Shown here piece by piece: positions 1-46,378 of a stretch of 46,378 nucleotides of DNA. The position numbers were made by a program, and so were the translations under genes. The DNA lies in IMG/VR virus record IMGVR_UViG_3300044807_000119, positions 1 through 46,378 of that record; one strand, 5' to 3'. Numbering within the stretch: position 1 is the stretch's first letter; the number at the start of each line of letters is the position of its first letter. This stretch comes from a virus. Below the pieces are notes generated by a model that saw only the letters and a program-made list of their open reading frames with translations, was not told the origin of the DNA and searched no databases.

Positions 1-129
1 CGGATGCACCAGCGCTTCCGGCGCGACCGACAACACGATCATCGCGGCAACCGCCAGGGTGCGGAACGTTATCGCGCGGCGGTCGACCATGATGGCGATC
101 AGCACCACCGCGGTCATGAAGAATAAAGG
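1..129 (-). pseudogene. comEC: ComEC/Rec2 competence channel, internal fragment cut by prophage insertion
   Basis: ComEC is the inner-membrane channel that passes single-stranded DNA into the cell during natural transformation. Read on the minus strand, the 39 residues from the ATG at 117 to the window edge are MTAVVLIAIMVDRRA followed by ITFRTLAVAAM and a segment ending APEALVHP. This is the Competence-domain segment that in rhizobial ComEC directly precedes the conserved FQMSF motif. The frame is closed upstream by a TAG at 130-132, only four codons before that ATG, and no ribosome-binding site is present. The piece is therefore an internal fragment, not a gene start. The gene continues off the left edge; its 5' half should lie beyond 46378. 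Identification is from recall of the family, over a short stretch. Confidence 0.75.
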
Positions 130-155
130 CTAGGTGCTTGGAATCGTTGGCACCT
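105..155. other. Candidate attL junction between host comEC and prophage
   Basis: ComEC-like coding sequence stops being recognisable around 117-125, and phage genes begin at 246. Next to this point lies an imperfect dyad, AGGTGC at 132-137 and GCACCT at 150-155, which could be an integrase arm or core site. The matching attR lies outside the window, so the core sequence cannot be defined from here. The position is inferred from the loss of ComEC similarity and from the integrase gene at the other end. Confidence 0.4.
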
Positions 156-245
156 GTCAGTCATGGGAAACGTAATAGCCGCATGGCGCGGCAGAGGGAG
201 TAGCAGATGGACGATTTAACGAGGCTGACCAAAGGAGCATGAGTG

Positions 246-482
246 ATGGTAAAGACGATCAAGGTACGCATTCCAGCTGTAGTGTCGCCGGATGGTAAAT
301 GGGCGGCTTACGGATGGCCGGACGCTATGACCAGCCCCGACTGGGCAATGGTCGAAGAAGTCGCAGACAACGGAGATTTTGAAAGCACGTACCAGCGCAT
401 CTGGATCACGGTTGAACTTCCACTCCCGGAAAAGGTGATTGAGGTCGCCGCCGAAGCTGTTGAGCAGGCTCAACCGATCTAA
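246..482 (+). CDS. Hypothetical phage protein, 78 aa
   Basis: First gene of the left plus-strand operon. AAAGGAG at 231-237 is well spaced for the ATG at 246; a GTG at 243 is the alternative start. The product is acidic and soluble, with several Trp and Tyr residues (WAAYGWPD, YQRIWITVELPLPEK). No known domain is recognised and no membrane segment is seen. A possible 11-codon leader frame (207-242, MDDLTRLTKGA) with its own GGGAG precedes it and ends on the gene's ribosome-binding region; whether that is translated is unknown. Confidence 0.6.
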   Translation: MVKTIKVRIPAVVSPDGKWAAYGWPDAMTSPDWAMVEEVADNGDFESTYQRIWITVELPLPEKVIEVAAEAVEQAQPI

Positions 483-504
483 CCCCCTGATGGAGGCAGA
501 AGGA

Positions 505-663
505 GTGAGCACTGCATATCAGCCCGACCCATACCAGGGATGGCGGGTTATCAACGGACCCAGCAACACCACGGCTCATGAAATCATGAGCGACACGTCC
601 GGGAGCTGGCAACTTGTCGGCATCGTCTGCGGCATCCGGCAATATCAGCGCCGTCCTCAGTAA
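505..663 (+). CDS. Hypothetical phage protein, 52 aa
   Basis: GGAGG at 492-496 lies 8 nt before the GTG at 505, which is preferred over the ATG at 490 because that one has no ribosome-binding site. The product contains an aromatic segment (YQPDPYQGWRV) and ends in QYQRRPQ. No known family is recognised. Its stop codon TAA overlaps the ATG of the next gene (TAATG), so the two are probably translationally coupled. Confidence 0.5.
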   Translation: MSTAYQPDPYQGWRVINGPSNTTAHEIMSDTSGSWQLVGIVCGIRQYQRRPQ

Positions 664-872
664 TGAATGTGGAGGTCCCTGTGCCTTTTATCCCTCACCC
701 TGCCGTCGATAGCTACCCGGTTTCGTGGTGGCGCTATTGCAAGTGGCGGTTCGGCGCTTGGCTCGAAAGCGCCGGCCAGCGGTGGCAAGATCAAGCGATC
801 GACCGCTGCCCAATGTGCGGCACTTATCGGCACAGCCATGACCACAGTGAGTGTGACGGAATCCCATTTTGA
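663..872 (+). CDS. Hypothetical small protein with a Cys/His cluster
   Basis: 69 aa if the ATG at 663, overlapping the upstream stop, is used. A GTG at 681 has GGAGG five bases upstream and would give 63 aa. The C-terminal third carries CPMCG followed by RHSHDHSEC, a Cys and His arrangement that could bind one zinc ion. The N-terminal half is Trp/Arg-rich (SWWRYCKWRFGAW). It lies directly before the cytosine methyltransferase gene. Function unknown. Confidence 0.5.
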   Translation: MNVEVPVPFIPHPAVDSYPVSWWRYCKWRFGAWLESAGQRWQDQAIDRCPMCGTYRHSHDHSECDGIPF

Positions 873-891
873 GAAGTGATGCGAGACCCCT

Positions 892-1578
892 GTGAATGTC
901 CTCGACCTCTTTAGCGGAATTGGCGCTTTTGCCCTCGGATTGCAGCGAGCCGGAATGCGGCCTGTCGCTTTTGTCGAGATCGACCCGTTCTGCCGACGCG
1001 TGCTCGCCAAGCACTGGCCCGATGTCCCTTGCCATCCCGACATTCGCGAGCTTGCCGACTTCGACGCCGCCGCCATCTGCGGCGGGTTCCCGTGCCAGCC
1101 ATTCAGCACAGCTTCTCGAGGACGACGCACCGCGGCCAATCTCTGGCCCGAGATGCAGCGCCTCGTCGATCGCGTCCGACCCGAATGCGTCATTGCCGAG
1201 AACGTCCAGGAAGAGGCAATCGCCAACGCGGCTAGATGTCTCAATGGACTTGGCTACCCAACGTACTACCGCCGTATATCGGGGACTGATATCGGGGCAG
1301 ACCATCAGAGAAATCGTTGGTGGCTTGTTGCACACGCCGACGCGGAAGGCGAACTTCGTCGCGCCATCGATGCAGAAGTGGCCAAGCTGCCGGCGCTTTG
1401 TGCTGGCCTTTGGGGGCCGGGAAATTACGCCAGAGCAGTTCGAGTTCTCAATGGGCCTGCCGATCGGATGGACCGAATTGGCGCCATCGGAAACGCCGTG
1501 TTCCCGCAAATCCCGGAAGCGATCGGGAGGGCAATCATGACCCCGACAGTCCCGAATGGCGAACGAGGTGCCCCATGA
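892..1578 (+). CDS. DNA (cytosine-5) methyltransferase, compact phage type
   Basis: Transfers a methyl group from S-adenosylmethionine to C5 of cytosine in DNA. Family motifs are in order. Motif I is DLFSGIGAFALG (about residues 4-15). Motif IV is GGFPCQPFS with the catalytic Cys (about 64-72). Motif VI is ENV, motif VIII is HQRNRWW, and motif X is GAIGNAVFPQIPEAIG near the C terminus. At 228 aa it is shorter than most Dcm-type enzymes, because the target-recognition part between motifs VIII and X is only about 50 residues. GTG start. The 3' end overlaps the next gene (ATGA). No matching restriction enzyme is obvious, although an HNH nuclease lies two genes on. It likely protects phage DNA from host restriction; site specificity cannot be read from the sequence. 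Confidence 0.92.
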   Translation: MNVLDLFSGIGAFALGLQRAGMRPVAFVEIDPFCRRVLAKHWPDVPCHPDIRELADFDAAAICGGFPCQPFSTASRGRRTAANLWPEMQRLVDRVRPECVIAENVQEEAIANAARCLNGLGYPTYYRRISGTDIGADHQRNRWWLVAHADAEGELRRAIDAEVAKLPALCAGLWGPGNYARAVRVLNGPADRMDRIGAIGNAVFPQIPEAIGRAIMTPTVPNGERGAP

Positions 1579-1868
1579 CAACTCCCGTTACAACGAGCTT
1601 GACCCGCGACGAACTACTGATCTTGTTGATTGAGGAATGTGGCGAGGTCATCCAGGCGGCAACGAAGTGTCTGCGGTTTGGCTATTATTCCGATCATGGA
1701 GTGGGCTATGGCAAGAATGACGTTATTCTGTCCCGAGAGTTGGGAGACGTTCAGGCCATCATCGCTGAGTTGCCGTTGAACAGGCACGAAATGGAAATCA
1801 CCAGAGCCGAAAAAATCACCAAGGCGGAACGAGCGAAACGCCAATATGGCGCAGCCCAGCCGTCGTGA
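1575..1868 (+). CDS. MazG-like nucleotide pyrophosphohydrolase
   Basis: 97 aa. The motif EECGE (EExxE) near residue 21, followed by RELGD (ExxD) about 30 residues later, is the metal-binding signature of all-alpha NTP pyrophosphatases (MazG/dUTPase-like fold). These enzymes hydrolyse nucleoside triphosphates to monophosphates. Phage versions are thought to adjust nucleotide or alarmone pools, or to remove unwanted dNTPs. The basic tail (KITKAERAKRQ) is outside the core. The gene starts inside the methyltransferase stop codon and overlaps the HNH gene start, so the three genes form one coupled unit. Confidence 0.8.
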   Translation: MTTPVTTSLTRDELLILLIEECGEVIQAATKCLRFGYYSDHGVGYGKNDVILSRELGDVQAIIAELPLNRHEMEITRAEKITKAERAKRQYGAAQPS

Positions 1869-2434
1869 CCGACGATAACTGGATTCCTCCATTGGTTTAC
1901 GTAGGCAGCATCGTAAGGAATAGGCCGAAGAAGCGTCCGAAGATGACGGCGACCCGCCGCGCGTTGTTCAACAGGCATGGCGGCGTTTGCGTGTACTGCA
2001 GACGACAAACGGAGATGCCGAGCCTGATCCACCAGGCTCACGATCTAACGGCGACCGTCGAACACGTCGTCCCCGTTTCGCGCGGCGGCGCAATGCGAGG
2101 ACCAAACGTCACCTTGGCCTGCCATCTCTGCAACGGCCTCAAGGGCGACATGACACCCCACCAGTGGGCAGAGTTCATGATAAGTCATCCGCAGTGGTGG
2201 ATTCGCTCAAAGCGGACGACGGCAAGCGAGCGTCGTTTCGCGCGCCGGCAACCCTTGCCAATTTCAGAATCTCAGATGATCTTGCGTGAGGGCAAGAAGG
2301 CGTGGCGAGAATGGAAGGCCTCGCAAAAGAGCCTTGACGTCTGCCCGGTCATGACAATGGTCATGCAGGTTTTGGTCGAACAGCGCTACGGCGTTTGGAA
2401 GCCGCGCGTTGACGCCGCAGTTCAACCGTCATGA
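1865..2434 (+). CDS. HNH endonuclease
   Basis: 189 aa, GTG start overlapping the previous stop. The HNH beta-beta-alpha-metal fold is visible: CVYC zinc knuckle (about residue 42), EHVVPVSRGG with the catalytic His, then NVTLACHLCNGLKGD with the second Cys pair and Asn. It is followed by a basic, Trp-rich helical C-terminal half that probably contacts DNA. Together with the adjacent cytosine methyltransferase this resembles a small modification-plus-nuclease pair, but HNH genes are also common lone phage or homing enzymes. Confidence 0.88.
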   Translation: MTDDNWIPPLVYVGSIVRNRPKKRPKMTATRRALFNRHGGVCVYCRRQTEMPSLIHQAHDLTATVEHVVPVSRGGAMRGPNVTLACHLCNGLKGDMTPHQWAEFMISHPQWWIRSKRTTASERRFARRQPLPISESQMILREGKKAWREWKASQKSLDVCPVMTMVMQVLVEQRYGVWKPRVDAAVQPS

Positions 2435-2451
2435 GCAGAGAGGTCTAGGCT

Positions 2452-2640
2452 ATGTTCGGAACGCGAGTTGAAGTCGTCCCCGACGATGACGCGGAAGCCC
2501 ACCCGGATATCCCGAAAGATGTGCTTGAGGAGCTTGGTCCCGAGACCGTCCTTATGTCGCGCGTGGGGCACATGATGTACATTCGCGCGTCACACTGGGA
2601 ACGGATCAAAGGATGCTTCCCGCCTCTACCGCAGTCCTAA
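2452..2640 (+). CDS. Hypothetical phage protein, 62 aa
   Basis: ATG at 2452 preceded by a GAGAGGT ribosome-binding stretch. Acidic N-terminal half (VVPDDDAEAHPDIPKDVLEE), then a short hydrophobic, aromatic end. No family recognised. Same strand and tight spacing as the neighbours in the left accessory operon. Confidence 0.5.
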   Translation: MFGTRVEVVPDDDAEAHPDIPKDVLEELGPETVLMSRVGHMMYIRASHWERIKGCFPPLPQS

Positions 2641-2658
2641 ACAGTGAAAGGAAGCAAG

Positions 2659-2886
2659 ATGGAAGCGAGCGAAGGCCAGCGCGTAACCACAAGATACTTC
2701 GGCGGGTACGAGAGCGTTCGAGTTCTGCAAGTTCACCCGACCTATTACGTGGTCTCTCGCTTCGGAGGCCAAGTGTCCGACATCTTGCCAAAGGAACGAA
2801 TTGCAAAGGCGTTCGACGCTGGCGGCACCGAAGTGTTTTGTAGCGAGTCCGAAAAAGGCATGCATCCGGCACTACAGCCGTCATAA
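2659..2886 (+). CDS. Hypothetical phage protein, 75 aa
   Basis: AAAGGA at 2647-2652 favours the ATG at 2659 over the in-frame GTG at 2644. The product looks like a small beta-rich protein (GQRVTTRYFGGYESVRVLQV, then YYVVSRFGGQVSDILP) with one Cys. No known domain is recognised. It sits between two other small unknown genes of the operon. Confidence 0.55.
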   Translation: MEASEGQRVTTRYFGGYESVRVLQVHPTYYVVSRFGGQVSDILPKERIAKAFDAGGTEVFCSESEKGMHPALQPS

Positions 2887-2907
2887 GCGACACAAGCGAG
2901 AGACCCG

Positions 2908-3141
2908 ATGGGAACCGTGATACTTGGACCTGCCGCTGCGGCTGAGGCCGTCTGCCACGACGAACAGCTTCGCATTTGGGCTGAGGAGATAATGGGGGCG
3001 CTGTCGATCGGCGGTTACATCCGCGAAGATATGTCCTATGACGACGTGATCGACCTAGGGAATATCGTGCAGCGCGAGATCAAGAGCATCGTGGAAATGG
3101 CGTTCGACCATCCCGAAGCGCGCACGATACGCCGCACCTAA
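2908..3141 (+). CDS. Hypothetical phage protein, 77 aa
   Basis: Last gene of the left plus-strand operon, with GAGAG seven bases before the ATG. The product is mainly helical and acidic (DEQLRIWAEEIMGAL, then DVIDLGNIVQREIKSIVEMAF). No family is recognised. It converges on the minus-strand lysis cassette with only 17 bases between, and no clear terminator hairpin is seen there. Confidence 0.55.
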   Translation: MGTVILGPAAAAEAVCHDEQLRIWAEEIMGALSIGGYIREDMSYDDVIDLGNIVQREIKSIVEMAFDHPEARTIRRT

Positions 3142-3158
3142 GCGCTTGTGGCCAATGA

Positions 3159-3359
3159 TCAGCGGGCCTTCGCTTTCGGCGCCTTGTATGCAGTCGCGTT
3201 GACAAGCGGCCGTCTGTATGCAGTTCGATTGACAGGCCCCTCCCGCGTCATGCCCACCGTGATGCTGCGCGCACCGGAGAACGGGTTGGTGTCGGCGGCG
3301 TGGGCGGGTCCGACCAAAACTGCGAAAAATATTCCGAGGATTATTCCCACGCGCTTCAT
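3159..3359 (-). CDS. Small exported protein with Sec signal peptide
   Basis: 66 aa. Residues 1-21 form a clear signal peptide: MKR, then the hydrophobic run VGIILGIFFAVLVG, then a PAHA cleavage site before ADTNPF. The mature part is about 45 residues, basic and Arg/Lys/Ala-rich, with no cysteine. It is the last gene of the small-membrane-protein cassette and overlaps its upstream neighbour (ATGA). A periplasmic location is inferred; it could assist lysis or be unrelated cargo. Confidence 0.6.
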   Translation of the reverse strand: MKRVGIILGIFFAVLVGPAHAADTNPFSGARSITVGMTREGPVNRTAYRRPLVNATAYKAPKAKAR

Positions 3360-3646
3360 TTGTTGGCCTTTTCGTGATGGTTACGATGCCGGCGCGGATG
3401 TTCCTCGCCCTGCGTCACGCCCTCGGCAAACTTCGCGTCACCCGTCACCTTGACCAACTGCTCTTTCATGCCGTTGGTCGCTTGGTGGACTTCTTCGATG
3501 CGATTCGAGTTGGTGTCGATACGCTCCGAATTACCGTCGATCTTGCGACCATTCTTAACCGCCATCACCACGGCCGTCGCGGAGCCGCACGCCGCGACCA
3601 GCGCAGCCGTTGCGGTGATGATGCTGGCAACGTCGGCTGCGGTCAT
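3356..3646 (-). CDS. Membrane-anchored coiled-coil protein, lysis cassette candidate
   Basis: 96 aa. One hydrophobic segment (about residues 5-28, IITATAALVAACGSATAVVM) is followed by a polar repeat-like helix (KIDGNSERIDTNSNRIEEVH) and a His/Arg/Lys-rich tail. This topology resembles holin- or spanin-associated proteins of phages. The gene starts one base after the stop of the upstream gene (TAGATG). Its architecture matches the upstream neighbour, so the two may be a diverged pair. The exact lysis role is unproven. Confidence 0.6.
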   Translation of the reverse strand: MTAADVASIITATAALVAACGSATAVVMAVKNGRKIDGNSERIDTNSNRIEEVHQATNGMKEQLVKVTGDAKFAEGVTQGEEHPRRHRNHHEKANK

Positions 3647-3937
3647 CTACTCGTCCAGTATCGAGGACGTCGCCGACTTGAACTCGCGATGAATGACAAA
3701 ACCCCGACCGTGCCTGATGTCGTCGAGCTGGCGGTCGAACATGTTCATGCGCTCATTCTGCACCGCCTGTGCCGTCACGATCTGCTCGAGCTTGTCGATC
3801 TTGACGCCGTGCGCCTGTACGTCTCTGGAGAGCATTTTGAGTTCACCCCTCATAGTCCAAATGATGCCGAGGCCGATCACGAGAAACCCGATCAGCGTGA
3901 AGATGTCGCCGATCTTGATGGTTGGTTCGATCGTCAT
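3647..3937 (-). CDS. Membrane-anchored coiled-coil protein, lysis cassette candidate
   Basis: 96 aa, the same length and plan as the next gene downstream. A membrane segment at about residues 11-28 (IFTLIGFLVIGLGIIWTM) is followed by a long helix with heptad-like hydrophobic spacing (ELKMLSRDVQAHGVKIDKL). The 120 bases upstream (3938-4058) hold no gene, only a weak hairpin (AAAGG/CCTTT). It could be an inner-membrane spanin-like partner of the short lipoprotein at 4059-4148, but this is inference from order and topology. Confidence 0.6.
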   Translation of the reverse strand: MTIEPTIKIGDIFTLIGFLVIGLGIIWTMRGELKMLSRDVQAHGVKIDKLEQIVTAQAVQNERMNMFDRQLDDIRHGRGFVIHREFKSATSSILDE

Positions 3938-4058
3938 TTCATCATTCCCAGCTTTTTAACGATTCTCCGCTAGGAACATTCCCAGCCGTCTAAAGGTTCG
4001 CGCCTTTGGGCGGTTAGGCCTGGCTCACCGTTTCAAGCGATGGGCCGGGCCGCTCGTA

Positions 4059-4148
4059 TCACATCGGCTCGTTGAAATCGGCGATCAGGAGATCCAGCGT
4101 GGCTTCGGCGCCGGCGCAGCCGGCCAGCGCGAGGGTGATCCTACGCAT
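4059..4148 (-). CDS. Very small predicted lipoprotein, 29 aa
   Basis: ATG at 4148 overlaps the end of the upstream holin-like gene. Translation begins MRRITLALAGCAGAEAT: a short basic N terminus, a hydrophobic run and an LAGC lipobox, then about 18 residues ending NEPM and a TGA. Small outer-membrane lipoproteins next to holin and membrane coiled-coil genes are typical of the Rz1 class of outer-membrane spanins. This one would be unusually short and its hydrophobic core is brief. Real gene status is uncertain. Confidence 0.4.
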   Translation of the reverse strand: MRRITLALAGCAGAEATLDLLIADFNEPM

Positions 4149-4440
4149 GGGGTTGTCCTTCCGATGGTTCGGTTTTGGTGACGGTCGCCGCGTCGGTGAC
4201 CGTGGTGGTGGTGCTGACCGGCGGAACAGCCGCAGCCGCCATCATGTCGGTTTTCTTCCGGGAATCGCTGCTTGAGCCGAGATAGAAGCCGACGGCGACC
4301 ATGACGATCGCGAACAGGGTCTGCTTGAAGTCGGCGTCGAGTGCGCCCGTTTTCAGCATGTTGTAGATGACGGCGAATCCGAACAGCCCCAAGATGGTCA
4401 GCGCGAGGACCGAAGGCATGTCAAGCTTGAAGTCTTTCAT
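4141..4440 (-). CDS. Holin-like protein with two membrane segments
   Basis: 99 aa, start ATG at 4440 with AAAGGTGA upstream. Two hydrophobic segments, about residues 10-29 (LALTILGLFGFAVIYNML) and 37-56 (TLFAIVMVAVGFYLGSS), are joined by a short loop and followed by a Ser/Lys turn and a Thr/Ala/Val-rich tail. This is the common size and topology of class II holins, which open the inner membrane at lysis. First gene of the cassette; a GGTGCGTTGC late motif lies 71 nt upstream. Confidence 0.65.
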   Translation of the reverse strand: MKDFKLDMPSVLALTILGLFGFAVIYNMLKTGALDADFKQTLFAIVMVAVGFYLGSSSDSRKKTDMMAAAAVPPVSTTTTVTDAATVTKTEPSEGQPHA

Positions 4441-4511
4441 CGCGTCACCTTTGCCGGATGCCCCGACAGCGGGCAGCACAGGGTGAGACACTGCCCGGCT
4501 GTGGCACCAGT

Positions 4512-4521
4512 GCAACGCACC
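4512..4521 (-). promoter_or_regulatory. Late-region motif GGTGCGTTGC, copy 1 (lysis cassette)
   Basis: Exact minus-strand match, 71 nt upstream of the holin-like gene start at 4440. It lies in the 123-base divergent gap between the lysis cassette and the plus-strand cargo genes. One of seven sites in the window sharing orientation and position relative to late genes. Confidence 0.65.
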
Positions 4522-4563
4522 GCAGGTTGTCGGACGGTGGCCGAGCGTGGTAAGGGTCAGGCC

Positions 4564-4716
4564 ATGAAGGAACTTGTAGCCATAGCTGCCTGCCTCGTTG
4601 TCGTCGTTTACGGGGGCCTGTACATCCATATCAGGGGTGACCGCGGGGATTGCGCAGCGAGGAACGCCCAGCGCATCGGAGGCGTGTTGCAGCATTACGG
4701 TTGCGCCGGTAGATGA
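4564..4716 (+). CDS. Small membrane protein, 50 aa
   Basis: ATG at 4564. Residues 1-18 form a hydrophobic segment (MKELVAIAACLVVVVYGG), followed by a short Arg/Cys/Gly-containing tail (DRGDCAARNAQ). It runs opposite to the surrounding late genes and ends 10 bases before the epimerase-like gene, so the two form a separate plus-strand cargo unit. No family recognised; the ribosome-binding site is weak. Confidence 0.4.
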   Translation: MKELVAIAACLVVVVYGGLYIHIRGDRGDCAARNAQRIGGVLQHYGCAGR

Positions 4717-4726
4717 GCGGTTCCGC

Positions 4727-6028
4727 GTGAGCCTATCCCGCCGCGTATTTTTGATCGGCTCGGCCGCTGCGATTGCAACGCCGGCAATGGCGAAATCGCA
4801 TGAGCATTGGCCTGCGATCGCCATCAAAAGAAAATGGGTGAAGGAACTCAACGGGCGCTTTGCCGGCACTTCCGGCATCTTCCACGACACCTCATACAAA
4901 TCGTTCCTGATCGATTACGACCCTGCCGGGAATTACCTGAATTGGGGCGCCTGGCGCGAGTTCAAAAACGACGGTGAGATTGTCATCGCCGACGACGGGC
5001 TTCCGAAAGTGCAGGGCGAGGCCGGGCCGTACTGGAATCCCGTCACGCTTTGTCATTATGCCCTGGCGCACCATGGCAAGATGACGCTCGGGAAATCGGA
5101 ATCCCGCGCGCTGTTTTTCAAGGCCGCTGACAAGCTGATCGAGTTGCAGCAGCCGGGTGGCGGATTTCCCTATCCACCGCTTGCGCACCGCGAGTTCAAA
5201 CTGCCTGCAGGCTGGATCAGCGGCATGGCGCAGGGCAACGCCTTAAGCGTTTTCTATCGCGCATGGCTGCTCGAAAAGGATGCCCGGTATCTCCGCGCGG
5301 GCGCGCTGACCTTCAAAAGCCTGATGACGCCCACGAGCAAAGGAGGCCCGGCCACCACGCTTGCCGATCTTCACCCTTCGCTTTCGAGCTACCCGTTCCT
5401 TGCCGAGTATCCGACGTCGCCGATCGACTACACCTTGAACGGTTTTATGTTCGCGATCCTCGGCCTCTACGATTGGTCGCATGTGTCGCAAAAGGCTTCC
5501 GTGGCCTTCAATCGAAATATCGAAACGCTGGAACGCCTGCTGCCCTACCACGACATCGACGGCTTCTCCACTTACGATCTGTCGCATATCGTCTTGAAGC
5601 TCGCCCCATACGTCGCGGCGCCCTATCTCGGCATCCATGTCTATCTGTTGCGCGCCTTGGCCGGCATCACCGGCAGCGCGACGTTCAACCGCTACGAGCG
5701 GCGCTGGACCGCGAAAATCGACAAGATGAACCGGGAGTTGCGGATCACCGCAATGTCGTCGGACGTCCAATCCCCGCAGCCCGCAGGCACGACGATAACC
5801 TTTCAGATCAAGACCGAAGGCGGCAACGGCGGCGACCTGCTCTATCAGTTCGGCATCAAGCGCGGCACCAAATGGACAATGGCGCAACCGTTCTCGCCGT
5901 CCGACACTTTCGCATGGACACCGCAAGAGCCGGACAATTACATCATCGGATTTTATGCCAGGGAAGCCGGATCGCCGCGCGAGTTCGACAACTTCCGCTA
6001 CCGGGCTTTCAGCATCACGGGCCGATAG
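4727..6028 (+). CDS. Tat-exported D-glucuronyl C5-epimerase-family protein
   Basis: 433 aa, GTG start chosen because it places SLSRRVFLIG, a twin-arginine signal, at the N terminus. The signal continues into a hydrophobic run and an AMA-K cleavage site. The body matches the C-terminal domain of glucuronyl C5-epimerases, enzymes that invert C5 of uronic acids within polysaccharides: WISGMAQGNALSVFYRAW (about 163-180) and FLAEYPTS followed by LNGFMFAILGLYDW (about 224-250). The last 90 residues form a beta-rich, Tyr/Trp-rich module of a surface-protein type (YQFGIK, FAWTP, NYIIGFYARE). The gene faces against the late genes and lies between tail spike and lysis cassette, a classic cargo position. 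It probably acts on host surface polysaccharide; the substrate is unknown. Confidence 0.82.
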   Translation: MSLSRRVFLIGSAAAIATPAMAKSHEHWPAIAIKRKWVKELNGRFAGTSGIFHDTSYKSFLIDYDPAGNYLNWGAWREFKNDGEIVIADDGLPKVQGEAGPYWNPVTLCHYALAHHGKMTLGKSESRALFFKAADKLIELQQPGGGFPYPPLAHREFKLPAGWISGMAQGNALSVFYRAWLLEKDARYLRAGALTFKSLMTPTSKGGPATTLADLHPSLSSYPFLAEYPTSPIDYTLNGFMFAILGLYDWSHVSQKASVAFNRNIETLERLLPYHDIDGFSTYDLSHIVLKLAPYVAAPYLGIHVYLLRALAGITGSATFNRYERRWTAKIDKMNRELRITAMSSDVQSPQPAGTTITFQIKTEGGNGGDLLYQFGIKRGTKWTMAQPFSPSDTFAWTPQEPDNYIIGFYAREAGSPREFDNFRYRAFSITGR

Positions 6029-6031
6029 GGA

Positions 6032-9000
6032 TCAGCGCCACCGCCGCGCTTCGATCTTGCCATAGGCCGAGGTTGTGCTGACCGCAAAGCCGACCTGGGC
6101 TACAAGATAGATCGTGGTGGTGGCGCTGATATTGAATCTTCGGCACGGCGGTACCGAGCTTACGCTTGAGTTTCCTACCCCGCCGAAGATCGCTACGCCG
6201 GCATAATTCTTGTTCGTTTGATCGGTCGCGCTTGTCGGCAACGTCGCCGAAGTCGAATTCAGCCCGGCGTAAGCATAAGTCACCGTCGTTGTGGCTGCGC
6301 CCGTAAGCCCGAAATTTCCACATACATGCCAATCACCGGCTGTCAGCGATTTGCTGGTCACGTTCGCCAGCGTGTTGTTGGTCAGAGCGACCGGCGATGC
6401 GAGTTCAACCACCACGGACTGAAACTCGCCGAGACTGCCGGCGCTGGCATTGCTCGCATCGGTGACGCCAACGATGTCCGGCGTGGTGATCTGCGGCGAT
6501 GTCCCGAACACCGCGACGCCGGTGCCGGTTTCGTTGGTCAGGGCGGCGGATAGGTTCGCGCTGGTAAACGAGCCGAGAGATGTCGCATTGCCGACGCTCG
6601 TGATCGCGCCCGTCGAGTTGGCGTTGGTGGTGACGTTGCCGGCGGTCAGACCCGCCGCCGTTCCGGTCAGGTTGGTAGCCACGCCGGATGCCGGCGTGCC
6701 GAGGGCTGGCGTAATGAAGGTGGCATTCGTCGCCGTGAGACCGGCAATGTTGACGCTAGAGATGGCGGTGCCGCTACCGCGCGTAACTGTCATCCATGTG
6801 GTGGCGGCACTGTTCGCATCATTGACCGCCCGAAACAGCAGGGCCGGTGCGCCTTGGGTAATGTCCCAATTTTTTTGATCGACGCCATTACTCGACATGT
6901 TCCACGCATATGTCGGTGCCGCGCCAGTCACCAAGAAAGCAGCATTTGATCCAACGCCGGTCACATTTCCCGTCTGCTGGCCGGTCCATGAATGCGCGGT
7001 CGAGAACACGTCCGCATTGAGCATCGCGGAGGTGACTTTGGTCGCGCCGATCGCGAGAGCAAGCGACCCGGCTGAGTTTGTTACATCGCCCGTGTGCGCG
7101 GGGAAATTCGCGGCCGGCAGCGTGACGAAATTTCCGAGGGTGCCGGCGTTATTATAGAGCAGAGCGGTATTGGTGCCGCTGGTGACGGTGGTGGTGCCGA
7201 CAGTAATGTTAGAACCCGACGCACAAGTCGGGCATGAAATATTTCCTGTGCCGGCGGTAATTACCAGCGGGGCAGAAGCGGTCACGGCTGGCGTGCCGCT
7301 GCTTGAGCCAGGCGCCCAGGTCGGCGTTCCGCTAGGTGGCGGGTTTACCCGTAGCGATTGCCCGAGGCCGTCGGCAAGGTTGAGCGACGCCCACCCAAAG
7401 CCTGCAATGCCCAAGCCGGTCCCACCATTGACTGAGGGCATGACGGTGCCGTCAAACCTGTATCCGTTACTGGCAAGCTCGAACAGCATTTGGTCGCCGT
7501 TCTCGCGAATGCGGATGCCGCCGTTGCCCCAGTCGACCGATTTGGCGGCGGCCATGAAGTAGCTGCCGAACGGAATTGAGGCGCTGCCTACATCAGGATT
7601 GCTGATGTTCGCCGCGCCCGTGAACGAGCCGCCGGTGCAGGAAAGCGTGCTCCAAATGGGCCAGGCCGTGATCGCGCCTACCGCGGACACGCAAACATCC
7701 GACGCGCCGCTGATATTGGCAGACCCGAGCACCTTGATCGTGCCGCCGGTTATCGCGTTCTTGATACCGTTCACCATGAAGCCACTGGCATCGGCGATGA
7801 ATGGATCATGGAGAATCACATCGGTGCTGGCGCTGGAAAGCAGAATGCCCCAGCGTCCCGCGTTGGCCGTATTGGGCTCGCGGATGATCGGCGTGATATG
7901 GATGTTTTTCGAATTGGTGGCAGTGATCAGGACCGTGTCCTGACTGCTGCTCTTTGAGTCCAGAAAAATATTGACGTCCCTTACGCTGTCGCCCTGGATG
8001 GCAACCGCCTCGACAGCGAACTGCACCTGAATATTTGCGGTGACGTTCGTAAGCGGCGCGAACGTCTGTCCCCCAAGGGAAAGGCCGCGATTGACGTTGT
8101 ACCCGACCCCCGCCAGTTGAATGTTCTGCAAGCCGACGGCAGCGTTAAGCGTGCCGATATTGAACATGTTGCCGCCGATGTTGTCGGCGCTGACGTTGGT
8201 GGCTGTGAAATTGTGCGGGTTGACCACCGAAATCTGGTCTTTGACGCAATCCAGCGCGAGGTTGGAGCACGAAAAGCCGGTGATGACGATATTGCCGGTG
8301 CCGCCATAGAAGCCATGCTGGCCCGGGATGTTGTACGCGCGCGTGCTCGTTATCTGTCGGGTCAGTCCGGTGGTCGATACGCCGTAATTTCCGAAACTCA
8401 ATCCCTGCGCCACGCCGGTGACCGTCGCACCGTTGATGTAGAGATTGTCGATCGCGCCGGCGGTGGTGTGATCGGCCAGACTAATGCCGTACTGATGATT
8501 GGCTTGCGACGTGATCGGCGTCGAATAGAGGTTGGTGCCTTCGATAAAGACGTCGTTGATGAAAATCCCGTTGCCGCCAAAAATCGCGATACCGTTCGTC
8601 CCGTTATTTTTGGTATGGACGCGATTGATGTACAGGTTGGTGCACGCGTCGCATTGGATTGCCCGGTCGTTGTGGCCGCTAATCCCGCCGTCGCCGCCCC
8701 ACTCGCCTGCGGGGCAAGCCGCTGTCACCGCCTGGCCGATGTTGCCGCAGAAGGTGCCCTCGCCGTACAGAATGCCGCCGCTGATAATGACGTTCGCTAC
8801 GGACGATCCGTAGAAAATCCTTGCTCCCCGCGTGTCCTGATGCAGAAACGCGCCCGCGTCCATCTCTATCCTCAAATCGCTGTGCAGGGTCAGCTGGGAC
8901 GTGAGCTTGTAGTTGCCGTAGGCGATCCGGATCTGGTTGTTAGCGGTGATGCAGGCCTGCAAAGCTGCGGTGGCGTCGGTCGCGCCTGTGTTGTCCGCAC

Positions 9001-9718
9001 TGCAGACAACGATGCTGCCGAGGCACTGTTTCAGGTTGCCGACCGTGCCGTCGGCGCAGATCGTCGCGCTGTCGACCAGCGGCAGCCGAACATTGCCGGT
9101 GCCGCTGCTCGACCGGCAGACCGGCGTCTTGCCGTCAACGTCGAAGCCCAGGAAGCCCCCGGAACAAATCGGCGGCAGCGGCAGCAGGCCGACCCCCTGC
9201 ACGCCCGGCGCGAATACCAGCGAGCGGCCGGTGAAGTCGTTGGTCTTGTCGTAGAGCTCGCGCAGCGTCGCGGTGGTGTCGGTCAGGCGCAGGTTGAGAT
9301 CGCGCGCCGGTGCACCGCGGCTTTCGGAGAACTGCGAGGTCTGCCGCGGACGGCGGGCGCCGACGATCTGCACCGTCCCGGTCTGCGGCGAGGTGAATGT
9401 CAAGACGGCATTGGTGATCGGCCGGGCGAGATTTGAAAATGGGCCCGACGGGCTGGTTAGCGTCCAGCCGTGGGACGGATCGGTGGAATTGACGCGCGTC
9501 CCGTTAACGAAAACCTCGATCCAGCTGGTGAAATCGGTCCCGTCGCCGTACAGCGCGAAATTGACCGCGCAGGCGCAGGTCGAGGTTGTGAGGCTGTAGG
9601 ACTGCCGGCGCTCGGTATCCGGCAGCGCCGGGACCGGTGCGGGGACTTGCGCAAAAGCGGGCGCGAGGCCGGCGGCGAGCACAAGGGCGAGGATGGCGCG
9701 GCGGATGAGATTTCCCAT
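6032..9718 (-). CDS. Tail spike/fibre with T7-like N-terminal domain and beta-helix
   Basis: 1228 aa, the receptor-binding virion protein. Residues 1-23 look like a Sec signal peptide (basic start, RRAILALVLAAGLAPAFA), which is unusual for a tail fibre. Residues 35-160 resemble the T7 fibre N-terminal attachment domain (SWIEVFVNGTRVN, later GTVQIVGARRPR). From about 239 (GATDATAALQACI) to about 670 is a right-handed beta-helix of pectate-lyase type, common in depolymerising spikes. A Thr/Asn/Gly-rich repeat shaft follows (ALGTPASGVATNLTGTAAGL). The last 125 residues end AYGKIEARRWR, a widespread phage tail C-terminal module. The start codon lies in a strong hairpin, and a late motif lies 31 nt upstream. 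Confidence 0.88.
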   Translation of the reverse strand: MGNLIRRAILALVLAAGLAPAFAQVPAPVPALPDTERRQSYSLTTSTCACAVNFALYGDGTDFTSWIEVFVNGTRVNSTDPSHGWTLTSPSGPFSNLARPITNAVLTFTSPQTGTVQIVGARRPRQTSQFSESRGAPARDLNLRLTDTTATLRELYDKTNDFTGRSLVFAPGVQGVGLLPLPPICSGGFLGFDVDGKTPVCRSSSGTGNVRLPLVDSATICADGTVGNLKQCLGSIVVCSADNTGATDATAALQACITANNQIRIAYGNYKLTSQLTLHSDLRIEMDAGAFLHQDTRGARIFYGSSVANVIISGGILYGEGTFCGNIGQAVTAACPAGEWGGDGGISGHNDRAIQCDACTNLYINRVHTKNNGTNGIAIFGGNGIFINDVFIEGTNLYSTPITSQANHQYGISLADHTTAGAIDNLYINGATVTGVAQGLSFGNYGVSTTGLTRQITSTRAYNIPGQHGFYGGTGNIVITGFSCSNLALDCVKDQISVVNPHNFTATNVSADNIGGNMFNIGTLNAAVGLQNIQLAGVGYNVNRGLSLGGQTFAPLTNVTANIQVQFAVEAVAIQGDSVRDVNIFLDSKSSSQDTVLITATNSKNIHITPIIREPNTANAGRWGILLSSASTDVILHDPFIADASGFMVNGIKNAITGGTIKVLGSANISGASDVCVSAVGAITAWPIWSTLSCTGGSFTGAANISNPDVGSASIPFGSYFMAAAKSVDWGNGGIRIRENGDQMLFELASNGYRFDGTVMPSVNGGTGLGIAGFGWASLNLADGLGQSLRVNPPPSGTPTWAPGSSSGTPAVTASAPLVITAGTGNISCPTCASGSNITVGTTTVTSGTNTALLYNNAGTLGNFVTLPAANFPAHTGDVTNSAGSLALAIGATKVTSAMLNADVFSTAHSWTGQQTGNVTGVGSNAAFLVTGAAPTYAWNMSSNGVDQKNWDITQGAPALLFRAVNDANSAATTWMTVTRGSGTAISSVNIAGLTATNATFITPALGTPASGVATNLTGTAAGLTAGNVTTNANSTGAITSVGNATSLGSFTSANLSAALTNETGTGVAVFGTSPQITTPDIVGVTDASNASAGSLGEFQSVVVELASPVALTNNTLANVTSKSLTAGDWHVCGNFGLTGAATTTVTYAYAGLNSTSATLPTSATDQTNKNYAGVAIFGGVGNSSVSSVPPCRRFNISATTTIYLVAQVGFAVSTTSAYGKIEARRWR

Positions 9719-9740
9719 GGCGGGAAGGTTCCGCCATGGG
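9714..9740. promoter_or_regulatory. Perfect 10-bp inverted repeat containing the tail-spike start codon
   Basis: Arms CCCATGGCGG (9714-9723) and CCGCCATGGG (9731-9740) enclose a 7-base loop. The minus-strand ATG of the tail-spike gene (9718-9716) is inside one arm. No clear Shine-Dalgarno sequence is present; the loop reads AACCTTC on the mRNA strand. The hairpin could hold back translation of the spike, or act as a weak processing or termination element between the 1354-aa protein and the spike. Confidence 0.55.
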
Positions 9741-9749
9741 ACTCGGCTC

Positions 9750-9759
9750 GCAACGCACC
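9750..9759 (-). promoter_or_regulatory. Late-region motif GGTGCGTTGC, copy 2 (tail spike)
   Basis: Exact minus-strand match, 31 nt upstream of the spike ATG and 10 nt before the start-codon hairpin, in the 46-base gap after the internal virion protein gene. The following bases GAGCCGAG agree with copies 4 and 7. Confidence 0.7.
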
Positions 9760-9764
9760 ACGGA

Positions 9765-12700
9765 TCAATGCCGCTCTGGCTTGACCTTCATCTCGATGCC
9801 GAAGGCGTTGTTTCCGGCGGCTTCCACCTGATTGAACAGCCCGCGCAGGTAAAACACGTTCTGGCCCGCCACCAGCCGCCGCAGAGCCTTGGAATCGGCC
9901 TCGCTCCATTCCGACGGCTTCGACGCCCCGGATGCCACGCTGAGGATGCCCTGAATTTTGCCTGCCGTCGGGCCGAGCAGCTGATCCATCGCCGACCGCG
10001 AGGCAAAGCGGGACAGCGGCTTGTCGGCTCCGATCATGCGGTAAATGTCGAGCCCGCCCCGGGTCGCCTTGGACGCCATGGCGTTCGCCTCCTCGAACCA
10101 GCCGAGCAGGTTACCCTTCGATATGGCTTCCTTGATCCAGTCTTGCGGCTTGTCGCTGGCCGGGGCGCCGCCGGTGAGCGAGCCGATCTTGTAGGACAGC
10201 ATGCCGAGGCCCATGGAGAAGATCAGGCCCTGCAAAACCTGCGCATCCCGGCGCTGCAGGTTCGCAATCAGGATGCGCTCGTTCGCCGCAGCCGTGAAGC
10301 TCTTAAACTGCCCCATGGCGTTGACGACCTGCTGGGACATCCACAGCGGCTTTTCCTGCCCCGGCGTCACCACGGAAATATCGGCATCGCGCGCCACCGC
10401 GCCCTCGAACACGCGGCGCGCCTCCTTGTCGGTCCAGTCGGCGGTGTTCGGCAGGTGCACGCCGTCGCGGACTTCGCCGCCCTTCTCGAACGCCTTGGCG
10501 ATGCGCTCGGCCATGTGCGGCTCGATGCCGGATTCGCCGAGCGTCCGCAGCATCCGCGCCGAGGCCGTGCCGCCCGCCGCCGCCTTGGCCGCGCGCAGGA
10601 TCTCCGAACCGGCCACCAGCGAGGCGTTGATCTTGGCAAAGTCGGTCCACGGCCCAAGCAGGTTGACCATCTGGAATTTGCCAGTCGCCCATTGCATCGT
10701 GCGCTCAAGCCGGTTCTGCGGATGATAGCTGTCCAGCGTGTCAGTCAGCGCATGGTGACGTTGGGCCAGCACTGATTCCACGGCGATGCCCATGGCGCGA
10801 TACTGCCGCCCGGCCTCTTTCCAGATGTCGTCCTGCCGGGTCAGCATCTTGAAAAACGGCACCCATGCATCGTTGAAGGTGTTGACCAGGCCGTGCCGCA
10901 TCACGGTTCCCGCCATGTCCGGCAGCGACGACAGCGCGGCCGAGCCGAGCGAGGTCAGCACGTTGTAGTTTTTGATGACGGCGGTGGTGCGGGCGATGTT
11001 GCGCAGCGGGCCTTCCGGGGCGATGCCATAGACGCCGCGGATGCGGTCGCGGATGTCGGCCAGATCGCTGATGACGCCCTGCCGTTCGGTTTCCAGCGCG
11101 GTGCGGGCCTTGTCCGACTTCGCCGACGCCGACAGCGCGGCATATTCATCGTTGATCTTGCGGAACGCCTCGGTCATCCGGACGTCGCCAAACTTCTCGG
11201 TCAGCAGCACGTCGGGCACGATGGTGCGCAGATGGGTGGCCACGATGTGGTCGATGTTGTTTTCGAGGAAGTCGCGGATCGTGGCGTCGGGAATATTGAA
11301 CTCGCGCGCCGCAAGCGGGCCGCGGGGCGGTTCGCCGCCGCCCTTGAAGCCGATTTCGGGACCGCCGTTGCCGATGTCATAGGGCAGCCGGCCGTCGGGC
11401 GAGCCGATGATGCGGTCGGTGATCTGGTCGGCACGGCCCTGCAACTCAGCACGCTCAAGGTCGCGGGGCGATTTAAGGATATCGGCCACCGCGCTGTCGA
11501 CCGCCTTGTCGGCCGACGTAAGTCTTTCGTCCTTGCCTTTGTAGGTTCCTGCCGCCTTCTGTGCCTCGCGCGCCTTCACCGCCTCGGCCCGGGCTTTCAG
11601 AGCTCTTTTGGCCTCAACCGTCGTTTTGCCATCCCACGCCCCGATTTCCTTTTCGATCTTGTCGCGCATCAGATCATGATTCTGGATTTCCTCGGCGAGA
11701 TGGCCTTCCAGTTTCTCGATTTCGGACAGCTTCGCGGACGCGCGGTCGGCCAGCAGGTTTCCGCGCTCGCGGGCCAACGTCTCGAATAGCGCGCCGCCCC
11801 GGGCCTTTTCGATCCCCTTTCCTGGGACGTCGACGCGAATTCCCCCGTCGTTACGATATTGAGATTCCCGAAGTTGTTCGGAACGACGGTTCGCGGCCTT
11901 GTTGAAGCGCGTGGTTTCTTCCTGCCGCGCTGCAATGACATCGGTATCTTTCGACAACCTGTCGATTTGGCCTTCCAGCTTCTCAATGGTCGCACGATGC
12001 GATTCCAGCGCGCCATGGAACAGCCCGATGCGCTCCTGTGCCTGCGCCTTGGCAGCTTGGTCGCCGGCGAGCCAGTCGGTCACCCGGTTGACAAACTCCG
12101 GACGGCGCGCCGCGATGGCCTGCTTGTTGTAAAGGCGCTGCATATAGCTGTCGGCGGTTTTGACATCGACGCCCTCGGGCAGCAGTCCGGCATCGATGGC
12201 GCGTTTTTTCCACGGCTCGAACACGTTGTTGCGGACGAACTGCGCGGCCATCTGGACCTGCGGGATTTCGTGCACGTCGCCATTGCGGCCGGCATCGGTC
12301 ACCGCCTGCGCGAATTCCTGATAGCTCATCTTGCCCGGTTCGCCGCGGCCTGTGATGCCATCGAACAGTGCCTGCGCGCGTGGGGCCATCTTCTGCTCGC
12401 CGTAGCGGTATTCGGAGAACAGCCGCGACATCTCGTCGGTGTGCGCGACCTGCAGCTGGTTGATGAACAGCCGGGCTTCGCGGTCGACTGCCGGGCCCGC
12501 CGTCGTCACCTTGCCCTCAAGGTTCTCCTTCATCAGCAGCGCCGTCTCGCCGAGGTCCGCGCCGGTGCGCCGGGCCGTGACACTCTCGGCGCCAAACACC
12601 CGCTGCATCGGCGAGGTCTTTTCCACAACGGTGCGGACGCCGGGGATTTCGGACAGGCCGAACGGCACGAGTTCGATCTTGCGGGTGTCGGATGCGGCGG

Positions 12701-13829
12701 CGCCAGCGGCAATTGCGTATCCGGTGCCGGTTGGCGCGCTTCCCGGCTTTGATATGTTGAGGCCATCGACGCCGAATTTTGAGCGAAAGAAGGCGTTTCC
12801 TTCCGTGGTCCTCGGCGAGGTTGATATCGGCGTGTTTGGAAACTCGTCGAAAATATCGTTGACAAGCTGCGCGGCGTACCCTTTCCGGCGAGCCTGCGGG
12901 AGCGTTTCTATTTTCTGAATTGAAATTCCGTGTTCGTCGTTCAGAATGATATGCGCCTGCGCCACTACATGATCGCCGACCGTGACGGTTTTTGTGCCCA
13001 TCTGCGCGCCCGGCCCATAATCGTACAGATTACCGGTCGCGCTGACCGTCCCAACGCCAGCGATATCATCCGACACTTTCTGGCCGTGAAAATCGACATC
13101 CTGAAAGTCCGGCCGTGGCTGTGGCCGGCCGACACCCGGATTCCCCGCGTGTTCGTTGACCGCCGCGCGGTCGGCGTGCAGCTGGGCCTCGATCTTCACG
13201 CGCTCGGCAGGGCTGAGAAGTCGCACCGCCGCACCGCCGAGCAACGCCGTCAACAGCGTGCCGCTGGCGACGTTGATGGCCGATTCCTCATAGGTGCGGG
13301 TTTGCTGGCTGGCGTGCAGCAGGGCTTCCTGCGCGACGGTCTGCAGCAAGCCGGCCTTGCCCATTTCGACGGCGGCCTTGGTGAAGGTCAGGCCGCCCTT
13401 GGCCGCGTCGATCGCTACGCCCCCGGGCAGCAGCATGGTCGGGTCGAGCATGCCGGCGACGGTCTGCGCGACGAAGCCCATCTTGCCGTTGGCGGCGAGC
13501 AGTTTCCGGTCGCGGGTTTCGGCGTCGATCTGGTCCTTGATCGACAGCGTTTCCGCCGGCGATTGCGAGCCGACGAACTTCTCGCCGTGTTCGAGGAAAT
13601 AATTCGGCTCCTTCCAGCCCTTGATATCGCCGACCGGGTTGTAATCCGGCACCGGGGCAAACGAGCCGGAATTGCGCATGGCGTGAAAGGCCGACATGAC
13701 GCTGTTGGATTGCCGAAACGCGGCGCCGAACACGTCGGACGGATCGGCCTGCGCGGCTGCTGTCGGCGCGATTCCTTCCTCGGCGCGGTAGCCGAACGCG
13801 GGATCGGGGGCGACGTCGATGGCGGTCAT
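9765..13829 (-). CDS. Giant internal virion (ejection) protein with embedded GNAT-like domain
   Basis: 1354 aa, in the position and size class of T7 gp16, the internal core protein ejected into the cell envelope with the DNA. The N-terminal 200 residues contain hydrophobic helical stretches (MGFVAQTVAGMLDPTMLLPG, then GTLLTALLGGAAVRLL). About residues 250-360 form an acetyltransferase-like fold: a beta strand VVAQAHIILND, an IQKIETLPQARRKGYAAQLV segment with the acetyl-CoA loop, then STSPRTTEGNAFFRSKFG. The rest is long, helical and charged, with coiled-coil stretches (about 600-760) and a C-terminal helical part. The GNAT assignment is from motif reading. Its presence inside an ejection protein suggests an enzyme delivered with the genome. 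Confidence 0.78.
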   Translation of the reverse strand: MTAIDVAPDPAFGYRAEEGIAPTAAAQADPSDVFGAAFRQSNSVMSAFHAMRNSGSFAPVPDYNPVGDIKGWKEPNYFLEHGEKFVGSQSPAETLSIKDQIDAETRDRKLLAANGKMGFVAQTVAGMLDPTMLLPGGVAIDAAKGGLTFTKAAVEMGKAGLLQTVAQEALLHASQQTRTYEESAINVASGTLLTALLGGAAVRLLSPAERVKIEAQLHADRAAVNEHAGNPGVGRPQPRPDFQDVDFHGQKVSDDIAGVGTVSATGNLYDYGPGAQMGTKTVTVGDHVVAQAHIILNDEHGISIQKIETLPQARRKGYAAQLVNDIFDEFPNTPISTSPRTTEGNAFFRSKFGVDGLNISKPGSAPTGTGYAIAAGAAASDTRKIELVPFGLSEIPGVRTVVEKTSPMQRVFGAESVTARRTGADLGETALLMKENLEGKVTTAGPAVDREARLFINQLQVAHTDEMSRLFSEYRYGEQKMAPRAQALFDGITGRGEPGKMSYQEFAQAVTDAGRNGDVHEIPQVQMAAQFVRNNVFEPWKKRAIDAGLLPEGVDVKTADSYMQRLYNKQAIAARRPEFVNRVTDWLAGDQAAKAQAQERIGLFHGALESHRATIEKLEGQIDRLSKDTDVIAARQEETTRFNKAANRRSEQLRESQYRNDGGIRVDVPGKGIEKARGGALFETLARERGNLLADRASAKLSEIEKLEGHLAEEIQNHDLMRDKIEKEIGAWDGKTTVEAKRALKARAEAVKAREAQKAAGTYKGKDERLTSADKAVDSAVADILKSPRDLERAELQGRADQITDRIIGSPDGRLPYDIGNGGPEIGFKGGGEPPRGPLAAREFNIPDATIRDFLENNIDHIVATHLRTIVPDVLLTEKFGDVRMTEAFRKINDEYAALSASAKSDKARTALETERQGVISDLADIRDRIRGVYGIAPEGPLRNIARTTAVIKNYNVLTSLGSAALSSLPDMAGTVMRHGLVNTFNDAWVPFFKMLTRQDDIWKEAGRQYRAMGIAVESVLAQRHHALTDTLDSYHPQNRLERTMQWATGKFQMVNLLGPWTDFAKINASLVAGSEILRAAKAAAGGTASARMLRTLGESGIEPHMAERIAKAFEKGGEVRDGVHLPNTADWTDKEARRVFEGAVARDADISVVTPGQEKPLWMSQQVVNAMGQFKSFTAAANERILIANLQRRDAQVLQGLIFSMGLGMLSYKIGSLTGGAPASDKPQDWIKEAISKGNLLGWFEEANAMASKATRGGLDIYRMIGADKPLSRFASRSAMDQLLGPTAGKIQGILSVASGASKPSEWSEADSKALRRLVAGQNVFYLRGLFNQVEAAGNNAFGIEMKVKPERH

Positions 13830-14173
13830 TCCCCTTGCTCTTTCGCATTGTAGCGTTCGAATACAGCGTCGAGATGAGCCCGCAGCTCGTCACTCATTCC
13901 GCGTTTCCAACCACTATCAGCTATTCGTTTTTGCCAGACTAAGGCTATACAGCCCGCCTCGTGAGCAAGAGCATAACAGCCGCGCTGAAATGGCCCGTGA
14001 TCCGGATCGATCTCATGGCGGGGGCACTCATCGCACGCCTTCAAATCACGCAAATAGCAGCATAAATCCCAAACCATTTCGTCAGGGCAGCCGCCCTGAC
14101 AATTAGCTTCGAACGCTGTTACGGCGCGCCGATGTGATTTTTTGATAGGTAGGGACATGATATTATCGGTCAT
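13826..14173 (-). CDS. Hypothetical Cys-rich protein in the internal-protein block
   Basis: 115 aa with eight cysteines, mostly between residues 25 and 74 (CQGGCPDE, LCCYLRDLKACDECPRHE, RGCYALAHEAGC), suggesting metal binding or an iron-sulfur or zinc site. The gene starts within the stop region of the upstream lysozyme-domain protein and overlaps the downstream internal protein start by four bases. It is therefore co-translated with both virion proteins. No family recognised. Confidence 0.65.
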   Translation of the reverse strand: MTDNIMSLPIKKSHRRAVTAFEANCQGGCPDEMVWDLCCYLRDLKACDECPRHEIDPDHGPFQRGCYALAHEAGCIALVWQKRIADSGWKRGMSDELRAHLDAVFERYNAKEQGE

Positions 14174-17100
14174 GGCATCACGCCGCCACCTGCGCCTTGC
14201 AGCGCCGGATCAAGGGAGCGGTAGAAGTCGGACGCCAGTTTCGCCTTCTGCAGGCTGTCGCCATGCTTGGCGATATGGTCGGACGGATCGAACGCGACGC
14301 GGCCCGGCAGGATGTCGAGCGTGCCATCCTTGCGCTTGATCGCCACCTGATAGGACGGGGGGCGCCCTGCGGCGATCTCGGCCTGCGTTTGGCCGTCCGA
14401 CATGACGCGGTCGAGCGTCCATTGCCGGGTGACGCCGGCGTTGCCGAGGTTGCCGAGCAGCGTCCGGTCGATCTCGGGCCCGGCGCGCTTGGTGATCCAT
14501 GCCGTCAGGTCCGGCTTCATCCAGTCATGCGAGCCGCCGATCGCCGGGTAGTAGCGCTCGGGCGGGTTTTTCATCACCTGATTGCCGGCGGCTTCCGACG
14601 GGCCCCATGTCGATTTCAGCCGCTCGACGGCGAGACTTTCCGCCTTGCTGGCTTCGACGCCATACTGTCGCAACGACGAATAGGCCTCGCGATAATCAGC
14701 GCGCATGGCGCCGGCGGTGATGCTGTCGAAAGGCGCGTTCGGCGTCGCGCCGGTCACCACGTTGGCGACGCGGGACAGGATCGGAATGCCCCATGACGTG
14801 CCAAGCTGATAGGCGACGTTGGCGGGGGTCATCTTGTCGCTTTCGGTATCTGCCTGCTTTTCGGCCTCCTTGCGCGCTTTCAAGGTGCTCGGGTCATCCG
14901 CCGCATTCAGGCGCTCGGCGAGCTCTGTGGCATTGAACGTGCCGCGCAGCCCCTGCCACGCCTGCAGTTTGGTGATCGCGGAATCGCCCAGCGTCTCCTT
15001 GGCATCGGCAGGGTTATCCCGCCACAGCCGGTCGGCGACACCCATAGCGGTCGACATCTTCACCGGGTCCTTGCTCGACATCATGCTGGTCAGCGAGTCC
15101 GTGAAGCCTTTCTGCTCAAGCAGCGACGACATCTGGTCAGGGTTGAGGCCAGCCGCGATGCTCGAAAGCACCTGCGCGCCGGCGGGACCGTCAAGCGCGG
15201 CCTGCAGCTGCGGCAGGTCGGTCTTGTCGAGCACCGGCGGCGGCGGCTGATGGTTCATGGCGGCGATGCGCTCGGAAGCCGCCACGCGCTCGGCCAGCGC
15301 CGCCGGGATGGTGTCGAGCTTGCCGGGATTGATCGGCGCCACCGGCTTGATCCAGCCCCGGGTCGCGGCCTCCTGGTACGGCCGGTCGGCAAGGTTCTTC
15401 TCGGATTTGTCGTATTGCTCGAGCGCGGCCTTTGCCACGTTCATGTGGTGCTGGTCCTGCCCGTTGGTCGCGGCGCGGTATTCGGCGATCACGGCGTCGC
15501 GCTGCGGCTTTTCCAGCTGCGCCAACGTTCCGCCGAGCAGCCGGCCGTTCATGACCTCGGCGACGGGGCCGAACTTCTCCGGGTATTGCGCAGCGGTCTG
15601 GTTGACCAGCGCGACATCCTCGGCGCGCGGCAGCAGGCCCATGTCGGCCGCCTTGGTGACGCCGGCAGCCGCTTGGGTGGCCGACTGGATGCGCAGGCTT
15701 TCATCCGCGGCGATGGTGCGGACATAGGCCGAGCCGAGGAACGGGTTGCGCTGCAGCTGCTCATAGGTGAAGCCGGGCGCGCCATTGGCCGAGGGAGCGA
15801 TGGCGCCGGCGGGCTGCCTGCCGCCGGGCAGCGACGACCACTGGCCGGACAGATGGCGCGGCACATCCGATATCGCGGCCGCATCGCCGGATTTCAGGAC
15901 GCCGAGCAGGTCTTTGCCGGTTTTGGCCCGGTATTCGGTCTGCGCCAGATCCCACGCGGCGGCGTCCTGGTTGGCCGGCGTGAAGTCGACGAGACCGAGT
16001 TTTGCCTTTTGCGCATCCCAGGTCGGCGCGATGAACTGATAACGGCCCGCGGCGGATGACGTCTTGCCGGCGTCGGGTCCAGAGGTGATCGGCTCGGCGA
16101 CGCGGGGGTGATCGCCGAACCCGGCAAACGGCTTGCCGCCGTAGCGCACGTCGTACCGGCCGCCGGATTCGGTGCCCGCGATGCTGTCGAGCAGTGCGCG
16201 GCCCTCGGGCGGAATGGCCGGGTTAACCACGCCCGTTTTGGCGATGCCGAGCACCTGGGCCTGCACGGCCTGCGGCAGGGTCGAGATGCCGGTCAGGCTC
16301 ATCCGCATGGTCGATGCGGCAAGGATGCGGTTGGCGGATTCCGGGTCGCCGCGGTCGATCGCTTGCCGGACCGACATGCCGATGATCGGGTCAGTCGGCG
16401 TAATGACGCCGCTGGCGATGTTCGTTTCCAGTTCGCTGACGATCTTGCGGCCGGCGTCGATCTTCTCCTTCGCATCCGCCGTGAGGTATTGCAGCCGCGC
16501 CATGCCATGCGCGAACAGCCGGTTGCGGTCAGCCTCGCTGAGATCAGGGTTTTGCAGCACGCCATCGGTCAGGGCCTTTTGCGCGTCGCCCTTGCCCTTT
16601 CGGGTGAAGGTCTCGTCGATGTGGCTGACCAGCGCCTCGCCCTGCACAAGCGCCTTGAAGTTCTTCACCTCCAGGTCGATCTGGTCCTGCGGCATCTTGA
16701 ACAGCGGATTGGCGCCGAGGGCCTGATAGGACGCCTCCAGCCGCTCCGAGGCACGTTTGAATTCCGGGGTGTCCGTGCCGCCCGGCTGCCGCGCCAGCCC
16801 CTGCAGCGTGTTCTTCTGGTCGGTGATGGTGGCCTGAATCGACTTCTGCTGGTTGGTGATGTCGAGGTTGGCCGCGGTGTTCGTGATCGAATTCAGGTTT
16901 TGCGTCTGCAGCTGCCGGCCGTGCTGCAGCACGGCCGCGCCGGCTTCGCCGCCACCATGATCGTATTTAGCAAGGAAGGAATCGCTCGCTACACGAAATC
17001 CTTCCGGGTCCGTCGGAAAATTGACGTGGAATTTCGTCATTTCCTCGGACAGCACGTTGCTGTGCTGCGCGATGGTTCCGGCCTTTACCGCTTCATGGTA

Positions 17101-17370
17101 GACCTCGCCGGCGCGCCCGAAGATCATGGAATTGGCCGGGTTGACGACGCTGACCGATCCGTCGGGATTGCGGACGACTTTCTGTTCGGCCAAGTCCTCG
17201 CCCGCCTGCTCGCGGGCCTGCTTGACGGCAATGGACATGGTGGCGTCGGCGACCTTGCCGAGCGCCGAGGCCATGCGGTCGGTTTCCTCGATCATGTCCT
17301 TTCGCGAGACCGACGAGGTCGGCGCTGTCGTGGTGACTAGGCGTTCGGGTGCGAGCGGGAGATCAACCAT
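14170..17370 (-). CDS. Internal virion protein with lysozyme (lambda R-like muramidase) domain
   Basis: 1066 aa, start ATG at 17370 in a TGATG overlap with the upstream gene. Residues about 385-500 carry a phage lysozyme/transglycosylase domain: LLDSIAGTESGGRYDVRYGG with the probable catalytic Glu, then KTSSAAGRYQFIAPTWDAQK and LGLVDFTPANQDAAAWDLA. The pattern matches lambda R-type muramidases. The rest is helical and Ala/Gln/Lys-rich, as in T7 gp15/gp16 internal proteins. The likely role is local peptidoglycan opening during DNA ejection. It is the only muralytic domain recognised in the window. Confidence 0.85.
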   Translation of the reverse strand: MVDLPLAPERLVTTTAPTSSVSRKDMIEETDRMASALGKVADATMSIAVKQAREQAGEDLAEQKVVRNPDGSVSVVNPANSMIFGRAGEVYHEAVKAGTIAQHSNVLSEEMTKFHVNFPTDPEGFRVASDSFLAKYDHGGGEAGAAVLQHGRQLQTQNLNSITNTAANLDITNQQKSIQATITDQKNTLQGLARQPGGTDTPEFKRASERLEASYQALGANPLFKMPQDQIDLEVKNFKALVQGEALVSHIDETFTRKGKGDAQKALTDGVLQNPDLSEADRNRLFAHGMARLQYLTADAKEKIDAGRKIVSELETNIASGVITPTDPIIGMSVRQAIDRGDPESANRILAASTMRMSLTGISTLPQAVQAQVLGIAKTGVVNPAIPPEGRALLDSIAGTESGGRYDVRYGGKPFAGFGDHPRVAEPITSGPDAGKTSSAAGRYQFIAPTWDAQKAKLGLVDFTPANQDAAAWDLAQTEYRAKTGKDLLGVLKSGDAAAISDVPRHLSGQWSSLPGGRQPAGAIAPSANGAPGFTYEQLQRNPFLGSAYVRTIAADESLRIQSATQAAAGVTKAADMGLLPRAEDVALVNQTAAQYPEKFGPVAEVMNGRLLGGTLAQLEKPQRDAVIAEYRAATNGQDQHHMNVAKAALEQYDKSEKNLADRPYQEAATRGWIKPVAPINPGKLDTIPAALAERVAASERIAAMNHQPPPPVLDKTDLPQLQAALDGPAGAQVLSSIAAGLNPDQMSSLLEQKGFTDSLTSMMSSKDPVKMSTAMGVADRLWRDNPADAKETLGDSAITKLQAWQGLRGTFNATELAERLNAADDPSTLKARKEAEKQADTESDKMTPANVAYQLGTSWGIPILSRVANVVTGATPNAPFDSITAGAMRADYREAYSSLRQYGVEASKAESLAVERLKSTWGPSEAAGNQVMKNPPERYYPAIGGSHDWMKPDLTAWITKRAGPEIDRTLLGNLGNAGVTRQWTLDRVMSDGQTQAEIAAGRPPSYQVAIKRKDGTLDILPGRVAFDPSDHIAKHGDSLQKAKLASDFYRSLDPALQGAGGGVMP

Positions 17371-17855
17371 CACTCACCGCCCTTACCTTCGCCGGCCTTA
17401 CCGTTGAAGCCTGCAATACCCTTGGCGATGCCGGCCGCGGCGGTGATGCCACCGCTCAACAGCGCGTGAGATGCGGCCGAGCGATAATAGGCCGCATCCG
17501 CGCTGTCCTGCCGGGATTGCTGCAGGATGCTGTTGACGGCGATGCTGCGCTGGTCGTTGCCGATCTGCGCCTGGTTATCGAGCACGGCCTGGCCGGTCGG
17601 GGAGTTCGGGTCGGCGCGCGCGGCGGCGCGGACGGCCTCGATATTGCCGAGCGTGGTGTTGAGGCTGCGCGCCATGAACGCGCCGGTCTGCGCGGCTTTC
17701 AGTTCGCCGTACTTCGCGGCCGTGTCGAGTTTGGCGGCCTGAAATTCGTCGGCGTCCGCGACGCCTTGGGCTTTCAGCATAGTGGCGTAGGCCGACAATC
17801 CTATCGACGCCAGCGAATTGCCGCCGACCGCGCTGCCGCTTCCCGAGGCGCCCAT
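17370..17855 (-). CDS. Internal virion protein, T7 gp14-like position
   Basis: 161 aa from the ATG at 17855 (AAGGGA upstream); an in-frame ATG at 17900 would add 15 residues overlapping the tail protein gene. Composition is Ala/Gly/Ser/Gln-rich and helical (YATMLKAQGVADADEFQAAK), with a weakly hydrophobic C-terminal helix (ALLSGGITAAAGIAKGIAG). Size and place, between tail tubular protein B and the giant internal proteins, match the smallest of the three ejected core proteins of T7-like phages. Confidence 0.65.
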   Translation of the reverse strand: MGASGSGSAVGGNSLASIGLSAYATMLKAQGVADADEFQAAKLDTAAKYGELKAAQTGAFMARSLNTTLGNIEAVRAAARADPNSPTGQAVLDNQAQIGNDQRSIAVNSILQQSRQDSADAAYYRSAASHALLSGGITAAAGIAKGIAGFNGKAGEGKGGE

Positions 17856-17868
17856 TATGCCGTTCCCT

Positions 17869-20172
17869 TCATAGCGTGACCTCGATTGCGATCTCGGCAA
17901 TCAAAAGCGTGCCAGGCGTATCCTTGATGATGGCGACGCGAGGGTCGAACGTGCGGCCGACCGGGCGCCAGCTTTCGACCGTCTCGCGCGAGTGCGGCGC
18001 TATCGCCGGGTCATCGTCCTGAGCCCACATCGGCACGCGGTGAATGTTCATGATGTCGCCGAGATGTGTGGTGCGGGTCTGGCGTCCGGAGAACAGCCGG
18101 GCCATCAGGAAGCCGGTCGAGTTGATGACGTAGGCCGCGAACCGGGAGACGCGGCGCCGGGTCATGCGCTGGCCCATGTCGGCGCCCGATGGCGCGTCGG
18201 GGCAGAACGGCTCAACCGTCATGGTCCATGGCCGGCCGGCGGCCAGCGCCACGTCGGTCAAATCTTCGCCGCCGGTGAACTGCGGGATAATGAAGCCATC
18301 GGCGTCGATCACGTAATCGCCCATGGTGCGATCGGTCCGCAGGCTGACGGTCTGCAACGGTATCCACCACAGCGGCCCCTTGCCCGGCGGTGCTTCAAAC
18401 GCGGATGGCACCGCGTTGACCCGGAATGCTGCGTCGAGGAATTGCGTATCGTCGAGGATTTCGACCACCGGCACGCCGAAATAGGTGGTCGTGAACAGCA
18501 CGTCTGCGCTCCATGCCGACACCCAATTCACGGTGCCGACGCCGGACCACGGGCCCCAGCCTGCCGCGCCGATCTGGCCCTCGCCGAGGGTGTATTTGCC
18601 GACCGCCATGGAGCCGTCGGCATTGAGCACATAGGCGTAGCGCTCGTTGAACGTGCCGTCGGCGGTCGGCACCGCAATCGCAACGATGTTCGAAAACAGA
18701 TGCGAATGAAATTCGCTGAGGTTCCTGGTGTTGAACGGGCGGTTGTAATTGCCGGCCGCGATAATCGCCATGACGCTGTTGCGTCCGGCATTGACGTAAA
18801 GGATCGCTTCCTGCGACGCCCGCGGCTGCACCTGGGCGCAACCATCGCTCGAAAGCGCCTGGAAACCGACGCTGCCGGGCTTGAGCGGGTTGGAGGCGTC
18901 GATCCTGATGTAATACAGCTTGTGGTCGCAGAACACGAATTCCGAGCTCTCCGGTCCCGGCACCACATGGAACACCCGCACTTTGTCCGGCACGATTTCG
19001 AAGATCGCATCTGACGGGTTTGGGCCGACGTACAGATCGGTCGGCGAGTTGATCGCAGACCAGCCGATGCCGCCGGGCACGGACGCAAAATCGCAGAACC
19101 CGAGCCGGAACTGATCGGCAAATACCGAGGCGGGATAGCCGCGATAGCCGTTCATCACCTCTTCATCCCAAAGCGTCACGCCGATGGTCGGATTGTCGAT
19201 CGCGCCGGCCGAGCTTATGACGATGCTGCCTGCCGGGCCTATCAGCGTCTCGTTGATGACGAACGAGACGGTTTGTTCTTGCTGATCGCCGCCTGGGGGC
19301 GGCGCGTTCACGCTGATGCTGGTCGCGTTCGTCGTGATCAGTTGCACCTCGATGCCGCCAACGCCGATCGCGGTGATAAGCCCCTTCGATCCGGACGTTT
19401 TGCCGTTGACGACATCGCCGATCGAAAAGCTGGGGCGAGGGTCGCTGGTGGTCCCCAGCTGCTGATGCCCGGGCAGCGATTCCATGATCGTCACCGTGGC
19501 GTGGTAGGCGTCGGCAACGGCGGTGATCAGCATCTGCCGGTTGCAGAAGCGCATGCGGGTATTGACGTGGCCCGGGTTGTTGAACACCGGCGCGGACGCC
19601 AGCAGACTGACCCCTACCCCGGACCGTGCGCCGGGCAGCAACGTGATGCCCTGCTGGCTGATGCGATAGAACGGCGTGCGCTTTTGGTTGGCGCTGGTGA
19701 GTTCGGTGAAGTCCGAAATCGTCCATGTCGACACGCCGTCCCAGGTCAGAACCTGCGGTATCATGTCGTGACCATAGGTGATGTAGATCGACATGCCGAA
19801 CAGCGCGTAAACGATCTCGCCGAGCCTGTCTTCGGTCCATGGCAGCCCGCCGGCGCCAAGGGCGCGCGCAGTGAAGTTCGCCACCGTGCCGCCGATCGAG
19901 TCGATGATCTTGACCCGGAACGCGGCAAACTGAATGTCAAATACATGGCCCGACGAAATGGTGAAGCGCTCGGTTCGCTTGCCGCCTTCGATGACGGGAT
20001 AAAGCGCGCGGCGTCCGGACCGGTTCTGCACGGCGCCGGAATTGAGGATGCGGGCGTTCGACATCTGCCGCAGCCCGGTTTTGCGGGCCGGGTGATCGTC
20101 AGAGCGCTTGAGCGCGACGTCGATCTCGCCGGATGAGAAGTCGCGCTGCGAACCCTGGATTTGACGTGCCAT
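17869..20172 (-). CDS. Tail tubular protein B / nozzle (T7 gp12-like)
   Basis: 767 aa. Begins with the typical pattern of podovirus nozzle proteins: QGSQRDFSSGEIDVALKRSD, then RQMSNARILNSGAVQNRSG, followed by a long beta-rich body with many Tyr and Gly residues. The protein forms the end of the short tail. It overlaps nothing and is followed after 13 bases by the internal protein start. Assignment rests on the N-terminal pattern, size and gene order. Confidence 0.8.
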   Translation of the reverse strand: MARQIQGSQRDFSSGEIDVALKRSDDHPARKTGLRQMSNARILNSGAVQNRSGRRALYPVIEGGKRTERFTISSGHVFDIQFAAFRVKIIDSIGGTVANFTARALGAGGLPWTEDRLGEIVYALFGMSIYITYGHDMIPQVLTWDGVSTWTISDFTELTSANQKRTPFYRISQQGITLLPGARSGVGVSLLASAPVFNNPGHVNTRMRFCNRQMLITAVADAYHATVTIMESLPGHQQLGTTSDPRPSFSIGDVVNGKTSGSKGLITAIGVGGIEVQLITTNATSISVNAPPPGGDQQEQTVSFVINETLIGPAGSIVISSAGAIDNPTIGVTLWDEEVMNGYRGYPASVFADQFRLGFCDFASVPGGIGWSAINSPTDLYVGPNPSDAIFEIVPDKVRVFHVVPGPESSEFVFCDHKLYYIRIDASNPLKPGSVGFQALSSDGCAQVQPRASQEAILYVNAGRNSVMAIIAAGNYNRPFNTRNLSEFHSHLFSNIVAIAVPTADGTFNERYAYVLNADGSMAVGKYTLGEGQIGAAGWGPWSGVGTVNWVSAWSADVLFTTTYFGVPVVEILDDTQFLDAAFRVNAVPSAFEAPPGKGPLWWIPLQTVSLRTDRTMGDYVIDADGFIIPQFTGGEDLTDVALAAGRPWTMTVEPFCPDAPSGADMGQRMTRRRVSRFAAYVINSTGFLMARLFSGRQTRTTHLGDIMNIHRVPMWAQDDDPAIAPHSRETVESWRPVGRTFDPRVAIIKDTPGTLLIAEIAIEVTL

Positions 20173-20175
20173 GGG

Positions 20176-20796
20176 TCACTGTCCGGTCGAGCTGCCGAAA
20201 CGGCCGAAGCGGCGCGCCGCCGTCATGCGGGATTTGAACATCGCACGCCGCGGCTTCTGCATGTCGTGGCGCGATTTCGCATCCTCGAGCAGCGCCTTGC
20301 CGGAATTCCACATCCGCTCGGCCTGGCCGACATCCTCGTGCAGGCCGCGGTAAATGCCGGACATGACGAACGCCTGCAGCGCGCTGACAAAGGTCGGCGT
20401 GCCGAATGTCGGGTCAGCATTGGTGGTGAAGATGCCCTTGATCTTGACCGTGCCGCCGCCCGCATCGACCGCCAGCTGGTTGTTCAGCAGATCCCAGGTG
20501 CACGGCAGGTCATTGAGCAGCACCAGGATCAGGTGGACCAGATCGACCGGCAGGTCATAGGCGCTGTCGTATTGCGTATCGGCCGGGGCGGTTGGTGAGG
20601 GCTGCAGCGTCCTGATCTCGGTCAGTTGCCGCCAGCCGTGGGATTCCAGCATGTAGGCCAGTGCCCGCTCATAGGCGGGCGAGGCTACATTCCATTCATC
20701 CGAGCCATCGTCCTCGATGTTGACAAGCGTATCGCCGCACTGTCCCAGCGCGGAGTTGATGATTTCGAGCTTTCCGAGGGGCCATTGAACTGCCAT
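20176..20796 (-). CDS. Tail tubular protein A / adaptor (T7 gp11-like)
   Basis: 206 aa. Pattern of podovirus adaptor proteins: EIINSALGQCGDTLVN near the start, then ASPAYERALAYMLESHGW, a DLPVDLVHLI segment, and a helical end (DVGQAERMWNSGKALLEDAK). The protein forms the ring between portal and nozzle. First gene of a block preceded, 30 nt upstream, by late motif copy 3. Confidence 0.82.
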   Translation of the reverse strand: MAVQWPLGKLEIINSALGQCGDTLVNIEDDGSDEWNVASPAYERALAYMLESHGWRQLTEIRTLQPSPTAPADTQYDSAYDLPVDLVHLILVLLNDLPCTWDLLNNQLAVDAGGGTVKIKGIFTTNADPTFGTPTFVSALQAFVMSGIYRGLHEDVGQAERMWNSGKALLEDAKSRHDMQKPRRAMFKSRMTAARRFGRFGSSTGQ

Positions 20797-20826
20797 GCCG
20801 CACGCTCTGCCGCGCGAGGGTCAATC

Positions 20827-20836
20827 GCAACGCACC
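20827..20836 (-). promoter_or_regulatory. Late-region motif GGTGCGTTGC, copy 3 (tail block)
   Basis: Exact minus-strand match in the 74-base gap between the 182-aa charged protein gene and tail tubular protein A, 30 nt upstream of the latter's ATG. Confidence 0.7.
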
Positions 20837-20870
20837 GCTGAGTGGAGGCTGTGGCCTTCTCGCGAAGTTT

Positions 20871-21419
20871 TTAGGACTTGGCGCTCGCCGCGGCGATCTT
20901 GTCGGCCTCGGTCTTCTCGCGCACGATCCGCTCGTCGTCGGTCTCGGCAGCGCGCTTCCTGATCTGCGCGGGACTGAGCGGCTTGCGGGCGGTCGGATCT
21001 GGACGCGGCGGCGGCGAAGCGACCAGCGCCTCGTCGGCGGCAACTTGATCGGCGATCGCCTGTTCTTCGGCTCGCTTCTTTCGGAATGCAGCCAGCCGCT
21101 CGTTCGCCGCGGCAACAGCCTTCGCGTGTTCGTCGATGGCGGCCTGTTCCTCGGGTGTCGGCGGTACGGGCTCGGGCGGCAACGGCGCTGGCGGCTTGAG
21201 GCCGGCAGCCTTGGCTTCCTCGGTCTCGCGGGCGTGACGTTCGGTAAGCGTTTCGCGCGCCTTTGCCGCATCTTCCGTCGACCACGGCTCAAAACTCCAT
21301 TCGCCGGGGAAGCGTGATACCGCGCTGTGCGCGTCGATCGCGTAGGGGAACGTCTGCTGCCCGTCGATGACGTGATAGGCGACCGCCGACATATTGGAAT
21401 CGATCTTGATAGCAGCCAT
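20871..21419 (-). CDS. Charged Ala/Glu/Pro-rich structural-region protein
   Basis: 182 aa. The N-terminal 50 residues look folded (IKIDSNMSAVAYHVIDGQQT, YAIDAHSAVSRFPGEWSFEP). The rest is strongly charged, with a Pro-rich hinge (PPAPLPPEPVPPTPEE) and helices rich in Ala, Glu, Lys and Arg that probably form a coiled coil. Located between the capsid cement gene and the tail genes. Could be a minor head or head-tail protein; no family recognised. Confidence 0.6.
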   Translation of the reverse strand: MAAIKIDSNMSAVAYHVIDGQQTFPYAIDAHSAVSRFPGEWSFEPWSTEDAAKARETLTERHARETEEAKAAGLKPPAPLPPEPVPPTPEEQAAIDEHAKAVAAANERLAAFRKKRAEEQAIADQVAADEALVASPPPRPDPTARKPLSPAQIRKRAAETDDERIVREKTEADKIAAASAKS

Positions 21420-21432
21420 GGTCAGTCCTCGG

Positions 21433-21960
21433 TTAGACGTCGATGCCGGCGCGGCTGATCCATGACGAGACCGTCATGGATGGCGTAGTGCCGGCGGCGA
21501 TCAAGCGGCACTTCAGATAGCGGTAAAGGATGCGGCACGACAGGTTGGTGAACGGCTTCTGCTGCAGCATGCCGGCCAGACCGGTCGGCGGGATCGCAGG
21601 CGTGGCTCCGAGCAGGGTGGCGATAACCCGGTTGGCGGCCAGCGCTGCGAAATCGTAGAAAGCAAGCAGTTCCACGTTGCCGTTGCCGAACGCGGCATCG
21701 TTCGAGCCCAGCAGCGCGAGCTGATAGGTTTCATCGGTTGTGGTGAAGTCGAGCGCCGTGATCTGGATGTTCCAGATACCGTCGGTGCGGCCCACTGCGG
21801 ACACCGGCTTGGCACCGCCGAGATCGACGATGCCGGAATTGAGGTTGTTCAGATACCCGGTCGCGGTCAGCGTCTGCGCGTCACAGAACGCCAGCATGGC
21901 GTCGAACGGGCACGGGAACTCGGAGATTTGCGAGGGGATCGCGAGGGCGGTCAAGGCCAT
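21433..21960 (-). CDS. Capsid cement/decoration protein, BPP-1 Bbp16-like
   Basis: 175 aa, directly after the major capsid gene. The beginning (FDAMLAFCDAQTLTATGYLN, then IVDLGGAKP) and the core (YQLALLGSNDAAFGNGNVEL) recall the Bbp16 class of capsid cement proteins, which occupy the same position in Bordetella phage BPP-1. A Pro/Gly-rich segment and a basic C-terminal part (RILYRYLKCRLIAAG) follow. It would stabilise the capsid from outside. Family similarity is moderate by eye. Confidence 0.65.
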   Translation of the reverse strand: MALTALAIPSQISEFPCPFDAMLAFCDAQTLTATGYLNNLNSGIVDLGGAKPVSAVGRTDGIWNIQITALDFTTTDETYQLALLGSNDAAFGNGNVELLAFYDFAALAANRVIATLLGATPAIPPTGLAGMLQQKPFTNLSCRILYRYLKCRLIAAGTTPSMTVSSWISRAGIDV

Positions 21961-21972
21961 TGGGAATTCTCC

Positions 21973-22947
21973 TTAGGCCACGATGGTGGCGTTGGTGACG
22001 GAATCGAGCCGGGCAAGCGCCTTGGGATGCTCGCGGGCGAAGCCGAAGTCCCACTTGACGTGCGTGGAATCCATGGGCTGTCCGACGACCGGACCTTCCG
22101 GAATGACCGTGAGCGGCGTCTGCTCGATGCAGTAGAAGCCGCCGGGCCGGAACGAGACGCAATAGATCGAGGAGGTGACGGCAGAGCCGCCGCCGCTTGC
22201 CACTTCGGTGAAGGGCAGCAGGTCCGGCGAGTCGTCCGGCTCGTAGCCGAACAGGATCGGCAGGCCCTTGAATTTGATGATGCGCCGGCCGAAATCGTCC
22301 TCGGCATAGCCGACGGTCTGGTTGACCAGGGTGTTGTTGCGCGCCGCGGTGTCCCATTGCGGCATCAGGCTGCGCGGCATGATCCAGTGCGTCGGCTTGT
22401 TCACGCGCCAGTAGAGCGCGTCCATATTGGCGAGCGACAGCGCGGCGCCGCCGGATGCGGCGGAATTGTGAATGAGGTTGCCGGTGTTTGCCGTGGCGTC
22501 GAGGCATCGTACCTGAATGCCGTTCGGCGTGCGGACGTTCGAGGAGTGGTCCGACTTGATCAGCCCCTGTGAGAAGAACTGGCCGAGCGCGATGCTCACC
22601 AACTGTTCCTGCTTGTACTTCCCTTCCGGTCCGAGCCGATCGATCATGGCGCGGTCGGCGAAGATGTACTGATCCAGGAAGAAGGTGTCTTCCTCGCGCA
22701 GGTTGAAAGTGCCGGTGCCCTGACCGCCGGCCTCGTTGAGACCGCGCTGCGCGACGGGCGGCAGCGACGCGATGTCCATAAAGGCGCGCTTGCCGCGCTG
22801 GGCGGCCAAGACCGGACACGCCATCATCACGTCGGATTCCCGGACCATGTTCTCGACGAAGGTGCGGGTCGGGTCGCTCTCCGGGATCGACTTGTAATAT
22901 TCGACGAAGTTGGTCGGGGTCGTGATCGTGGTGGTGAGCGAGACCAT
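21973..22947 (-). CDS. Major capsid protein
   Basis: 324 aa, in the right size and place (between scaffold and cement genes) for the HK97-fold capsid subunit of BPP-1-like podoviruses. A mixed alpha/beta sequence runs from a short N-terminal arm (TPTNFVEYYKSIPESDP) through FFLDQYIFADRAMIDRLGPE to a beta-rich second half (IYCVSFRPGGFYCIEQTPL). The end, FGFAREHPKALARLDSVTNA, is typical of the class. No protease gene is present, consistent with a separate scaffold. Confidence 0.85.
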   Translation of the reverse strand: MVSLTTTITTPTNFVEYYKSIPESDPTRTFVENMVRESDVMMACPVLAAQRGKRAFMDIASLPPVAQRGLNEAGGQGTGTFNLREEDTFFLDQYIFADRAMIDRLGPEGKYKQEQLVSIALGQFFSQGLIKSDHSSNVRTPNGIQVRCLDATANTGNLIHNSAASGGAALSLANMDALYWRVNKPTHWIMPRSLMPQWDTAARNNTLVNQTVGYAEDDFGRRIIKFKGLPILFGYEPDDSPDLLPFTEVASGGGSAVTSSIYCVSFRPGGFYCIEQTPLTVIPEGPVVGQPMDSTHVKWDFGFAREHPKALARLDSVTNATIVA

Positions 22948-22962
22948 TTAGATATCCTCCGT

Positions 22963-23799
22963 CTAAGCCGTTTTCCGGGCGCGCAACTGTTCCTGCGCAT
23001 GCCGTTGCTGTGCGAAACTCATGGTGGCGAAGCCGGGGATTTCGTTGTTGTCCGGCGGAACGCGGTGCTGCTGCGAGAACGAGGCAGCGCCTTGCGAGGT
23101 GATGCGCGTGATCAAACGCTCCCATGCTTCGACCTGACGCGCCGTCACCAGACCGGCGGCGAGAGCCGCGGCGTCGCGCTTGTCCGGCGTCGGGTCAGCG
23201 CCCTTCAAGAAATTCAGAACCGCGTCGACACGCGCGCCGGCATTGGCGCCGAGCTTCGCCTGTTCGGCGGTGCGGGCGGCCTCGATCTGCGCTTCCTCGC
23301 CAACCTTGGCGGCGGCATAGAGGCCGAGCATTTTGGAGAAGCCGGCCTGCGACATCCCCTGCGCGTGCGCTTCGGCGCGAGCCTGCGCCAGCAGCGGGTC
23401 GGCCATATCGAACTTGAATTCGACGCCGGCGGGCGGCTTGAAGTCAGGAGGCAACTCAATCTTGTAATCGTCGGGCTTCTGCGGGCGCGATAGCGCCTTC
23501 ACATCTTCCGCGGCCTTGAAGGTCTTGAGCTCGTCGCGCTCTTTCAGGTCCTTGGCGAGCGCGACCGGATCGACCTTGAGGGCTTTCGCCTCGGCGTCCC
23601 AATAGCTGTCGGGAATGCCGTCGGGCCGCTCAGCCGTCGTCGCGGTCGTAGCCGGGGACGCGGGTTTCGGGTCCGATGCGGCGACCGCCGGGCTGGCGGG
23701 CGGGTCCGACGCGGCGGGGTTCTGCGGCGGGGACGACAATGGGCTGGTCACCGCTGCCGGTGTTGCTGCCGCTGGTGCTGCTGCTTGTTCGCCCGCCAC
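22963..23799 (-). CDS. Scaffolding protein
   Basis: 278 aa. A 60-residue Ala/Pro/Ser/Thr low-complexity start is followed by a helical charged body: SYWDAEAKALKVDPVALAKD, then a LPPDFKPPAGVEFKFDMADP hinge, then long helices. The short C-terminal basic tail (RHAQEQLRARKTA) would bind the capsid interior. Scaffold proteins direct shell assembly and leave before DNA packaging. The first 170 bases overlap the upstream 126-aa gene in another frame; late motif copy 4 lies 69 nt upstream inside that gene. Confidence 0.82.
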   Translation of the reverse strand: MAGEQAAAPAAATPAAVTSPLSSPPQNPAASDPPASPAVAASDPKPASPATTATTAERPDGIPDSYWDAEAKALKVDPVALAKDLKERDELKTFKAAEDVKALSRPQKPDDYKIELPPDFKPPAGVEFKFDMADPLLAQARAEAHAQGMSQAGFSKMLGLYAAAKVGEEAQIEAARTAEQAKLGANAGARVDAVLNFLKGADPTPDKRDAAALAAGLVTARQVEAWERLITRITSQGAASFSQQHRVPPDNNEIPGFATMSFAQQRHAQEQLRARKTA

Positions 23800-24010
23800 T
23801 TTCCGCGATTCCCTTGGCCATGAGACCGATTAGCTTCGCGGCGAACATCCTTTCCCCGTTGTCGGCTTGCAACGCACCAGCGTCGGCCGTGCCGAGCACC
23901 AGCATCATCCTGCGCTGCAGAAAAACGTAGAGATCGGCGCCATCAGGGGTGCGGGCGATGCGGTCGAGCGCTGCAAGGCACTCTGCGGTGGTGGGGTGGA
24001 TTTCGGTCAT
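23630..24010 (-). CDS. Hypothetical protein between portal and scaffold
   Basis: 126 aa, ATG overlapping the portal stop (ATGA). The first 70 residues look folded and helical (AECLAALDRIARTPDGADLY, then FLQRRMMLVLG and GERMFAAKLIGLMAKGIAE). The last 55, which overlap the scaffold gene, are Ser/Gly/Pro/Arg-rich and are probably a read-on with no stop until 23630. Small proteins in this place occur in BPP-1-like phages; this one is not identified. Confidence 0.6.
   Translation of the reverse strand: MTEIHPTTAECLAALDRIARTPDGADLYVFLQRRMMLVLGTADAGALQADNGERMFAAKLIGLMAKGIAESGGRTSSSTSGSNTGSGDQPIVVPAAEPRRVGPARQPGGRRIGPETRVPGYDRDDG
23869..23878 (-). promoter_or_regulatory. Late-region motif GGTGCGTTGC, copy 4 (scaffold/capsid)
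   Basis: Exact minus-strand match inside the 126-aa gene, 69 nt upstream of the scaffold ATG. The downstream bases AAGCCGAC resemble copies 2 and 7. Its location within coding sequence argues for selection on the DNA motif rather than chance intergenic sequence. Confidence 0.65.
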
Positions 24011-25614
24011 GCGCCTGGTCCTGGTGCTGCATTGCCTGCATCGGAGACGTGCCGCGCACCGGCGAGCTGCTCCATCTGGTCGACCGCCTTCTGGACTTGA
24101 TCAAGCGGGCGCAGCTTGATCAGGGAGACTTCGGTTTCTTCAAGCCAAGCCTCCATCGTTGCGCGGCCATCGACATTGATCTTGAATTCCTCGGGGAACA
24201 TGCCGCCCAAGGTTCCCGCAGTGCGGGTCGCCTCGGCGACGGCCTGCAATTTGGCGGCGGCCTGCGCAGGGTTGCGCGGCAGCATCGCCACCGCGCGACC
24301 GTCGATAGTGAGCGGCACAATCGTCTTTGAGGCTTCCAGCAGATACTTGAACCGCAGGAATATCTGCGAAAGATCGCGCCAGAACGACAGGCCGGGCGTG
24401 CCGATGCGGCGCTGCATCCGCGCGCGCTCGTCAAGCCATTGCGTGGCGGTCGGCGGTGTGTCGCCGCTCTGCTCGGGCAGGTCGACGTAGAACAGCTTTT
24501 GCAGCTTCTTCAGTTTCTTCTCATAGGCGTAGTTTTCCGGATTGGCGGGCGGCGCCTCGTAGATGTTCTTGATCGCCTTCTCATCGCCCGGCCGGATCGG
24601 ATACGCCATGCCGGATTCGAAGCCCTGCTCGACCGCGGCAAATCCATCGTTCGGATAGGTGACCGGTGGCCGCAGCGATAGCTCGGCGTTCTCTTGCAGC
24701 ATCAGTTCGGCTTCATCGATCTGGCGCAGCGAGGGCAAGCCCTGGATCAGCGGGCCGAGAGCGAACGGCGAATCCGGGGACGGATTGAAGCGGCCGATCC
24801 ACAGCGGGCAGCAGCCCTCGCCCTTGATCTCGACGTGGTGGACAAGATTGTTGCCGTTCTTGCCGACCATGACGACGTGCTCCCAAACCTCGTCGTCATT
24901 GCGGTCCCATTTACGCCAGAAACCCCATACGACTTGCGTGCGATCCTTGGCCTTTTCGGTTAGCTCCTTTTTGAGTTCTGGATTGATCTTGTTCCAGATT
25001 TCCTCGCCGACCAGCTCGCGGACATGGACGTTCCGCGTCGAGCGCACGGCGAAACGGTCATCGATGTCGCCATAGGGTCCGAGGTTGATTTCCAGTTCGC
25101 GCAAGGGGATTGCGGAAACGACGATGGGGCGGGAGGGATGCGGGCGGGCGATCCATAGCCCCACGGTGCCGATGCCAAGGTCCGGATAGAAGCCCTTCGC
25201 AACTTCCGGGTAGAGGTTCGAAGCGCGCATGGCGTTGAAAATTGCCAAATCGTTTTTCTTGGCCTGTTCCTTGACCTGATCCCAAACGCCATCCGGCAAA
25301 TCCATGCCGCGGCCGCTGACACACCACGGCTTGTCCGGCGACATGAAGGCCTGCACCACTTCGGTGGTGAAGTCGCCGCAAAGAATGAACGCTTCATCGG
25401 TGTTCAGTTCGGCGGCGTCCTGCATGCGCGTGACCGTCGTCGACGAAGCCGAGTCCATAAGGCGGCTTCGGTGTGGCGAGGCAAAGAAATAGCACTCGCG
25501 GAAGTCCATCTCCCACGGGCCCTTTATCGCCTTCGCGGCGGCGCGGCGGTCGCGCGCCTCGATCTCCAGCGTGGCGTCGGGAGATGGTGGTGCTTTCGGT
25601 GGGGCCTTTGCCAT
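24007..25614 (-). CDS. Portal (head-to-tail connector) protein, T7 gp8-like
   Basis: 535 aa, the dodecameric ring through which DNA enters and leaves the head. Typical connector features: an N-terminal helical part with WEMDFRECYFFASPHRSRLM, then DEAFILCGDFTTEVVQAFMS, a beta wing (GFYPDLGIGTVGLWIARPHP), the segment PLIQGLPSLRQIDEAELMLQ, and the ARMQRRIGTPGLSFWRDLSQ stem region. It lies between large terminase and scaffold genes as in other short-tailed phages. The C terminus is Ala/Gly/Pro-rich. Confidence 0.85.
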   Translation of the reverse strand: MAKAPPKAPPSPDATLEIEARDRRAAAKAIKGPWEMDFRECYFFASPHRSRLMDSASSTTVTRMQDAAELNTDEAFILCGDFTTEVVQAFMSPDKPWCVSGRGMDLPDGVWDQVKEQAKKNDLAIFNAMRASNLYPEVAKGFYPDLGIGTVGLWIARPHPSRPIVVSAIPLRELEINLGPYGDIDDRFAVRSTRNVHVRELVGEEIWNKINPELKKELTEKAKDRTQVVWGFWRKWDRNDDEVWEHVVMVGKNGNNLVHHVEIKGEGCCPLWIGRFNPSPDSPFALGPLIQGLPSLRQIDEAELMLQENAELSLRPPVTYPNDGFAAVEQGFESGMAYPIRPGDEKAIKNIYEAPPANPENYAYEKKLKKLQKLFYVDLPEQSGDTPPTATQWLDERARMQRRIGTPGLSFWRDLSQIFLRFKYLLEASKTIVPLTIDGRAVAMLPRNPAQAAAKLQAVAEATRTAGTLGGMFPEEFKINVDGRATMEAWLEETEVSLIKLRPLDQVQKAVDQMEQLAGARHVSDAGNAAPGPGA

Positions 25615-25616
25615 GG

Positions 25617-25820
25617 TTAGGCCGCGATCGGCGGGGTGGTGGGCAGCGCGGTCATGCCGGAATTGGCCAGCGCCAGCTTGGTGCCGTAGCGGGTCATCAG
25701 GTTGGCGGTGTCAAGCTGCGCCTGGGATTGCAGACTTGCGATCAGCGACTTCTGCGCCTGCGCCTGTTCGGCCATCAGGTTCGGGTCGGTCGCTAGTTCT
25801 GGCTTTGCCGGCTGGCCCAT
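25617..25820 (-). CDS. Small Gln/Ala-rich protein upstream of portal
   Basis: 67 aa, ending two bases before the portal ATG. The sequence is helical and Gln/Ala/Leu-rich (MAEQAQAQKSLIASLQSQAQ, then LMTRYGTKLALANSGM) with no charge cluster. It starts inside the preceding 174-aa gene in another frame; late motif copy 5 lies 60 nt upstream. It could be a head-closure or assembly cofactor. Not identified. Confidence 0.6.
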   Translation of the reverse strand: MGQPAKPELATDPNLMAEQAQAQKSLIASLQSQAQLDTANLMTRYGTKLALANSGMTALPTTPPIAA

Positions 25821-26235
25821 CGTCGCTTACAATTCCGCCCACCTTGGGTGACGAGAGGTGGCGGAACAAGGCGTCGGGGCGCAACGCACCCGAGCGGACG
25901 CCGATCAGGTGCGCGACCGCCGTGGTGCAGAACATGCCGAGCCGCATCAGCGGCAGGCCGTCGTGCCGCGTCTCGACCGTGACGACGCAATTTCCGGTGA
26001 CGATCGCAGCAACGGTGGCCTGCGCGGCCACGCCGTCGACCATGACGCTGAGCCGGGTGCGGCGGAAACCGACGTCGTAAAACCACCACTGCCCGAGCTC
26101 GGGAATCCACGCCAGCGCCGAGACGTGCTTGAAGTGCCCCATGGCGATCAGGTCGAAGAAACGGTTCTCGGCCTTGCGGTGGAACACGACGGTCCAGCGC
26201 CGGGCCTCGATGCCGTGGGCGGGGACTTCATGCAT
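25711..26235 (-). CDS. Hypothetical protein in the packaging/head region
   Basis: 174 aa. The first 120 residues look like a folded, aromatic-rich domain: RWTVVFHRKAENRFFDLIAM, then HFKHVSALAWIPELGQWWFY, then LMRLGMFCTTAVAHLIGV. Similar small proteins accompany large terminase and portal genes in alphaproteobacterial podoviruses, with unknown function. The last 50 residues are Gly/Asp/Arg-rich and overlap the next gene, so the true end may be functionally unimportant. The start overlaps the stop of the 82-aa gene. Confidence 0.6.
   Translation of the reverse strand: MHEVPAHGIEARRWTVVFHRKAENRFFDLIAMGHFKHVSALAWIPELGQWWFYDVGFRRTRLSVMVDGVAAQATVAAIVTGNCVVTVETRHDGLPLMRLGMFCTTAVAHLIGVRSGALRPDALFRHLSSPKVGGIVSDDGPAGKARTSDRPEPDGRTGAGAEVADRKSAIPGAA
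25881..25890 (-). promoter_or_regulatory. Late-region motif GGTGCGTTGC, copy 5 (portal block)
   Basis: Exact minus-strand match inside the 174-aa gene, 60 nt upstream of the 67-aa gene that precedes portal. The downstream bases GCCCCGAC match copy 6 (GCCCCGGT) closely. Confidence 0.65.
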
Positions 26236-26483
26236 CAGGCTTTGGCTGTAATCGAAAAGCTGTCGGCGAAAACGCCGCCCTCGGCAGACCGAAACGTTTT
26301 TCCTTTCAGGAATTCACGCTTCATCGTGACCAACAAATCGCGGGCACCGGCCGGAACGTCCGAGCCCTCGATGTCGAGCACCACGTTTCCTGAATTGTCA
26401 AATCCAATGCTCACGAGCCGCAGATCGAGGCCCGGAAGCATCGCCTCCAGAACCGTTTCGGGCAAGCACAGTAATCTAGCCAT
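26235..26483 (-). CDS. Hypothetical protein after large terminase
   Basis: 82 aa. Short N-terminal helix (ARLLCLPETVLEAMLPG), then a beta-rich region (LVSIGFDNSGNVVLDIEGSD) and a basic segment (LLVTMKREFLKGKTFRSAEG). Sixteen bases after the large terminase stop, with a GGAGAA ribosome-binding site. No family recognised. Confidence 0.6.
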   Translation of the reverse strand: MARLLCLPETVLEAMLPGLDLRLVSIGFDNSGNVVLDIEGSDVPAGARDLLVTMKREFLKGKTFRSAEGGVFADSFSITAKA

Positions 26484-26498
26484 CGATCTTCTCCTTGG

Positions 26499-28073
26499 TT
26501 ATGCCGTCACCCGGCGCATCGTCTTGCGGCGGTTCCATGCTTGCACGGGCTTGAGGTCGGCGTGGCGGCCCATCGTCACCGCCTTACCCTCGCCGCCGCC
26601 GAGCAGCATGTTTTCACCGGCTTCGCAGACATGGCTGTATTGGTTCTTTTCCGGCTCGTCGGCGTAGCGCTCGCCCGACACGCGCAGGCGCCGCATGAAG
26701 TAACCGCCCTCCATGCCGGTGATGAAAGTCACGCAGCACGGGTCGACCAGAAGCGCGCTCGGCCGCTGGCCGCCGGATGATCGGCGCATCAGCACGGCGT
26801 TCACCGCCTCATGCCGGATCGAATACATGTTTTGCGGGTTCGGCGCCGGCAGCACATTCATGCTGTTCTCGGCGAACACCTCGAATGGCGTCTTGTCGGT
26901 GGCCTCGCCGCGGTGCTGGCCCGCCGGATCGCCCCAGAAGATGAAACTGAAACCCGGAAATTCCCGCACCAAATACGCCTTGAGCAGCGGCGCGAACTCC
27001 ACCGCCGACATGTCGCGGCCGATGAATTCGCGGTGCACGAACCAGTCGGCCCGCAGGTTCTGACCGATCAGCGCCGCGGGCTGCCGGCCGAAGTCGAGGC
27101 CGATTGTGATCGCCACGCCGGCGATCACTTCCAGCGGACGCTCCGAAACGTGGACATCCCTGCGAAACTGCGGATAGACCGGCTGGCCGTCGGTGACCAC
27201 AGCCGATCGGTTCATAATGTTGGCGTCGATCCATGATTTGGTCTTGCCGGCGATCTTCTCCTCATAGAACAGCGGCGGCAGGTATTTCAGGTTTTCGGCA
27301 GCCGGGTTCGGCTTGTAGCCGATCAGCCGCTTCGCCACCTTGCCGTCGCCGGTGTTGTATTCCTCGAAGTCCTCGAGCAGGCCGGGCGGCTGCATGAAGA
27401 AGCCCCAGTTGGCCGGCTTCTTCAGCGCGTTGCGTTTCTCCTCGGTCATCCAGTCCGGCGGCGGCACGTCGCCGCGCATGATCGGCAGCCAGTGATCCGC
27501 CGGCGGCGCGTTGGTGTCCGCGATCAGCCCGCCCCAGGCGCAGCCGCCATCCTTGACGGCCGGAAAGCGCGGCGGCGACACGCGCCCGACCGCCTCGCTG
27601 AAGACCTCGTATTGCGCGAACTGCACCTCGTTGAACCAGATCAGCGAGGTCTCGAGCGACATGAAGAACGATTTGGCGTCGCGGATATCCTCCATCGCCA
27701 CGAAGGTGACATCGAGTTCGAGCGGCCCGACCCGGACTTCATGCCTATAGGGCCGGGTCTCGTAGAAGATCCCGAACTCGCCCGGCTGCGTCCCCGGTCG
27801 AAACCAGTCCTTCCAGGTCGGGATCGTGGTCTCCTCCAGCTTCGCGTAGGTCTCGCGGAAGATGTGCACCCGGAACCGCTGCCGGCCGTCCCGCTGCGGC
27901 GCCTGCGCCAGCGCCCGCTGGAAGATGTGCATGCAGCACGCCGACGAGGTCCCCGACCCCTGCGGCCCCTGAATGATCTTCACCCGGCTGGTCTGGTCCC
28001 GCATGAACGCCCGCAGCACCGCGCCGTCGGGGCGGAAGATCGGGAAGCCGGTTTGCGGGTCGTATTCGATCAC
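26499..28073 (-). CDS. Terminase large subunit
   Basis: 524 aa, the packaging motor and nuclease. Walker A is GPQGSGTSS at about residues 36-44. SLIWFNEVQF, in the Walker B/coupling region, is near 145. The nuclease domain shows GLDFGRQPAALIGQ (first acidic residue, about 312) and FIFWGDPAGQHR (second acidic residue, about 366). Gene order (small terminase, HNH, large terminase, portal) is typical. The ATG overlaps the HNH gene stop. The C-terminal tail is basic. Confidence 0.92.
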   Translation of the reverse strand: MIEYDPQTGFPIFRPDGAVLRAFMRDQTSRVKIIQGPQGSGTSSACCMHIFQRALAQAPQRDGRQRFRVHIFRETYAKLEETTIPTWKDWFRPGTQPGEFGIFYETRPYRHEVRVGPLELDVTFVAMEDIRDAKSFFMSLETSLIWFNEVQFAQYEVFSEAVGRVSPPRFPAVKDGGCAWGGLIADTNAPPADHWLPIMRGDVPPPDWMTEEKRNALKKPANWGFFMQPPGLLEDFEEYNTGDGKVAKRLIGYKPNPAAENLKYLPPLFYEEKIAGKTKSWIDANIMNRSAVVTDGQPVYPQFRRDVHVSERPLEVIAGVAITIGLDFGRQPAALIGQNLRADWFVHREFIGRDMSAVEFAPLLKAYLVREFPGFSFIFWGDPAGQHRGEATDKTPFEVFAENSMNVLPAPNPQNMYSIRHEAVNAVLMRRSSGGQRPSALLVDPCCVTFITGMEGGYFMRRLRVSGERYADEPEKNQYSHVCEAGENMLLGGGEGKAVTMGRHADLKPVQAWNRRKTMRRVTA

Positions 28074-28705
28074 AGGAGTCTGCCGGTCGATTGGGCAAAA
28101 TCAATCGGGTCGGCGGCACCCTTCGAAAGATTGCATCCTGCGCAGGTCAACTGCAGATTGGAGCGCCTGTCGGGCCCATTACGCTTGAGCGGCATCACAT
28201 GGTCAACGTGCTGATCTCCGCCGAGTTTTTCGCGGCAATACGCGCACCGGCCCCGCTGCAGCTTCGTCAACTCCCGGACCAGCGTTATCCGCTTCGCCGT
28301 TTTCCGGGCTCTTTTGCTCGCGCGGACCTTCTCTCGGTTTTTTTCCTTCCATGCCTTTTGCAGGACAGCGGACTTTCCCGGGTTGGCTTCGCGCCACTTC
28401 CTCGATTGCTCAAGCGCGCGGTCCCGGTTTGCTCGATACCGCGCGCGGGCCGCTTCCCGTTTTGCCTCTGCCCTCGCGGCGCTTGCGGCGGCGCGGATTT
28501 CAGCGGTAGCGAGAAGCCTTGCCTCGCGGGCGGCGAGCCGTTTGGCCTTTAACTTCTCTCGCGCTCGACGATCCTTGGCGAGCGCCTTTTCGGGATTGGC
28601 TAACCGCCACGCCCTGACTGAGGCGCGGTGCTGCTCGCGGTGCGCCGCACGCCACCGCGCGCTCTGGCTACATGCCCTTTTCAGATCGGCGGTTTCTTTG
28701 TCCAT
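28070..28705 (-). CDS. HNH endonuclease beside the terminase
   Basis: 211 aa. The first 140 residues are an extended Arg/Ala/Lys/Glu-rich helix with repeated W-R-x-AN motifs (SVRAWRLANPEKALAKDRRA, then SRKWREANPGKSAVLQK). The C-terminal 70 residues hold the HNH domain: GRCAYCREKL, VDHVMPLKRNG, NLQLTCAGCNLSKGA. HNH proteins next to terminase genes are known to assist DNA packaging or cutting in several phages. Late motif copy 6 lies 31 nt upstream. Confidence 0.88.
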   Translation of the reverse strand: MDKETADLKRACSQSARWRAAHREQHRASVRAWRLANPEKALAKDRRAREKLKAKRLAAREARLLATAEIRAAASAARAEAKREAARARYRANRDRALEQSRKWREANPGKSAVLQKAWKEKNREKVRASKRARKTAKRITLVRELTKLQRGRCAYCREKLGGDQHVDHVMPLKRNGPDRRSNLQLTCAGCNLSKGAADPIDFAQSTGRLL

Positions 28706-28736
28706 CCCAACGATAAGCGCCGAGATCGACCGGGGC

Positions 28737-28746
28737 GCAACGCACT
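28737..28746 (-). promoter_or_regulatory. Late-region motif AGTGCGTTGC, copy 6 (HNH/terminase block)
   Basis: Nine of ten bases match the GGTGCGTTGC consensus. It lies 31 nt upstream of the HNH gene ATG, the same spacing as copies 2 and 3 (31 and 30 nt). An AT-rich tract (28767-28793) sits just upstream. Confidence 0.65.
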
Positions 28747-28997
28747 CACCAGTGCGCAGCTTTTGAGGTAGAAAAATATGGGAGAAAAAATGGTAGACGG
28801 CGAGGTGCTAATCCCAGCGCTGGATTTCGGTCGGACGTTTTGCCCCCGGCCTCGCCGTGAGCGGGTCCTGCGATTGCGAGGCCGCCCCCACCTGATCGAT
28901 GCGCGCTCTTGGGGCAGGAACGCTGTGTTCCCTGCCGTAGGGAACGCCGTGCATTGATATCGTTGGACAATCTGCGCTCCATCCCGATATTCCCACG
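28747..28997. other. Gap between small terminase and HNH gene, coding status unclear
   Basis: About 250 bases without a convincing gene. A minus-strand frame from the GTG at 28996 to 28808 (62 codons) begins two bases after the small-terminase stop and could be a short protein. A second frame (28982-28746) and a third without a start are equally open, and none shows a recognisable motif or ribosome-binding site. An AT-rich stretch lies at 28767-28793. Confidence 0.4.
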
Positions 28998-29462
28998 TTA
29001 GTTCGTCACGTCGATGACTGACGCGGATCGCGCGTCATCCGTCAGGTCGATGACGTATCCCGCCTTTATGTCAATGTTCACAGATACTTGCGCGTCGGCC
29101 TTGGGTTTGATCCCCGCCAGGCCGAGCACGAAGGCTGAGGCGTCGTTCCTCACATGCTCGCTCGCAGAATCCAGCAGTTCCATCTTCACCGCGGCCGCTC
29201 TTCCGGCGCCGATCGCGAGCACACGACACGCCTTCTGCCTCAGATACTCGGCAATGTGAGGTTTCGACAATTCGCGGGATAGGTGCTCCCGGCTGAGGTT
29301 TGCCTTTGTTGCCGCGTCCGTGACCGTCTTGACGTCACCGTGGACGAGAGCATCACAGGCCGCTCGAATTCGGCGCGATATCCGCCGGGGTTTGTCGAGT
29401 TGAAGCGCTTCCGGTGCTGGCAGGGTGTCGGCCATCACAACTGCTGTACCTGTGGATGGCAT
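28998..29462 (-). CDS. Terminase small subunit-like DNA-binding protein
   Basis: 154 aa from the ATG at 29462; an ATG at 29435 would give 145 aa. The middle carries a helix-turn-helix of the small-terminase type (DAATKANLSREHLSRELSKP, then HIAEYLRQKACRVLA), which recognises the packaging start. It is followed by an Ala-rich helical oligomerisation part and a beta-like tail (VSVNIDIKAGYVIDL). First gene of the late leftward series; late motif copy 7 lies 116 nt upstream. Confidence 0.75.
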   Translation of the reverse strand: MPSTGTAVVMADTLPAPEALQLDKPRRISRRIRAACDALVHGDVKTVTDAATKANLSREHLSRELSKPHIAEYLRQKACRVLAIGAGRAAAVKMELLDSASEHVRNDASAFVLGLAGIKPKADAQVSVNIDIKAGYVIDLTDDARSASVIDVTN

Positions 29463-29578
29463 GTCGTCGGCCCTTGGCCTTCCTCATGGTCCTCGGTCGC
29501 AAGCTCCCTGCGGAAGGAATTGGGCGAGCGCGCGTGGTGGTGGACGGGCGATGGGATGGGGCGGATTGGGCTTGGCTT

Positions 29579-29588
29579 GCAACGCACC
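29579..29588 (-). promoter_or_regulatory. Late-region motif GGTGCGTTGC, copy 7 (start of late region)
   Basis: Exact minus-strand match, 116 nt upstream of the small-terminase ATG and about 100 bases from the divergent sigma70-like promoter at 29671. It is followed by AAGCCAAG, as in copies 2 and 4. Confidence 0.7.
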
Positions 29589-29670
29589 ACTTGGAAATGC
29601 CCGTTTTCATTGGGTTTCTGAGGGTGCTTGGCCGGTCTTCGCCGACTTGACACGCGAGGGTGCCATTTTA

Positions 29671-29720
29671 TTTTAGTAAAACGTGTTGACATCCTCGCGG
29701 GGTCGTGTATTTTACTTTGG
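29671..29720 (+). promoter_or_regulatory. Sigma70-type promoter with TTTTA/TAAAA operator-like repeats
   Basis: TTGACA at 29686-29691, a 16-base spacer and TATTTT at 29708-29713 form a near-consensus promoter driving the plus-strand genes at 29769-30704. The small palindrome TTTTAGTAAAA (29671-29681) lies just upstream, and the half-site TTTTAC recurs across the -10 region, suggesting a regulated promoter. The region is AT-rich in an otherwise GC-rich genome. Confidence 0.65.
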
Positions 29721-29768
29721 TCAAATGATCGTTGCCGCGATCAGGACATCAACAGCGAGGATTACCCA

Positions 29769-30260
29769 ATGTGTCACAAGCTCACGCTTTGCCAGGACAT
29801 CGCAGCGAAGCTGCACGATGTGCTCACGGACGACTGGTTCTTCTCTTATACCGACGAGATCGTGGTCGGTGCCGTGCACGCGCTATCGCCGGGCCAGTTG
29901 AAATCTACGACGACAGTTGCTCACGCCATCATGAAGGCTCACGCGTTCACGCAATGGGACAAGCCCAACACCAACGGCTATCGCCAGCTTTTCACCGACA
30001 TTTGCGACGCAATCGACTGGATATTGAACGACTATGCGAAGTTCCTTGGTCGACAGATGGAGCTTGAGCCGGTGCTCACAGCGCGATCTAAGGCGCGGCC
30101 GCGCAAGGTGCTGCCCCTGACACGACAGCAGACAAAGGCTTTTGAGAACTACATCGCGACCATCGCCCGCAACAAGGCGCTTGCTGGGCGCCAATTCCCG
30201 CCAAACGTCGTCGACCTCGTGCAATATCGGGCGATCAACTGCAAAGAGGTGCGGCAATGA
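29769..30260 (+). CDS. Hypothetical protein of the divergent regulatory unit
   Basis: 163 aa, about 50 nt downstream of a good promoter. Helical, with LCQDIAAKLHDVLTDDWFFS near the start, a central IMKAHAFTQWDKPNTNGYRQ and a basic stretch (TARSKARPRKVLPL) before a helical C terminus. No family recognised. Its place, diverging from the late genes and with its own promoter, would suit a regulator or a gene active in the lysogen. Confidence 0.6.
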   Translation: MCHKLTLCQDIAAKLHDVLTDDWFFSYTDEIVVGAVHALSPGQLKSTTTVAHAIMKAHAFTQWDKPNTNGYRQLFTDICDAIDWILNDYAKFLGRQMELEPVLTARSKARPRKVLPLTRQQTKAFENYIATIARNKALAGRQFPPNVVDLVQYRAINCKEVRQ

Positions 30261-30409
30261 CATCGATCAAACGAGCGTGGTGGCGCGGCAAGAAGGTGGC
30301 CGCGGCAGGCCACTCAATCAAATGGTATGCTGCAAGCCTGGAGAAATACACCGACGCGGAGCGCGATGCTTTTTTCGCGGGATATGCCGGCTTACCTTGC
30401 CCGGAATAA
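30257..30409 (+). CDS. Hypothetical basic protein, 50 aa
   Basis: ATG overlaps the previous stop (ATGA). Reads MTSIKRAWWRGKKVAAAGHS, then WYAASLEKYTDAERDAFFAG: a short basic Trp-containing start followed by an acidic helix. It ends eight bases before a strong hairpin. No family recognised. Confidence 0.5.
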   Translation: MTSIKRAWWRGKKVAAAGHSIKWYAASLEKYTDAERDAFFAGYAGLPCPE

Positions 30410-30416
30410 AGAAAGC

Positions 30417-30444
30417 GAGCCCGGGGATTGCCGCCCCCGGGCTC
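30417..30444. terminator. Strong GC hairpin after the 50-aa gene
   Basis: Perfect 10-bp arms GAGCCCGGGG (30417-30426) and CCCCGGGCTC (30435-30444) with an 8-base loop. There is no U-run, so it may be a pause or processing site rather than a full intrinsic terminator. It separates the two preceding genes from the 71-aa helix-turn-helix gene. Confidence 0.55.
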
Positions 30445-30488
30445 ATGCCATCACGTCAACCGCCAATCCAGCGAGGACAATCCGGGAC

Positions 30489-30704
30489 ATGACAGCAACT
30501 CAGGATACCACGAAAGACCCGGCCGCCAAAGCAGCCGCGATATCGATTCTAAGCCAAGGCCTCGCCACCAAATCAGAGGCCGCGCGATTGGCCGGCGTCT
30601 CAAAGCAGCTGATGCAGCATTGGGCCCAGGATATCCCGGTGGAACGCGCCCGCAACACCGTTTTGACGAAACTATGGCGCAAGGAACTGGCCCGAAACCG
30701 CTGA
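30489..30704 (+). CDS. Small helix-turn-helix DNA-binding protein
   Basis: 71 aa. The centre (AISILSQGLATKSEAARLAG, then VSKQLMQHWAQDI) is a clear helix-turn-helix of the homeodomain-like or MerR-like class; the C terminus is basic (LTKLWRKELARNR). Downstream of a hairpin on the plus strand and facing the late region, it is a candidate regulator of late or divergent transcription. Target unknown. Confidence 0.65.
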   Translation: MTATQDTTKDPAAKAAAISILSQGLATKSEAARLAGVSKQLMQHWAQDIPVERARNTVLTKLWRKELARNR

Positions 30705-30746
30705 TTTATCGCCATGAGTAGATCGGTGCGGCGGTGTCGTTTTGGC

Positions 30747-30953
30747 TTATGGTGTCACCGGACCTGTGTCACCCAGCATCGCGACAAGCTGATCCCTCAG
30801 AAACGGCGCCTGCCATTCGTCGGGCAGAATGTCGACAAGCTCGGCGTCGACATAGAAGTCACGGCCCCAAGTATGCTTGTGGTACGCCTCGACCTCGCCG
30901 CGGCCGTCCACACGGTAGGTGCCGCGAACCCAGCCTTCGACCTCGCCCCTCAT
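30747..30953 (-). CDS. Hypothetical protein, 68 aa
   Basis: Start ATG at 30953 overlaps the upstream stop (ATGA). Beta-rich start (GEVEGWVRGTYRVDGRGEVE), then HTWGRDFYVDAELVDILPDE. Last gene of the leftward early operon; it converges with the helix-turn-helix gene. No family recognised. Confidence 0.6.
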   Translation of the reverse strand: MRGEVEGWVRGTYRVDGRGEVEAYHKHTWGRDFYVDAELVDILPDEWQAPFLRDQLVAMLGDTGPVTP

Positions 30954-31294
30954 TTCAGCGCCTCGTTTCCCCCATGCCACAGCGCACCCTTCCCCATCGT
31001 CACGCCGCTTCGCAGGGCGGCATACACCGCTCGCACCGGCGTTTTGTACGGCTTTCCGTTACAGTCCCGGCCCTCCGCATGCAGCGCCTTTCGCCGCGAT
31101 CGCATCCGCGCCAGCACCTTTTTGCGCTCGTCCTCACGGTAGGCGGGATTGACGGCACGCTTGATCCGCATCGCCTTCCGCATCCGCTCGGCATGACGGC
31201 GGCGCTTGGCGCATGCAGCGCAGACTTTCGGACCGCCGAGAGGAAGGCAGCGCTCCATGACCGCGGGGAAATGCTCGCAGTTAAACAGCCGCAT
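30950..31294 (-). CDS. Hypothetical basic protein with Cys pair
   Basis: 114 aa from the ATG at 31294 (GGGAGG ribosome-binding site). It has CEHF and VCAACAKRRRHAERMRKAMR near the start and a long Arg/Lys-rich helix (DERKKVLARMRSRRKAL), as expected of a nucleic-acid-binding protein. The end (VTMGKGALWHGGNEALK) is less charged. It overlaps both neighbours by a few bases. Not identified. Confidence 0.6.
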   Translation of the reverse strand: MRLFNCEHFPAVMERCLPLGGPKVCAACAKRRRHAERMRKAMRIKRAVNPAYREDERKKVLARMRSRRKALHAEGRDCNGKPYKTPVRAVYAALRSGVTMGKGALWHGGNEALK

Positions 31295-31796
31295 GTCTCG
31301 CCTCCCGTTCGCGCTGCCGCCTCTTTCGCTGTCTCGCACGGCCGCCTTTTCGGGCAATCGCCGTTTTCTGCTCACCGGTAAGCTGTTTCTTACGAGCCTC
31401 GACACCGGCCTGCGAAAAAGACCTCAAAACATGCGGTTTCGCGCGTTCGATGATTGCCTTGCTGACGCGGGATGGTTCGGCGCGGACGTGGCTCATCTGG
31501 CGCTGGCGATCTTCCCAATATTGCTCCATGATTTTCGCCTGGTCGAGATCGATCACGGCGACCCATTTCACAGCCAGCGTCCAGTTCAGCGCCGTGAAGG
31601 TAAGCGGGCCGAATTTCTTCGATCCCGTGGGCCCGATCAGTTTGTCGGTATGGCCCGAGATGAAATTGGCGAGCTCGTCGACATGGGCGTTGGACAGCCC
31701 GAGCCGTTCCTTGTGGGCGCGGAAGATCGCAATGACGTCGTCGCCGTTGCGGGCTTCACCGAGGATCAGGCCGGGCCCCGTGATGGGCGCGTTCAT
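31281..31796 (-). CDS. Hypothetical protein with XRE-like N-terminal part
   Basis: 171 aa. The region ERLGLSNAHVDELANFISGH then KLIGPTGSKKFGPLTF resembles a divergent Cro/CI-type helix-turn-helix seen in early proteins of rhizobial phages. The C-terminal third is highly basic (EQKTAIARKGGRARQRKRRQ). A DNA-binding role in early regulation or replication is inferred. Confidence 0.6.
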   Translation of the reverse strand: MNAPITGPGLILGEARNGDDVIAIFRAHKERLGLSNAHVDELANFISGHTDKLIGPTGSKKFGPLTFTALNWTLAVKWVAVIDLDQAKIMEQYWEDRQRQMSHVRAEPSRVSKAIIERAKPHVLRSFSQAGVEARKKQLTGEQKTAIARKGGRARQRKRRQREREARHAAV

Positions 31797-32566
31797 TCCG
31801 CCTCCTGGTATGCGTCTGCGGGCAGTTGCGCGGGCGGCGGGGGCGCGATCAGCTTGTCCGGCTCGTTGCCCAGCGCTGCGGCTTGCTCGAATGTCAGCAC
31901 CTTTGCGCCTTCAAGGTCGCCGGCCTTGATCATGCGATTGAGCCCCGACATCGCCGCCTGCCCGTCCTGCAGCTGCTTTGAGCAATCGACATATTCGCGA
32001 GCATCGAGGACGCGCTGAATCTGCCCGATGCGCGCTGCCATGCCGTAGGACTGTTCCAGCGCGATCTTGCGCAGCGTCCCGGGATCTGGCGCCCAGCCGT
32101 AATTATAGGGCTTGCCGCGCTCGTCGACACCGCACGCGTGCTTGAACCACAGCATGACTGCGGCCTCGACGGCCCAATGCGGGACGTCGTCCAGCACCGC
32201 AAGATAGATTTCGCTCCATGCGTCGGTGCCGAGCTCGGTCCGCTTCTCGCCGGGCAGCACCGTGAGTTTGGTGATCGAGGTGGCGACATTGACGTCCCAC
32301 CGGTCATCCGCGGCCGGCGTCTGCGCGAGGTAGGAACGCAAGCTGTTGACATGCGCCGTCATCTCCTCGCGGTGCGCCGGGCCCGGCATCATCGGCGCCG
32401 GCAGCACCAGCACCTCTTGAAAACCCTTCGTCGCCGGATTGATCTGCAGCTCGAGCTTCACGGCGGCGCTGGAGCGTGCGAGCCAGGCTGGCAACGACGG
32501 CAGCGTCGCGGGTCTGCGGCGGTCCGGCGGCTTGATGGGCTCGATGAGGGCCAGGTCCGTTGCCAT
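31793..32566 (-). CDS. Probable replication accessory protein (P-like position)
   Basis: 257 aa. The middle has VNVATSITKLTVLPGEKRTE and AVLDDVPHWAVEAAVMLWFK, then WAPDPGTLRKIAL. This pattern occurs in rhizobial phage proteins located directly after an O-like protein, where helicase loaders usually lie. The C terminus ends in a Pro-rich stretch. It overlaps the upstream O-like frame by 263 bases and the next gene by four. The loader role is inferred from gene order only. Confidence 0.55.
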   Translation of the reverse strand: MATDLALIEPIKPPDRRRPATLPSLPAWLARSSAAVKLELQINPATKGFQEVLVLPAPMMPGPAHREEMTAHVNSLRSYLAQTPAADDRWDVNVATSITKLTVLPGEKRTELGTDAWSEIYLAVLDDVPHWAVEAAVMLWFKHACGVDERGKPYNYGWAPDPGTLRKIALEQSYGMAARIGQIQRVLDAREYVDCSKQLQDGQAAMSGLNRMIKAGDLEGAKVLTFEQAAALGNEPDKLIAPPPPAQLPADAYQEAE

Positions 32567-33086
32567 TGCTCGCTCCGTAATCGATCGCTCGCGTAATCCA
32601 GTTGCGGAATGCGGCGTTCCAGTCCTTCGAAACGCGACCTTTGTCGGCCGCGTGGTTTTTGAATTTGATCAGTTCGGTCTCGCAACGAGGTTGTCCGATG
32701 CGCTCGACAGCGGCTTGCCAAGCAGGCTCGTCAGGTCGCCAGCCGTCCGGCAACTGTGACGCTCGGCTGCTCTCTCTCTTTTTCTTGTTTTCTGAATCCT
32801 TGTTTTCTTTCTTAGAGAGAGAGGCAGCGTTACTTTGAGACGTTTTGTTACGTTCCGAGACGCCTTGAGATGCCTGCTCAACACCCTGAGCACCCGTCTC
32901 ACCCGTAACGCTTTGAGACGTTTTGTTACGTTCGCGCCACGCTGCCTGACGCTTGGCCCCGGGCGATCTTGTGTCCACTGGAACCGACGCGACGCCAGCG
33001 GCATAGATTGCGGCCGCGATCTCGCCAGCTTCACCGGCGGGCATCCCAGCGGCGACCATCCGATCAATGAGGCGGGCGAGGCTCAC
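32304..33086 (-). CDS. Probable replication initiation protein (O-like)
   Basis: 260 aa. The N-terminal 45 residues are helical (LARLIDRMVAAGMPAGEAGE). A polar Ser/Lys/Asn-rich linker follows (SKKENKDSENKKKRESSRAS), with two near-identical RNKTSQS repeats. Then comes the conserved C-terminal signature of phage replication proteins: LPDGWRPDEPAWQAAVERIG, then FKNHAADKGRVSKDWNAAFR and NWITRA. The last 87 residues overlap the next gene in another frame and are Arg/Ala/Gly-rich, so they are probably a read-on without function. Likely binds the origin. Confidence 0.65.
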   Translation of the reverse strand: MSLARLIDRMVAAGMPAGEAGEIAAAIYAAGVASVPVDTRSPGAKRQAAWRERNKTSQSVTGETGAQGVEQASQGVSERNKTSQSNAASLSKKENKDSENKKKRESSRASQLPDGWRPDEPAWQAAVERIGQPRCETELIKFKNHAADKGRVSKDWNAAFRNWITRAIDYGASNGNGPGPHRAHQAAGPPQTRDAAVVASLARTLQRRREARAADQSGDEGFSRGAGAAGADDAGPGAPRGDDGACQQLAFLPRADAGRG

Positions 33087-33499
33087 TGCTGGTCCTTCTC
33101 ACGAAGGATTCGCCGCAACTCCGGGCTCGCCAGATCACGCCGGCTTGGCGCCCGCTCGGGGTCCATGCGCGACGCGACGGAGCCAGCCGGCCCGTATGCG
33201 ATCATGAAATTCGCTTCGTCGTGCACGCGGTCGATTGCGGCATTGAGTTGGTCAAACAGATCGTCGCGCAGAAGCATGGAATAGTTGCGCGGCCGGCGCT
33301 GCTCGATCTCATCCAGGATATCGAGCCACGTCATGGCGGGCAGCGTGAACGTTACCGTCAGTTCGCCGCGGCCAAGCCCAGCCATGAGCTTTTCGCGCAT
33401 ATCGGCGAACGTCAGGAGGTGCCGTTTTTCAGCCTCAAGCGCCCGCTGCTCGCGCTCTGCGTATTCCGCTGGCGTGTATGGGACGACAGGCTCGCTCAT
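33083..33499 (-). CDS. Hypothetical early protein, 138 aa
   Basis: Helical and charged (AEYAEREQRALEAEKRHLLT), with a central LPAMTWLDILDEIEQRRPRN and LLRDDLFDQLNAAIDRVHDE. Ends RRILREKDQQ. Overlaps both neighbours by four bases within the leftward early operon. No family recognised. Confidence 0.6.
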   Translation of the reverse strand: MSEPVVPYTPAEYAEREQRALEAEKRHLLTFADMREKLMAGLGRGELTVTFTLPAMTWLDILDEIEQRRPRNYSMLLRDDLFDQLNAAIDRVHDEANFMIAYGPAGSVASRMDPERAPSRRDLASPELRRILREKDQQ

Positions 33500-33726
33500 C
33501 CCGCCCTCGCCATTTCCCGCACCACATCCCCGGCCAACTGCTCGGCATCCGGGTCTACCGGCGGTTTTCCGAGCTCGCGACGTTCCACAAACCGGCCCGA
33601 CTGTGGCTGCAGCGCGAATGCTTTCCGCAATTCCGCGTCGTCCGTTTCACGTGGAACATGCCGCGTCAGCACGGCCTGCAGCTCGACTCGGCGGCATTCG
33701 GGGCAATTGCATCGTGGGCAGGTCAT
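33496..33726 (-). CDS. Small zinc-ribbon-like protein
   Basis: 76 aa from the ATG at 33726. Begins MTCPRCNCPECRRVELQ, four cysteines in a CxxCxCxxC pattern likely to bind one metal ion. The rest is helical and charged (AELRKAFALQPQSGRFVERR). Overlaps the ribbon-helix-helix gene upstream. Could be a transcription or replication cofactor; not identified. Confidence 0.55.
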   Translation of the reverse strand: MTCPRCNCPECRRVELQAVLTRHVPRETDDAELRKAFALQPQSGRFVERRELGKPPVDPDAEQLAGDVVREMARAG

Positions 33727-34016
33727 GCTGCGAGCCTTTCCCGGCGCCACATGTCGATGATGCTGACCACCGTGGATTCCGACAGCCGGACGATCTTGGC
33801 AATCGCCGCGCTATCCTTCCGCGCGCCGTGCAGCACGATTGTCGCCGCAACCTGGTCGTCGAGCTCGGGGTCGGGCTGCACGCCGCAGCGCGAGGCATAC
33901 GCGGCCTCGAACAGTGCCTTGGCATAGGCGGTCGCCTTGTAGCCGTGTTTGTCGGCCTGCTTTTCGAGGGTGGCATACACGCGGTCGTCGACGCTGAAAT
34001 TGATCTGGCGGGTCAT
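33723..34016 (-). CDS. Two-domain DNA-binding protein (ribbon-helix-helix plus HTH)
   Basis: 97 aa from the ATG at 34016, which overlaps the methyltransferase stop. Residues 1-40 read TRQINFSVDDRVYATLEKQA then YKATAYAKALFEAAY, an Arc/MetJ-type ribbon-helix-helix. Residues 60-95 (DSAAIAKIVRLSESTVVSII, DMWRRERLAA) look like a helix-turn-helix. Two DNA-binding elements in so short a protein are unusual. Probably a repressor of early genes; target unknown. Confidence 0.7.
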   Translation of the reverse strand: MTRQINFSVDDRVYATLEKQADKHGYKATAYAKALFEAAYASRCGVQPDPELDDQVAATIVLHGARKDSAAIAKIVRLSESTVVSIIDMWRRERLAA

Positions 34017-34606
34017 GCATCCCTCCGTAACCACCGGACCTCAGGCGAGCCGTCGTAGCCGCGCAGCCACACGAACCACGCATAGTCCGTGGTGCCGTTG
34101 CCGGGCTTGTCACCGGCCGCCAGAACGTGCCCGGGAGGCATCGAGGGGCGCGGGGTGATGAAATAGACGCGGCGCAACGGCGTGGCTGCCAGCATCCGCG
34201 AGCGCTTATCGCCCTGCACCCAATTGGCGGGCAGCAGCAGCGCCACCTTGCGATGCGAGTTTTTCAGCGCGCGGGCCAGGAAAGCTTCGGCCAAGGCGAA
34301 CGGCGGGTTGCACACGAAATTGTCGTGGCAAGATCCCGACGTCAGAAAATCGCCCATGCTGTAAAGTGGGAATCCACGATCCACGGTGTCAAAGGCGATG
34401 GTGTCGAGACCAACCGCGGCCGCGCTCCGGATTATGTTGCCACCGCCCGCCGCCGGGTCACAGATCGTGCCCTCGAACTTTTCTTCCTCGAACAGGCGCC
34501 GCGAGCACCATTCCGGCTCGACGTACCAATCATCGGCTTCCCGGGCCCACAGGTTGCTCTCTCGCTTGCGCAGCGGACCGCGCAGGGGTGCGGTTGCTCC
34601 GGTCAT
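34013..34606 (-). CDS. DNA methyltransferase (adenine- or N4-cytosine type)
   Basis: 197 aa. SAM-binding motif TICDPAAGGGNIIRSA (about residues 45-60) and catalytic motif VCNPPFALAEAF (NPPF, about 99-110) define an amino-methyltransferase. A later YFITPRPSMPPGH segment and a C-terminal DYAWFVWLRG strand match phage enzymes of this class. No partner nuclease is adjacent, so it is an orphan enzyme, probably for protection from restriction or for regulation. The start overlaps the rusA stop. Confidence 0.82.
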   Translation of the reverse strand: MTGATAPLRGPLRKRESNLWAREADDWYVEPEWCSRRLFEEEKFEGTICDPAAGGGNIIRSAAAVGLDTIAFDTVDRGFPLYSMGDFLTSGSCHDNFVCNPPFALAEAFLARALKNSHRKVALLLPANWVQGDKRSRMLAATPLRRVYFITPRPSMPPGHVLAAGDKPGNGTTDYAWFVWLRGYDGSPEVRWLRRDA

Positions 34607-35007
34607 CCGCACGGCCTCACAGTCACGCGGCAGCCGTACGGCGCCCTGCCCCACTCGACGACGATGCGGCGCATGTGCTTTGGGGAATCGTCCTCGATCA
34701 GCTCAATGCGCCTGAGATAGTCGATCAGCGCCTTGAGCCCGTTGTCGAGGTCGATCCGGGTCTGATGCTCGTCCAGCGCGACGATCAGTTCAAACCGCGG
34801 AATCTTGATCAGCTTGAGCGGGCTGATCGTCCGGCCCTTCGCCGCCAGCACATACGCATCCGCCACATTCGACCACGCCTTCATGGTCCGCACCGCCGCC
34901 CAATCGACGCGGCGCGTGCGGTTGACCGACGGCGGCACCGGGAGATCGAGAACGATATCCGGCGCCACCGCGAACGGCGGATCGCTGTATGACGGCTGCG
35001 CGTCCAT
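34603..35007 (-). CDS. rusA: RusA-family Holliday junction resolvase
   Basis: 134 aa, ATG at 35007 in a TGATG overlap. The RusA pattern is clear: DLPVPPSVNRTRRV at the start, then FELIVALDEHQTRIDLDNGL with the catalytic acidic residues and the DxDN motif, followed by IELIEDDSPKHMRRIVVEWG. It cuts four-way DNA junctions made during phage recombination and replication, clearing branches before packaging. Works logically with the YqaJ/RecT pair on the other arm. Confidence 0.9.
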   Translation of the reverse strand: MDAQPSYSDPPFAVAPDIVLDLPVPPSVNRTRRVDWAAVRTMKAWSNVADAYVLAAKGRTISPLKLIKIPRFELIVALDEHQTRIDLDNGLKALIDYLRRIELIEDDSPKHMRRIVVEWGRAPYGCRVTVRPCG

Positions 35008-35519
35008 CACGCAGCCTTGGCGGTTTCAGCCTCGGGCGCGTCGACCGGCCGCTTCTTCTTGAACGCGGCCATCAGGATGCTCTGCCCATCGTGCCAGCCG
35101 TTGATCCAAAGCTGCTGCGCGTCGTGCGCCAGGTTCTTCGGCGGCTCACACACGGCACCGGACATGCCGGCGGTCTTGCCTTCCTCGAAATGGTCGACCT
35201 GCACGGCCTCGAATAGCTGCGGCTGCGATCCGACCTTGAGACCTGCCCATCGTGCCAGCCGTTGAAACCGCTCGACCGTCGTTTTCATCTTCTTCGGATT
35301 GTCGGCAAGGATCATGTCCTTGATGTCGGCCACCGCGCCCTTGCCGAGGTCGGATTTGGCAAGATCGGCAATCGCAGTGCGATCGGCCTTCGCCTTCTCG
35401 ACCAGCGCATCCGCCGCGGCATAGTTCGTCTTGTGGTGCAGCGTCAGTGCGCGCTTTTCCTCGTCGGTCAGCGTCGAATTTTGGCCCGTGGTCGGTAATC
35501 CATCCTTCTTCTTCGGCAT
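35007..35519 (-). CDS. Early protein with ribosome modulation factor-like C-terminal part
   Basis: 170 aa from the ATG at 35519 with GGAG upstream; an ATG at 35531 is possible. The N-terminal two thirds are helical, Ala/Lys/Asp-rich (YAAADALVEKAKADRTAIAD, then ILADNPKKMKTTVERFQRLA). The segment HFEEGKTAGMSGAVCEPPKN then LWINGWHDGQ resembles ribosome modulation factor, which keeps ribosomes inactive, including its W..GW..G ending. First gene of the main early operon. Role inferred; the similarity is short. Confidence 0.55.
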   Translation of the reverse strand: MPKKKDGLPTTGQNSTLTDEEKRALTLHHKTNYAAADALVEKAKADRTAIADLAKSDLGKGAVADIKDMILADNPKKMKTTVERFQRLARWAGLKVGSQPQLFEAVQVDHFEEGKTAGMSGAVCEPPKNLAHDAQQLWINGWHDGQSILMAAFKKKRPVDAPEAETAKAA

Positions 35520-35584
35520 CGAAGTCTCCATGAAAACGGAAAAACCGGCTCCGGGGATCGGAGTCGGCACACGCACGACGCAAC

Positions 35585-35625
35585 TGTGGAAAACTCGGAC
35601 AACGGGGATGACGACCTGTGGAAAA
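35585..35625. promoter_or_regulatory. Pair of DnaA-box-like repeats, possible origin
   Basis: TGTGGAAAA occurs at 35585-35593 and 35617-35625, the complement of TTTTCCACA, which fits the relaxed DnaA box TTWTNCACA. The two boxes have the same orientation and are 32 bases apart, about three helical turns. They sit just upstream of the early replication operon. No AT-rich unwinding element is obvious, so this may instead be a regulatory site. Confidence 0.45.
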
Positions 35626-35712
35626 CCGATTTGGCTTTCCGTCGCCTTGACGCTCTCGCTACACTGCTACAGTGCGAGAAATGCCCGTTAATCCTACACA
35701 ACTGACACGCCG

Positions 35713-35735
35713 AACCTCCTCGCAATGAGGAGGTT
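35713..35735. terminator. Perfect 9-bp hairpin between small gene and early operon
   Basis: AACCTCCTC (35713-35721), loop GCAAT, GAGGAGGTT (35727-35735). It lies 31 bases past the stop of the 44-aa minus-strand gene and upstream of the early operon. No U-run follows on the minus strand; on the plus strand it is followed by a moderately T-rich stretch. Weak terminator or RNA structural element. Confidence 0.5.
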
Positions 35736-35766
35736 GGCTTTACGCTTTACGCCACGCTTACGAAAA

Positions 35767-35901
35767 TCACTTCGATGCCTTGATGGCCTCCAGCACGATC
35801 AACTGAATTCGTGCGGTTCGCTGCGGCCCGGGGAGAAATAATCGGACTTCGTTTTCGATTTTCCGCGCGGCATCGAGCGCGATTTGATCGCGGTCGCTCA
35901 C
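35767..35901 (-). CDS. Hypothetical protein, 44 aa
   Basis: GTG start at 35901 directly after a G-rich ribosome-binding stretch. Reads SDRDQIALDAARKIENEVRL then FLPGPQRTARIQLIVLEAIK, two amphipathic helices around a Pro/Gly turn. Just downstream of the phage tRNA on the same strand. No family recognised, but the coding pattern is convincing for its size. Confidence 0.5.
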   Translation of the reverse strand: MSDRDQIALDAARKIENEVRLFLPGPQRTARIQLIVLEAIKASK

Positions 35902-35935
35902 CCCTCACCCCCGCTGCATGTGCCGCCTGAGAATT

Positions 35936-36013
35936 TGGTTGCAGGGGTCGGATTCGAACCGACGACCTCATGGTTATGAGCCACGTGAGCTACCGGGCTG
36001 CTCCACCCCTGCG
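35936..36013 (-). tRNA. tRNA with CAU anticodon and initiator (fMet)-type features
   Basis: Minus-strand cloverleaf with encoded CCA (35938-35936), T arm GTCGG-TTCGAAT-CCGAC, anticodon loop CTCATAA (CAU at 35978-35976) and D arm GAGC/GCTC. Initiator marks are the A11-U24 pair in the D stem, the C1/A72 mismatch if the 5' end is at 36013, and G-C pairs next to the anticodon loop. Two of the usual three G-C pairs are kept; the third is U-A. There is one extra G between acceptor and D stems compared with standard fMet tRNA, so the mature 5' end may be 36012 or 36013. Confidence 0.85.
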
Positions 36014-36019
36014 AAAACT

Positions 36020-36274
36020 TCATCGTTTCGTAATCTCGACCACGATTGCAGCGATGACGACGCCGGGCGCCGGATATTCACCGCGCAACCAGCGCTTGGC
36101 CGTGCGCACGTCGCTGTCGGCGATCTTCGCGATGCTCTTGGCCGCGTTCTTGCGCCAGACGGCCCTTGCGACCGCGCCGAAAACGCATGAAGGGACAATT
36201 TTGTCACCCGGGTGGCATGGCTGCCCCTGAATTTTGATGGCCCCTGCCACCTCCGCGCGCATAGTGCCGTGCAT
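36020..36274 (-). CDS. Small helix-turn-helix protein downstream of cro
   Basis: 84 aa from the ATG at 36274; an ATG at 36262 is possible. The second half, RKNAAKSIAKIADSDVRTAK then RWLRGEYPAPG, is a helix-turn-helix of a type often found in early regions of rhizobial phages. The C terminus is hydrophobic (VVIAAIVVEITKR). Six bases upstream of the tRNA gene, on the same strand. Possible early regulator. Confidence 0.6.
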   Translation of the reverse strand: MHGTMRAEVAGAIKIQGQPCHPGDKIVPSCVFGAVARAVWRKNAAKSIAKIADSDVRTAKRWLRGEYPAPGVVIAAIVVEITKR

Positions 36275-36415
36275 GCCACACTCCCGTTACACAACTTGGG
36301 ATCGAAATACTGAAATGAAGCCGGTTGCAGGATGGCCGACATACCGAAAGGAACGCGAGAACTGCCTGCAATTAACCGATAAGTTGAGTGAACAAGAATC
36401 TTCGTGCGAGCGGCA

Positions 36416-36452
36416 TCCCGACACCGCTGTTCAAAAAATAGTTGTGTCGGGA
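36416..36452. repeat. Perfect 9-bp inverted repeat with 19-base spacer
   Basis: TCCCGACAC (36416-36424) and GTGTCGGGA (36444-36452), with an AT-rich spacer holding CAAAAAATAG. It lies in the 230-base divergent gap between the helix-turn-helix gene (minus) and the gene at 36505 (plus), so it may be an operator or a leader hairpin for one of them. It does not match the ACCC-N6-GGGT operators. Confidence 0.5.
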
Positions 36453-36504
36453 ACCGGAGCGATATGCTTGGCTGACCCTCTGCCGGTTGCATGGAGTGCG
36501 TCCA

Positions 36505-36771
36505 ATGACGGACGAATTGATCAAGCCGCTGATGGCCGATGTTTTCGGCATTCCGGAATTTTTCGTTACAGATGTGGGGCTGGTCGAGAGCGCCGGCGGC
36601 GGCAATGTCCGCGTAATCCGGTGCATCCGCAGGGGCAGCGTGCTCTTCCCCGTCTTCAGTCTCGTTACGCCGATGGTCAGCATGATCCTTCATGCGCAGA
36701 TGGTACGGGAGGCCGCGCAAGTTCTTTTCACCAAGGAGGCTTCCGAGGTAAGGGGTGTTCCCCGTCATTGA
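36505..36771 (+). CDS. Hypothetical protein in the immunity region
   Basis: 88 aa from the ATG at 36505 with GGAG upstream. Begins MTDELIKPLMADVFGIPEFF, then VTDVGLVESAGGGNVRVIRC and a hydrophobic stretch (VLFPVFSLVTPMVSMIL). Similar small proteins occur in immunity regions of rhizobial prophages. Its 3' end overlaps the cro gene end by seven bases, tail to tail, so it may be antagonised by cro transcription. Function unknown. Confidence 0.6.
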   Translation: MTDELIKPLMADVFGIPEFFVTDVGLVESAGGGNVRVIRCIRRGSVLFPVFSLVTPMVSMILHAQMVREAAQVLFTKEASEVRGVPRH

Positions 36772-37022
36772 ACTACCTCGCGTTCGGCGGCCGGCTCGTC
36801 GATCGGCTGGGTCGCCGGCGAGGGCCAGGGCAGATCGGGGCGAATGTCTTGCGCCGGAATGCCGGTCGCGTCTGCGATCAGCAGCGCGTACTCAGCGGAA
36901 ACGGGAATTTCGCGGTTGAGCATCTTGCTTACCGTCTGTTGACGGCAGCGCAGCTTCTCGGCCAAGGCTGGCTGGGAACCGCAGATTTCGATGGCCCTTG
37001 CGACCTGGGGGTGCTGATCCAT
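36765..37022 (-). CDS. cro: Cro-like repressor (YdaS/Cro helix-turn-helix)
   Basis: 85 aa. The first 60 residues form a short Cro-type helix-turn-helix: QVARAIEICGSQPALAEKLR, then CRQQTVSKMLNREIPVSAEY and ALLIADATGI. A Pro/Glu-rich tail follows. AAGGAGG lies five bases upstream of the ATG. It diverges from the CI-like gene across three ACCC-N6-GGGT sites, the standard layout of a lysis-lysogeny switch. It should act early after induction to shut off repressor synthesis. Confidence 0.82.
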   Translation of the reverse strand: MDQHPQVARAIEICGSQPALAEKLRCRQQTVSKMLNREIPVSAEYALLIADATGIPAQDIRPDLPWPSPATQPIDEPAAEREVVQ

Positions 37023-37029
37023 GAAATCC

Positions 37030-37058
37030 TCCTTAAACCCGCTAAAGGGTTAAGTCAA
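37030..37058 (-). promoter_or_regulatory. Putative PL promoter for cro and leftward early genes
   Basis: TTGACT (37058-37053), 17-base spacer, TAAGGA (37035-37030). An operator-like site lies inside the spacer, so repressor binding would block it. The -10 is weak and overlaps the AAGGAGG ribosome-binding site of cro. The true start may therefore be further upstream, or the message almost leaderless. Confidence 0.45.
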
Positions 37059-37098
37059 CACCCCGCAAAGGGTTGTGCAACTCTACCCGTGGCCGGGT
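37037..37098. promoter_or_regulatory. Three repressor operators ACCC-N6-GGGT between cro and cI
   Basis: Sites at 37037-37050 (ACCCGCTAAAGGGT), 37060-37073 (ACCCCGCAAAGGGT) and 37085-37098 (ACCCGTGGCCGGGT). Their starts are 23 and 25 bases apart. The first two cover the leftward promoter; the third ends three bases before the first cI start codon and could allow repressor self-control. The same 14-mer pattern recurs twice at 38164-38201. Confidence 0.75.
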
Positions 37099-37101
37099 AA
37101 C

Positions 37102-37752
37102 ATGACCGGCATGGGAACGATCGGCGAAAATGTCAGGCGGCTGCGCGAGGCGGCGGGGATGTCGCAAGACGATCTGGCCCTCGCGGCTAAAACCACGCAA
37201 TCGACCGTTGACCGGATCGAGCGCGAGGAAGTGGCAAATTCCCGCTTCCTGCCGCGCATAGCCGGCGTGCTGCGCGTTCCGCTGTCCGATCTAGACGAAA
37301 CCTACGCCGCCGGCGGGGACGCTGTACGGCCTTCCCTGCCCGCCGTGACACAGATCGGCGCAGAGCGGGATTTCCCGGTCTACACAGCCGCGGAAGGTGG
37401 CCCGGGCGAAATTATCCGTTCCGTAGATCCCGTGGATTGGTGGCCGCGCCCGATCGAGGTCCTGAGGGTCAAGGGCGCCTACGGCATGTATGTGGTCGGC
37501 GAATCAATGGTTCCCGAGTTCGAGCCTGGGCAGGTCGCCGTCATCAACCCGAACCTGCCATATGTCGCAGGCAAGCCCTACATCTTCTATGCCGAGAAGG
37601 CGGGCGAACCGCGCGCCACGGTAAAGCGGCTGCGACGCGCGACGTCGGATACATGGCACGTCACCCAGCACAACCCCAAGCACGATTTCACGCTTTCACG
37701 GGGGCTTTGGACAATCGCGCACCGGGTCGTCGGCCGGCAAGACCCGTCGTGA
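37102..37752 (+). CDS. CI-like repressor with S24 (LexA-type) peptidase domain
   Basis: 216 aa from the ATG at 37102; an ATG at 37111 gives 213. The N-terminal helix-turn-helix reads IGENVRRLREAAGMSQDDLA then KTTQSTVDRIEREEV. The C-terminal peptidase fold has GMYVVGESMVPEFEPGQVAV with the nucleophile Ser (about 134) and ATVKRLRR with the Lys base (about 175). Such repressors hold the prophage silent and cleave themselves after RecA activation. The usual Ala-Gly cleavage site is not obvious; AAEGGPGE is a candidate region. The stop overlaps the next gene. Confidence 0.88.
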   Translation: MTGMGTIGENVRRLREAAGMSQDDLALAAKTTQSTVDRIEREEVANSRFLPRIAGVLRVPLSDLDETYAAGGDAVRPSLPAVTQIGAERDFPVYTAAEGGPGEIIRSVDPVDWWPRPIEVLRVKGAYGMYVVGESMVPEFEPGQVAVINPNLPYVAGKPYIFYAEKAGEPRATVKRLRRATSDTWHVTQHNPKHDFTLSRGLWTIAHRVVGRQDPS

Positions 37753-38159
37753 AGTCGGTTGTACTACTCGTCTTGGTTTTTGGGGCTTTGGCGGTCGTCT
37801 ACATCGGTTATTGGTCGCGGCGCGCAATCAGCGCGACCTCTGAGGCCTCGGCTCTTTTCAAGCAAACTGGCAGCATAGCTGAGACGGCTCGGCGCCTTTA
37901 TGCACACGAAAAAATGCCTGATGCTTACAGGCTGTCTGCAAACCAACGGCAGTATGTCGATCGCCACTTTGACGAGTTCATGGAAATTTACCGAGACACC
38001 ATATTCGGCTGGCATCAGCACTTTGCAGCAGAAGCGCGCGCCAAGCGAGATGCAGACCAAATCACCGAAGCCGAATTGGACACCGCAGAAACACAAATAT
38101 TGGCGCTCGTAGTCTTTCGATTCTCAAAAGAATGGTGTGAAATACGCGGCGTCGCATAA
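37749..38159 (+). CDS. Membrane protein coupled to cI, superinfection-exclusion candidate
   Basis: 136 aa, GTG overlapping the repressor stop. Residues 4-20 are a membrane anchor (VVLLVLVFGALAVVYIG), followed by a long soluble helical part with Trp, His and acidic residues (DRHFDEFMEIYRDTIFGWHQ). Being co-translated with the repressor, it would be made in the lysogen, as are many superinfection-exclusion proteins. No family recognised; role inferred from position and topology. Confidence 0.6.
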   Translation: MKSVVLLVLVFGALAVVYIGYWSRRAISATSEASALFKQTGSIAETARRLYAHEKMPDAYRLSANQRQYVDRHFDEFMEIYRDTIFGWHQHFAAEARAKRDADQITEAELDTAETQILALVVFRFSKEWCEIRGVA

Positions 38160-38163
38160 TTTA

Positions 38164-38205
38164 ACCCGTTAGAGGGTTGACAATGAAACCCGCTAAGGGG
38201 TAGAA
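38164..38205 (+). promoter_or_regulatory. Putative PR promoter with two ACCC-N6-GGGT operators
   Basis: TTGACA (38177-38182), 17-base spacer, GTAGAA (38200-38205) before the rightward operon. Operators lie at 38164-38177, touching the -35, and at 38188-38201, within the spacer and -10. This is the same arrangement as at the cro promoter. A repressor bound here would silence recombination, excision and the other rightward genes in the lysogen. Confidence 0.65.
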
Positions 38206-38229
38206 GGTTCTCCGACACACCGGAGAACC
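38206..38229 (+). promoter_or_regulatory. Leader hairpin masking the first ribosome-binding site of the rightward operon
   Basis: GGTTCTCCG (38206-38214), loop ACACAC, CGGAGAACC (38221-38229): a perfect 9-bp stem. The Shine-Dalgarno GGAG (38222-38225) for the ATG at 38233 is in the 3' arm. The predicted message would start near the 5' arm, so the transcript begins with this structure. Confidence 0.6.
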
Positions 38230-38232
38230 GCC

Positions 38233-38457
38233 ATGCGAGACAAATCCCACGGACGCTCCTGCGATCCTGATCCGTTCATCCCGCGCGGACTTCATCGCTT
38301 TGCCATCAACGAGACGACCAGCCCGCGCAAGCTGGCCCGCTGGATCAGGCGCGGCGGCGGTGTAGCGCTGTCGGCGCCGAAGATGGCCAAGGCGGTCGCG
38401 CGCCATGTGCATCCGCGCCGAGATCGTGCCCGCACCGCGACTGAGCGGGTGGCGTGA
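38233..38457 (+). CDS. Hypothetical basic protein, first gene of rightward operon
   Basis: 74 aa. His/Arg-rich (PFIPRGLHRFAINETTSPRK, then LARWIRRGGGVALSAPKMAK), likely nucleic-acid binding. The stop overlaps the next start (TGATG). Its ribosome-binding site is inside a leader hairpin. No family recognised. Confidence 0.6.
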   Translation: MRDKSHGRSCDPDPFIPRGLHRFAINETTSPRKLARWIRRGGGVALSAPKMAKAVARHVHPRRDRARTATERVA

Positions 38458-38735
38458 TGGCCGATATCCCCTTCACCCAATACCTCAGGCCCGACGGTCG
38501 CCCCGTTCCGGTGTCGATCAGTCGGCCCGACGAAATTTCCGCGATAGCCGGTCAGATCATGGCGGCTGGCTATCGGTTCGAGTGCGAGCACCTTTCCACC
38601 GGCCATGCTTCGCTCACGATCGCAGGGCGCGACGACGACGCCGACATTGAGGTGGTGGTCAACGGTCCCGAAGTGCCGATCGCGATTGACCGGATGGTGA
38701 AGCGGTTCGGCGCCAAGCTCGGAGTGGCAACATGA
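38457..38735 (+). CDS. Hypothetical protein, 92 aa
   Basis: Mixed alpha/beta: RPDEISAIAGQIMAAGYRFE, then ECEHLSTGHASLTIAGRDDD and IEVVVNGPEVPIAIDRMVKR. Looks like a compact domain seen in small early phage proteins; no name recognised. Overlaps both neighbours (TGATG and ATGA). Confidence 0.6.
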   Translation: MADIPFTQYLRPDGRPVPVSISRPDEISAIAGQIMAAGYRFECEHLSTGHASLTIAGRDDDADIEVVVNGPEVPIAIDRMVKRFGAKLGVAT

Positions 38736-38929
38736 AAACCGCAACTGAAATCGCAGTCGAGGTCCGCGCCGCGGAGTCCGTCGAGGAAGCCGCGTTCCTG
38801 ATCGAGCGCTTTGCCGACCGCAAGGCCCAAGTGGCTGCAGAACGGGCGGTCAAATACACCACCCGCTCCATCACCGACACGTTGGGCGTGCTGTTCGAGT
38901 CGCCGGTGCGGCGGAAGGAGGCGGTGTGA
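38732..38929 (+). CDS. Hypothetical helical protein, 65 aa
   Basis: Ala/Glu-rich helix (ATEIAVEVRAAESVEEAAFL), then FADRKAQVAAERAVKYTTRS. ATG overlaps the previous stop, and its stop overlaps the next start. No family recognised. Confidence 0.55.
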   Translation: MKTATEIAVEVRAAESVEEAAFLIERFADRKAQVAAERAVKYTTRSITDTLGVLFESPVRRKEAV

Positions 38930-39222
38930 TGGACGCAAAGCTTAAAGCGGCTTGGGTGAAGGCGCTGCGGTCGGGGAAATATCGCCAAGCCAAATTGGCG
39001 CTGCGCAAAGAAGGCGCCTTCTGCTGCCTTGGTGTGCTCTGTCGTGTCGCACGCATACCAATCGCGAGAAACGGAACGACGGTGTCCGAATCCGTCGGGG
39101 GCGACTACAGGCCGATAGCCGTTATCCTTGGTGGCCAGACCATGAACCACCTCATGTGCTTGAACGATAGTTCGGATAAATCCTTCCCCGAAATCGCTGA
39201 CTACATCGAGGCGAGCCTGTGA
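38929..39222 (+). CDS. Conserved phage protein of unknown function, 97 aa
   Basis: Pattern KAAWVKALRSGKYRQAKLAL, then EGAFCCLGVLCRVA, and later MCLNDSSDKSFPEIADYIEA. This belongs to a widely spread group of small phage proteins with a FCCLGVL centre and an ND..F..IA..I ending. Function unknown. TGATG overlap with the upstream gene. Confidence 0.7.
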   Translation: MDAKLKAAWVKALRSGKYRQAKLALRKEGAFCCLGVLCRVARIPIARNGTTVSESVGGDYRPIAVILGGQTMNHLMCLNDSSDKSFPEIADYIEASL

Positions 39223-39341
39223 CCCGCCCGCCCGTCGAGATAGTCGCTGTCACCGTCGACAAGCTGGTCGAGATCGTGGCCGTGGTGCTGGCGTTCGCGA
39301 TGGCCGTTGTGGGCGTCGCGCTTTGGGGGTCGCCAGCATGA
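39219..39341 (+). CDS. Small membrane protein, 40 aa
   Basis: GTG overlaps the previous stop. Translation reads TRPPVEIVAVTVDKLVEIVA then VVLAFAMAVVGVALWGSPA, a single membrane helix in the second half. Overlaps the next gene by four bases. Function unknown. Confidence 0.5.
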   Translation: MTRPPVEIVAVTVDKLVEIVAVVLAFAMAVVGVALWGSPA

Positions 39342-39538
39342 GCCACAAACGGGGCGATCCGATGCGACCGGATGCGAACAACACGCTGCGGACCTGCAAG
39401 AAATGCGATCTGGTCCGCTGGTCGCGGCATGAGCCCGACAACCATCCGCAGCACTGGATCGAATTTCGGCGCGACGGCAAGCGTGTCGACGTCGGCGGCA
39501 AAACGCCGGTGTGTCAGCCGGTCATGGTGTCGGCATGA
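39338..39538 (+). CDS. Hypothetical Cys-pair protein, 66 aa
   Basis: ATG at 39338 overlaps the previous stop. Contains TLRTCKKCDLVRWSRHEPDN and later TPVCQPV, three cysteines that could form a small metal site. Basic and Trp-containing. No family recognised. Confidence 0.55.
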   Translation: MSHKRGDPMRPDANNTLRTCKKCDLVRWSRHEPDNHPQHWIEFRRDGKRVDVGGKTPVCQPVMVSA

Positions 39539-39687
39539 AGCGCGGTCCGGTCAAAGGCTCGGCGTCGCCAGCGCTGGTTCTGCACAACGTCCGGCAAAAG
39601 CTCCGGCGCATGCGGCACGAGCTTTCGATCATGATGCAACAGGTGGACGACGCGTTGGCACGGATAGATGCGGAGGGGAAGGCGTGA
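39535..39687 (+). CDS. Hypothetical helical protein, 50 aa
   Basis: Reads MKRGPVKGSASPALVLHNVR, then LRRMRHELSIMMQQVDDALA, a basic start and an amphipathic helix. ATGA overlap with its neighbours. Likely a short coiled-coil or nucleic-acid-associated protein. Confidence 0.5.
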   Translation: MKRGPVKGSASPALVLHNVRQKLRRMRHELSIMMQQVDDALARIDAEGKA

Positions 39688-39899
39688 AAGTGACCATGAG
39701 ATCAGATGATCACCCCGACGTCGTTCTCGAATCGAACGAGTGCTGCAACGCCGCGAAGTTGAAGCAGCATATTCGGACGATGCAAACGTCGCTGCGGTGG
39801 CTGGAAAAAGAAAACAAGCTGCGCAGGGAAAAGACTCGCTTGGAGACCGAACGCAAGGCCAAGGCGGAAAAGCAACAGAAGGCTGCGACACATGCCTGA
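39684..39899 (+). CDS. Hypothetical coiled-coil protein, 71 aa
   Basis: GTG at 39684 overlapping the previous stop (ATG at 39696 as alternative). Acidic start, a Cys pair (ESNECCNAAKLKQHIRTMQT), then a strongly charged helix (RREKTRLETERKAKAEKQQK). It overlaps the exonuclease start by eight bases; helper proteins in this place are common in YqaJ/RecT operons. Confidence 0.55.
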   Translation: MKVTMRSDDHPDVVLESNECCNAAKLKQHIRTMQTSLRWLEKENKLRREKTRLETERKAKAEKQQKAATHA

Positions 39900-40833
39900 T
39901 TCCACCAAGCAGACGATATCGGCGACGGAAATGGCCGGGCTTCTCGGCGTCTCGCCCTACGTGACCAAATGGATGTTGTTCCAGCGTTTTGCTCACGGGG
40001 TCGAGGCGCCGGGTCCGGACCATAACCGGCTCGATTGGGGCACGAAGATGGAGCCGCTGTTGCTTGAGCAGGCGGCGGAAGATTTGCGGCTTGAGGTGAC
40101 GACCAATCGCCAGCCCGACGGCTCGCAGGCCTACGTTCGCCGCGGGCTGCTCGGCTGCTCGCGGGACGCGGACATTTACGATCCGCAGCGCGGCCCTGGC
40201 GCGCTCGAAACCAAGTGCTGCTTTGATTACAAAATCCTGATGCAGGAATGGGACGGCGGAAAGACCCCGCCCCGCCAGCACGAAATCCAGCTGCAGCAGC
40301 AGATGTATGTCGGCGACGGCACCAAGCCTTTCGAGTGGGGCTGCATCGCCCTGTGGTGCGGCGGCGACATGACCTATTTCCAGCGCAAGCCGATGCCCGA
40401 CCTGTGGGAAAAGTTCGAGATCGAGGCGATGCAGTTTTTCGCCGACGTGCGCGCGGGCAATGAGCCGGCGCCGTTCGGCTCGCCGGTCGAGGTCCCGCTG
40501 CTCAAGCAGATATTCGACAAGCCGACCGGCGAGATCATCAACGCGGTCGAAATGCTGGGCGAGGTCGAGGCAACCAAACTCGCTCAGCTTGTGGTCGACG
40601 CCGATTCTCAGCGCGTCGTCAGGCTGGCCGCAGAGAAGGTCGAGGAATCGACCAAGGCAAAGCTGCTCGGCATTCTCCAAGGCGCCGACGAAATCGAATT
40701 GCCGCAGGGCATCCGCGTGACGCGCAAGGTCCAGACCGTCAACCGAAAAGCCCAGCCCGCATCGCAGACGGCGTCGATCGTGGTCAAGGCGCATATTCCG
40801 CAACAGATCGATGGAGGTTTCGGTGGCATCTAA
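39892..40833 (+). CDS. YqaJ-family (lambda exonuclease-like) recombination nuclease
   Basis: 313 aa. Chews one strand from DNA ends to make substrate for the annealing partner. The PD-(D/E)xK core is visible: SATEMAGLLGVSPYVTKWML, then RLDWGTKMEPLLLEQAAEDL, SRDADIYDPQRG with the acidic residue, and ALETKCCFDYKI with the ExK pair (about 104). QHEIQLQQQMYV completes the domain. The C-terminal 120 residues are helical, with a basic tail. Directly followed by RecT, with overlap. Confidence 0.88.
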   Translation: MPDSTKQTISATEMAGLLGVSPYVTKWMLFQRFAHGVEAPGPDHNRLDWGTKMEPLLLEQAAEDLRLEVTTNRQPDGSQAYVRRGLLGCSRDADIYDPQRGPGALETKCCFDYKILMQEWDGGKTPPRQHEIQLQQQMYVGDGTKPFEWGCIALWCGGDMTYFQRKPMPDLWEKFEIEAMQFFADVRAGNEPAPFGSPVEVPLLKQIFDKPTGEIINAVEMLGEVEATKLAQLVVDADSQRVVRLAAEKVEESTKAKLLGILQGADEIELPQGIRVTRKVQTVNRKAQPASQTASIVVKAHIPQQIDGGFGGI

Positions 40834-41788
40834 CGAGGTTGCGATCTTCGAAAACGTGCTGCGGCCGCTCACTCCGCATTTCGAACAGGCGCTCGGCAAC
40901 GCCATGCCGGTGGCGCGGCTGATGCGATCGATCATGATTTCGGTCGAGCGGACACCCAAGCTGCTCAATGCGGACCGTCAAAGCCTGCTCAACGCCGCGA
41001 TGTCTGCGGCGTACCTGGGCCTTGAGGTCGACGGCATCACCGGGCAGGCGTTCTTTGTGCCGTTCGCCGGCAAGGCGCAGTTGATCATCGGCTACAAGGG
41101 CATGAACACCCTCGCCGCTCGCTCGGGCTACACGGTGCAGGGCGAAGTGGTTCGCGATGGCGACGCGTTCGAATACGAACTCGGCGACCGAGGATTCGTC
41201 CGTCACAAGCCGAAACTCGGCAACAAGGGCGAGATCATCGCGACCTGGGCAACGGCGTCGTCACTCTCGCGCCCTGCGATCATCTCTGTGCTCGGCATCG
41301 ACGACGTCATGGCTATCATGGCGAAGTCGCCCGGCGCCAAAATGTCGGATAGCCCATGGCGCGACAAGAACATCGGCTTCCCGGCAATGGCTTCGAAGTC
41401 GGCAAAGCGTCGCCTCGGCCGATCAATGCCGCTCAATGCCGATCCGCGCTTCCACCTTGCCTCGGGCATGGAGGAGAATTTCGAGGAACGCGGTCGCATT
41501 TCATGGATCGACCCGGAGCGGGGCCTGCAGATCGAGGGGCAGGCAAATCCCGACGCGCCGCAAATCCGGCACGAACAGCGAAGCGCCGCCGAATTGCTGA
41601 CACCGATTGGCGAGGCGATCACCGCAGCCGAGTGGGATCTGCGACTGGCCGATGCCGCCAAGCTTGGCATGGCCGAACTACGCGCCCTCTGGAAAACGAT
41701 TCCGCAAGAGCACCGCGACACGCTCGACCCGGCCCTGCAATCGCGCCACAAGCCTGCCGCCGAAGAAGCTGACCGGGTGTCGGCGTGA
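40823..41788 (+). CDS. recT: RecT-family single-strand annealing protein
   Basis: 321 aa from the GTG at 40823, chosen because GGAGG lies six bases upstream; an in-frame ATG at 40811 adds four residues. RecT signature: LLNAAMSAAYLGLEVDGITG, then AFFVPFAGKAQLIIGYKGMN and TLAARSGYTVQGEVVRDGDA. Pairs complementary strands exposed by the exonuclease upstream, giving phage recombination independent of RecA. The C-terminal 80 residues are a low-similarity helical extension. Confidence 0.92.
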   Translation: MASNEVAIFENVLRPLTPHFEQALGNAMPVARLMRSIMISVERTPKLLNADRQSLLNAAMSAAYLGLEVDGITGQAFFVPFAGKAQLIIGYKGMNTLAARSGYTVQGEVVRDGDAFEYELGDRGFVRHKPKLGNKGEIIATWATASSLSRPAIISVLGIDDVMAIMAKSPGAKMSDSPWRDKNIGFPAMASKSAKRRLGRSMPLNADPRFHLASGMEENFEERGRISWIDPERGLQIEGQANPDAPQIRHEQRSAAELLTPIGEAITAAEWDLRLADAAKLGMAELRALWKTIPQEHRDTLDPALQSRHKPAAEEADRVSA

Positions 41789-42132
41789 CGAGTTTTGACG
41801 ACGACGAGTCCTATGCGCTGTTCCTGATCTTGGACAGCCTTGCGCGGATGGAAAGGGGCACGAACAAAGCCGTCTTGCATTTTCGCGAGCTGCTGTTGCC
41901 GGTTTATTCGGAGTGGCATCAGGCAAACCCGGGCAAGGTTCATTCGGAGCTTGATGTTGATCGGCCTCGCGTTCCTGCCCAACGAACGCCGGCCAAGGGT
42001 TGCTGGACGCCCGAACAGGGCTGGGAATACGTCGAAGGCTTAACCGATATCCACACCCGCGACATGATGCGAGACATGCTCGCCAGCAAGGGCCTTTTGC
42101 TCACATCAACGGAAAGCGGGAGCGGGGAATGA
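41785..42132 (+). CDS. Hypothetical protein, 115 aa
   Basis: GTG overlapping the recT stop. Acidic helical start (SFDDDESYALFLILDSLARM), then HFRELLLPVYSEWHQANPGK. The second half is less ordered, with TPEQGWEYVEGLTDIHTRDM. No family recognised. Confidence 0.55.
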   Translation: MTSFDDDESYALFLILDSLARMERGTNKAVLHFRELLLPVYSEWHQANPGKVHSELDVDRPRVPAQRTPAKGCWTPEQGWEYVEGLTDIHTRDMMRDMLASKGLLLTSTESGSGE

Positions 42133-42275
42133 GCGGCAGCTACGGATTTACGTGCAAGCTGGATGCTGCCGAAACGGGCATGTTCATGCGGCTGAGGATG
42201 TTGTTGCTAACGCAATTCGCGACTGGCTCCGCGCCCTCTCCAGCCATAAGGAGAGCGGGAGGTGAAGCTGAGTGA
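42129..42275 (+). CDS. Hypothetical protein, 48 aa
   Basis: ATG overlaps the previous stop (ATGA). Reads MSGSYGFTCKLDAAETGMFM, then a Leu/Arg-rich helix and an Ala/Gly-rich end. It overlaps the next gene by 14 bases. The late part may be a read-on, but the coupling suggests it is translated. Confidence 0.4.
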   Translation: MSGSYGFTCKLDAAETGMFMRLRMLLLTQFATGSAPSPAIRRAGGEAE

Positions 42276-42528
42276 AACATCCCAACAACAATTTCCGGCG
42301 CTCCCGCCGCGCATCCACTGTTCTTGGTGTGCCAAGCCCATCGTACCAAACGCCGCTCGGATGCGCCTTTTCGACTCCGAGACGACGCGAGTTATCGGAA
42401 AGTGGCTGGCACATTTTCACCCCGAATGCGGGGATGAGCTTCTTGATTATCTTGAAGGAAGAACTGTGGTCCCGAGCCGCGCAGCCCTATCCCAGCCCGC
42501 ACGCTCTGACGGAAAGGCGAAGTCATGA
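42262..42528 (+). CDS. Small zinc-finger-like protein, 88 aa
   Basis: GTG at 42262. Contains IHCSWCAKPIVPNAARMRLF and KWLAHFHPECGDELLDYLEG: CxxC followed by HFHPEC, a treble-clef-type zinc site. The tail is Ser/Ala/Lys-rich. Function unknown. Confidence 0.6.
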   Translation: MKLSETSQQQFPALPPRIHCSWCAKPIVPNAARMRLFDSETTRVIGKWLAHFHPECGDELLDYLEGRTVVPSRAALSQPARSDGKAKS

Positions 42529-42755
42529 CCTACGATTACGTCAAACGCACTTACGATGTTTATCCGAAGATCGGGGCGCGGGTCCAGCATACCGTAACGA
42601 AGAAATGCGGGAAGATAGCGCGCGAGAAAGCAAGCGCTGCGCATTACGTGAATGTGATTTTCGACGGCCTCGGATTCTCCCAGCCATGCCATCCGACTGA
42701 ACTTGATTACGCGCCCCAGCCCGCACGCTCGCCCAAGGAGAATGCTGATGTCTGA
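42525..42755 (+). CDS. Hypothetical beta-rich protein, 76 aa
   Basis: KRTYDVYPKIGARVQHTVTK, then YVNVIFDGLGFSQPCHPTEL resembles a small SH3/KOW-like barrel found in phage early proteins. ATGA overlap upstream. No name recognised. Confidence 0.6.
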   Translation: MTYDYVKRTYDVYPKIGARVQHTVTKKCGKIAREKASAAHYVNVIFDGLGFSQPCHPTELDYAPQPARSPKENADV

Positions 42756-43098
42756 TGCAGCCGAGCTTCAACCGTTCGACCCAGGCGACGAGTCCGATGC
42801 GATGGCGGAATTTTTCCGCATTCAGGTCACGCAATTGGCGATCGGCGCCGATAAGATCACCATCTATCGCGATCTAAACCCGCAGCGGCAGTTGGAATGC
42901 TTCATCGCCGGCGCGCTCACCGGCCTGGTTGGCGTCGCCTTCGCCAGCATCAAGACCGAAGGCAACGACGCGATGATGGAATACATCGCGTCCGTTCTGC
43001 CGTTCGCTCGGCTGCAGGCTGAAAGTATCCGCGACCCGGATGGCAACGTGCTCGCCAATCACCACGACGCTTCCCACCCCGATAGGAAACAGCCATGA
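42748..43098 (+). CDS. Hypothetical protein, 116 aa
   Basis: ATG at 42748 with AAGGAG seven bases upstream. Acidic start, then LAIGADKITIYRDLNPQRQL and a hydrophobic helix (ECFIAGALTGLVGVAFASIK). The C terminus has a His/Asp-rich end (LANHHDASHPDRKQP). Possibly membrane-associated. No family recognised. Confidence 0.6.
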   Translation: MSDAAELQPFDPGDESDAMAEFFRIQVTQLAIGADKITIYRDLNPQRQLECFIAGALTGLVGVAFASIKTEGNDAMMEYIASVLPFARLQAESIRDPDGNVLANHHDASHPDRKQP

Positions 43099-43532
43099 GC
43101 GAACTACTTAAGCTTGCCGAGCGATGCGAGAAGGCGACGGGGCCGGATCGGGAGTTGGATGTCTGCATTTGGGCGGCAATTACTCCCGCCGATACCTACC
43201 GGCGCATCGAGCCTGGAAAATCATACAGCACTTGGCAGATAAGGGACAAGCCGTCTGGAGAGTGGCGCGACTACTATCCGAGCCTGAATGCCAAACGCTA
43301 CACCGAAACGCTCGACGCCGCGGTGACGTTGGTGCCAGAAGGATGGTTTTGGATGCTTTGCCAGCAACCCGTTTCCGCTAGAGTTTGGACTGAAGGCAAT
43401 CACGCACATTCGGTGCCGCGCGGCCAAACAGATATCAGGCCAGCAACGCCAATCCTCGCGCTCATAGTCGCCTGCCTTCGCGCGCGGGACGCGCTCAGTC
43501 GTGTGGGACGAATGCCGGAGTCCTCCTCATGA
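43095..43532 (+). CDS. Conserved phage protein of unknown function, 145 aa
   Basis: KLAERCEKATGPDRELDVCI, WAAITPAD, then YTETLDAAVTLVPEGWFWML and PATPILALIVACLRARDALS. This arrangement is found in many siphovirus and podovirus early regions and has no known function. ATGA overlaps with both neighbours. Confidence 0.7.
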   Translation: MSELLKLAERCEKATGPDRELDVCIWAAITPADTYRRIEPGKSYSTWQIRDKPSGEWRDYYPSLNAKRYTETLDAAVTLVPEGWFWMLCQQPVSARVWTEGNHAHSVPRGQTDIRPATPILALIVACLRARDALSRVGRMPESSS

Positions 43533-43777
43533 GCTACGAAGCATGGGGCGATGGTGACGAATTCAGCGGTCCCGAAGGTTACGTCACCAACGAGACCGCC
43601 GAGGAAAAGTTTATTGCCGGCGCGCAGGCCATGCGCGAGATGCTGGCGCGCTTTGTCGAACAGGGCGGGGACGCGACAACCGCGGCGTCGATCCGCGCCA
43701 ATTGGCATCCGGGCTGGGGCGCGGACCCCGGCAGGCTGGAAGGTGAAATTCCTCAAGACTGCTGGAGCGCATCATGA
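43529..43777 (+). CDS. Hypothetical protein, 82 aa
   Basis: Acidic, Gly/Trp-containing start (SYEAWGDGDEFSGPEGYVTN), then a helical segment (FIAGAQAMREMLARFVEQGG) and a WHPGWGADPGRL turn. Coupled to its neighbours by ATGA overlaps. No family recognised. Confidence 0.6.
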   Translation: MSYEAWGDGDEFSGPEGYVTNETAEEKFIAGAQAMREMLARFVEQGGDATTAASIRANWHPGWGADPGRLEGEIPQDCWSAS

Positions 43778-44004
43778 CCCCGACAAAAGCCGATAGCCTT
43801 CACGACCGTATGGAACACGCCTTCGGGCGCCAGCGCATCGCGCGCAGTTTCGAGAACATGCTGACGGCCCACGGCTGCAACCTACTCGACTACCTGACCG
43901 ACGATGCGCGCGACGAACTGCTCCGACGCTGCATTACCAGCCATAAACTTCAACGCCGGTTTGCCGCCGAAAGCCGCAAGCATTTCCAGCGGAGGGCATC
44001 GTGA
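43774..44004 (+). CDS. Hypothetical helical protein, 76 aa
   Basis: SLHDRMEHAFGRQRIARSFE, then LLDYLTDDARDELLRRCITS and a basic end (RFAAESRKHFQRRAS). Entirely helical in character, overlapping both neighbours by four bases. Not identified. Confidence 0.6.
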   Translation: MTPTKADSLHDRMEHAFGRQRIARSFENMLTAHGCNLLDYLTDDARDELLRRCITSHKLQRRFAAESRKHFQRRAS

Positions 44005-44405
44005 CCGAGGCCGATCTTCTCAAATGCACCACGCATGAGGCTGCGCACTTTAACGGCGGCAAAGTCTGGTTTGGCTATTTGCACCGCTGCAATCAACATC
44101 CGCGCCTGACGCGAATGGACAAATACATTCGCAAGACGCGCGCCGTCGAAAGCACCTGGAACGTGGACGGCAAGCCCGTGGCCGATCTGGCCGCCGCCGC
44201 CATCCTTCTATCGTCGCCATACGAGCCGACGCCGGATGAACTCGCGATGCTGTCTGAGGTGCCGGACGAATACACGCGGTTTGAAGATCGCGGCCGTTTC
44301 AGCCGGTTGCAAGAGGTCGGCCTGATCGAGTTCAAGGCCGGGGATTGTCGCCGCACTGATGCGGGGAGGTCAGCATTATCTCCGGCAGACGGAAACAGCA
44401 CATGA
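44001..44405 (+). CDS. Hypothetical protein, 134 aa
   Basis: N-terminal half with a Cys/His stretch (LKCTTHEAAHFNGGKVWFGY, LHRCNQHPRL), then KPVADLAAAAILLSSPYEPT and a winged-helix-like end (RFEDRGRFSRLQEVGLIEFK). Possibly a small DNA-binding protein. No family recognised. Confidence 0.55.
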   Translation: MTEADLLKCTTHEAAHFNGGKVWFGYLHRCNQHPRLTRMDKYIRKTRAVESTWNVDGKPVADLAAAAILLSSPYEPTPDELAMLSEVPDEYTRFEDRGRFSRLQEVGLIEFKAGDCRRTDAGRSALSPADGNST

Positions 44406-44845
44406 GAATCAAGGAAATCACTTTCCGGCATCGCAATGATTTTCACTACAAGGCGGAATGCGAGCATTGCCACCACGTCGAACAGTACGGCGACGGCTAT
44501 GCCGATCACTTCTACTGCACCCAGGTAGTTCCCAACCGCCATTGCTCGAAGTGCGGGCTCAACTCGTATGGTCTTGCGGCGCCGTCAAATGAAATCAGCG
44601 CAGACGACGTTGCAGGCATGGAATGGTGGAACGCCCTCACCGACCAAGAGCGGACGAGATGGGCTGTGGCTGCCGGCAATACGGGACGCGCCAAAGACGC
44701 ATGGGAGGCGTTTAAACGGACCACTCCAACCGTCCCCTCGGCGGTCGGCGGGCCTGCCGAAAATGAGCGCGGTACTCCGCATGATGTCGCATGCAACCAA
44801 AAGTCGTTGGCAAAGCCGCCGGAAGAGGGAAAAATAAGGCCGTGA
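44402..44845 (+). CDS. Zinc-ribbon phage protein, 147 aa
   Basis: N-terminal domain: FRHRNDFHYKAECEHCHHVE, then YGDGYADHFYCTQVVPNRHC and SKCGLNSYG, a Cys4 ribbon common in small early phage proteins. A middle helical part (MEWWNALTDQERTRWAVAAG) is followed by a disordered Pro/Ala end. GTGA overlap with the excisionase-like gene. Confidence 0.65.
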   Translation: MRIKEITFRHRNDFHYKAECEHCHHVEQYGDGYADHFYCTQVVPNRHCSKCGLNSYGLAAPSNEISADDVAGMEWWNALTDQERTRWAVAAGNTGRAKDAWEAFKRTTPTVPSAVGGPAENERGTPHDVACNQKSLAKPPEEGKIRP

Positions 44846-45099
44846 GCACACCCTCCCCCGACACGCTCGAGCGCGAAAAAGACAAGCTCTATCTCCTGGA
44901 TTCGGAGCTGATCCGGCGCCTTGGCGTGCCGGCAAAGACCTTCCGAACCATGGTCCCGGCGCTCGAGAGCAAGTTCGGCTTCCCCGAAAAGGAGCCGTTA
45001 TTTGGTGGACGGCGGTACTGGCCGGCGGTCAAAGCGTGGCTGGACAAGCGCAACGGGCTTAAGGTGGGCTCCCCAACCCGGAGGAACCCCAATGACTGA
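44842..45099 (+). CDS. Excisionase-like (winged-helix) protein
   Basis: 85 aa, GTG start overlapping the previous stop. LLDSELIRRLGVPAKTFRTM, then SKFGFPEKEPLFGGRRYWPA and VKAWLDKRNG resemble the AlpA/Xis type of winged helix, with the GGRRYW wing. It lies immediately before and overlaps the integrase gene, where excisionases usually are. It would steer the integrase toward excision. Assigned by fold pattern and position. Confidence 0.7.
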   Translation: MSTPSPDTLEREKDKLYLLDSELIRRLGVPAKTFRTMVPALESKFGFPEKEPLFGGRRYWPAVKAWLDKRNGLKVGSPTRRNPND

Positions 45100-46378
45100 C
45101 GAACGGAAGCCGCCGCAGATCGACGACGCGCCGGGCCTTGTCTGGCGCGCGCGCAAGGCCGGCTGGGTGGCCACATGGCAGGCGCGGTCGGACCTGATAG
45201 CGCTCGGCTACGCGCCACAGACGGCCCGCCTATGGGCCGGCGCGGAGCCTACGGCGATCGAGGCCAATTCCATCGCTACACAGTGCCGCCGGCTGCAATC
45301 CGATATGCGGATTTACGCCCAGGCCGGGGATTACGCCGCCGACAAGCCGGCCCTGACGATCGCCGCCTTGATGGCGAAATATCAGACTGATCCGGTTTCG
45401 ACCTATCACGCCAAGCGGTTTGCGGTGCGAAAGAACCACGACATCACCTATCGCCGCATCGTCGAAATCCATGGCGAAGTCGAGTTGACCGAGATCAGGG
45501 CTCGCCTGTTGCTCGAGTGGCATCAGCAATGGAGCGGCGGCGGCCAGAAGATCGCCATGGCACACGCCTTCATCGGGCATCTGCGGACGCTTTTTGGATT
45601 CGGCGCTACCATGCTCGAGGATCCAGAGTGCGAGCGGTTGTCGGCCGTGCTGCACCGAATGCGGTTCCCGACGCCGCGGCCCCGAACCGAGCGCCTAACC
45701 GCAGAACAGGCCATGGCGGTCCGCAAGGTGGCTCGAGAGCATTTCGGATGGCGGTCGATCGCGCTGGCCCAAGCGCTGCAATTTGACCTGATGCTGCGGC
45801 AAAAGGACGTGATCGGGGAATGGGTGCCGACGACGGAACCGGGCCTCAGCGACGTTACCAAACACAATGAAAAGTGGGGCCGGGTGAAGGGTGTCATGGT
45901 CCGCGTTGAGAACACTGAGAAATGGCTGCGCGGCCTGCGCTGGTCCGAGATCAACGAAAACATGATCCTGAAACACAACACCAGCAAGCGCGGGAAAGAC
46001 CTGACCGTCGATCTTAAGCTGGCGCCTATGGTCCTCGAGGAGCTTGAACTCGGCATCGTCACCCGGAGTGACGGCGGCCCGATGATCATCTGCGAGGTGA
46101 CCGGCCTGCCATACACAACCGCCGAATTCCGCCGCAAGTGGCGGCTGGTCGCGGACAAGGCCGGGCTCCCCAAGACCGTCAGGAACATGGATTCGCGGGC
46201 CGGCGCCATCAGCGAAGCGACCGACGCCGGGATCGACATGGAGCATATCCGGCACGCCGCCACGCACAGCAACATCAGCATGACCCAGCGCTATTCTCGA
46301 GGGTCAGACGACAAGACGGCGAACGTGCAGCGGCTCCGGCTCGAGCATCGGAACAAACCTAAAACGGGCAATGACTGA
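45092..46378 (+). CDS. int: Tyrosine recombinase (phage integrase)
   Basis: 428 aa from the ATG at 45092 with GGAGGAAC upstream; stop at the window end. The N-terminal arm and core-binding part are about residues 1-200. The catalytic domain shows LMLRQKDVIGEW with the first Arg (about 236), KHNTSKRGKDLTVDL with the Lys (about 296), NMDSRAGAISEATDAG with the second Arg (about 369), HAATHSN, and the nucleophile in TQRYSRG (about 400). The usual HxxR box reads MDSR, lacking the His, a form seen in some rhizobial phage integrases. Integrates and excises the prophage, here apparently at comEC. Confidence 0.92.
   Translation: MTDERKPPQIDDAPGLVWRARKAGWVATWQARSDLIALGYAPQTARLWAGAEPTAIEANSIATQCRRLQSDMRIYAQAGDYAADKPALTIAALMAKYQTDPVSTYHAKRFAVRKNHDITYRRIVEIHGEVELTEIRARLLLEWHQQWSGGGQKIAMAHAFIGHLRTLFGFGATMLEDPECERLSAVLHRMRFPTPRPRTERLTAEQAMAVRKVAREHFGWRSIALAQALQFDLMLRQKDVIGEWVPTTEPGLSDVTKHNEKWGRVKGVMVRVENTEKWLRGLRWSEINENMILKHNTSKRGKDLTVDLKLAPMVLEELELGIVTRSDGGPMIICEVTGLPYTTAEFRRKWRLVADKAGLPKTVRNMDSRAGAISEATDAGIDMEHIRHAATHSNISMTQRYSRGSDDKTANVQRLRLEHRNKPKTGND

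Follow-up and report, generated by a model that had tools for sequence, protein, structure and literature searches.

An oriented two-part sequence motif marks probable late promoters, many predicted to be leaderless, in a group of temperate short-tailed phages

Late genes in a group of temperate phages from soil are preceded by a short word in a single orientation, which is followed at a regular distance by a second, degenerate element. These sites are probably (probability about 0.75) late promoters for the host RNA polymerase, many of them leaderless, that work with a phage activator, and the best candidate for this activator is the product of a gene here called f13. As judged from sequence comparison, the indication that the motif sites are promoters is strong, and we infer that transcription starts at or just upstream of the ATG.

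The window phage

The window is the whole stretch of DNA that was analysed, an IMG/VR contig with a length of 46,378 bases. Its T7-like virion genes, together with genes for RecE- and RecT-like proteins, an integrase, and an S24 repressor, identify the window phage as a temperate podovirus. The gene of the CI-like lysogeny repressor lies at 37075-37752, and a tRNA-Met gene at 35936-36013 (-) sits between the early operons. This tRNA is the sole match to known RNA families within the window, and the motif sites have none. A gene for a 413-aa protein (4787-6028, +) is antisense to the late genes and adjoins the spike gene; its product matches PF06662, the D-glucuronyl C5-epimerase C-terminal domain, with an E-value of 1.7e-47.

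The word in the window

The word GGTGCGTTGC has six exact copies and one copy with one mismatch in the window. Every copy is on the minus (late) strand, within the late half (Table 1). The preliminary description had given these seven coordinates and their strand correctly, and two of the sites lie within open frames, as it had stated. An exact copy on the plus strand of the window was not found, and the only other match with one mismatch is at 32554 (+). Other GC-rich 10-mers of the window are just as lopsided, such as CGCCGCCGCG (7:0) and GATCGACGCC (7:1). Dinucleotide shuffles give an expectation of 0.38 exact copies on both strands, so that the earlier figure of 0.09 is too low, and six or more copies occur in 0 of 100 shuffles. 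Since the word was selected post hoc, after the sequence had been read, and other GC-rich 10-mers are as one-sided, the window alone is not decisive, and the case for the motif is settled by the comparison of related phages. The distances to the next ATG given earlier hold for the genes that were named, but the gene start is not always the next ATG. The distance of 69 nt ends at a GTG, and at the 23869 site two ATGs are closer, 20 and 47 nt beyond the 10-mer.

Table 1. Motif sites and the candidate regulator gene in the window (all on the minus strand; promoters and leaderless starts are predictions)
Feature	Position	Word (-35-like)	-10-like element	Start codon or other detail
Small terminase, site upstream	29579..29588	GGTGCGTTGC	CATCCC, 29553-29558 (weak, score 0.4)	long-leader site
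HNH endonuclease gene, predicted promoter	28710..28746	AGTGCGTTGC, 28737-28746 (one mismatch)	TATCGT, 28710-28715	ATG at 28705, 32 nt after core; predicted leaderless
Predicted promoter within 3' part of pre-portal gene	25855..25890	GGTGCGTTGC, 25881-25890	CACCTC, 25855-25860	
Scaffold-like gene, predicted promoter upstream	23844..23878	GGTGCGTTGC, 23869-23878	GATGTT, 23844-23849	
Tail tubular protein A, predicted promoter	20802..20836	GGTGCGTTGC, 20827-20836	GAGCGT, 20802-20807	ATG at 20796, 31 nt after core; predicted leaderless
Spike/fibre gene, predicted promoter	9725..9759	GGTGCGTTGC, 9750-9759	AACCTT, 9725-9730	ATG at 9718, 32 nt after core; predicted leaderless
Small membrane-protein (holin-like) cassette, predicted promoter	4488..4521	GGTGCGTTGC, 4512-4521	CAGTGT, 4488-4493	ATG at 4440; leader predicted
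f13	31281-31796			171 aa; predicted XRE-type helix-turn-helix N-terminal domain and basic helical C-terminal part

Conservation in related phages

Relatives were collected by their large terminase. They comprise 38 loci of viral origin and two in cellular genomes, including a Bradyrhizobium prophage. A close relative (L040, SCSV01000188.1) is found in a metagenome-assembled genome labelled Salinibacterium (Actinomycetota), where mis-binning is likely. The 40 terminase loci together have 66 copies of the 10-mer in the late orientation and a single copy in the opposite one. The 9.7-Mb genome of Bradyrhizobium sp. Arg816 has 30 copies, of which six fall within the prophage region and share one strand.

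The conserved part of the word is the 8-nt core GTGCGTTG, and the flanking bases differ by lineage. In a de novo count, this core has the largest forward-minus-reverse difference of all 8-mers in two divergent groups, with forward to reverse ratios of 66:4 in the group of the window and 31:4 in a second group, whose terminase identity is 62-68%. Together, 14 related phage records contain 104 late-strand and 8 reverse copies of the invariant core, and six of the 8 reverse copies are at most 70 bp from a forward copy. Upstream of tail tubular protein A, the motif and its reverse complement form inverted repeats with 8-20 bp between them in G005 (25547), G006 (2313), and G007 (16350; late-orientation coordinates).

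The site in the pre-portal gene retains the core in all 14 genomes. Where the frame is shared, GCG TTG is invariant, although adjacent codons vary even for conserved residues. The core is read in another frame in G007 and G008, and in G005 the gene has already ended, yet the word is retained. This suggests a constraint on the core at the DNA level, and at the two motif sites inside coding sequence the protein constraint contributes as well.

Geometry of the sites

Non-redundant sites number 155, and in 68 of them the core is followed by an ATG at 31-34 nt, compared with about 6 expected (about 1.6 per position). Among 670 common 8-mers, each taken at its own best offset, the core has the highest fraction of ATGs (45%), and the next unrelated word reaches 26%. 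The second element, C-A-Y-S-N-T, is located 19-21 nt after the core, which corresponds to positions -12 to -7 of that ATG. Expectation maximisation (EM) places C-A-Y-S-N-T-S at this distance in 50 of the 68 sites. For three widths, its scores are 72.4, 78.1, and 89.5, against 34.6-51.8, 36.6-52.3, and 44.6-58.4 in shuffles, a comparison that favours the real score somewhat, with 30 restarts for the real data and 6 per shuffle. The spacer from TTGCNN to CAYSNT is 16-18 bp in 57 of 67 sites, which matches the spacing of the sigma70 type, and the ATG is 5-7 nt after the -10-like element in 55 of 67. The position of this element tracks the distance to the ATG (rho 0.46, p 9e-5), and it is also found at sites that have no ATG at 31-34 nt. 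In comparison with the TTGACA and TATAAT consensus, TTGC and A-11/T-7 are kept and the remainder is degenerate, as would suit a promoter that depends on an activator; the -10-like element is weak overall and poor at some sites of the window.

A Shine-Dalgarno core precedes only 1-2 of the 68 motif ATGs, in contrast to 52% of other genes. The gene calls come from a simple script favouring Shine-Dalgarno starts, and for this reason a control was run on genes with unambiguous starts, of which 21 of 38 have the core. Non-coding sites with an ATG about 50 nt away mostly have a Shine-Dalgarno sequence.

The preliminary description proposed a late-gene control element, and the orientation, the two-part spacing, and the relatives support it. 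The second, -10-like half was not part of it, nor were the constant distance of 31-34 nt to the ATG, the absence of Shine-Dalgarno sequences, or a shared regulator gene.

The candidate regulator f13

The f13 gene is near the end of an early operon. When each protein of the window was used for iterated profile searches, f13 was the sole non-structural family found in 14 of 14 genomes. Its structural model has a pLDDT of 89, and the N-terminal part resembles the HipB and P22 c2 folds, with target-normalised TM values of 0.73-0.86 to HipB chains at Foldseek E-values of only 0.03-0.1. The member in Microcystis phage Mwe-JY08 has an HTH_3 match with an E-value of 3.5e-4, which is below the curated cut-off. 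An XRE helix-turn-helix fold is predicted for f13 on the basis of this model. The family has no match in PHROGs, its matches in Pfam are only off-topic and each come from a single member, and tblastn with three divergent queries finds none in 50,697 phage records.

Five records were held out from the derivation of the motif, namely G014-G017, found via f13 in viral contigs, and Mwe-JY08, found via TerL, and in all five f13 co-occurs with the motif. They have 37 forward sites, 15 of which have an ATG at 31-34 nt, and 1 has a Shine-Dalgarno core. Mwe-JY08 (L088, PP395640.1) carries f13 by profile search (E 4e-13) as well as the motif, and two of its annotated genes begin 32 nt after the core. 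Since both are present, the stated host of this phage may deserve a check. By tblastn, G014 and G016 have no detectable similarity to the structural proteins of the window; several of their proteins share PHROG families with it, and the capsid is in a different family. Two terminase relatives in which the f13 profile gives no hit also lack an excess of the word on the late strand.

The link between f13 and the motif is an association among related phages. With moderate confidence, f13 is the likely activator of the late genes and a candidate binder of GTGCGTTG. XRE proteins often bind palindromes as dimers, and the core is not palindromic, which counts against f13 as the binder. It could instead be a repressor or an antiterminator.

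Proposed mechanism

In the proposed mechanism, GTGCGTTGC ends in a sigma70-like TTGC, which would be the conserved -35 region read by the host RNA polymerase. It would be followed, after a spacer of 16-18 bp, by the degenerate -10 element CAYSNT, in which A-11 and T-7 are conserved, and transcription would begin 5-7 nt beyond this element. For many late genes the predicted start falls on the A of the ATG, and a leaderless mRNA is therefore predicted. For other late genes, the ATG would be at least 15-20 nt downstream of the start, usually with a Shine-Dalgarno sequence. A phage-encoded activator would bind over or beside the -35 region and recruit the polymerase. The poor quality of both hexamers, together with the invariant GTGCG, makes such an activator probable, and f13 is the best candidate for this recruiting role.

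Alternative explanations

Among the options raised by the preliminary description, the best fit is a promoter served by a phage-specific activator; the sigma and T7-type options gained no support, and the repressor option is disfavoured. If the sites were operators or stoperators, they would be bound by the CI-like repressor, or by f13 in a repressing role, and the late genes would be kept off. XRE-type proteins are often repressors, the sites overlap the -35 region, and inverted motif pairs occur at some places. However, relatives of the lysogeny repressor are found in only 2 of 14 genomes and the motif in all of them, which disfavours this protein as the binder. The sites are also paired with a -10-like element, and the promoters seem too weak to need silencing; repression is unlikely. 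An unrecognised phage polymerase or sigma factor would account for the many short, strict, and oriented late sites, as in late transcription of the T7 or T4 type, but the spacing is that of the sigma70 holoenzyme. The preliminary description saw no T7-type polymerase, and a search with PF00940, which lacked a positive control, likewise gives no match in 13 records, nor in the control genomes. Sigma70_r2 is found in 0 of 17 phage records and Sigma70_r4_2 in only 2 of 17, so these records show no phage late sigma common to all carriers, and the reading as a whole is quite improbable. Small helix-turn-helix proteins resembling Sigma70_r4_2 are encoded at G008:41923-42027 (L098) and G002:39828-39932 (L099).

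An antitermination or pausing element of the ops/RfaH kind, through which a processivity factor would be brought to the elongating polymerase, is very improbable. The motif is oriented, lies directly upstream of genes, often just after terminator-like T-runs, and presumably resembles an elemental pause sequence. It occurs, however, at many gene starts and not once per operon, its spacing to the -10-like element and the ATG is fixed, and the Shine-Dalgarno sequence is missing only where the ATG is the predicted start point. The fixed ATG distance and the missing Shine-Dalgarno sequence would equally suit a translation signal, with GUGCGUUGC of the mRNA base-pairing to a 16S rRNA loop in place of a Shine-Dalgarno sequence; we take the word to be complementary to a 16S rRNA stretch. 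Against this, the motif and the -10-like element are also present at sites that have no ATG at that distance, the bases adjoining the core vary by lineage, and the word is nearly absent from genes on the other strand, which makes such a signal extremely improbable. Both the elongation element and the translation signal are disfavoured because neither would explain both the -10-like block and the Shine-Dalgarno contrast.

Comparison with known systems

Lambda PRM: In lambda, CI contacts sigma domain 4 at PRM, and the cI mRNA is leaderless. The promoters predicted here share with PRM a protein of predicted XRE fold, a site adjoining the -35 region, a poor -10 element, and a predicted start at the ATG. 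In contrast, there are many promoters for structural genes, and the site is an asymmetric 8-mer and not a palindromic operator. Compared with the activation of PRM by CI, f13 is only a candidate activator.

Gene transfer agents: GafA or GafY/GafZ control the gene transfer agents of alphaproteobacteria, and GafY aids the sigma70 polymerase at a degenerate -35 region (PMC11150451, PMC9632790). GafY is similar to DnaA domain IV and acts at about -123 to -113 with IHF, and its motif is hard to define (PMC11150451, PMC9632790). Of the regulated systems in these hosts, GafY/GafZ comes nearest, and the likeness is a dedicated activator of late-type genes in alphaproteobacteria, with f13 as the candidate here. 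Unlike GafY, f13 is predicted to be of the XRE type, and its candidate site overlaps the -35 region. The published description of GafY sets the GafA/GafYZ system apart from the phage motif in both fold and site position.

Other phages: T4 late and T7 class III promoters also have a short, strict motif upstream of many late genes in one orientation, but a phage polymerase or late sigma serving the sites was not found here. The start-associated sequences and stoperators of mycobacteriophages are likewise asymmetric repeats near gene starts. The motif differs from them in that it does not adjoin the start codon and is linked to a -10-like element and to a predicted start.

Significance

The literature searched has no description of regulation in this group of soil temperate phages, and a literature search for the word gave nothing phage-related among the matches listed. 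The odds are about even that a wide range of temperate short-tailed phages has an undescribed class of late activators, of predicted XRE type, which direct the host polymerase to a rigid -35 word and yield leaderless structural mRNAs. The motif and f13 could help to detect such prophages, to determine their orientation, and to revise the start positions of their genes. If the promoter reading is true, these soil temperate phages would have a late-gene switch that can be tested, the absence of ribosome-binding sites from some of their structural genes would be explained, and leaderless translation in alphaproteobacteria could be studied in a compact system.

Follow-up and report, generated by a model that had tools for sequence, protein, structure and literature searches.

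Why should a virus carry, next to its tail spike gene and against the direction of its virion genes, a member of the D-glucuronyl C5-epimerase (GLCE) family, which is best known from heparan sulfate biosynthesis? The question is raised by a gene in the IMG/VR virus record IMGVR_UViG_3300044807_000119, all 46,378 bases of which are called here the window. Similar enzymes are encoded beside the tail-spike gene in many phages, which suggests that these phages rewrite the sugar coat bound by their own spikes. The answer that we favor, with a probability of roughly two in three, is lysogenic conversion: the product would be an exported uronate C5-epimerase that acts on polymers.

The gene is located on the plus strand and most likely starts at a GTG codon at position 4727, giving a protein of 433 amino acids (4727..6028); the earliest possible in-frame start is a TTG at 4598. 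A preliminary description of the locus had placed the start at 4564. However, the ATG at 4564 is in the wrong reading frame and was therefore rejected. It opens a separate plus-strand ORF of 50 amino acids with a hydrophobic N-terminus (4564..4716), which stops 10 nt upstream of the epimerase, gave no match in family searches and is possibly carried on the same transcript. The first 22 residues of the epimerase, VSLSRRVFLIGSAAAIATPAMA (4727..4792, plus strand), contain an S-R-R-V-F-L motif, a hydrophobic stretch marked by a hydropathy peak and an A-x-A site followed by KS, in agreement with the twin-arginine (Tat) export signal noticed earlier. A strongly hydrophobic N-terminus is found in 12 of the 13 phage enzymes tabulated.

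Residues 156-328 (5192..5710, plus strand) match the catalytic domain C5-epim_C (PF06662) with 161.7 bits (E 1.9e-47), the curated cut-off being 23.3 bits. A sequence search of the PDB retrieved human and zebrafish GLCE at about 4e-28 to 5e-27 (3.7e-28 for 6hzz). In a structure model built with 15 relatives, the predicted core, for which pLDDT is mostly >90, adopts the alpha/alpha-barrel of GLCE and superimposes on human GLCE (6hzz) over 263 residues, with an rmsd of 2.1 Å and a Z score of 31.6. GLCE, at 31% identity, stands isolated at the top of the PDB fold comparison, the next fold having Z 16.6. The catalytic residues of the human enzyme are E499, Y500, N510, Y560, and Y578 (PMC13308652). 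In the alignment, they correspond to E227-Y228 (5405..5410), N238 (5438..5440), Y283 (5573..5575), and Y300 (5624..5626) of the window protein, all on the plus strand, and the five residues are identical; Y283 and Y300 are invariant across all aligned phage and bacterial relatives. The profile and structure searches and the inspection of the catalytic tyrosines that had been proposed for this protein thus lead to the GLCE family and to no other, and by sequence and model its membership is clear. The profile score, together with independent relatives found in the same position in other phages, rules out a chance match. A search of BFVD with the model gave no match at E <= 0.001, and PHROGs contains no family for the epimerase. 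A protein with a GLCE fold might nevertheless be a lyase or a hydrolase of uronate polymers. Abstraction of the C5 proton is common to lyases and epimerases, and the alpha/alpha barrel is shared, though far more weakly, with GH76, GH88, and polysaccharide lyase folds; but GLCE is the only match at the level of Z 31, with 31% identity and none of the five catalytic residues missing, which makes such an activity very unlikely.

The catalytic domain is followed by an extra C-terminal domain (residues ~333-430; 5723..6025, plus strand), which is probably a beta-sandwich. Support for the surface-type module of the preliminary description is weak: the NCBIfam model of a “triple tyrosine motif” protein matches this region in part only, at 5e-10 and well under its own cut-off, and the structure model has low confidence here.

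The minus strand of the window carries a T7-type virion block, with tail, internal virion and major head proteins, a head-tail adaptor and a terminase. The closest GenBank relative of the adaptor is only 40% identical. An integrase gene (44921..46378, plus strand; PF00589 3.1e-7, phrog_1 4e-15), which extends past the contig end, and RecE/RecT genes are present, showing that the phage is temperate. Comparison of the two window ends revealed no common repeat. The window also encodes a cytosine C5 DNA methylase (892-1578), an HNH endonuclease (1865-2434), a second DNA methyltransferase (34013-34654) and, on the minus strand, a tRNA-Met (CAT) at 35936-36013, which is either a phage tRNA or an attachment-site remnant.

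Within this genome, the epimerase is an accessory gene opposed to the late operon, at the boundary between spike and lysis genes, as had been described. On one side is a minus-strand gene for a small membrane protein that is holin-like by sequence (4141..4440; weak profile match to DUF2273, 0.0023). On the other side, a tail spike or fibre gene (1228 aa, 6032..9718, minus strand) converges on the epimerase, with stops at 6028 and 6032 separated by a 3-nt gap. The GC content of the epimerase gene is slightly below that of the phage genes (59% vs. 62-66%), as might be seen if host DNA had been joined through mis-assembly or an imprecise prophage boundary. However, phage genes are found on both sides, the gap to the spike is minimal, and other phages, some of them finished GenBank genomes, carry relatives in the same surroundings, so that this origin is barely credible. 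A promoter scan upstream of the epimerase showed no sigma-70 consensus, the scan being blind to other promoter types; we counted the missing sigma-70-type promoter against conversion.

The spike itself is recognized by its C-terminus (phrog_11393, tail fibre C-terminus, 4.1e-11), the last 12% of the protein matching fibres of Dickeya and Enterobacter phages. Its N-terminus has a weak pectin-lyase-type motif, weakly shared with spikes of the LKA1/D3 type, and a Pfam search with the spike fragment gave no match even at E 1, neither to the pectin-lyase-like domain of the LKA1/D3-type Gp49 (PF22442) nor to any other family. Modelled alone, it reached a pLDDT of 39, a fold too poor to use, and no relatives of it were found in IMG/VR. 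The weak support for a beta-helix was also counted against conversion.

Relatives of the epimerase were reached in steps. Searching GenBank phages by tblastn with the window protein gave no match, but an IMG/VR search gave the record L002, at 38% identity, from which further relatives were obtained by using L002 as an intermediate and by alignment. The set now comprises 16 GenBank phages, 15 of Pseudomonas aeruginosa and one of Bradyrhizobium elkanii, and at least 19 IMG/VR records beyond the window (L002 + 17 + 1). All representative relatives examined score over the Pfam cut-off of PF06662, and in GenBank the phage proteins are annotated as hypothetical. The preliminary description knew of no phage using this activity. 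Indeed, no phage-encoded GLCE-type epimerase was found described in the literature searched, where subscription papers and preprints were thinly covered; yet the gene is far from unique, since unannotated relatives occur in many phages.

These relatives nearly always adjoin a spike or fibre gene, and this recurrent adjacency, seen in L002, L011, L013, L015-L017, Pseudomonas phage CF23a and Bradyrhizobium phage ppBeUSDA76-1, was counted for conversion. In L002, the epimerase, with its stop at 10840, converges on a beta-helix spike gene (10847-13096); in L015 the convergent partner is a T7-type fibre and in L017 a TSP-Ig-type spike. In L016, its neighbours are a Gp49-type spike on one side and a T7-type internal virion protein on the other. 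A 320-aa Kelch-repeat-like protein (9504-10466) separates the Gp49-type spike from the epimerase in L014. Strict coupling of spike and epimerase is not claimed. Indeed, in L020-L025 the epimerase adjoins a different fibre and just 29 amino acids of a D3-type spike are left, which counts against conversion, and in L026-L028 it adjoins an Rz spanin close to the integrase, the fibre genes being two or three genes off. The L020-L025 remnant (about 7555-7641 of each locus) matches the C-terminus of the D3 spike and is located just 5′ of the epimerase, as if the cassette had travelled with the tail end of the spike.

Orientation bears on when the enzyme is made. In L011, L013, CF23a, and ppBeUSDA76-1, the epimerase is co-directional with the spike or tail protein gene and just downstream of it, so that it could be a late gene in several relatives. 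Such an arrangement would fit a role in the lytic cycle, in which the enzyme is made late, along with the spike, and either modifies the receptor chains of dying cells and debris, keeping progeny from being trapped, or makes the polymer cleavable by the spike; the Bradyrhizobium phage copy, which has no export signal, would fit it as well. However, the window, L002, L014, L015, L017, and L018 have it on the strand opposite to the spike operon, as expected of independently expressed cargo. We consider a lytic-cycle role unlikely, also in view of the D3-like phages discussed below.

In a phylogenetic tree, three groups are distinguished: a Pseudomonas-phage family; the Bradyrhizobium phage copy; and a group that unites the proteins of the window, L002, and L011 with bacterial ones. 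Long branches make the finer order unsure. This separation points to repeated acquisition. The near-identical proteins of L015 and L018 adjoin unrelated fibres, and thus the gene also moves between phages. In most members of the Pseudomonas branch, the position of human Y500 is occupied by M or A in the alignment; their chemistry may therefore differ from that of GLCE, which counts against conversion, and the substitution perhaps reflects a different sugar. The window enzyme, which keeps the canonical five residues, may act on a GlcA-like residue. Bacterial relatives are found in polysaccharide gene clusters, one of them with a nucleotide-sugar dehydrogenase. In the order of Pseudaminobacter, a convincing PF06662 match is present in only 2 of 397 genomes, the others having short partial matches.

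The most informative setting is that of the D3-like Pseudomonas phages. D3 is the classic seroconverting phage of P. aeruginosa. From spike to endolysin, its genome carries iap, oac, wzyB, and an HNH gene, and in phi297, Fyn8, PP9W, Marin, and FBPa19, wzyB, in some cases with iap or oac, separates the same spike from the lysis genes or the integrase. Seroconversion by the D3-type WzyB/Iap unit has been proven (PMC4815439, PMC7168646). CF23a, whose spike shares 95% identity with the D3 spike, has the epimerase in place of iap-oac-wzyB between spike and lysis genes. The two genomes align at 94% until the spike stop and the alignment breaks there; past the cassette, they share a 62-nt block, and alignment resumes at the genes downstream of the lysozyme. 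In L018 and L019, where the spike is 83% identical to that of D3, a WzyB (90% identical) and the epimerase are both in the slot. A related gene thus occupies the exact slot of proven seroconversion, which supports the proposal that the locus serves lysogenic conversion. The same comparison weighs against a lytic-cycle role, since the CF23a gene stands in for conversion genes that are expressed in the lysogen, and since the related lytic phage LKA1 makes do with no cargo gene beside its spike. In the window, tblastn with iap, oac, and wzyB of D3 gave no match. D3, the closest experimental parallel, belongs to a different phage lineage, which counts against conversion.

Two further genes in such positions were encountered. 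In Pseudomonas phage vB_PaeP_FBPa19 (L045:3283-4437), a “phosphatidate cytidylyltransferase” beside the D3-type spike shares 95% identity with WzyB of D3 and is, judged by this likeness, a misannotated seroconversion polymerase. The temperate Variovorax phage VarioGold, which has a distantly LKA1/D3-like spike, encodes just past its lysis genes an O-antigen-ligase-family protein that is 31% identical to WzyB (L046:9106-10230) and is a candidate for another seroconverter.

The cargo might also play no part in phage exclusion and instead benefit the host, through changes in capsule or exopolysaccharide that bear on attachment, contact with plants or desiccation. A benefit of this kind was proposed in the preliminary description, and the location of bacterial homologues in polysaccharide gene clusters speaks for it. 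However, it leaves unexplained both the recurrent spike adjacency in unrelated phages and the replacement of receptor-conversion genes in D3-like phages, and we regard it as distinctly unlikely. For lysogenic conversion, the analysis shows the family, the fold, the active-site residues and the export signal, as well as the temperate genome and the recurring place in the spike/lysis slot; we infer the catalytic activity, the polymer concerned, expression by the lysogen and an exclusion phenotype. The enzyme would leave the cytoplasm of the lysogen via the Tat pathway and act, within the periplasm or on the cell surface, on host O-antigen, capsule or exopolysaccharide chains that are already complete, inverting a uronic acid at C5, for instance from GlcA to IdoA. 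The phage's own spike, the product of the adjoining gene, would then no longer bind or cut the altered chain. The lysogen would thereby be protected when identical or similar phages try to superinfect it, and progeny would cease to be trapped on debris.

D-manno and L-gulo uronates are C5 epimers, and a phage C5-epimerase beside a lyase spike could therefore alter the very residue that is attacked. Among the serotypes of P. aeruginosa, the Gul form is assigned to O2 (and O18). The LKA1 spike is a lyase that cleaves the O5 antigen by beta-elimination at its 2,3-diacetamido-mannuronic acid residue (PMC5701251). It is related to the D3/CF23a-type spikes, with 32-33% identity. According to the legend of Fig. 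1 in PMC4815439, the serotypes of serogroup O2 have identical biosynthesis clusters, and their repeats are drawn with either guluronic or mannuronic acid. A wider reading, which we hold to be evenly poised between true and false, is that C5-epimerases acting at the polymer level form a class of phage seroconversion enzymes that is widespread but has gone unrecognised, having been acquired at least three times; in P. aeruginosa, they would be the missing genes behind the Man/Gul difference within serogroup O2. If so, WzyB alone would give the beta-linked Man form (O16), the epimerase alone a Gul form, and both together the O2 form.

In known phage receptor conversion, groups such as glucose or acetyl are added or the polymerase is swapped. 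Lysogenic receptor conversion is thus already known, and what would be new here is the chemistry. If the proposal is true, receptor conversion would gain a further route, the inversion of a single ring carbon in a completed chain, which needs no donor substrate and is aimed at the carbon attacked by uronate lyase spikes, and the GLCE family would be tied to phage exclusion. An old question, that of the genes outside the common O-antigen cluster behind the Man/Gul variants of serogroup O2, would be made testable. These phages would also be a source of new uronate epimerases for glycan engineering.

How does the window enzyme compare with known systems? With human and zebrafish GLCE (6HZZ, 4PW2), it has in common the catalytic domain, the fold, the five catalytic residues and a non-cytoplasmic location. 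It differs from them in its much smaller size, in the absence of most N-terminal beta domains, in having a Tat signal, in its C-terminal module and in being encoded by a phage. The alginate epimerases AlgG/AlgE also invert C5 at the polymer level, from Man to Gul, using an unrelated beta-helix fold; to our knowledge, they are not phage-encoded. The gtrABC and Oac cassettes of P22 and Shigella phages, often located near tail or att genes, convert the phage's own polysaccharide receptor in the lysogen by adding glucosyl or acetyl groups and leave the configuration of ring carbons as it is. RED65_08024 of Bermanella marisrubri is the one characterised bacterial GLCE-type enzyme and likewise a prokaryotic, polymer-acting one (Raedts 2013, summarised in PMC4432689). 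It is bacterial, with no reported link to a phage spike, whereas the window enzyme is encoded by a phage gene beside the spike. Finally, the iap/oac/wzyB unit of D3 occupies an analogous slot between spike and lysis genes in a temperate phage and alters the O-antigen recognised by the spike. It changes polymerase linkage and O-acetylation instead of inverting C5. As the window carries none of its genes, it is not a member of this type and has only the logic of the slot in common with it.
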